NCBI GenBank assembly: GCA_028716705.1
Contig: JAQUPI010000006.1
Span: 1 to 52,332 of the forward strand
DNA length: 52,332 nucleotides
From: Candidatus Omnitrophota bacterium
Lineage (GTDB): Bacteria > Omnitrophota > Gorgyraeia > Gygaellales > Profunditerraquicolaceae
Reading direction: 5' to 3'
Part shown: positions 1-52,332 of the stretch, in pieces
Layout: each line of letters starts with the position of its first letter
Position numbering within the stretch: position 1 is the first letter of the stretch
Position numbers and translations under genes: made by a program
Notes under the pieces: generated by a model
Databases searched by the model: none
Told to the model about the DNA's origin: nothing
What the model saw: the letters and a program-made list of their open reading frames with translations, nothing else

Positions 1-890
1 ATCTTTTGCCTCTTTCAAGAACCAGGCCTTCGCGGTATTGGCGTTGGTCATGGTCTCCTGTGTAGTGAAGGTCTTGGAGGCGATAATAAAGAGTGTGGTC
101 TGCGGATTTAGTCCTTGGAGGGTCTCGGCGATGTGCGTTCCGTCAACATTTGAGACAAAATGGACCCTTAGATCTTTACGCGCGGCAAATTGCTTTAAGG
201 CCTCCGTGATCATTACCGGCCCTAAGTCTGAGCCGCCGATACCGATATTTACCACATCAGTGATGATCTTTCCCGTATAGCCTTTCCAGTCACCAGAGAT
301 GACCTTGCCTGAAAAATCCTTCATTTGGCCTAAGACAAGGTTCACGGCCGGCATCACGTCTTTACCGTCAACATAAATGGGGGTATTGGACTGGTTCCTT
401 AAGGCTATATGGAGCACGGCTCTATTTTCGGTCTGGTTGATCTTGACACCGGTAAACATCGCCTCGATAGCGCTCTTGAGGCCTATCTCATCGGCTAAGG
501 CGAGCAAGGAATCCAGCACATCTTTATCGATCAGGTTCTTGGAAAAGTCAAAGAGGATATCTCCTAAACGGATGGAATATTTGTTAAAACGCTCAGGGTC
601 AGCCTCGAACATCTGGCGCAGCTTGAGGTCCTTGGCATTCTTAAGCTCCTTGAGTCTGGCCCAGGCCTTTGTGGTGGTCGGGTTGGTGGCGGGTAGAGCG
701 GTCACGGCGGAAACCTCCTTGTTACTAGAAATTTTAACACTATTCTCAGATAAATCTACAGATTTCTTCGTTTCCCCTGCGGCTAGGAAAAATACCCTTG
801 CCCTCATTACCACATCGTCTTTTAAGAAAACATTTTCCACCCTCAACTCATTCTTCAATGTTTCTGTGATAAATTCCGCGTATTGAGAAG
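1..890 (-). other. pgi: Glucose-6-phosphate isomerase, N-terminal part (cut by window edge)
   Basis: Classical Pgi starts about residue [17 protein letters not shown], then [50 protein letters not shown] (217-246), [19 protein letters not shown] and [20 protein letters not shown]. These are near-identical to enterobacterial-type Pgi motifs, including sugar-phosphate loop SKTFTT. The rest, with catalytic Glu and Lys, lies beyond position 1. It converts glucose-6-P and fructose-6-P. An AAGGAGG followed eight bases later by GTG (703-705) stands exactly at its start, so it may be expressed alone. About 60 residues before the GTG link it to UPF0489 copy B without a stop. Confidence 0.93.
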
Positions 891-3800
891 GAGTGTAGAC
901 GGGAGCGCTGATCGCTACCGTAACCACTGCCGGTTTCAGTCCTTTGCCGACCAGGTTGCTGATCAATGAATTAATATTCTTGCGAAGCTCTTTTTGTATC
1001 GGTTCTCTATAATTCGCGTCTCCATCAAAAGAACCGAACATAACTCTCTTCGGTTTTCCTTCTATAGCCATCCAGGCTGAAGATGTCCAGCCTTCGTTGT
1101 CTAATACGTTTACCATGAAGTAATCCTCATCGATATCCAATATAACCGGCCTGGTCTCTTTGCCAAAGTCCGGCAATTCATGATCGTGCACATAGTGGAT
1201 CTTTACCGTTTTGTTTATTGACTTTCCGGAAATAACAATCTCTTCCTTATTTTCAGTTCTGCGGTTATCTTTGGTATCAAACTCCGGGACTACCATATAG
1301 ATCTCATCGATCAACCCAAAGGTGACCGCCGGCATTATGAAATGGGCTACATCATATTCTACTTTCTGCGCCTCTTCTATTGTTTTGGGCCTGTCTTCCA
1401 TCTTATAGGGAAGCATTAGGTCATTGTGGGAATCGATATGCACAAGCACAGCCCCATCGGTAAGCCGGCCCTCTAAACGTGTCTTTTCCCAATATGAATA
1501 AGCCTGCCCGTGCTCTGAGGATATATATAAAGGAGTGCCGTTTGCGCCTATATATTCGTTCTCTAACTTCAGGTTTTGATCGTGGGATTGTCCTTGTAAT
1601 GCGCCTAATTCGTGAAGTATGGTTAAGGCAAGTTCGAAGGGATTATTGAGGATGGATTCGTCGAGGTAAAGGATGTCTTCATAAATTACGCCGAAGAAGA
1701 GCTCAAATGGCCCTGCGCGTAATTTACCCTGGTCAGCCAAAAGCTTAGCCAACCCGGTGATCCAAGTTTGGCGGCCGGTAACTCTCAGGAATTCATTTAC
1801 CGACACAGCGGCGTTGAAAATATTTTCATATTCTACATTTGTAAGCATGCGGATATGTTTCTGATCCAACTCCTGCATAACCAGCGCCTCAGATAAAGGC
1901 AGGCCTGTCTTTGAACGGGCATGGTCTGATCTTTGGGCTCTTTTGCGGATGGCTAACGCGTAAACATCTTTTGCGTATCTTTGCTCCATCGCCTCAGCTG
2001 TGACCTTGGAACTTGCCAGATAGGAATTATGCATCAGATGCTTCCATTGAGCTTTGTCGGCATAAAATAACCCTGACGCTATTTCAAGCTTTTCAAAGAT
2101 ATCGACGGGAGCTTTACGATAGAAAAGCGCGTCGTCTGAAACTACGCCACCTTGATTAAGTTTAGTATATGATCCCAGCAGGAATCCGCTTCCTTTGCGT
2201 GTAAGTACGTCATAATCCATTATCCATTCCACGGGCCCCGCTCCGCTTATGGCGATATTCACTCCTCCATTCACCCCTGTCCTCTGATCCGAAGTTCCAC
2301 ATGCCTCTTCCAGCGGCCTGGGCATATTAATGCACAAGTCAGCTCCGATCGCCTGCATTTTAAGAAGCCTTGCGTCTGAATCGGGGACATAGACAAACTT
2401 TCCCTTTAACTCCGGTAACTGCGACCATCTCTTAAACTCATCCACCCAGAATTTCATATACTCAGGGCCGCCTATCACAACCTGCATTCCCAGCCCGTTT
2501 ACGTATTCCCTATTTTTGAAAATATAGCCGAGCACTGCCTCGGTCAGTTCTTTATTGTAATCGGACTGCAGATCAGGCGTAAGCTTGAACATCATATCCC
2601 TAAGCTGCTCTTTGTTAAAACGGCTTTCCCGCTCAGCGCAAATAAGACCGACCAGGAATCTTAACATCGGATACTGGCTCTTATAATCCACGATCCTCCT
2701 TATCGCCCAAAGCGTCTGCTTGTCCGGGTCAAGCTTGACCCCTGTCCTTGCTTCAACTTCCCGATAAGCGATTATTTTTCCTTCCTCATGGATATCCCAA
2801 AGCTCTTCTTCTGCGGGGATTATCCCTCTTTCTTCAAGATGCAATAACCGGTCATTCTTCCACGTTTTACCTGAACCGTTAAGAATACCCACTACGTTAA
2901 CCGCGAAATCCTGTCCATACATAGACTTAAATAATTTCTCCGTTGCCTTGGCGTGCTCTTGGCTTACGCCGTTTATCACATCAGCAAGGTGAGCGGCGGC
3001 ATAGCAAAAATCAACCACGCCATTCGGCCTTAAGAATCTTGACCTGAAGTCGCAGGCTTTTTCTTCGGGTATGCCGATCTGATACATCATGCGGTTGACA
3101 TCGGTTTTCAATACGCCGGAATAGAATATCTCCAATCCCGAAGGAACAATGGTATGATTAGTGTAAACAATGGCTGTCTTCTCGAAATCGTGATCTTCCG
3201 CTCTTAATCGCGCGGCAGCTACAACCGTGTGCGCTTCATTTAAATGCAATATATCGGGAGTAATATGGAGCCGCTTAAGAAGTTCGAAAGCCGCCTTTCC
3301 AAAGACGATCTCCTGCGCAAACCGGCATACCCTATCCTCTGTGTACAGGATATCGAAGATGGGCGACCTTAAGATAAAATCAACCGTTCCTCCGCGGATA
3401 ATTTTCCAAACATCCACACCGATTAAAGGATTATTGCAGGCATTATGCGGGTCGTTATTATCCCAGGCATAAACCTGTATGGTAAGCGGGATATTTTCTG
3501 ATTCATAAACTCTTTGCATAATGCCCTTATTTATCAGCTCGTCATAATCCACATCAACTGCCATTCCTGCCTTTAGCCTCTTTGCGTATCCCGGCTGGAT
3601 ACCATACGCCTTTATGCCAACTTCAAAAAGGCCCTCTAATTTATCTCCGAAGTATGCTCCCAATCCGCCCTTAGTATTGGCATCCTGGGCTTCAAAACGC
3701 TCAAACTCCGGAATATTGCCTTCCATTGAGATAGTAACTAACACTTTATCCATAAGTTCGGGGACATTTCTATTAAGCCATACAAAAGCGTTAGAGTCCC

Positions 3801-6800
3801 TAACTGCCTCATTCTCATCTCTTATCCCCTTTACAATATGGCTGATCAGTTCATGATAGAGGATCTCAAGCTGTTTGGATTCGGGAAGGCTGAAGAAGTA
3901 AGGATGGATATATACTGCGGCAAAATGTATCTCACAGTTCGCGATCTTTCCGCGGGTGAATCTCGGGTCTGTTGTAATTATCAGTCTCCATTTCGGAGGC
4001 GCCCTGCCGGCAAGCTGTTTGAGCTGTTCTAATCTTTGCCTGAGAACCTCGTAATGATCATCCAGGAACTGCTCCGCCGATCTTACATTGAACCCTTCTA
4101 CTTCAACCTCGGTTAAAATTCTCTCCTTGCCATATTTTTGCTCTGCCTGTTTCTGGTCGTTTTCGGACACAGTGAGAGGATAGGTGTTGGGTTCATCTGA
4201 CTTTGAGCGGGCAGGGCCATTTAGTCCATAATTTTCCCGTGGTATTCTAATCAATTCCGAATTATACCAAGTTTGGTCGTGATAAGTAACATTTTTAATT
4301 AAAACGTAAGTAGCTAATTTCCTGAAGAAAATTTCAATCATAAACGTTTCATAAACTCCTGGATATTTGTCACTGGAATAATTAATATTATAAGGACCAG
4401 CCCTCTCGCCCCCTGAATTCATAATTGAAAATGCATTATTTAAAACTTCATTTTCTACGTAATATCTTAATTCCGTTTTCTTTCCAAATAAAGCTTCTTC
4501 AAGCGATGCAGAAACCTCTACGCTCTCCCAAGCAATTTGATTCATTATAGTTTGCGGAATAATGAAAGAGAAGCTATCTTTGAGTATATATTCCTTAGTA
4601 TCATAGTCATACATTATCGGATAATTTATATCGTAAAAGCTAATTATTATTTCCTCATCTAATACCAATAAAGAAATTGTAAAATATTTGCCATTATTAT
4701 CTTCGTCGAGACCAAAAGGAACAACATAACGAGAACCCTTTGCTATCTTGGCAACGGTCCTTCTTATAGCCTTTATAATATTATCATTTATAGCAACGCT
4801 TTTTTCTTTAAGCTCATTGCAAATCGCTGAAGTAATTAACTTTTCTATATTATCGAAATCAATCTGGTTAATTTTAGTTTTGCGATCTTCCGAAATTTTG
4901 GCTGATGGATCTGAGAATTTATGGATTTCGGATTGAATTGCTTGCTCATCTTTTCCTAACTTTTTACCTATTTCTAATAATATATCATGTATCACATGGG
5001 CATAAAGATTATCTCTAACTATATCCAGATTAATATCTTTTGATTTTATCAAATAAGCTACGATCTTTGCGTGCTCTGCTAGTAATTCTTCATACGCAAA
5101 AAGGCTATATCTTTCTTTAGCTCTTTGTTTTTCAGTATCGTAGTTAAAATCTAAATTCAAAATAGAAATGGTCTTGTCTTCAATAAGAATATCCTCTTCT
5201 TCCGCAATATAAATTACGCCTGAAGCCGCATCCATTACAATCATATCTCCTTCTCTAAACTCATAATTTCCAATCTTTAGCTTATCTCCTTCGAGCTTAG
5301 CATTTTCAATGGTATCTATTAAAGGTACCGCCTGACTTCTCGCGAGTACGCTTTCATGTAGAGCTTCATGACCATATTGAGTAATGATCCCTGAAACAAA
5401 ACCACTCAAAATAGCACTTTCTATTTGGTCAGGTCTATTAAAACAGACTAAAATCGCACTTCTTCCTCGAGATTCTGATTCTCTTGCTTCCTCAAGACTA
5501 AATACTATACTACCAAATGCAACTCCATAAGACGACGGGATTCCCCTTGAAATCATAGTAAGTTTTGCGCCTTCGCGAACCTTATATACCTTTTTATTCT
5601 TTTGCAAATTGCTTATTTTCTCGAACTCATTTAACATTTTAAACTGAGTAATTATTCCTTCCCTTACCATATCAAAGGCAACCTTCGCTGAAGCTTTAAG
5701 AGATAGAACTGCATTTCTGGTCTGTAATATCCACAGAATACCATTTTCTATCACAAATTCGATCTCTTGAACTGCCCCAAATTCTTTCTCAAGCTTTAAT
5801 TTTATGTTCTCTAATTGTTTATATATTTCTGGAAATATTTCTGCTAATTGCTCTACAGGTTTAATGGTAATGCCGCTCCTGTCTACTATATCCTGTCCTT
5901 TGGCTTTCAAGGCAAACCCTCCTGAAAGCTTGTTCAGTCCTGTAATTACATCTCTTGTAAATAATACTCCGGCACCTGAATTTTCATTTTTATCGCCATT
6001 AACCATAACCTGAATTATTACTCCCATTCCTCCTGCTTGAATATTATTTTTGTTGCGAAATTCAATAGCCTCTGGTTTATTCCACGACCCTTTTACCATC
6101 TTAAAAGCTTCTATTAGACTCTCTTTACTAGAAATATCTGTAATAGTAAGTAACAATCCTGGCATAGAAACAGAAGGCGAACTCCTTACAGATAATGTTA
6201 AATCTTTTCCTAATTGTTTTCCTGTCTGAAATTCAATCCAAGAAATGAAACCATTTATTGAATTTAATATTCTTTCTTCAGTTATATTCTCAGAAACAAC
6301 TACGCCCAAAGGCACAGGCAAATTGAACTGGATTAATTTTGTTAAATTGAAGGCTTTTGAACCGGCAATCGTATTTGGTACATTTTTTCTAACTCTTTGT
6401 GCCAAAGGCAGATAAATGTCTTCTTGTAGATTTATATTTTCTAACAGCAAGTGGTTATAAACAGATAGATCCGCTGAACTTAATTCAAATAATTCACCCT
6501 TTTTGGTTTTAAGTACTTTTAGGCCGCCTAAGCGCTTAGATATAGATTCTATATTCTGCCTTGTTAGGAATATTGCTTCATAATTGTATACCCCGAAGAC
6601 ATGATGCCAAGGATAATCCACCGTTTCTCCTTTCTCATATTCGAGGGAACCTTCAGGCAAAACTTGAGCTATCCAATATAAGATTTCTTTATTAAAATGA
6701 TTCTCCGGATAAATCTTGTAAACATTAAACAATATTTCTTCTTTTACTTTATTTGCTAATTCTAGCATTGAAACTAATCCGATTCCGAAATTAACCCACT

Positions 6801-9800
6801 CTTTTATTGCCAAATCTAAGTTAATAAATTCAAAACTCATGTCTTCCGAAACCTTGATGGCAAATCCGCCATCAATGAATATTTCTCCGGTTCTTTTCAA
6901 TTCGGGCAATTTTTCTTTTAATGAATCAGGGGCCTCGCTAAGCAACCTTTCTTTAAGGTGGCTCATTTCCAATAGGCTTTCCCCTAAATCAACGCAACGA
7001 CATCTCCCTGACGTATCTTTACTTGCAATAAAGTTGCCTGGAGAAAGAATGTTTATCTTGTACCTATCTATTGTTGATTTATACATAGATTGTACTATTT
7101 CTTTTCTTTTCTCATCCTCATCTACATAAGTATATAAAGCCGGACTTTTTGATAAATTTATTTTAAAGCCATTGACACTGTCTTCAGATAATAATTTTAC
7201 AAAATCTACCAAAGAGATTTTTTTGGTCAAACCAATGCTAAACTTATTTTCAATCATCTCTTTAGCCTCATTTGTTAACACAATCAATTTACTTCCATTA
7301 AAATTATTTTTGAGCATTTCTCTTGCTATAACTAAAAGATCCTTAAAGACAAATATTTCTGTTTCAATTCTTGCTTTCGGGACATTAATCTCTATAAATC
7401 CAGAAGAAGAATCCCGCCTTCCATTTATTTTAATTGCATATCCTCCTCCACGCTTCCAAACATTTTCTACTTCCACTTTCTCCAGGCAAAAATCTTCGTA
7501 ATATGGAATATTAAATTCGTGGTGTATATTTCTTGACCAAGTATAGCCAGCTACCATTCTATATTTATCCATTACCTGCCCTATCCACCATAACATATTA
7601 TTGTCCTCGACAAATACATTTAATAAGATATTTTCTTCTCGATAGTTGCGGTCAATGTAGTATGATAGCGATTGGAAGCCAATTCCATTGGAGATCTTCA
7701 TCGGATTATCGATAAAAACCCCATCGGTCTGTTCCGCCGCACCGCTAATATGTATAGAATACCAATTACCCTCTGGCATTTCCTTTATTAAGCCGTGTCC
7801 CGCCGGTTCTCCGCCTGTAGGGGATCTATAATAAGAGTACATCAACTCATTGTAGTATTGACTTGATTTCTCTTTTAATTCATGAATAAATTCGTCTTCA
7901 ATCTCTCGCCTTATGATTTTTAAGTCCTTATTTCTAATAATTCTTTCGAATAAATCAGGAGTAAAATAAGCTTTCTCCATGTTATTCTGTCCGGAAAATT
8001 CATCCAGTAACTCTAAGTAATGTATCCCATCAGGGAAAGCTTTCAAATATTTCTTTAAATCATCTCTGTCCGGAAATCCCAGTTTAGCATCTAATATTTC
8101 GCCCATACCTTTTTCATAGTAACCCCAAACCTCTCCATAACCTTTCTTAAGCTTCTTTTGATCTGCAAGCCATTGTTTAAATTGTTCTAATGACATTGTT
8201 TTTTTCTTGTTTTCAAGCTGCTCCGAGAAAACCGATAGTTCTTCATATTCATCCCAAGTCAGGTAATAGACAAAAAGCTGCCTGTATTCTTTATTAGGAT
8301 CGTTAGGCTCGTTATAAAATTCCTTTCCTTTTTCTACTAATTTTCCCTGTAAGTCATTTGATAAATGCAATTCTTCTTTGAGCTCTATTTTAATTCCTTC
8401 CTTATAATCTAGCTCCAGCCCCATATGGCCGCCAAATATGGAGATGCACAAATAGAACAGCTTATCCGGAACGCCTCTTCTTTGTAAGAACACTTTCCCA
8501 TCCGGGGTGATAACAAAAGCATTGGCTGTGCGATGAATCAAAAAGTTCTTCTCTGCGATAGCGCGCTCGCTAAGCCCTACCACCGCGTCTTGTTCATCTA
8601 CGACATAAACCCATTCATGCTTTAATTTCAACGACCCTTCTTTTACCTTAGCCATGATAAAAGGGATATCTATATCTTTATAAATAGCTGAACTCGTTTT
8701 TAACTTCCTGAGATCATTTTCAATAATTTCTAATAAGATACTTTGATTTGCTCTCAAGAATTCCCAAGTATCTTCCTGCGCCTTATCTTCATCGATTATC
8801 CTTTTTGTGATATGGCCGATGAGCTCATGATAAAGTATTTCTAATTGTTTGGCTTCTGATAAACTAAAAAAATAAGGATGGATATAAACTGTAGCGGAAC
8901 GTATATCGCAGGCAGCAACTTTACCATGCGTGGACCATAAGTTAGTAGTAATTATCAGATCCCATTTCGGAGGCGCACGGCCCAAGAGTAGTTCTAGCTG
9001 CGCCAGCCTCTGCTTCATTATTTCATAATTATTACCGAGGAATTGTTCTGGGGATTGCACAGCAAAACCTGTCACCTCTACATAAGTCAAAATCCTGTCC
9101 TTGCCATATTTTTGCTCAGCCTGCTTCTGATCTTCATCAGGCACCGGCAGCGGATAGGTATTTGTTTTACCTGATGGAGGAATGCGTTCGGGAGAATTAA
9201 GAATGTTTTGCTGATACAAGGCGATTAGAGCGGTCATTTCCTTCCGATCAGTCCAGGACTTAACCAGCTTTTGGCCTTTATAGTTTATGAAAACGTCTCC
9301 GCCGTTACAGAGGATTATCGCCCCCTTAATATTTTCACTTACGAGGTAATCTTGTATCTCTGTTATTGTCGGACCATATACCTGGTTTTTGCCAGAGAAA
9401 GTGTATGAAACTAGATTATTGCCTTCCGATATGCCTAAGACCTGTTGAGGATAAACATTATCTTTAAGATTAACAAGAACCCCATTGCGGCCCGGATAGA
9501 TAAAATACTGTCCTTTGATTTTTACCTGTCCTTCTTCAAAGACTTGCTCATACCCTATTTCGCTGAATGCTTTTATTAATTCCTTTTTACTTTTCACTTC
9601 TTTTTCAGATATATCGAGGACTACGCTTTCTCCCCTGAGGGAACGCCTAATGAGTTCTTTATCCTCAAATAATTGACGACGGCCAAAAGACAAGATGTTT
9701 CCATATCCCCGGACCTTCAGTACTGATAAGTTTCCCACTCTTGGAAGACTGAATAAATGCCTTATATCGTCAAATTTGTCATAAAGGCTTGATAATTCTA

Positions 9801-12800
9801 CTGCTTTTCCTCTCTTCCCAATAATGCCTACTCCGGAGATGGCAAATTTTATTCGCTCAGTGACGTCCTCCTGCTTGGCTTCCCTTACAACGATTACCTG
9901 AATAATGCCGCTGAGATTTATAAAGCGCAGATTTTCAAAAGTAAAGGCCGCATCCTTCCAATGTATGATAGAAGGATATATATTTTCATTTATCTGCTCG
10001 TTACGAGTGCTGTACAGTTTTCCATTCTCATATGCCACATAACCATGATGCCAATAAATATTCCCATACGGAATCAACGCCATTAACTTCTTATCTTTTC
10101 CAACTGAATTCCTATATGCGCTAACAAGCTCCTCTATTTTATTAAGCGAATTATTCAAATCGGCCGGCTTTCCGTCTATTAATGCGCTTCCATCTCTACC
10201 ATCGGTACTCATTTTTCTATTCAGATTTTGCTGTATCAAAAGATCCGCGCCTTGGCCAAACTCCACCTCGAGCTTTACCACTTCCAAAGGACATATTTGA
10301 GTAAACCTCTGCACATTAAATGTAGCCTTGTTTAATCTAAAATTTTCAACATCCAGAAAGATTTTTGCCTTATCTGCTCCAGGATACGGCCCTTCGGCTA
10401 CCTCGATCATCTTGTTGTCATCTCCTTCGAATTCTACCTTATGCCCGGATAATAAGATGATCTTATCCCCTGCGCCTAGAACAGGCTGGGCCACATATTC
10501 GCCTTCGGTAGTATAGAGATAGCAGCGCGCGCTGCCCCTGACCATGAAGATGATGGTTATTCGGGGCTTTTCGATGGGAGTTTCAACATGTGGCCTGTCT
10601 TTTTGCCCTTTCTGAGGAGACTTGACCCCGATATTTAAAGCAAATTGCGGCAGGGTAACAACGTGAAATTTATCAAATTCTGCTTCTTTTCTTAAGACCA
10701 ATGCCACATCGTCTTCCGAATCCAAGTGACGGATTATTTCTGGAATGGCCTTGTCATTTACGAGAAACACCGGTATCTGAGCCTTTTGAGTGTTCCTATA
10801 ACTCAAGGCCGGGGTTTGATTAATAATAGTAACCGTTGATTCTTCTTTTGCCGTTATCCTGTAGCCCATAAAAGTTGAAATTAGATCTCCTTCGCGCAAT
10901 TCTATATAAGAAGCCGTTCGTCTTATATAAACTTCGATCTCCCCTTTTTCAACGTAAATCGCCTGCTGCAAAGTATCATCCGAAGATAAAGTTTTCCCTT
11001 TCTCTAAATCAAGCAGTCTCATTTGCACCGGTAAGTCGGACGAAGTAGCGCCTCTTTCATTTTTCCTTACAATTATTGCTTGAGTATTGCCGTTCCTGTC
11101 TTTAATCTCTTCATCAAAAACGGTATTTTTATCCGATAATTCTTCTTTGAGCCAGGCATAGACGTTCATATAGTAGCCTATACTCCTGTCCCAGCGGTTA
11201 TTCGACTGCATGGCATTTATAATTATCTTATCCCAGGCTTTTTCGATGTTAAAAACTGTTACCGCCTTTTTCAGGGAATCATATAGCTGGTTAGCGTTTA
11301 TAACCCTGCGGATACTGTCTTCATAAGCATCGGTAAATATACGCGGGACTCCTTTAAAGAGAAATCCTGTCTGATTGGCGCCTGACTCAAATACGGTATC
11401 TGCCAAACCGCCGGTCTTTCTGACAACAGGGATGGCTCCATAACGCATAGCGATCATCTGTGTTAAACCGCTGGGTTCATAATCTGACGGGATGAGCAGC
11501 ATATCAGCTCCCGCGTAAATCATTCTGGAGAGCTTATCATTATAGGCCCTGATGTATACCATGCTTGCGCCATCGCTATAAACGCTGGCATATTTTGTCA
11601 ACATCTCCTCTAGCCACTCTTCTCCTGTTCCTAATATAACCAGATCTATATCTAATTTCTGTCTTCTATCCGCATAGATATCTTCTATCATCTGGAAGAT
11701 TATATCTATTTGCTTCTGTCCGACTAGCCTGGATACTATGGCCACCAGAGGACGCTTTGAATCGGCCTTCAAGGCTCCGCTCTTTCTTGAAGGATCAATG
11801 CCTAAAGCGCTTATATCGCCGGTATCTGATAAAAGCTCCTGCAAGGCTTTTTTATTTATTGCCCTCCCTTGTTTTACTTTTTCTATGCCGTCATTAATAT
11901 CATAATTGGCGGTTATATCCTTGTCTGTCGCGGGATTCCAAATAGAATAATCGATTCCATTGAGTATCCCGCCAAACCTGTTTTTAATTTCTCTCAAAAG
12001 CTTTTCTATCTCTGCTAAACCTATTCTGATCTCATCGGCGTAAGTATTGCTTACGGTATTTATGTAGCTGCCTTTTTCGTCGATATGCTTTATAACTCCA
12101 GGAGCAACCGCCATTAGATTAAGCTTGTCAGATCTAATAACCAAGCTCTCCATCCCTGGTAAGTCCAGATCTTTGTACCATTCTGCGGGATATTCTCCTT
12201 GATAACCTATATTATGTATAGTAAATACGCTTCCTGTTTTTGAGAAATATTCCTTATAAATGGTCCTCATATAAACAGGGACGAGCGCAGTATGATGATC
12301 ATTGCTATGGATGATATCTACATTTTTGCCTAACTGTCTTAACAGCTCCAATGCCCCGCGGGAAAGCAAAATCGACTCTTCGAATTCCTTGCGCCTATCC
12401 GCAGGATAAGGAGCGATAAAGAGTTCTTTGTTTTCCGCCGCAAGCATGTAAACGGTTATATCCTCTGTTATAACTTTCTTCGCGTATAATTTCTCTATGC
12501 GATTATCCAGCGGTATTTCGATGGATACGCCTTCTATATCCTCAACTTTGTAAGAATCGAGTTTTCCGGCCATTCTCCTGAAGTAAGGGATAACCACACT
12601 GACGCCGCATCCGGATTGCGCTAATGCCCTGGGCAGCTCATACATAACATCGCCCTGTCCGCCTACTTTGACCAAGGGCCCAAATTCCATACCCACAAAG
12701 CCTACGCTGCCCTTAAATTGCTGCATTACTACTACTTTGCCATTCCCATATGGAAGCTCCGCCCAATTTAATCCATTAGAGCCTTCAAATGCGAAGGTAT

Positions 12801-15800
12801 ATTCAAAGTTCCTGGCCGGCTTAAGGGCGATCTCATATACGGCCTTGCCATCTTTATTACCAACAAAGTTCAGCGGCTTCTCGAAATTCGCCCATGCGCC
12901 GTCAATATCGGAATGAAGTATTACTCTTCTGGTTCCCAGCATGTCTTCTCCATAGGCAATCGCCCTTAAGGTAACCTCATCGCCGCCTTTAACCTCTTTA
13001 TAGGCCTCTTCTATATACCCGCCCTTCTGATAACCGGCTTCTATTGCATCGAGACCGTCGATCCTGGCGCCAAGCAGGAGAGGATTGGCATTTCTATCCA
13101 CAGCACTGAAAGGATGTTCATTTGTGCCGGTTTCCAGAGGCCTTAAATTAGCCCTATCCAGATTGCCGGTGTTAATATTAAATATCAGGTCCCACTGGTC
13201 AATGGCGCAACCCGGGCCGGTGATTATCTTGACATTCTGTACGATTATCTCCCTTATCTGCGCATAATTAAGCCTGCTTACGTCAGTCTTTAGGGCCGTC
13301 GAATTAAGGTATAAAGGAGAGTTATAAGAGATTTTTAAAGCGTGGAATCCGGCCTGTCTCATCTCTTCGAATGCCTTATCCAGCAGTTTATTAAGGATGG
13401 GATACACGGTATCCCTGCTCATTAAGGCCTTAGGGTAGGCCCGGACGGCTAGGCCCGCTTTTTCCCCGTTGGGTAATTCACCGGCTATAGTAAGTATCAC
13501 TGCTTCTTCTGAATTGACCTCAGTTAAGATAATATGGGTGTCTTTCTCTCCGGAAAATGCCTTGCTGAATATATAGCCGTTGGTGCCTGAAGGGATGTAG
13601 AATGAATTGGACGGATAATTCCTGGTAAAGGTATAGGAACTCATCATCTCGTGGAACAATACTTCCATAGGAGTTTCGGCAAACTTATAAAGGGAGGCTT
13701 TGTTAAGAGAAAGCGCCAGCTCATGGGACCTTTCGGCGCTTTCGCCTCTTAGTCTCCAATAGGCTTCAACTGCTTCATGTATTAAAGTGGTGAGGTTTTC
13801 AGGATGGGATTCGTTAGCTACGTCTTGAGATATGAATATCTTAAGATTCTCTTTGGCCACTGCGCCTTCAAAATAGACCAGGCCAAAGACATCTTCAAAG
13901 GCGCCGACAACTGGGGGAGCCAGTATTTTATTGCTCTTTGCCAGCCATTCCAGTAAGGATGCCGCCTGATCATGGCCTAATTTATGCAGCTCGGCCATCG
14001 CCTTATTAATGGCTCCTTCGCTGACATTTCGCAAAGCAAGTCCTTGTTCTGCAATCATTCTTAAGGCATCTACAATCTGCCCTTTTGAAGGCGCAGCCTT
14101 GCTTGGACGGGTGCGCGCAGAGGGAGCGTTGCCATTACAATTCTTCTCGTTTTCCAGTTGATTCTGCAGTTCCTCTATTTTTTGTTGCGCATTTTGAACG
14201 GTTAGAGAAGTGATAAACTCTTTAAACTTATCAATTTCAAATTCAACTTCTTGTTTATAGGAATATTGTGTATAGATAATGTCAGGTTCACTAACAGTAT
14301 TACCTTCCACTGTATAAGTTTTCCAACCGATTTCCTCAAGATTCTTATGGCCAATATAAATAATGTTATAAATATCCTCGGAACCCGTCCCCCACATGGT
14401 ATAAAACCCGTCGGGGACAACGGCAACCCATTTGTATATCATTGTATGTTTAATTATATAATTTTGGGTGAAATATTTCTTCAGAATCTTTAAATTTTCC
14501 AGAATTATACTTAATAGTCCAACATTCTCTATCTTATTTAAGAAATCGATTGATTCTATTGACAGATCAGCCCCTATTTTATTTCCGGTTTTTGCTTCTA
14601 TAAGCCTAACCTTATGTTCTGTCATTTCTCTAATTTTATTTAGTTCGGTTAATACTTTTTTTCTTGCATTATTTTTGGTTATGCGTTTAACTAACCTTAC
14701 TATTACAATTGTTAAACCAATAACCACAACTATTCCAATAAAGCCTGCCCATATAGGATGTGCCGATACAAATTTACTTATTTCTGAGATTGTCGATGAA
14801 GTAATCAAAGGCAAGAAAGCAACCGGCGTAAAACAATAAAGCTTGGTTGAGCTGCCCTGTTCCTGCGCCTGCATTTCTGGTTTGTTAATGTAACCGGCTA
14901 CCCTGGCGAAGAATTCTTGCACATCTTTTTCGGCATCCTCGGTAGTGGAATCAAAGGTGATCAGCACAACCTTCCTGTTTATACTGGCTACCGACTGGAC
15001 TGTGCCGATGGTCTGTGCCTTGATAAGGTTCTCGCTATATTCCAGCGCTTCCGGCTGGCCGAAGATAAGCGGCATGAAGTAGGTCGACAGGAACATATTC
15101 TTCCCGCCTTCTATGTTCTGGTGATAAGAGTGGTTTTTGTCCGGGCCCTCTCCTAATTTTGCCGGCATCATCAGTTTTGTAGTGAAAATACTGTTCCTTG
15201 CTTCTTCAAGCGCATTTCTTAATCCAGGCGTCATTCTTCCGTAAGAAATGAGTTCGGCTGCCTCAAATTTGCCTTTTTCCCGGAGCAGCAATATAATCGC
15301 CGCATAAACCCCAGGCGCATCATTTATATCCGAATCAAGCTCCATCAGCTTGCTGACCAACTCTTCTTCTTTAATGACCCCCGCTTCGATAAGAGGAGTG
15401 TAATAAAGTTTGATTTTATTAAAATATGCCGCTTTCCATCCGGCAGGAACCTTGACTTTCTGCCCCGGCTTAATATCTTTCATTACCGCTTTGGTCGCCT
15501 TCTTGTACCCTTCTACAGCAGGCTGATTGACAAAACATATCTGCCACAGGTAGGCAAATGCAGCTACTGTCCTCTGGAAGCCAAGCATTACCGCGCCAAT
15601 ATCATTAATACTGTTTATGTTTATTTCAAATGCCTGATAGCCATTGGCAACCAGGTGCTGCCATAATCCTTCGTTTGTCTGTTTGCCGGAGAGGTTGATC
15701 CTTAAGAAAACCCTGTCACATTCATTTGCGGCTTTTAAAACCTCTTCTCTCAGCTTTTCTCCATAGAATAGAGTAATACCCTTGCCGTCCTTTCCTAAAG

Positions 15801-18800
15801 ATTCTTCAAAAAGCTGCTCCGCCCACATCGGTAGATCCCGAAGCTCATTAGGCATAAGCATTGTAAGTTTATCTTTTCCAAGGATCCTTGCCATGTAGCA
15901 TAAATAGGCACCTAATTTAAGGTAGATATCTTCTTGCTTTTCATCAAGGTTGTTCGACTGGTATGCGTTTTTAAGTATTTCTTTTACTCTTTCCGGGGCA
16001 ACTAAGGCCAGAGGAAGAAGGAATATCAATGTTGCGGGTGCGGTGAACCTTCCGCCGATATCCCCCTTAGAGTTAAGCTGTATTTCACGCTGTGTGAATT
16101 CTCCGGTATCCAGAGGAGATTTCTTATCAGTGATGACCCACATGTAGCTTTTGATTTCGAGGTAATTTCTCTTAAAGAGGGCGGCAGAATAATCTTTGTG
16201 GGAGACTGTTTCCTGTGTAGTGCCAGATTTTGATATCGGGATGACCAGCGTTTTCTTTAAGGCCTGCTCTAAATTCCCTTCTAAGACGGTTATCTCTTTC
16301 AAAATATCAGCAATGACTTGGGGATCGGTGGTACGCAAGCTGTATATTCTTATCTTCTCTTCGCCAAAGGTAGTTTTCACCACCTGCACGCTTAGCCCGG
16401 AACCGCCCATACCGCAGAAGATCACATATTTATAATGGCTCCTTATGAACTCTGCGTCTTCTAATACCTTCTCGATACTTTGGGGATGCTGCAATATCCA
16501 TTCCAGATGGGCGACTATCCATCCCAGACGGTTGGAATCTTTCTTATCATCTTTGTCATAAGCGATTTCCGCCAAATAAGGATTGATCTTTTTGGCTTCC
16601 TCACAAGAGACGCCGTATAAGGCCCTTATCTGTTGTTCAAACTTTTCATTTATCAGCTGGTCATAGTAAACTTGGCTGTCTTTTGGCAATATTACGATCT
16701 TCGCCCCTTCTATATACAAGGTACCGTCCATATCCTTCTCATATGTGCCTTCTATGACAGTGACTATGAGTTTGTCGTTGCCTCTGAATACCTGATTCAA
16801 GTCTATGGTGAGGTTGGTCTTGTTGACGATCTCTATCTTGCCTTTGAGGGTGGCATTCTGTATCTTTACTGGGGCGCCTTTGATGGTAAGCGAATCTAAA
16901 TAGCAGGCCTTGGCGAGACCAAAGGCATCGAACATATTGCTGACGTCATTGAAGTAGTCGTTTTCCAGGTCGAATTCAGGCGGTATCCTGTTTTCTACGC
17001 AATCTTGCAACATGCAAAGGGTAGGGTTGAATTTATAATAGTTGCAGTATGCCTGGAACCAGTGGTCTACCGCTAACTTAATGGGAGTAAAGAAGCGGGT
17101 GCGATTGGCGGCGTCTATATTGACGATGCGCAGCATCTTGTCCACGTTGTATCTGGCCAGGATAGCCTTGACTTTGGCATCATCGCTGGTGGCAAAATAG
17201 TTGTGCAGGTTCAGGAAGCATGTTCCGATGGGGCCTTCAAGCTGGATATAGTCTTTACCGTCTTTACCTTCTTTGGTGGAGGCGATCAGGTCGGGGGTCA
17301 AGAGAAGCTGTAATTTGCGGGTATCGCCATTGAATACTTCCTTTAATAAGTCCTGTAATATCCTGGATAAGAGCCCGTAATTGACCAGGGCGATATTGGT
17401 GTTGAAGTACTGGGCGCCCGGCTGGCCCTTGCCGCCTTCGAGGCCCATGTCATCGAAGATGGCGTCCTGCTTGTTGTTCTTGGCTGAGGCCCTCTCTAAC
17501 ATCCTCACCCTGACCTTGCCGCCTTCTATGAACTCGATGCCGATTTGTCCGCCTTTTTTGTCGATGCCGGTCTTGGTGGTAGTAAGCATCACCAAAGGCA
17601 CATTGTGCTTTAAGATCCACTCTACGATGTAGCGGTCGGGTGAGTTGTTGGTGCCGTCGCCGTTGTAGAAGGCGATAATATAAGGAAGCTCGGTCGGCTT
17701 GTAATCCAGGGCTTCTCTAAAGAACTTAAAGCCCCACTCGCCATGGCTGCCGGAGGCCTCCCTGGCATAGGTAGGCTCTTTGGTCTGTTTATCCAACGAA
17801 GGATAATTCCTGACGAAGCGCATCCTGACTTCCACGTTTAATTCATCCAGGACGTCCTTATAGGTGCGTATCTTGGATTTTGCTTCCAACAGATCGATCA
17901 GGTAAGGCTTGGCTAAGAGCTCATCATAGGAGGGCTTGGAGGCATCCTGGTCGCCTTCGCTGACGATGGGGCTAAAGACCAGTTTACGGGTATTGTAGTC
18001 TTTGCTGGAGATCTCCCTGATCAGGCGCAATAGCTTGATTTCGGCAACGCTGATCATATAATTCTTGCCGTTTAAGGTGATGACGCTTTCAAAGCTTAGA
18101 TCAGTGCCTTTGGCGCCTAACTTTTCGCGGTTGAATTTCTCCTTGACGTAGCGGAACCTTCTTAAACTGCTGCCTAAGCCGGCATCCAGGCAGCACATCT
18201 GCAGGTCATATTCGGGCCTTGCGGAGGCATCAGTGGTTATTTCCTCGACTACTGAGGTATATTCTTCGGCTCCAAGCAGTTCTTTTCTCTGGTCTTCGGT
18301 GAGGCGGGCGGAAGGATAAAAGTTGCCGTTATTGTCGTCAACATTGATGATCAGCTCAGGCCTGTCTTTGGCAGGATTACGGTACCAGTCAAGCATCGCC
18401 CGGAAGAAGTCGCGGCTGGACTGGCTCAGGCTTTTTTGTTCAAAGAGCTCCTCGAGGGGGTCTTTGTCTTTCTTGCCGCCTACCAGCGATTCATCAATGC
18501 CTAATAGCTTAGCCCCTACTCTATTTAACGTATCTTCATTAGCCGGATTGGTAACTTCCACATAAAGCTTTATGGCAGGCTCTGTCCCCGAGGGCCTCAT
18601 AAGGATCCAATCACCCGTATCGAACACTACCTTCAGCCCGTCTAACGTTATCAGTTGGACAGCCTTATGCTTATAAAATTCTTCTGCCTTCCTGATAACT
18701 GTTGTCCGGCTCCAATCAGTGCCGCTATTCAGCTCGTTCTTTGTCTCTTTAATGGCATTATTTACGCCCGTCTTTATGCTGTCATCCTCGCCTCTGATTG

Positions 18801-21800
18801 TGTGCGTCTTGATATAAAAACGCTTGCCGATCTGTGATTCAATAGCGGATTTATACTCGGCGAGGCTCTTTCCGGTTCTGGCGATCATCCAGAGCCCTGT
18901 CATTGATATAACAATACCGTCATCCCAGGATTTCATGAACGGCCCGATACCGACGTGGGCCGATTCTTCGCCCGCGACCAGGAATTTCGTGCCTTCTTTT
19001 ACCGCTTTCTCCACGAACCATTTGAAGCCAACCGCAGTCTCCACCACAGAACATCCCAGGCTTTCCGCAGCGGCATTTACGAAGTTTGTCGTGGCTACGG
19101 TCTTGCCAACATTGCCCTTTAACCCTAATTCCTTTGAAAGAAAGTAGGAAAGCATGGCGATCATTTCATTGGCATCAAAGGCCCTGCCGCCAAAATCGGT
19201 TATGCCGAACCTGTCGGCATCGCCATCAACGCCCAACCCCAACGTTTTATTGTCTTTTTTGACTTCAGAGATTATCTTCACTGTGCTCTTTTCCAGGGTA
19301 GGATTGGGGGCGCCATTAACCAATTTAAATTCAGGGTCGCGGTTTTCGGTATTAATGATGGAATAGAATTCCCTTTCCGCTTCCTTGGCTAATTCGGAAT
19401 ATAAAGCCTTAAGATACTCGACGGCTGTGCCCTGCATGCTATCGATGATCACCTTTACGTCTTTATTTTCCTTCAAGTAATTGACAATATCCGACCAGGC
19501 GCCGATATTCTTCATAGTCGGGATGATATAATTGTAAACATATATATTGACCGCTTCTTTTAAGGGGAATTCTCTGATCAAGCCCTGTTCTTTGGCGAGG
19601 TCGTAATCCATGGGTTTACTTTCCAGGGTGCTGTTCGCATAGTTAGATATGGCATCGGTGACAGATTTATCGGCAGCGCCTCCATGATGGGGCGAGAACT
19701 TAAGCCCGTCGTCTATCGCGGGATTATGGCTTGCGGTGAAATTAATAACGCCGGCGATCTGTTCATCTGACTGCGCCAGATAAGCCAATACGGGGGTAGG
19801 CGTGGGCTCTTCTATGATTATTCTTACCTTTATGCCGTTAGCGGCCAGGATAGAAGCAGCAATCTTGGCATACTTGAGGTTATTCTTTCTCGGGTCAAAG
19901 CCGATCAAAATCTCGCCGCTCTTAATAGAAGCCTTGTAATGTCCGGCAACGCCCTGGACAGCGCGAGCGATGTTGGTTTCGTTAAAATCCTGGCCGTTCT
20001 TGCCGCGCCAGCCGCTCGTACCGAAAGAAATTTTGTATTCGGTTGCAATCCTCTCGAGGCCCTCCTTAGCCAGGCCTTCTTGCGCCTTCTCAACTATGAC
20101 TATCTTAGCGTTCTTTAGATACAGCCTGCCGTCAGGGAGTCTCTCGAATTCGCCGTTATCCACAATTATGGCGACCTCTATAGGCGGGTTGTTCAGGTCA
20201 AGCGCTTTACCGGTACGGTTGTCTATGGATATGTCGCCTTCAAGGAGGGCGTTGGAAAGCTTGACTTCGGCGCCTTTGAGGGTTATGGATTTAAGATTAA
20301 TTACGGATGCCCTGCCGAAGGCTTCAAACATATTGGTAACGTCATCATAATATGTCTTGTCCTTGCTACCCGGTAGCTTGGTTACATTGTCAAAATCGAA
20401 TAACGGCGGTATCTTGGCAGGATCGTTATTTTCAAGCATCCAGGTCTGGGTATTTAAGCGGTAAAAGTCGCCGTAAGCCTGGAACCAGTGGTCAACCGCG
20501 AATTTGATCGGGGTAAAGAACCTGGTACGGTCCTGTGGCCTGCTCAGATTGACTATACGCAGGAGCATGTCTTTGTCTACGTTATAACGGGAGAGGATTT
20601 TCTTGGCTTCAGGATTGGATTCAAAGAAGTTGTGCAGATTCAGGAAGCATGTTCCGATTGGGCCTTCTATCTGGACGTAGTCTTTCTTCTTTTCCTTATT
20701 CACCGGATCAGGGCCATCTTTTACTCCCGAGATAAGATCAGGGGTGCAGAGCCGCTGTAGTGCTGATGTATCACCATTAAAGACTTCCTTGAGCACATCC
20801 TCTAATATCTTGGCTAAGAGGCCGTAATTTACTAAAGCGATGTTTGTATTGAAGTACTGTTTACCTTCTTCGCCGAGAGTCAAGCCCATATCATCGAATA
20901 TCGCCGTCTGCTTATTAGTCTTTGCGGAATTTCTTTCAAGCATGCGTACTCTTACTTTACCGTCAGCGAGGAACTCTATACCGATCTGGCCGCCCTTGAT
21001 ATCGATGCCGGTCTTAGCGGTGGTGAGCATTATCAGAGGAACATTCCTTCTGATCATCCATTCCACGATGTAGCGGTCAGGAGAATTATTGGTGCCATCG
21101 CCGTTGTAAAAAGCCAGTATTGCAGGCGCGTTGTTTAAGGATTTGTAAGCAAGGGCATTCATCAAGAACTTGAAGCCCCATTCGCCGTGGCTTAAGGAAG
21201 CCTCTCTTGCGCTGGTAGGCGCCCTGTTGTCCAGATCCAGAGAAGGATACGGCCTGACGATATAAAAGTTCAGCTCGATATTGTTCTCTTTTAAGAGGTC
21301 CTTGTATTTCCTGGCCTCGGATTCCTTCTTTCCGGATAAGAGATCAGGCAGGTAGGGCTTTCCCAGGAGAGCATCATATGAGGGTTTGGAAGGCTCTTCA
21401 CCTTCGCTTACAATAGGCTCGAAGTAGACCTTGGCGTTATACTGCTTTTCCGAGACTTCCTTGATCAGGCGAAGAAGCTTTATCTCAGCTACGCTTATAA
21501 TGTAATCATTGCCGTTGACGTTGATTGCGCCTTCAAAGCTAAGGTCGGTTCCCTTGGCGCCTAAGGCGTCGCGGTTGAATTTGGTTTTTAGGTAATTCTT
21601 TCTGCTTACGGCTGTGCCTAAGCCGGCATCCATACAGACCATATAGAGCTCGTATTCTGGTATGCCGGTAGCCTTAGAGACCTCTGCTACTATATTCTCG
21701 TAATCCTCAGCGCCCAGCAGGTTCTTGCGCTGCTCTTCTGTGAGAATTGCGGAAGGATAGAAGTTGCCTTTATTATCCTTTGTCTTGATAATCAAGGCAG

Positions 21801-24800
21801 GCCTGTCGGTGGCAGGATTATAATACCAGTCAAGAAGGCTGATAAAGCATGCCTGGCTTAAAGGATCCAGGCTGCACTCCTTAAGCACCTTTTTAACCTG
21901 CTCTTCCTCTGTCTTGTTCACCAGGACTATCTTCGCATCCTTGAGGTAAAGCTTTCTGTCAGCACGCTTCTGGAACTCGCCGTTGTCGATGATCACGGCG
22001 ACGTCTTTAAGCAGGTTGTTCAGGTCAACTGCTTTTCCGGTGCGGTTGTCGATGCTTACTTCACCTTCCAGGAGAACATCGGCAAGCTTGACCTCGGTGC
22101 CTTTGAGGGTAAAAGCTGTCGGGACACTTCCGAATACTTTGCCCGATTCGTCAGTATAAGTTATTTTTATTGTGAGAGGATAAATGGACTGCGGATAAAT
22201 CTCAAAATGAATACTAGCAAATTTAATCCTTATATTCCCTTCCGGAATATCGGACAATTTACCCTGATTATACTGAATTTGGATCCTTAGCGTGCCTTGC
22301 TTTATCCAGTCTCTAAGGATTTTTTCTGCGAGGGCTTGTTTTTCTTGCGGGATATTTCCTTCAAAAGCTATATCTAAAACATTATTCTCCTTTAATTCAA
22401 AGCTAACCTTTTTAGCAACCGGCGGGCCATCTTTAAATGGTAAAGAATCTTTTAATATTTGGGATAAAGCTGATTCTAATTCCGCTATATCCTGGCTTGT
22501 TTGCTCTACTAGATTAGGCTTCTCGACTTTAATGCACTGGATTTCGGCTTCTGTAGAGATCCTTTCAATTTGCAGATTATTGATATTGGCTTCTCTTCTC
22601 TGTGATTCGCGCTTAGAATCGTCTAATTTTGATTTTGCTATTCTTAGTTCTTTAGCTAATACCGGAGCGGTAAGCCTTATTCTTCTCTCAATGATCTGTG
22701 CTTGTACGCCGGAGATCTTCTTTCTTAATCTGGTAGCTGCCGCCTTCGTGACCTTTATAGTATTCTTGGTAGAATTTATCCTCACTTCTACATAAGTAAT
22801 CTGGGTTTGAGCAGCGCTAAAACCGGCTTCTTTCTGAGAATATATTACCATTGCCTCTTTTAAGTTTCCTTCTGCTATAATTAAGGCTTGCTTGATCTTC
22901 AGGGCCTGCAGATTCTTCTCAATGAGCACCTCAGCCTTCTTAAGGGCTGATAATGCTTGAGCCAATTTAGCCTGGACATCCGCATCTTCAGGCTTAACAT
23001 TAAGGATGGATTGGGCCTCCACGATCAACTTACGGGACGCTTCCAGCTCTTCCTGAATAAGCCTGATCTCTTCATTCAACCTATCCATTTCCGATTTAAG
23101 CTGCTCAGTTATAATCTTTATCCTGTCCACATTCGCTTTGGTAACATTTAATTCTATCTGTTTTTGGACAACCAGGATCTTTGCTTCTATATATTGTCCC
23201 TCGAGCTCAATCAGTTGCCTCCTCATTTCTTTTATTTCCGTTCTCTTAGAGGCCCTGGCCGCCTTTAATTCCTTTCTGGCTGTTCTTAATTCTTTTAGCT
23301 CTTTCCTGGCAGGAAGCTCTTCTTTTCTTGCTTTTGCGGTCAAAATCTTGAGGCGGGCGATCTCAGCTTCGAGTGACTCGATCTCCTTCCTGTTTTCTTC
23401 GGATAAGCGGGTCTGTTCGGAGAGGTTAACCAGAATTCCCTTTAATTTCGCTTCAGTAAAGTTTAATTTATGCTTTATCTCATCAGCCTTTGGCTTCGTC
23501 TTCAATTCCGTTATCAGATCAAGACATTCTTTTCTGGCGCCTAATAAATATTCGCTTGTCTTATCACTTACAGTGATCTTGGTTAAAGCTTCTTCGGCTT
23601 TGTTCAAAGATTTGTTATCTTTATTCAACTTTAACCAATGTATGATATCCAGCCAGAAGATAATGTCGCCTTCTAACTTCAGGCCGGTTAAGAAATCATC
23701 CCATGCTTTTTCATAATTCTTAAGCGACATATAACAATCGCCTCTCCAGTGATATGCATACTGAAGGAACCATTCTTCTTTAGCTTTATTGATCACTTCA
23801 TCGTATTTGGCTATCGCATTCTCATATTTTCCTTCTTCCCTAAGCTTATTGGCTTCATTCCAAACCGCCTTAATATTATGCTCGGTGGCCGGCTTGTTCG
23901 GAACTGGAGGCTCTTTGACTGTTTCGGTCTGTTTATTTGCAGGATGTGCTAATTCAAATTCAAACTTTATCCTATTGCTCTTATCTTCACAAGTACCGTC
24001 TATTGACTCTTCATATTCATTGATCTGGCTAATTCTTGCCTTAAGGCTACGGAAGAAATGTAAAACAGGCTCATTTTCAACAGCGCCGCTAGTATGCAAG
24101 ACTATAGTATCAATGCGTCTTTCCAGAGCGATTTTTACCAGGTTTTCGAATAATTCAGTGCCAAAATGTTCGCCTGCCTGATGCTGAGGATCAATGCCTA
24201 TGTAGTAAACGTAGCAAGGCTTCGGAGCTAAAGGACCAAAGACTAAATAAGCTTTGATTTCATTATTAATGTAAACAACCAAGGTTTCATGTGGCTGTGT
24301 TTTAGCCCGATTAACTATTGAAGCGACATCTTTCACGAATGGCGCATAAGCTTTATCGCCTACGCGGTTATTTATATTACCAATGAATCTGGAAATGAAT
24401 TCATTCACCTGTTCAGCAGCCACTAAGAATATATTTTTGTTTATCTGCTTCGCCTTAAAAGGAGCTTCATTATTTACCATCCCTGGATGCGACTGGGCAT
24501 TATCAGTTTTCTTATCCGTTTCGGAATTTTTTTGTTCTTTAGCCTTAGTCTCAGTTTCTTCTTTTGCCTTATCTGTTTTTTCTTTTTGCGCTCCCGCCTC
24601 GGCAGTTAGAAGCTTAAATTCTGCCCTGTATATTTTCTTATGCGAGGCAAATGTGATAATTAGTTTCGCATAGATCGCAGCTGCGGGTACCTTGCTTAAA
24701 TCAAGGTTAATGCTTGAATCTGTAAGGCCCATATTTACAATTTTCTGCTCTTTATCGAGGAAGTAATTATGCCGGACAACAAACTCCTTACCTTCTGCCG

Positions 24801-27800
24801 TCTGAAGTATTATCTGTAACTTTTTATGCAGCAACCAATCCTGTACTATTATTGCTTTTACTTCCTCTCTTTCCATCTTGTAAGTTTTTCCGGGGACTGA
24901 TACTTCAAACACATTGTTCTTAGTATTAATCTTTATGGTGGTCGGAGCTTTCAGAGGCATTGACCTTGCGATTATCCTGGATAGCTTGGCTTCGATGAAT
25001 AAAGCATGAATAAAGCTGCCTACCGCCAATATCGTCTTTGCAAATGCGTACGGCGTCATCTTGACCCATGACCAAAGAGAAGTAATTATCCATCTTTCTC
25101 CCTGCATGCCGCTCAATTTTCCTTTTCTATCGGCAAAAACCCCAAAAGCGTACATGCCGGTTAAAAATGCTACGGATGCTAACAGATAAGGGAATAGAAT
25201 TATCGGTCCGAGCGGCCCCATCAGGAAGAAGCCCACGACCCAACCGGCCATGCTCAGAATCGCTATTACACCGATCAATGGGAAACCCTTACGGTTAAAT
25301 CTGTGGAACAACATTACCTCTTCGTATTTCTTGTTCTTATCCCAAGAGGATAACTTCGGCTCCCTGCTGGTCCGTATAAAAGAGAATATCTCATTGGAAG
25401 CATACCAGATACCCCTGAAGAAATGGGGTATCAGGAACACATAGAATGGAAAAGCATGCACAACTTCCTTAAAAGTCAGCGACAAAGCGATCCAGAAACT
25501 GCCTGTCTGCCTCCAATGCCTGATAAAGTTATTGGTATTTATCGCTTCCATCAAAACTAAGCTTGCGAGGATGAAGAAAGCGGCCGGTGTCAGAAATGCG
25601 AATGAGCTGAAGGGAGAAAGAGGCGGTAAAAAGACAAGTAGCGTCAACACCGCCAAAGAGATGAAATAATGAGCCCAAAGGAAAAGGTGCGATAGTTTCT
25701 TATCAGCGCCTACATTTTCATTATAGAATACCGCGAATTGGCTTCTATCCATCATGAACCTGGTAACGTTATAAGCGTACCTCATTTCCACGTTTGCTAT
25801 GGACTCTGCCAGTAAAGTGGCCCTGCTCCATTCGATTGTAAACCAATCGATTTGAGTGGATTCCCACAACGGCTGGGTCCTCTGCTGAGTCAAGAAAGCG
25901 GCTGAATCTTCTCCGGGAGGAGTAAACACAGTTATGATCAATTCCGGCCTTCCCGCGCCTTTCCCGCAGAAGGTAAGGAAATTCCTTCTTGCTCTCTGCA
26001 CGTCGCTGGTCCAAACTTCCTGGGCAATAGCATAGATTCTCGTGACAGCAAACGTATAATTGCTGCTTGCCCAGATCTTCATCATCGGGTTGACTACGCC
26101 GATGAATGGATTTCTACCCTGTAAAGTAGCCCAATTGTTCCTCCAGACGTGCTGGCCGTAGTAAGTCCTGGTCTGGGTATCATAGTTTAGAGTTATGGGA
26201 TAGAACAGCCATAGATTGGTGGCGATTACCGCGTTCTTTATGCCGTTAACAGGCATATCCCTGTTGGAATCATAGACACCAAAGACAACGTTGTTGTCGC
26301 TAAATGTATATATCGTATCTACCTTCTGACTTACATTATCAAAACTCGCACGTAAGGCCGGATATTTATTTAAAATCTGCATTATGTCGGCGTAATGCGC
26401 TTTTTCCCAATTATGGAATTGTTCAGCCCAAGTCCTGAATGGCTGGTTTTTATAAACCGGTATAGAGGTTAATATTTCACTGACGATTGTTTTGTCATGG
26501 TCAGAAGTCTTGATATCCTCTTTAATGGCGTTCATGCCTTTTATAAAGCCGTCCAGCGAGCCAAACTTCTTAATGTTCTTATTTTCATACTCGATATCCC
26601 CCATTCCGTACAAGCCTAATTCGCCGCAAATCTGCCTGAGCTTCATGTCAAGCAGGGACTGGTATTTCATATACCCTTCAAGGAATACTTTTTCGTAATC
26701 AAGCAGTAAAGCTTTATCCTTTCCGCTCAATTTTTCGAAAGCTTTCTTAAGCGAAATAAACCCTTCTTTACGGATAATATCCTCCATTGCCTGATGATAC
26801 TCGAAATCACCTAATTGATAGCTAATAGAAAGATGGGATTCGATATAGTCCCTATTCATGGATTCAATTACCCCTTTATTATCAGGACGGAATTCATTCA
26901 ACCAATCGAGTATTGCATCGGCGATAAATGTTTTATCCTTGTAGCTTAGACCGTTATCTCCAAAAAGCAATCCTGGAATGTCTCTATATTCATTTACTTT
27001 CCTTAGCTCGGTGGTTACAGTGCTTATTCCGATGGTTTCTTCTATAAAATCCAGCAAATTGCCCCACTCTACCTTATTGTTTAATGCTATATAGCCTAAA
27101 AGTGATGTCTTATCATTGGTTTTTGGGTTGTTGTCGAAGGTCCCGGGATATCCGGAATTTACAAAGCTATGACTGAACATTTCTCCGGCCACTATAAGAT
27201 GGGTAGAGGAAGGCTGTAAAAGTGCGTAGACATCGGGGAGCGGCTTTTTCTGACTTAAGGAGAAGAAGGCACCGTATAATATCTCATGTGCCTTTGTAGA
27301 TCTTGGTTCAATGAACCTTCCGCCAGCCTCATTTCTTAATGCCTTAAGCCATAAATCGCGCTCTTTATCGGAGATCAGACCCTTAGGCATCAGAATTATC
27401 AATCTTTCTAGGTATTCCTTTATTGATTCCCCGCTGGCTAACAGAGGCATGTATTCCTCTTCTATTTCTGTGAATTCCCTGTACCATTTACCATACAATT
27501 TCTCCCAATGCCTGGCCCTAGATTCCCACAAGAACCATGGCAAGAATGATCCAGGCCCTACCAGCGACCTGGTAGTTTTGCTGAATACTTCCTCTTGCAA
27601 TAATATGTAGCTTCTTACGGTTACTGCCACATGATAGATAGAGATTATTGTGGGGATTACCGTAATGGCTAATAAGAATACGGTCGTGTAGAAACCAATA
27701 CTATTGGGGTCAATCAGGAAGATCTTCCAGAATAGATGCTGGACCATGAATCCGAACAGATATAAGGATCCGGTGGTAAATATGGAGCCCCAGAACAATT

Positions 27801-30800
27801 TTTCTTTGGCATTGCTCATTCTTGACCATATAACCGGCGAAAGCATGATTGCTAATGAAATCAGCACCGCTCCAAGCGCCATGCTGTATTGTAAGAGATA
27901 AACCCCCGCGCCTGCAAAAATGACAACATTCAGCGCGAAGCCTAGTTTTCTTTGCCAAGTATTCATTCCCCAGTATTTTTGAATTGCAAAAAGCGGCCAG
28001 AGAAGTCTTCCAAAATACAGCGTAAACAGGCCAAAGCGCTTCTGGGTTGCCTTATCGGCCTTCGTAGCCTCAGGATAGGCTTTCTCAAATAAATACAATG
28101 TTGCCTTCTTCAATATTGAGCTGAGCTTGTCGGTATTCATCCGCTTGTCATTGTAAGATTTGTAAAAGTTTATTATAAAATCGGCGTTTTCGGTTAATTT
28201 GTTCCTGGATTCTTTCTTTGTCACGGCCTCTTTTAATGTCTTATTTTCTTTTATTAGCATTTCAAACAGATCATAGAGGTCTTCATCGGTAAAGATATTG
28301 AACAATTTTGTTTCCGCTTTCCTCCATGGTTTACGTTCGGTTATATCCTTTTGTCTTGAGACCCTAACCCTTGTATTGGAAAAGACTTCGTTTATGATAA
28401 TCTCAGAAAAGACCTTGCTGTATGCCTGCATTACCTGCCTTACTCTTGCCGTACTGGTATTCGCAATTATCAGCTTATTTACCTCCCTGGAAACATATAT
28501 AACCATCGGGTACATCAAAGCGGCACTTCCGAAGGAATGGTCTTTAGTCTGGGAGTGAGCCATTTGGAGGACCTTCGACAGGACGAGCTCTCTTAGACTC
28601 TTAGCTTCAGTTGCATCGTTCATGGGATATGGATTGTATATAATATCGCTATTTGCAATATCCTCTGCCTTCTGATTAAGTAAGGCCGGATCTGCGAATA
28701 TAAATCTGTGTATGCCGGCAAAAACGCTGCCGAACACCAACTCTCTATCTTCCTTAGGTATAAACTCACCTACCGTTTCCTCTAATACTTTGTCAAATAC
28801 CGGCCTGATAAAATCCTCCCTTAAGAGGAAGATGACGAATTCAAGGAAGCTCTTGTATCCGCCGTTATTCGCAAAACTGCTTATTTTTTCTTTTGAGAGC
28901 AATTCTCTACCCATAATCTGCTGAAGCACCCGGGCTTCGGGTGTTGGCAGGAGCTTATTGACATTTTCGAAATTGCCTTGTCTGATCTGCGCCAAAACCT
29001 TGTCCTGGGAAAGATTGACCAATGCCCTTTCCAAGGCAAACCATTTTAAAGCGCCTTTCTTATCTGACAGTTTAAATAAAGTTTCCGTTAATTCGTTATC
29101 ACTGATCAACCCTGCCTCAAGTAGCACTAAGACGATGATGGCTTTCGGATAATTGCCTTCCGCCGCAAGCTCTATTTGCTTTCTAAAAGAAACTGTTTCG
29201 TTCTTTTTAAGCTCAGGAGCCTTCAACATAGAGCGTGGATCGACATTTTTATCTTCCAGCTTAATGTGTTTACTTTCATAAAGATCCATCAAAATATTCG
29301 CTTCCCTTTCTGAGAATCCGTAAGCCAACAGGTAATATCTTATGAATTCGGCCCTGCGAACTTTATCCATATCCTTAAGGGTACGCTGATCTATCCCTTC
29401 TCCCCTCAGAACATGCGTTTGAAGCTCCTCAAAATTAATGCCTTTTAAGGCAAGCGCAGCTTTAAGCTCATCGTTTCTGCCGTTTTCGTAAAGCCCAGTC
29501 AGGGTTTGTATCTCTTCAGTAGTGAATCCGTCATGGCCTAACAGATAATATTCGAGACGGCGTAACTGTTCCATCTTGGAAAGAATATGCTTGCCGATGA
29601 CGATGGGGCCGTAAAGTTCTCGCCGCAGCATTATCTTGCTTACCAATTCTCTAAGGTTCTGGCCATTTTTGACAACTGTTCCTAGAATCCTGGTTATTTG
29701 TTCCTCGCTGGCAAAATTCAAGTTCTTTTTATCTCTGCGCTTGCTTATTAATTCGGTGATCTTTTGGACGGCAAGACTGAAGAGTATTGACAATCCCAAG
29801 AAAGCTATCAGGTATCTTACGCCCAACGGCACCTTGGCGAAAAAGCCTACTTCCAGATTCAATATTTGTCTTTCCTTGTCTACATACACATTATTTTGGA
29901 TTTCGGCCGGTAATTTAAAATCTGTTTTTATTTCTTGTCCTTTATTTTCTATCGTTTTCCTGAGATCTTTTATTTTTTCCCCGTCTTTTTTAGATAAGGA
30001 GCCCCACAGCCCCGGAATGGAGTTTAAGAATTTATCTTTCATAGTCCTGCTATAAACATCCGTACGGACAAAGCCCTCTTCAATGATTGCCCACAGTTTT
30101 CCATTCTTGAATATCCTGCTTGTGCCTCCGGAAACGGACGTAGGAGAATCAATTATTTCGCTGCTGAGCATATAAACATCGCCTTTTTCATTTTCATATA
30201 CTTTATTTATAAAATGGCTGTAGCTGTATTCTTTGGCGCCTTCCATGATGCCGCTGCCGGTATACCAGTCGGTATCGTCTACTGAAAAGCTGTTCTGAGC
30301 TCCAAGGATGCGCGTTAACTGCAGCGGGATACCTTCCTTGGAATAAAGCTTCCATTCCTCGTTCACATAATGCTCCCATACCACTCCGGTCTCGTAATTG
30401 TAACCGATAAAGATGGGCTTATTCTTGTATTCCTGGCCGTCCCTGTACTCGTAGGTTACCCTGTAGATATAGTCATTATTGCCATGCTTGTTATCGGTCA
30501 TCTGGTATATCGTTTCTCTGATGACTTTCTGGATATCGGTGGCGACGACTACCTCTCCGTGAGAGATACTGAACGGAGCATTTTTAGCGCCGTCGAACTT
30601 GATGAGCCTTAAGACTCCGGTATCGTACCTGGCATAATCCCTCTTTAAAGGATCCTGGCCGATCAGATACCTGGTAAGCACCGGTACCTCCATCCCGTTG
30701 AATAAGAGCTTTTCCTCGACCACGATCAACGAAACATCCTCTATCTTTATGCCTTTGTCCTTTATCTGCCCGATTAAAGAAGCATTCAGGCCCTGGTTGT

Positions 30801-33800
30801 TTAATAAACCTTGCGGCGTCAGAGGCTTCGCGTCGCGAGCCTGCTTCTGCGTATCGAGCTTAAAGATCAAACCATTGGAAAGGTACTTATAGCCTAACAG
30901 GGAACCGTCTTTCTCCCACTGTATATTTACGACCACATCTGCGTTGACCTTATCCTCGCTGGATACGAACGCAACAACCCGTGCCCATGGATCTTCCTGT
31001 ATTCTGTAATTGAAATTTTCACCGCCATTGGTAATCACTACTTTTTCCTTGGAAATATGCACATCTCCGTTCAAACCCAGGCTGCTGATGATCTCGTTCA
31101 ATCCGGCCGTAAGCTTGTTTAAAGCATCCCTCCTGGAAGATTCCGGTAATGAGGTCAGGTCTGCCATCAATGGCTCCAGGCCGATGATGTTTGCGCCGTT
31201 TACCGTCAGGGTAAAGCCAGGCATATCGTATGACTTGATATCCGGGGTTTGGGCATTATAAGTATAGGTATTGCCGGATTTATTTCCTTTATAAAGCAGC
31301 CTTGCTGGAATGTCATTGGAAGCGCGCTCAGTGTTAATTATCGTGATCAAATATCCCCCTTCAATCAGCTTAGCTGTGGTGACGCGCTCTTCGCCATAGA
31401 CATTTACTCCCCTGGCGATAACGAATTCTCCGTTAGGAGAGACCTCTTCTACAAATTTAAGTTCCTGGTTCTGTATCTTGTCATTTGTATCTATCGCATA
31501 ACCCTGTATCCCCAAACCAGTGAGAATATTGGCTGTACCGTCAAAATAGTAGATATATTTTAAAGGCTCTTTTCCTGTATAACCTCTGTCCTTCTTAAGC
31601 AGGGCGAAGAAATCCTGAGGCAGATCTGATACTGCCATATCAAAGCTAAGAATAACCTGGCCTTGTATCTTCTGGCCGTTCGGCAGCGTCTGTGGCTTCG
31701 TAAAGAACTGGGCATCGAGGCCTTTTGTTACCAGCTCCACCATGTTCATTTTCGTATATATCTTTACGCTTGGCTGTATGGTATCGTTGGTTATGCCGGA
31801 TTTCCTGAGGCCTTCCTGTACGGCTTGCGGGAAGTTCTCTATCTTAACGCCGATTATATCCTGGAATCTCTTTTGCCCGGAAAATTCGAATCTATCAACG
31901 TAGGTTGCCCAATAATTCAGCGTAACCACCGGGTCACGGGCTTGCATATTCTGGTCATACAGAAGCCCATAATTTTCGGAGCCCAGTATCTTTAATTCTT
32001 TCACATCCAGGCCATCGGAGAGATTGAGCAGCTCCGAGAAAGGCTTGCCATCATAAGTGGAAGCATTCAGCACACGGTTAACGCTCTCCTTGCTTACAAC
32101 GCCTTTTTCCGGAAGGCGCTTGTAATAATCATAGAGATCATAAACGGTGATATAAAACTTCATCGCTTTATTTGCCCATTCTGTGTCTAACTCTGCCCTT
32201 AACTGCTTATTTTCATTATAGAGAACACCATAGCCGAAATCCTTAGCCGGATCATAATAGCCAATAATATAGAGGTCATCCGGCTGTAAGCCATTGCCCA
32301 GATCAAGATTCACGCCTTCCTTTACCGCGCCATTCGGATAGATATAATGGAACATAGACATAATGGAATTGACCTTGGCCTTCTGGGTGTCACTTAATCT
32401 ATTGTAAGCATCGCGAAAATCAGCGGATGCTTCGAAGAATTTCATCGAAGCTGTAAAGTCTTTTCTAATCTCATTCTTGTCCGTATAAATCAAGCCATAA
32501 CCAAACTTTGTATTTGAATTGTAATAACCCAGGATATAAAGATCATCAGGCTGTAAACCGTTGCTTAGGTCGAGTGTTATATTTTTCTTGTTCGGATGCG
32601 TAAAGATGGCTAATACTGAATTCACTTTGGTTTTATTTGACTGCTGATAAGCACCATAGAAATCAGCTACTGCTTCGAATAATCTCATGGAAGCTTTGAA
32701 ATCTTTCCTTACATTGTTATTCTCATCATAAATGATGCCGTAGCCTTCATTGCTCTCTTTATTATAATAGCCCAGTATATAGAGATCATCCGGCTGCAGG
32801 CCGTTGCTCAAGTCCAGCTTGACATTGGCTTTACCCGGATGCCTAAATATAGCCAGGACAATATCTACTTTGTTCTTATCGGAAAGCTTGTAATCGCCAT
32901 AGAAGTCAGCCACTGCTTCATAAAATTTCATAGTGTTGTCTGCCCAATCTGATCCGGAAAGCGCCCTTAACTCTCCTTTTTCATCATAGATGAGGCCATA
33001 GCCTTCATTCTTTCCCTTATCGAAGTAGCCGAGCATTGTTAACTCATAAAGCTGGATCCCATCCCTCAAGTTCAGCGCTTTGCCTAAATAAGGGCTGGCG
33101 GTTTCTGTGGACGACTTACGGGTATCAGGATAAGTAAAGATAGCCAGGACCGAGTCGACTTTTTCTTTCTGGGTGTCATTTAACCTGTTATAAGCATCCC
33201 TGAAGTCGGCTATAGCAGCAAAGAATTCCATCGTTTTATTCGCCCAATCGGTATCGGCAACTGACCATAAAACACCTTCCTGGTTATAGAGCAAACCATA
33301 GCCTTCTTTGGTTTCTTGATTATAATAGCCGAGGATGTAAAGATCATCAGAATTCAAACCATTGCTCAAGTCAAGCTTCAGATCCGTCTTTCCGGGATGA
33401 TTAAACAAGGCAAAGATGCTGTCGACTTTCTTCCTGTCAGCCTCATTCAGTTTGTTATAGGCAGCCCTGAAATCGTAAACCGCCTCATACAATTTGATGG
33501 CCGAATCCACATCCTTACGGCTGCCGTCGGCATTATAGAGTATGCCTAATTCCGGACGGGTGAACTGCTTGTATTCTGCTGCTTCCAGGCTTAGAAGATC
33601 AAGCTTGTTATTTTCATTACGTGTCTTATTGATCAGATCCACCCCGAATACTTCTTTGATGATTTCCATGGCCTTCTGGCTTCCAATGGCTTTATTCATG
33701 AAATTCTCGATATCTGCCAAGAAGCTGTAATATGTATTCAGATTGATGGTTTTATCCACGGGGTTAAAGAGCCAATATTGTTTAGTGACCGGGTTCTGGC

Positions 33801-36800
33801 TGAAGAAGAGCTCATCGCAGATCCTCTTAAAACCTTCCGCATTAAGGTATTCGGTCTGCCCATCGGTAGTTCTGCCGAGGTTCACATTGTAGAATTTCTC
33901 GGTAACTGCCCTGTAATATGCATTCTGCTGAATTTCATACACAGCTTCAAAGGCATTGAAAACTATGGCGAGATCCCGTATGTTCCCGTTTTCATCGTAA
34001 AGTATGCCCAATTCCTGGGAAGCCAGTCTCTGGTAATCCGAAGAGGTCAGGTCCAGGTAAGAATTCTTGTCATTGAGGTCGATTTGATATACGCTCTTGA
34101 AGAGCGGGAAGATCCTGTAATGGTTCCGTGCCTGGTATACGAAATCCCTGAGCAGGTCTAAGAAATTAGAATAATTGGTAAAATCAAATGTCTTACTTGC
34201 AGGATTATAAAGCCAATATACGAAGGTATAAAGCTTGTAAGTATTAGTTTTGGGATCAAGCATTGATTTTTGCGCAGTGTTATAAGGATTCGCTCCGTTC
34301 ATATCCACCCAATGCCCGCTGAATAAAAGACTGTCTATCAGGTACTGGAATTGTTCTATTGTAAGATGGTCCAGGTCAACATCATAGAACCGGTTGGTAG
34401 GAGCTTTGTAGCTGTTCTTGAGCGTTGTCAGGCCTTCAAAGATATTTACAACCAGGTCTATATCCCTTAGAGTGCCATCTCTGTCGTAGAGAATGCCGGT
34501 CCTTTTGTTGGCAAATTTCTGATACTCATCAAGAGTAAGCTGGGTCAGCTGCGTCTTACCCTGCAGTTGCATGCCATAAACCTGGTTCATGATCCCGATT
34601 ATATTCGGCCGTTGGTTAGCTTTGATTATGAAATTCTGGATAGCCTCTAAGAAACTGAAATATTTGTTCAGGTCATATGTTCGAGTCGCCGGGTTAAACA
34701 GCCAGAACGTATTGGTGTCTATGTCCTTGCTCATCAAGAGGTTATCGATAAGTCTGTTCATGCTTGCGGTGGAAAGGTTATCCAGGTCGACATTGAAGAA
34801 GTGGTTTATGGCTGCCTTATAAGGGGAATTCTTAAGGGTATTTACGGCTGCCATAGTATTGATGAGGTATTCCACAGCACCTGCTGGATCACTCCAATAA
34901 AGTTGTTTAGTGCCGTCAGCCTTATAGATCATAAAGGAAACATTGTCTTTAGTCAGGTCCTGTCCGGAAAACGCCTTAAAAGCAGCTAAGGCAGCCGGGT
35001 TAGCGGAGATCGCCTGGTGCATGGGAGCGGCAGCCTTAATGTAAACTACGCTCTCCGCAGGATTGTTCCAATTAAGCTGTTTGCTTCCGTCTATCTTATA
35101 AATAAGGTAAGAAATGCTTTCTTTTGTCAGCGGCGTACCTGCCAGGTAGTTGAATGCAGTTACCGCCGCCGGATCAGAGCTTACTGCCCTGTGCATAGGA
35201 CCGGCTGCCTTGAGATATTCGATGGCCAAAGCCGGATTGTTCCAGTAAGGCTGCTTGCTGCCATCTGTCTTGTAAATAAGGTAAGAAACATCCCCGCCGG
35301 TCAGATAATTATATTCCGCAACCGCCTGAGCATCAGCTCTGATCGGCTGCAACAGCGCTTTGGCGGCTTTCAAGAATTCAATGCTTCCTGCGGGATTGTT
35401 CCAGTTAGGCTGCTTGGTCCCGTCCAACCTGTAGATAAGGTAAGAAATATTCTCCTTTGTGAAGGCTTTTTCAGTTACATATTCGAAAGCGGAAACCGCA
35501 GCCGGATCTGCTGCTACTGCCTGATGCATGGGCATGGCTGCCTTTAGATACTCAATAGCGCCAGCGGGATTGTTCCAGTTCATCTGCTTGGTGCCATCGG
35601 CTTTGTAAATCAAGCGCGATACGCTATCCTTAGTAAGTGGCGCCTCTGCCAAGTATGCAAAAGCTGTTGTTGCTCCGGAATCGCCGCTTACTGACTGATG
35701 CATGAGTTTGGCCACTTTGAGGTATTCAATGGCAGAGGGAGGATTATTCCAGAAAGGCTGCTTGGTCCCATCCGCCTTATAAATAAGGTAAAATACGCTT
35801 TCCCTGGTCAAGGCCTTTTCGGCTAAGTATTCAAAAGCCGAAACTGCCGCCGGATCAGCCGAGACTGCGGCATACATATCGTTGCCGACAGTATAAAAAT
35901 CGATCACTTCCTGGGGAGTCCTGGGGATATTCGCTCCTTTATAAAGAAGCTTATCGAATTTCCCGGAATCTAATTCCGCCTTGGTAGGAGAAAGGATATT
36001 AGCAATACCATAATCAGCAGCTATCCCCTGCCTGACTATTGCCTGCTGGTTAGCGGGAAGGGCGCCAATGGCAACCTGGAATTTGGCGATACCTTCGTAA
36101 TATTTCATTATATCTGCAGTGGGCTTAGCAGCTCCTGTGGATGTATAAAGCAGGGTAGACAGGTCATATCCTGTGTCTTTTACTTTTGTTACGGCCAAAG
36201 GATCAACTGCGTACTGAGTCCTGATCAAATTCTGTATGTAGGCCTTGTAAGAAGAAGCCGCAATAGCAGCCTGGAAATCCTCTAAAGGCTCTCCCGCGAC
36301 CCAGATCTTCTCCAGTTCTTTCTGGGAAACTAAGTTCTTCCCTTGTAACTGCCCCATAGAAGCTGTAACATAGATCTTCTCTTTAGGGCTTAACTGCAAT
36401 TTACCTAAGTCTTCCATATCCGCCACGAATACGCTGTTAGTGCCTTTAGTAACGATCACCGGTTCGGTCAACATCTGCCTTAATCCATTGATATCCGTTT
36501 CTACGGTGCCTAATTCTACGCCTAATTGCTTTGACACGTCTCTTATATCGCCTATAGAAACAATCGGCAGGGTCCCGTTAAGCTTGTACAAATCTCCTTC
36601 CCTGGCCATTTCTTTCACAATTAGCTTGGCGATATCCAGTCTGGAAACGTCCGCGGGTAATTTATGACCTAAGAGTGATTCCAGGCTTTCGAGTCCGCAG
36701 TTGGCATCTAATTTGGCGGCAATAAAGGCGGTAGCAATGGGCTGTAAATCGGCGTTTTCTTTGACTTCCTGAAGGAGCACGGCGACTTCCTTTTGCTGCT

Positions 36801-39800
36801 GCTTACCAGTGGCATCGGTTACTGTTACCTTGGTAACGCCGCGGTTGGAAAGATCTTCAAGTACCGCCTCTTCGGCCTTGGCAACATTCGCCCTTCCTTC
36901 CATAAGCAGGATGGTCTCATCAAAGGTGATTTCTTTATCGGCACTTACCTTGTTATAAAGTTCAGTATAGTTTGTTTGGCTCTGTTCGTACTGCGCAAAG
37001 AGCGGATCTTCGGCTGCCCTGGCATAAAGAGGAGCAAAGGCCTGAGAGAAGATAACCACTGCTAAGAAAACAGTGATTGCTTTTGCGACAAATCCAAAGA
37101 TACGTTTAATTACAGGCTGTCCCGATTTACCGGCAGATTTTTCGGTTTTACGAATATGGCCAGATAAATAGGCTTTAAGCGCTAAATCGCCCACAAAGTT
37201 CGGTTTACCTGTGGCAGATTCTCTAGCATAATCCTTTATAGATTTGAGAGCATCATAGAATACGTGGAGGGTCTGCGTAAGGTATGCCTTTATTTCCCTA
37301 TTACCTTTGAAGTGGGCTTTTTCGTGAGTAATGGTAGACCGTTGAGACCAAAAGGGGAGATAATAGAAGCGGGCCAGATCAATATGTATAGCATTCTCGC
37401 CTTCTACATAATAAGCGATCTCATTTCTGCCATCATGAGGGAGGATTTCGATACCGGATTCTTTTTCGATTCTTGCCTTTAATTTTTCAACCTCTTCTTT
37501 TGCAGGCGGTGCGCGTGTGGCTTTGGACTTGGTTAACCAAACCTTAATTCCGTTATAAATTAATATCGCTCCCAGCCCTAATATAGGCAAAGTTACTATT
37601 CCTGCGCTAATCAAACCTTTGACTGAGCAGGGGAAATGCTTAACTATGGGCTTAGATACCTTCACCTTGCCGCCGCCGATCACTACCTTTGGATAAACCC
37701 AGCCATTTGTATCTATGCCGCCCTTACGCTTATTCTTTTTGCTCTGTTTATGGCTTTTTCCGCTCCTGCTGCCTTTGCTATTTACCATGCCGAATATGAA
37801 ACCGGTTGATAATAACGGAATGGCGTAAGGTAATGGGGTTACTCCAGATCCGGGCAAGACAGCGCTTGTTAAGGTTGAAATAAAACTTATGCTATTTACC
37901 CTGATACCTGCTCCCTGCGGATTTAACGGGATACCCCAGGCGCTGGCGCCATAGTGGATAGCAATCCTGCGGATGTTCTTTAATAATACGCCGCGGAATT
38001 CAGACATCGGTATCTCTATTTCCTGGAAAGTCGCGGTAAGAGTATGCGTATAGCTTGCACCGGTAGAGCTATCATCGCGACTGGAAGTATCGAGTAGCTG
38101 CACGATGAACTTATCCCCTGCCCTGCCGGATACCTTTATCCTTAAAGCACTGTATCCGGAAACATCGATATTGCCTACATCTACGGCGCTGGATGCCCAG
38201 CCCGTTCCAGAATAGCTCTGCAACCCGCCCAGGTTTATATCCAAAGCCTTAAGAGGTGAAGGTGCGGGTGTAGGTACAATAGTGGTCGGCGCAGGCGTAG
38301 ATTTCTCGGTAGCCGGCGGTAATTGAGTTGTAGCTACAACTGTAGCGGATTTTCCGCCTAAATAGAAAGGATTATAACCCATATCTACAAATCCGACCCA
38401 GGCAGTGGAAGTAGTGCTTAATACATCCTTTTCATGCGCCCACCAGCCGAACGGTATGAATTCCCTCTTTAAGGAATAGGAATAACCTACCTTGCCGTTC
38501 GCTTCCTGCTTAAGGGTTTCTACGCCTTCCCTCATGCTCTGGGCATCAGCAGCAGCTTCTTTGGCCCAATCGGAATGAGTATTCTGATAATAAGAAGATA
38601 ATTCCCTGGTAGCGAATATCGCTCCATTGGTCCATTCCACTGAGAGCTGGTCATGCTCGCTGGTATAGCCAACACCCATTAATTTATTCGCCTGGTAATA
38701 GCCGGACAATTCCTTAGTCTTCTGCCACATCTTGTAGCTGGCGCCTTCGCCGAACCAGCTGTCTATGGTCTTGGGCCCTAAAACATCTATCGCCCAGGTC
38801 TGGCAATCTACGGCAAAATTGGCATTGTTCGGCACCCATTGTCCGTTGGTGTAATGCGCTCCCTGATAGAATGTGTTGTTCTGCGCGTTCCAAACCGACT
38901 TGAAATACCTTTCAATGTTATCCATGGCCGCCTTGTATTCCTGTTTACCGGTGATCTGATAAAGCATTCTGAAGGCAGCATATGAAGAGAAATTATTTTC
39001 GCTGGAGATCTCATAATAATAGAAGTCCTTTCCTTCAATATGGTAAGTGCCGATGGGAGCCATGCGGATACCGCCATTCTCAGCCTGAAGCAGCATAGCC
39101 GCACGGGCAAGCTCTTCTGCCAGCTGCAGGCTGACCGTATCCTTATTGACATTGTATAGCTGGGCGGCCTGCATGATGATCCAGGCGTTCTCTCCGGCTA
39201 TTGGCTTCCAATCTTCCCAGTGTATCTGGTCGCCGTTAGGATAACCAATGAGCACGCTCTTGCCGTCCAGCGGATCTACCGTGGTATATTTTCCGTTGGC
39301 ATCGATGATCCTGAATATAAAGCCCCTCTTTCCCTTATCGTTTAGCGAAGCGGAGACGGCTGTAGGATTACTCTTGTTATAAATGAAAGGCTGCGCAGGG
39401 CTATTTGGCATGTATCCTGCCCTTATAGAAGAAAGCTGACCAAGCGAACCATTCCAGTAAACATTAACGGGTATTGAAGCTGATTGCAGGTCTCCATTAG
39501 CTGTAAGCAATATCCCCCAGCAAGCGCCGTCATATACTTCCAGGCCTTCGTTTACGATAATGCGCTCAATGATCCCTTCCGCGCTGTTGGCATCGCCCAT
39601 TCTACTGTATACACCGGCCTTCTTATCCTGGGCTATCTGGAAGCTTAAAGGTAATCCGGTAACAGAACTGGTATTTGCTTTTAACCAGTTGATTATCCTG
39701 CTGATAACTCCCTGCGGTACCTGTGTAGTGGTAGGAACGGGTGTCTGCGTCGGTTTCGGTGTAGGAGCAACCGGCACAGGTTTCGGAGTCACCGGTGTGG

Positions 39801-42800
39801 GTGAAGGTGTCAAAGTAACCGGCGGCACTGTTGTAGGAGCCGGAGCGGTCGGAACCGGTGAAGGCAAAGGAGTTATTTCCGGTTTAGGTGTACAGGACGA
39901 GTTAAATACCGCAGTAAACGTAAGTACTAAAGCTACAAAACCGGTTATGATAGAACGCAAGATTGTATTTCCACCGTTATGCTTGTTATTAGATTGCTTA
40001 TGAAGATTAATAAATTCATCGTAAGAAACGACCTTAGTTTTCGCTTCCTCAGCCTGTTGTTCGTTTACTATGCCCGCCTTCACCGCCTCATCCAGGCCGA
40101 AAGAAAGATATTTGACATCCTCAGCCTGCGGCACCAGGTAATATTTATGGTATTCTTTGCCTATTGCCGTATTGGCTCCTGATATCATTCCTCCCTTTCC
40201 AGAATCTGCGATCTTCGGATCAAGTATCACAAACAGCGGGCCGAAGACGAAAGAGTTGTTATGGGCAGGGCCGCCCATCAAGGCGAAGAATGCCGGCGCG
40301 CGTATCTCCCCTTCCAGCATGATGCCTAACATGGTGTCAATATTGGCGCCTATGCCGTGGGCAACGATCCCTTTGGCTGTGGCGATCCTTAAGATAGCCT
40401 TTAATTTCCTGCTCAACTCCGCGGGTAAGGGTTCATGGCGGCTCAACCTGGTCGGCTGGATATTGTGTTCCCGGGCGGCGGCCGAAGCGAGCATTGTCAA
40501 TAAGGAAACCCTGATCACGCTGCATGTCTTTTCTCTGTCGATTACGCTTCCTTCCTCTTCTACGTTAACCCCGGTAGATTTTGCGACGCTTATATCAACC
40601 GGTTGGATATTCTTATTCCTTAAGATCTCCACTGTGTCTTTGATGGATCTAAAGCTGTGTTCTTCGGGAACGCCGTCCGCATCCCATGTCAACGCCACCG
40701 GCTTCTTTTCAGGATTAAAGTTATTCAGTCTCTTGAATTCTTCGGTAGTAAGCGCGTGGATCGCAACCTCCCTGATCAAGCGGCTGCCTTTGTTCAGGAC
40801 GGGACCGAAAACTAATCTGCCGTCTTTGGAAGCCTGCAGATAATATTTCCCGTGTCCGCAGCTGTAATCAATGTAACCCTGGCCTTTTACATTCCTGACC
40901 CAGTCAGGGACTATCCAGTATATTTCGTCAAACAATCCGTCGTATATTGCCGGCCCTATGAATTGGGCAATATCTAATTTTTTGGTATACGCTTCTATCG
41001 ACTTCAATTCATCCGCGGGGGTCTTTTCAAAAGGAAGAGGAACCAGGTCGGCATGGTAATCAATATTGATCAGGATAGAATGGCGCGGCAACCTTCCCTC
41101 GATATACGCCTTACGCCAGAGATAATAAGCCATATTATGCTGTTCTATTATATTTATCGGAGCGATCGCTGATCCTTCCTTCTTCCTTGAGCCGCCCATA
41201 CCGATAGATAAACCGCCCATTAACATTAAAGGCGCCATAAGCATGCCGGTGATAAGCGTGCTTGCGGCTGCGGCTTTTTTGCCGGGCTTACCCAGTTTCG
41301 TTATTACCCTGGTAATAGCTTCTTTTGCGCCCCAAGGCAGGGTTTCCGGCCTCTTTAACAGGCGCCTTAATTGCCGGATAGTCGCCTTATCTACCGGTTT
41401 GCTAAGCGCACCAAGGATATCGATGCCGGCATTTATATGGGGCCATCCTAACTGGTAGCCTTCCTGCCAAATGGACTGGTTCTTCTTGTAATTGCGTATT
41501 ACCCAGATCAAATTTTTCCTGTAAAGATCCAAGCGCCAGGTTTTCCTGAAATAGTTGTTGCGCAGTTCTTCTGAGGCAAATTCCGTTGAAAGCTGGGCTA
41601 AGTCTATAAGGATCTTGGAGTGCAACACATTGGCCCGCACGACTGTATCATTGTAATATTGCCTGATGAAGATAAAGGCGATTACCGCAACTGCTCCCAA
41701 CACGATGAGCGATAAAACAGTAGAATCTAAGGTCATGCTGAACACTGCGGCTGCGCCAAGCAGGGCTACCTTGATCGTGGTTGTCGCTGCCATGGAAAGC
41801 TTCCAAATGCCCATAACCTGGGCCATATAAGCTTCCTCTTCGTTATGCGGCTTATTCAGGCATTCCTGCTGAAGATGTTTATATTCATGCCGGGTAAGTA
41901 TGGATCTCCTGAATGGCTTGATGAAAATGGAATTAAGGGCAGGATGATCAAGGGTATTAATGGAGGCGATATCGAACCATGCAAGGCCTCTATCCGGCGG
42001 GCCTCTTAATTTTCCGGTCCTTATATAGGTAAATAGGAAATAAGCCAGTTTTGCGGCATAGATCGCCAAACCCTGCCTGATCAGATAAAGTCCGCCCACG
42101 ATATGGCCGTTTATGAACATGAACTTTAACCCGTATTTTAAGGACTCTCCGGCTGCGCAAGCCTGCTTTTGATATTTCTGAAGGGATCTATAGATCTCTT
42201 CGAGTTCCTTGGTATCTCCATAAAAATACCAGAGGGAAGCTTTCCCTAACAGATCGAATTCCGGCTTCAGGGCGTCTATTTTTTGACGTAATTCAGCAGT
42301 GGGTTCAGAATTTAAAAGTTTCTCCATCTCATTATTTACATCGTTATATTTTTTCTCAAGGTTGTATTTTTTCCATATGAAAATTATCCCTCCGGCCAAA
42401 CGCTTTATCTTGCTTAATTTACCTGCCTTTATCGCATTAAGTATCTTCCCTGTCGGTCCTGTGTGTCCGCACCTTATGTTGTGCTCTATCCAGGTATATA
42501 CGTCGACTATAGGCGTTTGATAAGCATCTTCAAATTCGGCATTCATGATTTCTTTTGCGAATTTAAGCGCTCTCTTGTTGCCGTCCAAGAGGCGGATTAT
42601 ATGCATCCTAAAATTCAGCCATTTCAAGGCTTCCCTTACTTCTTTCCTGCTCTCATCGCTTAACCCTATATAATCGTATGCGTGCGGCTCCAAGGCCTTA
42701 ATCACTTTCTTGATCGCTCTCTTATCCCCGCTTAATTTACCCAGTGCCTGCGCGGCGAATAAGACAGCATCGGAGGAACGGACGTACTCCAAAACTGCGA

Positions 42801-43800
42801 TCAAGAGACCTGCTTTATTTATATCGCCAGCCATGCCTTCAATGATCTTCTTGACAGCGGCTGAATTGTCTTTGTTTAAATAAACCCTCTCTTCGTTGAT
42901 ATCGAGCAAGCCGCGAGATTCCGCATCGCGGAACTCCCTATCCAGCATCTCAACCGCTTTTGCTCTTCTTTTTTCTTTAATACTATTTTTAATGATGACC
43001 TTAAGCATAAACCCTGCGAAAATAACAGTGGCTACCGTAATAAACCATGCAACCAGCTCGCCTGTACCCATCTGCTGTGCCGGCGCGGGTGACAGCGCGG
43101 CTGCGGAGGCTGGCTGCGAAGAAATGAAGAAGAGGACAGCCCCTAGAACGGCTCCCTTGACGAAAGTCAATAATCTATTTGTCGTGGCTTTAAGCGTAAC
43201 GATCCGTAACGGGAATATCAATTTGACCATGGTGCTATTTAAATGATTTACTCTTTCCTCAACAGACGGATGCGTCTCATATCCCGGGCCATTGCTATGC
43301 TCGATAAACCCAAGTTCATCGGCTTCGTCCATCAGGCTATCCAATTTTTCTAATGCCTTTACGGCATCTTCATGCCTGTATCCTGCGCTGACGATTATAT
43401 CCCTGGCTAATTGATCGGCCGCATATTCATTGTCTTTAGAAACTCTCGAACGGATATTATTAGGCGCCTTGTTGCCCGTGATCGCGCCGCCAAAATATGC
43501 GCTCTTAAAGAAGTCCCCTGCCCGTATATGGGCAAGCTCATGGGCCAGGATAAAAGCTAACTCACCTTCGGTCAGCTTTCCTTGTTTATACGCATACACG
43601 GCGAATTCCAATATCCTGACCTCATTGAAATACGCGCAGGCCAAAGAGATCAATATGTTATGGAGAGAAATTAAAGGCATCGGCAGGTAAGCATTCCTTT
43701 CAAAACCTAATTCCACCAATACCGGCTTTATTCTCTCTATAATCTTCTCCAAAATCTCTTCGTTGCTGACATTGGCCTGCTTATGCAGCGTACTCTTCAC
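1..43800 (-). CDS. Alternative model: second giant gene starting at GTG 43800
   Basis: If the 96-residue ORF is a real gene, the downstream giant gene most likely starts at GTG 43798-43800, giving a protein beginning (M)[19 protein letters not shown] and running at least 14,600 residues past the window edge. No strong Shine-Dalgarno precedes this GTG, but translational coupling to the overlapping small ORF would explain that. M48 homology starts within ~100 residues of this point. Offered as an alternative to the whole-window model, not in addition to it. Confidence 0.45.
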
Positions 43801-46800
43801 TTGTGCCGTTGATCTTGTAGACGGGCGTGCTGTTATTGCGGGCGTGCAGGAGTCTTGCGATAACGCCGTAGCGTTCGCCGCCGTAGAGCTGTTCCCAGGA
43901 ATCGATCCTGCCGTTACGCGTATATACGTTTCCCGTAGAAGCGTTAACAAGAAAGATGCGTAAATGCCCGTTACCGTTCTCGCGCGCAGTAGCGAAGACA
44001 GTGTTGTCTTGAGTAAATTCAACAATGTGGTCAATTTCGAGTACATCATAATTAATATTGACCTTGTACATGTTACACCTCCTCTTATTTTTTGTACCAA
44101 GCGCCTTCCGAGGGTCAGAACGCCGGAGGTACGGCGCCGGAAGGCGCTCAGCACAAAAATAGCCGCTTTTAATCCAGTACCTGCCACGGTAGGCTGGACA
44201 ATCTGCGGCTGGGTTAAATTTATATTTTCTTTATGGGTTAATTCCGGATACAGGACTGCGTTTATTTCGTGGATTACTTCATTTATTGAAGCATTTTCAG
44301 GAAGGATAATATAGATAACACCTTGTTCTAAGTAGTTTGCAGCGCCTAATTGAGGCGGACCGCGGGTAAAATGCACTCCCTTCGCGGATAAACGATCGAG
44401 GATTTCTTCAGAGATACCATATAAAGCCTGAACCTGGGCAAGGGTAAGTTCGCCATATTTTGCTATAATGCCTTTTATACCGCCGTATTCATTCGCTAAT
44501 TTCTTTACTTCTTCTCTGGATCTGCCTTCTGCTGAAGCGTCTTTTGGCTCATCATTTACAGCTCCAGCACCCTTGCTCCCGTTTCCTGCATCCAGCGCAT
44601 CCATTCCCGCTCTTGTCCCATCTGTTCCTGCCTTCTTAACCTCATATCCGCTACCAGATATTCTGTCTGCAACGCCTTCACTTCCGCCTCCCACCAACCC
44701 ATATCCATCTTTAACATTTGTCTCCTCCTTTTTAGTTCTTTCTCGGTTGAAAATCTTTCCCAGGAAAGAACGGGAAGGAGGCCCTTGAGGAGGAGCTGTG
44801 GTCTCGATCTTTTCGACCTGAGGATTGCTGAGCTTGCCTGTTTCTTTTAAGACTTTATCCGCTGCATTTTCTACATTATTGAGCGTTCTTTCGACGGTCC
44901 CTTTGCCTTGGGCATACTCTTCTTTTACGTTAACTTGTACTGTTGGAGCAGGGTTAACCGTGAAAGCGCTTTCTTTTTTCTTCTCCGGCTGTGCTGACCG
45001 TGTGGGATTGGAAGCGCTTTCTTTATTATTTCCCACTAGTATTCCACCAACCAGACCATAATGATTCAAATTGTAATTATTAATATTAAAACTGGCTTGG
45101 AATTGAGCAGGCACATACAAGGTTATTCTCTTTAAAGCTGGATTAGTTTCAATCTGAGGCTTATTATCTGATAACTTACTACCTATGTGGTCAGCTATAT
45201 TATATAAATCTGGATCTGCGATTTTTAGCTGATCTTTTGCAACTTCAAAATCTTTGCTACTTCCAACATATAACTGAACATGTAAATATCTTTCATTTGA
45301 AAAATTGGAGGCTACAGAGAAATTTGAACCAGAGAATTGTATAACTTTTACATCGTATGATCTTCCGTTTACTATTGCTTTATCGGTTCCCATGCCCTTA
45401 ATAGAAAGCGTGGTGTCTATTCCATCTATATCTCCATGGCCTCTGCCGAAATAACCCGCCACCTTCCTCCCCTGTTTCCTAACGGCCTTTATGTGTCTTG
45501 TCGCATTTTCTGTAAGAGTTTTTATTGAATCTAATAAACTAATAGTCCCAGGCCCCATATTCATCTCTTTAAGAGCACAGCCGTGTATTCTAATACCTAA
45601 ATCTGCTGCAGCCACTACCATTAATAACATATCGTCTCTGTTCCTTATCCAAGTCAGATTTTCTTTTAAGTAAGGTAGCGATCCGGAATCCAATTTTGTC
45701 CTTAACCATTTAATTTTATTCAGCCAATAATATTCCCGTGCAGCCCTTTCAAATCCTATATCATAGCCTTCTTTTTCGCTTGCAAACCATTTATATTCAT
45801 CCAATTCTTTACTAGAAACTTGTTTGATAAAATCTCCTAATGAAGGGAATTCTCTAAGGAAATTGAGTACATTATCCCAATTCTCGCCAACCTGGCAAGT
45901 TACGATCTCTGTCACTAAATCATTGATTCCAAGTTTTGAAGGTAAATTTACCAGTATGTTCGTGATAAACCAAGTTTCGGTAAATGTAAGAGAATGTACT
46001 TCATCAAATATTAAAACGTCGTTACTTTCAGCCTTATTGAATAAATCATTTACTACCCCACCTTGAATGTTTCTAAAGGCATCTAAATTTTCCTGCGAAT
46101 CGTTAACTTTTACTGAGGATTCATTTATTTGTTCAGATTGTTCTAAGCCGCCCTGGATGTTCCTAAAGCTATACAAGGGCTCCTGCGTCTCCTTAGAAAT
46201 ATTGGTTTTAGCTGAAATCAATTTCTCAAAACCGCCTTGTATGTTCCTAACTGAATCTAAGGACTCCTGGGGTACTATATAATTACTTGGCTTAGTATGA
46301 GCTGATTGCTCAAGACCACCTTGAATATTTCTATAAAGATTTAGGGATTCTTGCGAAGGATTTATGTCAGAATATGCTTGATGAGATATAAATTTGGAGG
46401 GGTTTTCAGGCACAAAGCGATCCAGTGGCGGACCGCGTATAGATTCGACAACGTGTCTCCATATATTTTTCGTTTCTTTCGCCAGCGCCTTGATCCTGGT
46501 GTATACCAAGTTAACCAACACCTGGATCTTCTTGCCTGCACCGGCAAAAGGATTACGCTTGCTATTTTCTGGCTTGACCTCCAGGGCATTGTAAGCCGGT
46601 AAACTCCTATCTTCAGGAGTTACACCCTTGGAACCGCGGGTTCTTTCGGAATTGCGATGGACGAACAATCCCTTAAGAGCCTTTATCAGGCGATTCAACA
46701 AGCTCGCGTCAGGGCCGAATCCGGTTCTCTTGGAACCTTTATTGGAACCAGAGCCAGTTCCCTGGCCAGCGTATGCGGCTACACTTTCTCCGCTGTCCTT

Positions 46801-49800
46801 ACCTATATTATCTACAGGCAGGGTCTCAGCGGCACCCTTGTCTTTCAGGGTTACACTTCCCGCACCCGCTACCATTGCGCCGATCAAAGACGCAATTCGA
46901 GCACCTACTACTCCTACAGCTCCAACTATCGCTCCTGCGATGATACCTGCTACAGGTTCTTTAGTTATCGCTGCTGTGGCTAAGCCTGCTACTGCCGCAC
47001 CTGCAAGAACTGCCAGCGTGCCAACAGTGGCAAAACCAGTTTCCTTTGAAGCAGAATTGGTTTTGGGTGAATTGGCAGGCGGGCCGTGAACAGGATTTGC
47101 CTTAAGACCGGCGTTCTGTTCAATAATAATTGACATTGGATACAAAGTTTGGCCAATATTGCCTATATTGAGAGAAGAAATGGGCTCCTGAGGCTTCACA
47201 GCGGGATCGGAATTAGGCATAATCTGGCTAGATATGTTGCCCCCTACGGTCGGTCCAGAGACAGGCATAATCGGAGTATTCGGCACTTTTGTGCTATCCG
47301 GCAGGGTATTCGCGGCTGAACTGTTCTCACGCGCTGGAGGAACCTGGGTAACCGCCTCGCCTGAGGATCTATTCATATAATCTATAATGCTGTTATAAGT
47401 AAGCATGCCGCGCAGGTAAGAGAATAGTATAGACTCGGGCTTACCCGGCATATACCAGGGTTCAACAGGAGCAAGTTTATACTCCGCGGCGACATTCAGG
47501 ACAAACTGCTCCGGAGCGATGCCTAATTTGCTCTTAGTAAAGCTCAAGTCATAATCAACTACAAAGTCTTCCCTCGCGATATTCAATTTCTCAACCGGTT
47601 TGTTCCTTACTACGAATATTTGAGCGTCTTTCTCTCCTGCCTTGAGATACTGTTCGGCTACAAGCTTGATAAACAAAGGAGTGCTCGCTGTGCCGAAAGA
47701 ATCTATGATCAAAAGATCTTTCTGCCTTAAAATCCCTGTTTCATTCAGTTGATTATAAAGCCGGCGGACATCCTTGGCGAATGCCGAATCAGGCTCGGCC
47801 TTTAATTTCTCTTCAAATTTCTGCCGGATAATTGCCAGCCGCTGCTCAGAAGTTGTTTGGTCTTCTTTTAACGCGCTCACCTCTTCTGCTATCTTATAGA
47901 TCACTTCCATGCCATTTATGTAATTGGTGCTGGCGCTTACATAAATAAGGGAGAAATCCTGTCCTTTTATAAGGCCCAGCTCCTTCATTAGGACAGCGGT
48001 TAAGTAATATGAACCTGCGTCTCTGGCGACAAAAACCAAGTGCTTGCCGGGGAACTGCTTGTGAAGGACATCGTTGATTAAATAAGGGTACAAAGGCACG
48101 GCCTTCATCAGCCTGTTATTATAATCTGTTTCGAGCATATTGAACGTTTTCCAGTCAACCGGGTCTACCGTTATAGATTTCTTGTTCAATAAGCTTTCCA
48201 GCCAAGTTACTATCTTATTTATGTCCGCTTTTTCATAAGCAGGACGCGCTTTTATAAGTTCATCCGCCATTCGCCTTAATCTGGCGGGTATCTCTGCCTT
48301 TTCATCGAGCTTTCTTGCTGTCTTTACAACATCGTTTAAGTCTTTATCGCCGTATAACCTGTATATATTTATTTCCTCCCTGCGGCGATAAGTTTGTTTA
48401 TATATCTGTTCCAACCTGGTCAGGCGGGTGCGTTTGAGCATATCCATTTCGGTGTTTCCGATAGCATCGATCAAGGTGCCTTCGTACATCTCATATAGAC
48501 CGATCAGGTGGGCCAGGGATAATGCGCCTGTTTTCTGTCCGTTGAGTAATAGAAGCCCGCTGACAGGGTTAATCATATATATCGGGAAATCACCGGCTAT
48601 CTTTCCTGTATCCAAGAACTCATCAAAAGAATAAATCTGTTCAAGCTCGAGATTCTTAAGTTCGCGCAGCGTCTTTTTCAGGACACCCTTTGTATCCTTA
48701 TTGAGCGTATCCGTTACGCCCTTCATCCATATGGCTAGATCACCCAAGGAAATTTGACCCTCATCAGACAAGGCCTGGAAGATGATCTTGATGCCATCGG
48801 GAATAACCAGGCTTCTACCCTTGGGTAGCGCGTTATAGAAGGCATTTTCCAGAGTGAGCCCTTCTTTTGAAGCTGTCGCATCCGGAGCGGAACCACGGAC
48901 GCGATCGGAAGGAAGCTTATCGGTGTGTTTATCGATCTCCTGTTGAGCGAGCGCGATATTATGCCTGGCGTCAGCCACATCACGCGGGTTAAATCCTGCC
49001 TGAACTATATTTTCCCAGTAACCAATCGCCTCTTTTAGCAATATGACCGCTTCATTTACACTGCCCTGTCTAAGTAATTCCTGGGCTGCCCTATATTTGT
49101 CGTTCCCAAAGCCCATGGCATTGGCAGCGCCCATCGCTTCATGCCCGCGAAGCTGTGAGGAATCTGTTTTAGCCCCTTGCAATTTCTGCTTAAGCGGGCC
49201 GTAGGTTTCTTGCAATTTAAGCAGAAGACCATCGCATATTTCTTTGCTGGCTCCGAGCTCACGCAAGGCTTCCAATTCCATATTCAGCCTATTATATTCA
49301 TTTGTGAGTTCTGAAATGGATTTTCCGGCCAGCGCTTTAATGCTTTCTTTTAATTCACCTGCTAATTGAAGCAATGTCTCTTCTTCGCTTACTGGCGCGC
49401 TTGTAACCGGCGTAGCCGGCTTGGCTTCAGGTTTCTGTCCGGAAGTTTGCTGCTCGGCTGCGGTTTCGGTCTTTTTAGTGTTAAATATCTCTTTACCAAA
49501 CGCGTTACGCGCGCTGATCTTGGCGTCTCTGGCGACCCTTTCAACTGTTTCAGCCGGGAAGTGCATATCTTGGTCGGTGATCTCCATTTGCCGTTCAAGG
49601 CTGACTATCCCCGACACTGCATCAAGTTCTTTTTGGAAAATATCGGTTCGGGCGGCAAAACTTTCTTTTACCTTCTGGTCAAGTATGCGGCTCTGCTCTT
49701 CCAAGCCCTTGGAATATTCATCAAGCTGGGCTAAATTTACAGGCACGATAGCGTCTTCGGGATCGCTCTTTTCGGTTCTTTCCTTGAACACCGTCTCTTG

Positions 49801-52332
49801 TGTAGGCTTAACCAAAGCTTCCCATTTCGCCTGATCGGATAAAATATCGTTTAGTTTGGCTTCGTTTAATATCTCGGAATCCGTATAATCTACTTCCGCC
49901 CTTAATTTACTGATCTCAACTAATTGCGCGATGTAACGATCCAGGGATTCGCCGTTTAAGGTTGAAGAATCGGGCACTTCAGCTTTAATCGATTTTTCTT
50001 TAGCATCCAACTGCCCGAACATGCGCGCTCTTTCCGCCTGGCTATCTTGAATGCCCTGTATTACGTTGCGGATCGACTCTTTTAATCTTTCTACTCCGTC
50101 AGAGAATGCCTGCGCTTTTCCTAAACCCCTGTAAAGCAGGATGGCGTCTTCGGTTGCCTGCGGCAAAAGATCCGGATCATCTTTGGCCGTAAGCTGGGCG
50201 ATCTTATTTAGATCGGAGTAGCTGATCTCGCCGCTTGCGCTGGGCGTCAATCCCGCGGCCGTAATCTCCTGAGCCTGAGCATTCAATTCCTGGAGCCCTT
50301 GCAAGGCTTTTTGCCACATCAATCTTTGTCTTGGCCCTTTAAATTGTGAAAGGAGCAGCTGGAATTGAGAAAAGGCATTTTCCCCGATAAGACTAGCCAA
50401 TGCCTGCGCATCCCCGGCTATCTTATTTACCACGGCCGGGGGGATAAATTGGTTTCTGCCCGGCTGCCATTCACCGGCGCTGATACCTGCTTTTTCCAGT
50501 ACCGCCAAGCCCGAATTGACCTTATTCAATTGGTTCATCTGGCGGGAAACTTCCCAAGTCGTCATATCAAACGGACTTCCGGCAATCTCTGAATTATTAT
50601 AAATCCAATCCGCGGCAACTCCGGCGGTGGTGGAAACCCTAACCAATTCATCCGGTTTAAGAGAATCAAGAGCCGCGCCTTTACGTTTTAAATTATATAT
50701 ACCTCCGCCTACCGTCTCTTGGAATTCATTAGTGCTCATCAGGCTGGAAGTAAACCAGGGAATAAGATCTTCCGCGGCCAAGGTAGTCGCGCTCAGGGTA
50801 GCAGACCTGGCGACTTCAGCTAGTTGAGCCATGGTAGGCTGTGATTCTTCAATTGACCTGTTAGCCTTCATCATGTTCCTTTGATTAAGTTTTTGAGCGC
50901 CGTCTTCAACGTTTAAATTAATAGATAGCGATCTTAATTGGTCGTAGGCTTGCTGCTGGCGCAAAATAACGGATTGGGCACGGGACTTAAATTCGGTATA
51001 TCTTTGGTCGTCAGGCAAAGATTTCAGAAGCACCTTACCTAAAATATAAGGCGCGCGATTAAGCTTTAATTCTCCCATCGCTTGTTTAAGATCTTCAATA
51101 TCTACACGCTGAGAAAACGCTTCGGGAGCGATATTTGCCATTTGTCCAAATTGCACTATATTGCTGAGGGTTTGGCCTTTATCTCCCAAAGAAATAAGGC
51201 TATTTTTGGATAACTGGTCTATTGCCCGGAATAATTGATGAGGAGATAACGCCGTAGTTATAACGTTCTGGGGCCGGTCAAGATCAAGCCCTTTCAAAGA
51301 ATTAAGCGCTGCGGAAAGGTTATTTTGCACGGAATGGGAAGATCTAATCACCATTAAAACATTATCTGCTACTGATTGGCCTCTTGCCGATAACATTGCG
51401 TTATCTGTTTCCAAAAGCGTGCGGTTTTGCTGGGTGAAATCAGAAATGAACTGCGGTATTTGAGATCTGGCAATAGCCCCTGCCTCGGCTAATCTCGTTG
51501 CAAAATCATTAACAGTAACAGGCGGCGGGCCCCGCGTGATATTGGCCCTCGGAGAGAATTCGTTCGTAGATACCGTTACTGTTGACCTATAACCTCCCTT
51601 TTCCAATAGTTGGCCTTCATTAAAATCTCTTACTTTGGGCATTATTAAATCCAATAATTCTGTGGTATAACCGCTTTTCTCGAACATCTGTTTGGCTCCG
51701 GCTGTAGATTCTATCGCGGTCTTTACATTGGGATTGGTAGCCAAACTCTTTTCGCTATAAATCAAATGTAAACGTCTAAGGCCGGGGTCATTTCCCAGGC
51801 TGGGGAATCTTCGGCCGGGAACAACCCCATCAGGGGTCAAGCCGATACGGGCAGAAAATTGCACTATATCTGTATCTGTCCATCTGTCCGGGTTAATCGC
51901 GATGGCGTCCACACCGCCTTTGGCGATACCGCCTGCTTCAGGAAAATTAACGCCTCTTCCTATGCTGCGCGGGCTGCCTATTACCCAAGGCGCCTTTTGC
52001 ACAGGTACACCTTTTAAATCCCGCTCCAGAACGTCGAGCAAGAGTTTTGTGGGTGTCTGCCAACCGACAAGGATTATTTTTCTGGGATTATCGCCTCTGA
52101 CAAACGCATTTCTGATTATCCTGTTTTCCGCATTATTATTGGAAGCGAGTATCTTCTGGCTTGTTGGATGATTTATTCCCAATTCCTTGATCACCGCTAT
52201 CTGTCCTTTGATATCCTTAGAAATCGCTTCAGAAGAAGTCCGGGGGATACCCATGGGCGGCTTGCCGTCGATCTGGAAATTCAGGGCACGCATATGCGCC
52301 TCTACAGCTGAAGAACGGGTAGCGCGGACTCC
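1..52332 (-). CDS. Giant multidomain protein, partial at both ends
   Basis: A single frame on the minus strand, with codons on positions 1-3, 4-6 and so on, has no TAA, TAG or TGA in any of the 17,444 triplets I read. No start or stop is inside the window in this frame, so the gene is longer than 52.3 kb here. Domains recognised along the frame include a SecA-like helicase part, M48 peptidase, glycosidase-like, phosphoglucomutase, glycogen synthase, glycogen phosphorylase-like and glucose-6-phosphate isomerase domains, each described below. Such proteins are known from Omnitrophota. The main doubt is 43.78-44.15 kb, where the frame is open but the translation looks non-coding and another frame carries a gene-like ORF. 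The window may therefore hold two giant genes joined in frame by a small indel, assembly error or real fusion. Confidence 0.85.
703..720 (-). promoter_or_regulatory. Internal Shine-Dalgarno and GTG at the start of the Pgi domain
   Basis: On the minus strand AAGGAGG (714-720), eight bases, then GTG (703-705). Spacing and sequence are ideal for initiation and the site lies within a few residues of where free-standing Pgi proteins begin. It could be a relict of the time when pgi was a separate gene or a working internal start. The same bases encode Lys-Glu-Val in the giant frame, so chance is possible. Confidence 0.45.
890..1560 (-). other. UPF0489-like domain, copy B
   Basis: About 220 residues: [31 protein letters not shown] (HIDSHNDL 1417-1440), [24 protein letters not shown] and [20 protein letters not shown]. 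The His/Asp motif and the DIDEDYF motif match copy A at 40530-41180 and the UPF0489 family. Copy B looks more complete in its metal residues. Confidence 0.7.
1560..1850 (-). other. Short helical part with [12 protein letters not shown]
   Basis: About 95 residues joining the phosphorylase and UPF0489 copy [18 protein letters not shown] ([12 protein letters not shown] at 1579-1614) has a His-Glu pair and a later His-Asp, compatible with a metal site, but no HExxH. Unassigned. Confidence 0.35.
1850..3780 (-). other. glgP: Glycogen/alpha-glucan phosphorylase-like domain (GT35)
   Basis: About 640 residues. Features of alpha-glucan phosphorylases: [20 protein letters not shown] with [22 protein letters not shown] (HLNEAHT 3226-3246), [42 protein letters not shown] and [15 protein letters not shown] (2281-2307) with [11 protein letters not shown]. 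The family uses phosphate and PLP to release glucose-1-P from glycogen. In the E-A-x-G-T-S-x-x-K motif the Lys that forms the PLP Schiff base is Arg here (codon AGG at 2281-2283), so PLP may be bound differently or lost. Product would feed the phosphoglucomutase domain. Confidence 0.8.
3780..4210 (-). other. HELISH zinc-binding domain, copy 2
   Basis: Duplicate of the 8770-9200 domain: [33 protein letters not shown] (RAPP at 3994-4005), [20 protein letters not shown] and HELISH (3838-3855). Identity between copies is high along the whole length. Both copies stand just before a new enzyme (Nudix, glycogen phosphorylase), so the module may be a recurring spacer-peptidase unit. Confidence 0.6.
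4210..5120 (-). other. Unrecognised AT-rich domain
   Basis: About 300 residues replacing the C-terminal barrel of a dikinase. Helical first half ([19 protein letters not shown]), then strand-rich part ([20 protein letters not shown]). No motif recognised. Ends in [17 protein letters not shown], the same lead-in as HELIGH copy 1. Confidence 0.35.
5120..6430 (-). other. PEP synthase/PPDK-like domain, N-terminal and phosphohistidine parts
   Basis: About 435 residues. ATP-grasp signatures: [12 protein letters not shown] (6157-6192), [13 protein letters not shown], and [20 protein letters not shown] near 5710-5770. Then the swivelling phosphohistidine domain: [33 protein letters not shown] and [17 protein letters not shown] with the candidate catalytic His at 5356-5358. 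The PEP/pyruvate-binding TIM barrel expected in PpsA/PPDK does not follow; the next part is unrelated. It may act as a dikinase on another phosphoryl acceptor, for example like glucan water dikinases, given the glycogen context. That last point is inference. Confidence 0.7.
6430..8190 (-). other. Unrecognised AT-rich region with an internal duplication
   Basis: About 585 residues. Two halves share a pattern: [34 protein letters not shown] and a [16 protein letters not shown] stretch (7500-7700), against [28 protein letters not shown] with [12 protein letters not shown] and [12 protein letters not shown] (6570-6790). Spacing is comparable, so this is a diverged tandem duplication. No catalytic motif identified. 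Clearly more AT-rich than the glycogen enzymes. Confidence 0.45.
8190..8770 (-). other. Nudix hydrolase-like domain
   Basis: About 190 residues. [20 protein letters not shown] then [20 protein letters not shown] is the typical start of IDI-like Nudix proteins, and [13 protein letters not shown] plus IELKEEL (around 8360-8450) stands for the Nudix box with the Arg replaced and the Glu-Glu pair kept. It might hydrolyse a nucleotide-sugar or similar diphosphate, but the box is degenerate. Confidence 0.65.
8770..9200 (-). other. HELIGH zinc-binding domain, copy 1
   Basis: About 140 residues: [20 protein letters not shown] then a [13 protein letters not shown] segment (RAPP at 8968-8979), [20 protein letters not shown] and HELIGH (8812-8829) followed by an Asp/Glu-rich helix. 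HExxH plus acidic residues downstream suggest a zinc peptidase-like site. An obvious duplicate lies at 3780-4200. Family not known to me. Confidence 0.6.
9200..10280 (-). other. Phosphodiester-glycosidase-like (NAGPA) region
   Basis: About 340 residues. The part 9300-9480 shows [29 protein letters not shown] and [17 protein letters not shown], comparable to the 'A(L/M)NLDGGGSSxLxxxG' end of NAGPA-type phosphodiester glycosidases, which cleave sugar-phosphodiester bonds. The Asn-Gly-Gly-Asp core fits, the Gly-Ser-Ser does not. The N-terminal part ([20 protein letters not shown]) is unassigned. Confidence 0.35.
10280..11160 (-). other. Two cupin-like domains
   Basis: Two small beta-barrel segments: [20 protein letters not shown] then [19 protein letters not shown] (10840-11000), and [20 protein letters not shown] then [17 protein letters not shown] (10400-10580). 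The 'xGxxxV ... GDxxxxxxxxxH/Rxxx' layout matches cupins; the second ends in GHKVEF as in sugar-isomerase-related WxcM/cupin_2 proteins. Role in sugar modification or binding is inferred only. Confidence 0.5.
11160..12740 (-). other. glgA: Glycogen synthase domain (GT5)
   Basis: About 525 residues, full length. N-terminal ADP-glucose/glucan motif KVGGQGDV (12646-12669) after [11 protein letters not shown]; then [76 protein letters not shown] and the C-terminal donor-site motif EPSGLTQ (11458-11478) with [18 protein letters not shown]. All hallmark residues of bacterial GT5 glycogen/starch synthases are present, so it should extend alpha-1,4-glucan from a nucleotide-glucose. The UDPGP-like domains upstream would provide UDP-glucose, while bacterial GlgA usually uses ADP-glucose; donor choice is open. 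Confidence 0.93.
12740..13060 (-). other. Starch/glycogen-binding-like beta domain
   Basis: About 105 residues: [49 protein letters not shown] and [14 protein letters not shown]. Regular strand pattern with conserved Trp residues, just before glycogen synthase, as in CBM20/CBM53-type domains that precede starch synthases. It may hold the glucan near the synthase. Confidence 0.5.
13060..14120 (-). other. Unrecognised domain with HEAVE motif
   Basis: About 350 residues. Near the start is [16 protein letters not shown] (HEAVE at 13765-13779) followed by [13 protein letters not shown], a His-Glu-x-x-Glu pattern that might bind metal. Then comes an alpha/beta part with [20 protein letters not shown] and a [12 protein letters not shown] segment. 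No family assigned. Confidence 0.35.
14120..14870 (-). other. Transmembrane segment plus AT-rich insert
   Basis: A hydrophobic helix ([20 protein letters not shown], about 14690-14760) followed by basic [12 protein letters not shown], then about 150 residues of AT-rich sequence with [20 protein letters not shown] and a coiled [16 protein letters not shown] end. Composition differs visibly from the enzymes on both sides, suggesting a later insertion between the isomerase and the next block. Not recognised. Confidence 0.5.
14870..16665 (-). other. Glucose-6-phosphate isomerase-like domain (SIS type)
   Basis: About 595 residues. Carries the phosphosugar-isomerase signatures GMGGSGLS (16390-16413), SKSGTTQET (16207-16233), a DIGGRFT loop near 16030 and [17 protein letters not shown] near 15800. 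This pattern is that of the isomerase half of transaldolase/glucose-6-phosphate isomerase fusions, rather than of classical Pgi. It would turn glucose-6-P, made by the adjacent mutase, into fructose-6-P. A second, classical Pgi domain begins at 705 in the same frame, so the protein has two unrelated-looking versions of this step. Confidence 0.75.
16665..18470 (-). other. UTP-glucose-1-phosphate uridylyltransferase-like domain, copy 2
   Basis: About 600 residues, clearly a duplicate of copy 1: the same [20 protein letters not shown] loop, [29 protein letters not shown] (around 17641-17670), [55 protein letters not shown] and the closing beta module ([19 protein letters not shown]). Differences concentrate in loops, so both copies seem under constraint. 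Role as for copy 1. Confidence 0.6.
18470..20095 (-). other. pgm: Phosphoglucomutase/phosphomannomutase domain
   Basis: A complete alpha-D-phosphohexomutase of about 540 residues. It starts [12 protein letters not shown], has the active-site phosphoserine loop TASHNP (19720-19737), metal loop DGDADR (19210-19227), sugar-binding loop GEESAH (18955-18972) and phosphate loop RPSGTEP (18577-18597), all in the right order and spacing. It interconverts glucose-1-P and glucose-6-P. GEESAH with full-length spacing favours phosphoglucomutase over phosphomannomutase. It lies between two uridylyltransferase-like copies and just before a phosphoglucose isomerase domain, so one polypeptide holds the branch point of glycogen metabolism. 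All key residues look intact. Confidence 0.93.
20095..21920 (-). other. UTP-glucose-1-phosphate uridylyltransferase-like domain, copy 1
   Basis: About 605 residues. Motifs follow the UDPGP (PF01704-type) layout in divergent form: [18 protein letters not shown] in place of the nucleotide-binding 'GGxGT' loop, then [28 protein letters not shown] (21073-21111) for the sugar-nucleotide site, [32 protein letters not shown] and [14 protein letters not shown] beta-solenoid-like module closes it. It would form UDP-glucose from UTP and glucose-1-P. Divergence from textbook enzymes leaves activity and nucleotide choice open. It directly precedes phosphoglucomutase, which makes its substrate. Confidence 0.6.
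21920..22440 (-). other. Beta domain with an extra copy of the UDPGP-type C-terminal module
   Basis: After a DGPP motif (22420-22431) and a strand-rich part, residues coded at about 21930-22110 read [48 protein letters not shown] and [10 protein letters not shown]. The same module ends both uridylyltransferase-like copies (about 20095-20285 and 16680-16870). Here it stands before copy 1 without a catalytic part, as if a third copy had lost its N-terminal domain. Confidence 0.6.
22440..23540 (-). other. Long coiled-coil rod
   Basis: About 365 residues almost free of Pro and Gly, rich in Glu, Lys, Leu, Ala, Ile and Arg with heptad-like hydrophobic spacing (for example [60 protein letters not shown]). 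It probably forms a rigid spacer between the membrane half and the carbohydrate-enzyme half of the protein. Confidence 0.75.
23540..23950 (-). other. TPR domain
   Basis: [27 protein letters not shown] and [22 protein letters not shown] show two clear tetratricopeptide units, with a third weaker one ([18 protein letters not shown]). A Pro-rich linker ([13 protein letters not shown]) separates it from the GNAT domain. TPRs serve as protein-binding scaffolds. Confidence 0.7.
23950..24475 (-). other. GNAT-type N-acetyltransferase-like domain
   Basis: About 150 residues with the GNAT order: [18 protein letters not shown] (strand pair), [20 protein letters not shown] (beta4 plus degenerate acetyl-CoA loop, Q-x-A-G-x-x-F-G), [20 protein letters not shown] and a [11 protein letters not shown] end. 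The P-loop is close to (R/Q)-x-x-G-x-(G/A), so CoA binding is plausible. Substrate unknown. Confidence 0.6.
24475..25040 (-). other. Small beta domain and Lys/Glu-rich linker
   Basis: About 110 residues of strand-rich sequence ([40 protein letters not shown]) that may be PilZ-like in build, followed by an extremely charged Lys/Glu/Thr linker (about 24480-24600). The linker marks the border with the GNAT domain. Confidence 0.35.
25040..28060 (-). other. Polytopic membrane region, possible glycosyltransferase-like
   Basis: Hydrophobic helices cluster at about 27610-27960 (for example [19 protein letters not shown] and [19 protein letters not shown]) and at 25070-25720 ([50 protein letters not shown]). 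Between them lies a soluble part with [38 protein letters not shown] and [18 protein letters not shown] then [17 protein letters not shown]. The GED...Q...W...EW order with following helices vaguely recalls membrane glycosyltransferases (cellulose synthase or NdvB type), but no clear DxD/TED/QxxRW set is present. Treat as unassigned membrane enzyme. Confidence 0.3.
28060..29740 (-). other. Large helical region between membrane segments
   Basis: About 560 residues, helical, with two copies of an '[21 protein letters not shown]' / '[20 protein letters not shown]' phrase (near 29500-29560 and 29290-29370) that suggests an internal duplication. Otherwise unrecognised. Topology suggests cytoplasmic location. 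Confidence 0.35.
29740..29840 (-). other. Transmembrane helix with basic inner end
   Basis: [19 protein letters not shown] followed by [13 protein letters not shown]. Positive-inside bias puts the following region (lower coordinates) in the cytoplasm and the preceding beta-rich and repeat regions outside. Confidence 0.7.
30000..31920 (-). other. Large beta-rich domain, unrecognised
   Basis: About 640 residues dominated by short strands with Tyr, Asp, Gly and Asn turns, for example [18 protein letters not shown] and [18 protein letters not shown], and [19 protein letters not shown]. These phrases are reminiscent of YD- or WG-type beta repeats but no regular period is clear. Its N-terminal part follows directly from the ILGYY repeats. 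Confidence 0.35.
31920..33480 (-). repeat. Six ~81-101-residue repeats ([23 protein letters not shown])
   Basis: Six units share LSDTQKxKVxSILAIF, [18 protein letters not shown], [13 protein letters not shown] and [12 protein letters not shown]. The Gly of the ILGYY motif is coded at 33330, 33028, 32770, 32527, 32260 and 31981, i.e. 243-302 bp apart. The last unit is most diverged. No known fold assigned; beta-rich with aromatic residues, compatible with ligand binding or a surface stalk. Confidence 0.8.
33480..34830 (-). repeat. Three ~135-165-residue repeats (VDLD / WLFNPA / GILYD)
   Basis: Three long units each run: F(F/Y)(N/D)V(D/N)L, LIDxLLxS, WLFNPAxxTxDxNxYxxFL, a Y(K/Q)-x-F motif and GILY(D/N)x(D/N)G. 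Unit starts near 34796, 34387 and 33893. The middle unit has an insertion with a second partial WLYNPAS. The GILYxxDG ending is also the ending of the next repeat family, suggesting common origin. Confidence 0.7.
34830..35880 (-). repeat. Six tandem ~58-residue repeats ([15 protein letters not shown])
   Basis: Six units share the consensus [29 protein letters not shown], [14 protein letters not shown] and PMHQAV. The conserved Trp codon falls at 35749, 35575, 35401, 35242, 35068 and 34894, giving spacings of 174, 174, 159, 174 and 174 bp. The fourth unit is five residues shorter. Function unknown; similar in build to extracellular stalk or adhesion repeats. DNA identity between units is visible by eye, so the array is recent or homogenised. 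Confidence 0.85.
35880..37020 (-). other. Helical region before the repeat arrays
   Basis: About 380 residues, mostly helical, Ala/Leu/Glu/Lys-rich, without motif I can name. Short modules with [14 protein letters not shown] and [15 protein letters not shown] phrases at the end resemble degenerate versions of the repeats that follow. Confidence 0.35.
37020..37130 (-). other. Signal-peptide-like segment
   Basis: [36 protein letters not shown]: basic residues, hydrophobic core, then Ala-x-Ala. This is the textbook layout of a cleavable signal peptide, here about 5,070 residues into the window's protein. It precedes the repeat-rich region, which could therefore be extracytoplasmic. Confidence 0.6.
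37130..37660 (-). other. Third HExxH domain (HEKAH) with transmembrane anchor
   Basis: Hydrophobic segment [20 protein letters not shown] (about 37560-37630), then [10 protein letters not shown] (RAPP at 37504-37515), then a short alpha/beta part ending in [25 protein letters not shown] lies at 37312-37326 and a Glu about eight residues later could be the third zinc ligand. It resembles small M48/M56-like zinc peptidases. Short for a full enzyme. Confidence 0.45.
37660..37880 (-). other. Internal sorting-signal-like block (LPGSG - hydrophobic - KKNKRK)
   Basis: The stretch [20 protein letters not shown] is followed by a short hydrophobic span (STGFIFGMV) and then a strongly basic tail [19 protein letters not shown]. 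This order, a Leu-Pro motif, a hydrophobic helix and a positive tail, is that of C-terminal surface-sorting signals (LPXTG or PEP-CTERM type), yet here the frame goes on. It may mark the end of a formerly separate exported glycosidase. Confidence 0.45.
37880..38350 (-). other. Pro/Thr linker and carbohydrate-binding beta-sandwich
   Basis: A short Pro/Thr linker (38240-38350) leads to about 115 residues of beta-sandwich character: [33 protein letters not shown] and [13 protein letters not shown]. The 'I-x-G-Y-x-x-L-x-I-x-V-x-G ... W/F-x-x-I-x-I-P ... I-x-x-I' layout matches CBM11/CIA30-like ligand-binding domains found next to glycoside hydrolases. Confidence 0.55.
38350..39720 (-). other. Six-hairpin glycosidase-like domain
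   Basis: About 455 residues. Aromatic-rich helical hairpins with repeated '[17 protein letters not shown]', '[12 protein letters not shown]', '[14 protein letters not shown]', '[20 protein letters not shown]', '[15 protein letters not shown]' and '[13 protein letters not shown]' phrases, as in (alpha/alpha)6-barrel sugar hydrolases. Acidic residues suitable for catalysis occur in the Glu-Asn-Ala-Trp and His-Asp-Gln motifs, but I cannot pick the catalytic pair or the GH family. The Pro/Thr stalk before it and the carbohydrate-binding module after it support an exported polysaccharide-acting role. Confidence 0.6.
39720..39990 (-). other. Lipoprotein-like signal and Pro/Thr-rich linker
   Basis: A hydrophobic segment, [16 protein letters not shown], is followed by NSSC (Cys at 39892-39894) and then a long Pro/Thr/Val linker to about 39720. 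The layout (hydrophobic core, Ser-Ser-Cys, Pro/Thr stalk, then a glycosidase-like domain) is that of an exported lipoprotein, but the lipobox is weak and lies deep inside a giant chain, so it may simply be a transmembrane helix. The Pro/Thr linker gives a Gly/Val-rich shadow frame on the plus strand. Confidence 0.55.
40000..40530 (-). other. Unrecognised domain ([12 protein letters not shown])
   Basis: About 175 residues. Visible are [18 protein letters not shown], then [20 protein letters not shown], a [14 protein letters not shown] strand region and a helical end. Alpha/beta composition, no metal or nucleotide motif I can name. It follows UPF0489 copy A and precedes a secretion-like signal, so it probably ends a cytosolic-type block. 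Confidence 0.35.
40530..41180 (-). other. UPF0489-like domain, copy A
   Basis: About 215 residues. Motifs in order: [20 protein letters not shown], then [11 protein letters not shown] (41044-41067), [11 protein letters not shown] and [13 protein letters not shown] near 40700. The HIDxHxDL-type His/Asp motif and the late DxD motif match the UPF0489 family, which has an arginase/deacetylase-like metal site but no established substrate. A second copy is at 890-1560, 40 kb away in the same frame. Confidence 0.65.
41650..42440 (-). other. Second HExxH domain (HEYKH) with membrane segments
   Basis: Helical region containing [11 protein letters not shown] (RGPP at 41995-42006) and then [13 protein letters not shown] (HEYKH at 41875-41889) followed about 10 residues later by EEEAYMAQ, which fits a gluzincin-like HExxH...E zinc site. 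Downstream are two hydrophobic segments (about 41660-41815). This looks like a second, divergent M48/M56-like peptidase. Catalytic Glu is present; activity is not proven. Confidence 0.5.
42440..42985 (-). other. Helical region, HEAT-like
   Basis: About 180 residues of alternating amphipathic helices (for example [20 protein letters not shown]). The '[14 protein letters not shown]' type of phrase is common in HEAT/PBS-lyase repeats, which form protein-binding solenoids. Only about two units are visible. Confidence 0.35.
42985..43190 (-). other. Two transmembrane segments after M48 domain
   Basis: Two hydrophobic stretches: one ending [15 protein letters not shown] (about 43095-43165) and one, [18 protein letters not shown] (about 42995-43065), separated by an Ala/Pro-rich loop, followed by a basic KEKRRAK stretch. 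The first resembles a cleavable signal segment because of the Ala-x-Ala end. They would anchor the peptidase domain in the membrane. Confidence 0.65.
43190..43800 (-). other. M48-family zinc metallopeptidase domain
   Basis: About 200 residues. Carries the gluzincin signature: zinc ligands in HELAH (43528-43542) within [18 protein letters not shown], and the third ligand in NEYAADQLA (Glu at 43426-43428), at the spacing usual for M48 (HtpX/Ste24) peptidases. The [13 protein letters not shown] segment near 43210-43280 matches the 'THP...R' end of M48 domains. HtpX-type enzymes are membrane-bound and work in quality control; this one is followed by two hydrophobic segments. It could process the giant chain itself, but nothing in the sequence shows that. 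Confidence 0.85.
43781..44071 (-). CDS. 96-residue hypothetical protein overlapping the giant frame
   Basis: ATG at 44071 with a strong Shine-Dalgarno, stop TAA at 43781-43783. The product begins [19 protein letters not shown] and ends [10 protein letters not shown]; it has balanced, hydrophilic, protein-like composition and no signal peptide or membrane segment. I do not recognise the family. The giant frame over the same bases is Leu/Ser/Thr/Arg-rich and looks like an antiphase shadow, so this ORF is the better coding candidate here. It overlaps by 20 bases a GTG (43798-43800) in the giant frame that could start the M48 coding block, a typical operon-style overlap. If it is real, the giant frame across it is either accidental or a recent fusion. 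Confidence 0.6.
44077..44083 (-). promoter_or_regulatory. Shine-Dalgarno site of the 96-residue ORF
   Basis: AGGAGGT on the minus strand, five bases before the ATG at 44071. This is a near-consensus site at ideal spacing and decides the start of the small ORF. Read in the giant frame the same bases give a Lys-Ile-Arg-Gly-Gly-Val stretch. Confidence 0.65.
44100..44148 (-). repeat. Perfect 11-bp inverted repeat with nested 5-bp stem
   Basis: AGCGCCTTCCG (44100-44110) pairs exactly with CGGAAGGCGCT (44138-44148); inside the loop CGCCG (44121-44125) pairs with CGGCG (44132-44136). It is much more GC-rich than its surroundings. It sits just below an out-of-frame TGA (44148-44150) and about 17 bases above the Shine-Dalgarno of the 96-residue ORF on the minus strand. 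No T-run follows on the minus strand, so it is not a classical intrinsic terminator; it may act as a 3'-end stabiliser, attenuator or leader structure. Confidence 0.75.
44151..44550 (-). other. Small unrecognised domain at the end of the upstream coding block
   Basis: About 130 residues with ordinary protein composition: [18 protein letters not shown], a short helical stretch, FTRGPPQLG (RGPP at 44353-44364), a predicted strand [12 protein letters not shown] and a helix [15 protein letters not shown]. It ends at [10 protein letters not shown] near 44160, after which the same frame loses coding character. A single-base slip in the run of five T (minus strand; A at 44155-44159) would place a TGA at 44148-44150. 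This may be the true C-terminus of an upstream giant gene. Confidence 0.45.
44550..45090 (-). other. Linker with duplicated YGLVGG motif
   Basis: A polar region rich in Gly, Lys, Glu, Ser and Thr. YGLVGG occurs twice, at 45043-45060 and 44686-44703, and PPQGPPSRS (44776-44787) is another GPP motif. Between 44556 and 44717 an alternative frame opens with an apparent Shine-Dalgarno and ATG, but its Trp/Met-rich product looks like a shadow of the Gly-rich linker. Confidence 0.5.
45090..46030 (-). other. ChaN/TraB/EreA-like (Tiki superfamily) domain
   Basis: About 310 residues. Shows a pattern known from the ChaN / TraB / erythromycin-esterase superfamily: an N-terminal [11 protein letters not shown] (DEVH at 45994-46005), a central [19 protein letters not shown] with an Arg-Asn-Arg-Asp core, and a C-terminal [11 protein letters not shown] (GRGHG at 45433-45447) equivalent to the 'GxGH' metal-binding motif. 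Members bind haem or metals or hydrolyse esters and peptides. Which substrate is used here cannot be told. Base composition is more AT-rich than the enzyme-coding parts. Confidence 0.5.
46030..46400 (-). repeat. Four tandem ~28-residue repeats with RNIQGG core
   Basis: The hexapeptide RNIQGG is encoded at 46315-46332, 46231-46248, 46147-46164 and 46057-46074, spaced 84, 84 and 90 bp. Each core is preceded by a Q/P-E-(S/P/N)-L-x-x-(Y/V/F/A) stretch and followed by a variable polar segment. The repeat sits between a linker and the ChaN/TraB-like domain and may be a flexible spacer or binding array. The codons differ between copies, so the protein sequence is conserved more than the DNA. Confidence 0.8.
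46400..47395 (-). other. Low-complexity linker with glycine-zipper hydrophobic block
   Basis: About 330 residues, rich in Ser, Asn, Pro and Gly, without a recognisable enzyme fold. It contains HGPP (47077-47088) and ends with IRGPPLDRF (RGPP at 46426-46437). Between about 46800 and 47020 lies a strongly hydrophobic Gly/Ala block, [16 protein letters not shown] and [16 protein letters not shown] with GxxxG-type spacing, enough for two transmembrane helices. Glycine zippers occur in membrane-inserting and pore-forming proteins; here only membrane association is inferred. Confidence 0.5.
47395..48890 (-). other. Unrecognised alpha/beta domain (VARDAG / IDSFGTAST)
   Basis: About 500 residues. 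A helical N-terminal half leads to a region with Rossmann-like beta-strand/loop signatures: [13 protein letters not shown] near 48020-48060, SLIYVSAST near 47940, [12 protein letters not shown] near 47700 and [10 protein letters not shown] near 47600. The combination 'VARD(A/G)xYYL ... YVSxS ... IDSFGTxxT' recalls uncharacterised domains attached to bacterial cell-surface glycosyltransferases (FLARDGY ... YLYVSRR ... DIGWxGT). It could also be phosphoribosyltransferase-like. No firm assignment. Confidence 0.3.
48890..49390 (-). other. Helical segment with TPR-like pair
   Basis: About 165 residues. After a Leu-rich amphipathic stretch, residues around 48900-49150 read like a tetratricopeptide unit: [20 protein letters not shown] followed by [11 protein letters not shown] and [12 protein letters not shown], with the small-residue and aromatic spacing of TPR helices. 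TPRs bind peptides or partner proteins; no partner can be named. Directly precedes the Rossmann-like domain. Confidence 0.4.
49390..51640 (-). other. Long helical region, function unknown
   Basis: About 750 residues with mostly helical, polar composition. It starts after the helicase-like part with an RGPPP motif (51520-51534). The stretch 49560-50190 is rich in Glu, Lys, Gln and Arg and looks coiled-coil prone. It ends in an Ala/Pro/Thr/Glu linker (about 49380-49490) typical of a domain border. No catalytic motif seen. I do not recognise the family; a SecA-type accessory or scaffold role is only a guess from position. Confidence 0.4.
51640..52332 (-). other. SecA/DEAD-like helicase C-terminal part (domain, cut by window edge)
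   Basis: The first ~230 residues resemble the second RecA fold of SecA-type ATPases. Visible are an [12 protein letters not shown] stretch where SecA has its domain-entry strand, a [13 protein letters not shown] segment, the motif V-like [13 protein letters not shown] (GRG around 51955) and a degenerate motif VI reading QFSARIGL followed by GRRF near 51810-51860 instead of QxxGRxGR. The ATP-binding half (Walker A and B) would lie upstream, beyond 52332. The altered motif VI means ATPase activity cannot be assumed. Alternative: a more general DEAD-like helicase remnant. Confidence 0.55.

Follow-up and report, generated by a model that had tools for sequence, protein, structure and literature searches.

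Giant open reading frames are an established feature of the Omnitrophota. According to Seymour et al. 2023 (PMC10066038), ORFs of >20 kb occur in 77/116 Velamenicoccia genomes and their functions are poorly understood. The giant ORF of "Ca. Velamenicoccus archaeovorus" in the same account encodes 39,678 aa with 42 predicted transmembrane helices (PMC10066038). In later papers the giants reach about 85,800 aa, and surface weapons and a possible processing are mentioned.

West-Roberts et al. (bioRxiv 2023; cited in PMC12057145 and PMC13104272) have reportedly also described giant genes, in Omnitrophota as well as in other bacteria. These are said to include a divergent SecA DEAD helicase domain and to have type II secretion and carbohydrate-import genes nearby. 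The giant gene described here was found in a window of 52,332 bases, the whole stretch of DNA that was analysed. It shares with those giants the phylum, the length class, many hydrophobic segments, carbohydrate-related domains and neighbouring T2SS and sugar-import genes, and a SecA-like helicase is a candidate. The giant of V. archaeovorus, as described, is alike in its giant size, its many predicted membrane helices, its predatory omnitrophotal host and its proposed extracellular location; by the same description it is set apart as a proposed coat that degrades surface polysaccharides. The host family of our giant belongs to the Omnitrophota, and the gene is a new member of a class already reported there. 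What seems to be new is the content: intracellular-type sugar-phosphate and glycogen enzymes in the giant and fused glycolytic genes with signal-like N-termini nearby, an apparent difference from the West-Roberts giants as reported.

The window is exactly contig C6 of a draft genome (G000) of 1,873,309 bases (1.87 Mb) in 90 contigs, 93.6% complete. The computed translation of the minus strand, begun at base 52332 and carried through to base 1, contains 0 stops in 17,444 codons, which bears out the stop-free frame reported by the first-pass annotation. The other five frames have 628 to 1,353 stops each, with mean runs of 12.9 to 27.8 codons, and at their stop densities the probability of zero stops is 10^-278 or less. 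The single frame covers 52,332 bases in the window alone, against the >20 kb used by Seymour et al., and because the window is the whole contig it is open at both contig ends. Scored by the codon usage of 76 ordinary ORFs from this genome, 164/173 half-overlapping segments of 600 bases are best in the open frame; in the nine exceptions another frame is ahead by at most 0.09 log units per codon. Furthermore, dN is 0.155-0.60 and dS 1.4 or more in all nine blocks compared with relatives (4 in the window, 2 on C56 and 3 on C3, picked for good alignment; dS saturated in 4). The frame is coding throughout the window, and it is selectively constrained.

The prediction that the frame runs past both edges was also correct, with in-frame continuation on contigs C51 and C56, which like contig C3 lie outside the window. 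C56 is open over all its 3,035 codons and continues the C6 frame; a glucose-6-phosphate isomerase (PGI) domain is divided between the two (PF00342 positions 1-180 on C6, 178-486 on C56), and their ends have 15 bases in common. The final 126 bases of C56 equal C3 bases 121-246, in the same frame and inside a repeated module. The frame on C3 extends over 13,510 codons to a TAA, and C3 is probably the continuation holding the stop. Since the module at the C56-C3 join is repeated, further units are possibly missing there. At the other side, the C51 frame (1,474 codons) has a positively charged hydrophobic start, followed by a C39 peptidase domain, and ends inside a helicase-like domain continued on C6. 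No exact overlap between C51 and C6 was detected by script; 7/8 end bases agree by eye. Joined directly, in an order that we infer rather than read through, the contigs C51, C6, C56 and C3 give a protein of about 35,370 aa and 4.0 MDa. The part translated in the window amounts to 1,960 kDa, so that the earlier figure of at least 1.9 MDa holds for the window but understates the whole gene. The window represents the central part of a single, real giant gene, of which start, neighbours and counterparts are mapped. The repeated module at the C56 end and C3:1-246, whose protein copies are 46-87% identical, breaks the assembly.

The C39 domain (PF03412, 32 bits vs a curated cut-off of 22) spans residues 127-250 of the C51 frame, and the Cys, His and Asp positions of this predicted peptidase are seemingly kept, judged by eye in an alignment that includes genomes G014 and G114. 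A simple hydropathy cut revealed 28 hydrophobic segments over C6, C56 and C3 (14+2+12) and none on C51; the N-terminal segment of the giant lies below a stricter 19-residue cut for membrane segments.

Counterparts were sought in a set of 117 genomes, G000 included. G014 holds a single frame of at least 57,756 codons (with 100 N) with counterparts of C51, C6, C56 and C3, and its 13 blocks follow the contig order of G000 with a rank correlation of 0.89. The corresponding values are 0.63 for 19 blocks in G037 and 0.6, not significant, for 5 blocks in G033, the frame of which has at least 57,099 codons. The giants of G113 (45,379 codons, both ends in a single-contig genome) and G076 (42,913 codons, both ends in one contig, with 100 N) have just one block each in common with G000. 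A length of 70,450 codons for G037 was rejected, because 24,000 of its residues are unread and the figure is unusable as a length. A profile of the N-terminal signal/C39 region, built from G014 and G114, matched in 61/117 genomes, in 23 of these 61 inside frames of at least 5,000 codons; some matches are partial and weak, that in G113 included (E 6e-4). Three profile matches have one internal TAA (G016:C7, G004:C18 and G083:C60). On contig C11, suspected of holding a second giant of G000, the longest frame is only 1,343 codons, presumably a glutamate synthase, and the candidate was rejected.

With frames of 42,913 to at least 57,756 codons in relatives, the placement of the gene among the largest proteins, of the kind known from Omnitrophota, was well founded. 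The accompanying claim of recognisable domains from end to end held in part: strong domains are present, mostly in the C-terminal half, and when the window was scanned as 19 overlapping pieces, each some 1,000 residues long, five were without a Pfam match at E <= 0.01. The features identified are collected in Table 1. TPR-like stretches are also present on C6, and the divergent PGI-like domain reaches 18.1 bits with the Pfam PGI model, below its cut-off of 22. C56 encodes the rest of the PGI, a DUF1152 domain and HD and RelA/SpoT matches below cut-off. The part of the giant on C3 encodes a sugar transferase, methyltransferases, a cofactor-independent phosphoglycerate mutase (iPGM), PCMT, winged-helix, HEAT and TPR repeats and a VTT domain.

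Table 1. Features of the giant ORF in the window, in order of translation, and fused ORFs downstream on contig C3
Feature	Position	Strand	Evidence or remark
Central 17,444 codons of the giant ORF (whole C6)	1..52332	-	About residues 1,471-18,912 of an estimated 35,370
Candidate divergent SF2/SecA-like helicase domain, C-terminal half	51553..52332	-	Motif reading
[AG]PP ... HE module	44233..44361	-	Motif search
M48 metallopeptidase domain	43234..43449	-	PF01435, 44.4 bits
Internal signal-peptide-like hydrophobic segment	43093..43185	-	Hydropathy; one of 14 on C6
[AG]PP ... HEYKH module	41803..42003	-	Motif search
UPF0489 / peptide-arginase-like domain, copy 1	40846..41160	-	Profile search
Internal hydrophobic segment ending in lipobox-like cysteine	39883..39990	-	Hydropathy; cysteine by eye
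634-residue block	37813..39714	-	72% identical to G037 giant; dN 0.19, dS 2.2
[AG]PP ... HEKAH module	37243..37512	-	Motif search
Internal signal-peptide-like hydrophobic segment	37003..37125	-	Hydropathy
GNAT acetyltransferase domain	24049..24306	-	PF00583, 26 bits
UDP-glucose pyrophosphorylase-like domain, copy 1	20800..21267	-	PF01704, 20.6 bits, below cut-off 22
Phosphoglucomutase/phosphomannomutase (PGM), domains I-IV	18541..20031	-	TASHNP, DGDADR, RPSGTEP motifs kept
UDP-glucose pyrophosphorylase-like domain, copy 2	16870..17667	-	PF01704, 29.6 bits
Divergent glucose-6-phosphate isomerase-like domain, PRK09533-like	14914..16548	-	NF007080, 146 bits (own cut-off 712 not reached)
[AG]PP ... 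HE module	13693..13920	-	Motif search
Glycogen/starch synthase GlgA domain	11155..12699	-	TIGR02095, 359 bits vs cut-off 328; KxGG kept
[AG]PP ... HE module (HELIGH)	8743..9201	-	Motif search
NUDIX-like domain	8251..8625	-	19.0 bits, below cut-off 21.1
Pyruvate phosphate dikinase-like domain	5203..6285	-	PF01326, 90.8 bits; NF004531
[AG]PP ... HE module (HELISH)	3763..4212	-	Motif search; 59% identical to the 8743-9201 module over slightly longer segments
Alpha-glucan phosphorylase-family (GT35) domain	1939..3912	-	74% identical to one in G037
UPF0489 / peptide-arginase-like domain, copy 2	1114..1536	-	Profile search
Glucose-6-phosphate isomerase, N-terminal part	4..687	-	PF00342 positions 1-180; remainder on C56
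2503-aa ORF: PFK, GAPDH, PGK domains	C3:42633-50141		Profile search
1900-aa ORF: PPDK domains	C3, after the 2503-aa ORF		Profile search

The divergent SF2/SecA-like helicase is a candidate read from its motifs, with the Walker A sequence GSKGKT and DEAD lying upstream, on C51. Walker A/DEAD-like motifs are also found in G114 and, by pattern only, in G014. Residues 185-853 of C6, which overlap and follow the helicase-like half, align with G114 at 26.7% over 700 columns, and among the giants compared phmmer detected the region in G000 and G114 alone. No support for a helicase came from Pfam, NCBIfam, PDB sequence search or hhalign, hhalign giving a probability of 0.2 against the genome's own SecA. 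A structure prediction of the helicase-like half (mean pLDDT 32) was set aside.

Inspection of C3 revealed two fused glycolytic genes with signal-like N-termini, 2.1 kb past the stop of the giant, the order being a short ORF, a 518-aa protein, the 2503-aa ORF and the 1900-aa ORF. The phosphofructokinase (PFK) of the former carries the sequence KTMDND, which we take as a mark of pyrophosphate-type enzymes. Its PFK and GAPDH domains are separated by a GatZ/KbaZ-like aldolase segment (22.8 bits, below the cut-off of 26.7) and an additional GAPDH-like stretch; a PDB sequence search with the aldolase-like segment returned nothing usable. Its PGK domain is circularly permuted, profile positions 282-376 preceding 7-276. 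The two ORFs have a common C-terminal domain of about 280 residues, without a Pfam match and, for the copy in the 2503-aa ORF, without a PDB sequence match. Among all ORFs of at least 200 codons in the loci examined, this domain occurs in eight, a pair in each of G000, G001, G006 and G052, and always at a locus of this kind. Further downstream on C3 follow genes for a sugar-binding protein, a permease, a GPH/MFS transporter, a GH2-like protein and a ROK protein, and three more with no match or a TPR match only. Upstream, on C51, there are two T2SS F genes and two genes without a match. The giant of G113 is also flanked by T2SS F, sugar-binding protein and GH2-like genes.

A hydrophobic N-terminal stretch is present in 13/13 fused glycolytic ORFs with the N-terminus in view (9 PGK, 3 PPDK, 1 PGI). 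Signal peptides were judged by hydropathy and charge only, the hydrophobic criterion being a 14-residue stretch with a mean hydropathy of at least 1.75 within the first 90 residues, a threshold fixed after the first 12 fused ORFs had been measured (lowest 1.78). In G000, 23/87 ORFs of at least 300 codons pass it, and the chance for the first 12 at this background rate is ~1e-7, a rough value because of the way the threshold was chosen and because the genomes are related. The count leaves out the PGK frames of G034, G083, G084, G044 and G074 and some fragments without PGK, with starts beyond the contig end or outside the stretches taken. Free-standing PGK (402 codons), GlgA (488) and PPDK (913) are also encoded in G000, and all three lie below the threshold (0.34, 1.42 and 0.80, respectively).

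Fusions of this kind recur in relatives. G018 has PGK, GAPDH, TIM and enolase fused in 2,031 codons; PGK is fused to PPDK in G028, to TIM in G075 and to FBA in G008, and G006 has an FBA+PFK+GAPDH fusion and a separate PPDK ORF. The matches are in part partial, TIM covering the second half of the profile and the aldolase about a third to a half. G001, of the same genus as G000, has a PGK ORF and a PPDK ORF, and PGK also lies in frames of 12,767 (G083), 13,505 (G034) and 18,421 (G084) codons. The trait is patchy, since 103/117 genomes are without a PGK in a frame of at least 798 codons, leaving 14/117 with one. Matches to iPGM were found in 14/117 genomes, 12 of the 14 in frames of at least 816 codons. 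The same-genus genomes G002-G004 gave no PGK match at all, and G001-G004 no PGI match. A free-standing PGI of ~490 codons is common in the family and has no match in G000 or these four congeners.

We put forward, as a tentative reading that falls just short of evenly balanced, that the giant gene forms part of an exported system for carbohydrate metabolism, both export and activity being predicted from sequence. With greater reserve, we consider it possible that some predatory or epibiotic Omnitrophota have a second glycolysis outside the cytoplasm, in the form of exported multi-enzyme polypeptides. In this reading a single polypeptide of about 35,000 aa would be synthesised from the giant gene and leave the cytoplasm by the Sec route; hydrophobic segments would hold it in the envelope, and cleavage by its own peptidase domains may divide it into functional parts. 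The giant would supply PGI, PGM and phosphoglycerate mutase, and the neighbouring fusions other steps, so that the giant and its neighbours would form a second glycolytic set that processes glucan-derived sugar phosphates, whether in the periplasm, on the cell surface or within attacked cells. ATP would be spared by a PPi-type PFK (one motif), the cofactor-independent phosphoglycerate mutase and PPDK as the last step. Uptake of the products would fall to the sugar transporters of the neighbouring genes; the cytoplasm itself would rely on the free-standing copies. Movement of molecules into prey is thinkable by analogy with V. archaeovorus, whose intron RNA is reported from dead prey cells (PMC13153191), this being RNA and another species.

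Enolase and TIM domains had no match in the G000 frames scanned, which counts against a complete glycolytic set. ATP import through a TLC-type ATP/ADP translocase is not supported either, the gene being absent from G000 and weakly matched in 1/117 genomes; this counts against an exported glycolysis, as the translocase would have given the cell access to ATP produced outside. Literature queries yielded no relevant report of an exported glycolysis, for one of them among the best 8 of 175 matches. Should the enzymes be active at the location indicated by their N-termini, central carbon metabolism in these bacteria would extend beyond the cytoplasm, and giant genes, whose function has so far been vague, would gain a concrete biochemical role that can be assayed enzyme by enzyme. 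This would also bear on the feeding of ultra-small predatory bacteria. The mapped giant, with its start, neighbours and counterparts, offers a frame for testing processing and export.

Glycolytic enzymes outside the cytoplasm, predicted here, have a parallel in the leaderless moonlighting enzymes on bacterial surfaces. These are the ordinary cytoplasmic copy and lack a signal peptide, whereas here PGK and PPDK are second copies, fused and with the signal-like N-termini common to all 13 fused ORFs. The pyrophosphate-dependent glycolysis of Clostridium thermocellum is cytoplasmic and made up of separate enzymes, in contrast to the fused ORFs with signal-like N-termini. It is similar in that a PPi-type phosphofructokinase and PPDK belong to one pathway (PMC8863071), the PPi type in our case being read from one motif.

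The giant may also be a polyprotein, cut by its own C39, M48 and HE-motif peptidases into many proteins, each with its own fate. This is possible, though open to considerable doubt, and is compatible with an exported system rather than exclusive of it. The N-terminal C39 and the M48 domain, the internal signal-like segments and 15 [AG]PP...HE modules in the giant (6 on C6, 3 on C56, 6 on C3, none on C51) vs ~0.4 in shuffles are consistent with self-processing, which has been suggested earlier for such giants (PMC13104272, citing a preprint). However, no cleavage sites were identified, and the enrichment of the modules in the giants of G037 (8 vs 1.0) and G014 (11 vs 1.2) does not extend to those of G033, G113, G076 and G042 (0-1). 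Some modules have the form HExxxH (HELIGH, HELISH), others HExxH or neither; the HExxxH spacing is presumably that of M49 peptidases. A structure prediction of an HE module gave a mean pLDDT of 42 and was set aside.

A giant that acts chiefly as surface coat, adhesin or predation weapon, with captured enzyme domains used for binding or structure rather than metabolism, is somewhat unlikely. Catalytic motifs, searched as what we take to be the family motifs, are kept in eight enzymes, namely PGI, PGM, PGK, GAPDH, PFK, PPDK (that of the 1900-aa ORF), iPGM and GlgA, and the recurrence of one pathway's enzymes in fused signal-bearing ORFs of several genera likewise argues for metabolism. The phosphorylase-like GT35 domain fits a structural role better: the PLP-binding lysine expected of an alpha-glucan phosphorylase is replaced in both G000 and G037, and the high identity between the two domains in spite of this suggests that it is kept for some other use. 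Nor was the TSHA motif found in the giant's own PPDK-like domain. Also in favour of a coat, the giants align over scattered domains only, and a role as coat and predation tool has been proposed for the Velamenicoccus giant (PMC10066038).

Could the hydrophobic N-terminus merely anchor a metabolic mega-enzyme whose domains face the cytoplasm? The only PGI and iPGM of G000 above threshold sit in the giant and might be needed in the cytoplasm. A cytoplasmic form of the two fusions of G000 is conceivable as well, because the stretch from the signal-like segment to the first enzyme domain contains possible starts (ATG, GTG, TTG), four in the 2503-aa and one in the 1900-aa ORF. We nevertheless regard a cytoplasmic location as improbable: positive charges precede the hydrophobic segments, an orientation that would export what follows, and GlgA, PGK and PPDK exist in free-standing form besides.

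The enzyme domains resemble stand-alone proteins, which would suit a row of several ordinary genes with separate internal starts in a frame that is merely stop-free. This is very improbable. In-frame start codons with a Shine-Dalgarno-like sequence number 25 in the window vs 38.7 +- 5.7 in 100 synonymous shuffles, a depletion that is the opposite of what hidden genes would produce, and the fused state is found in relatives too. An assembly artefact, a chimera or a contig polished free of stops, might be suspected in a draft of so many contigs and can be dismissed as extremely improbable, given the absence of stops over 52 kb, the in-frame continuation on other contigs, the coding signal and purifying selection, and frames of similar size in other assemblies, including a genome that is a single contig.

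The PGI at the start of C56 (residues 1-345) is 79% identical to the PGIs in the giants of G042 and G009 and up to 70% identical to PGIs of Bacteroidota, and on account of these identities the PGI of the giant may have been acquired horizontally.
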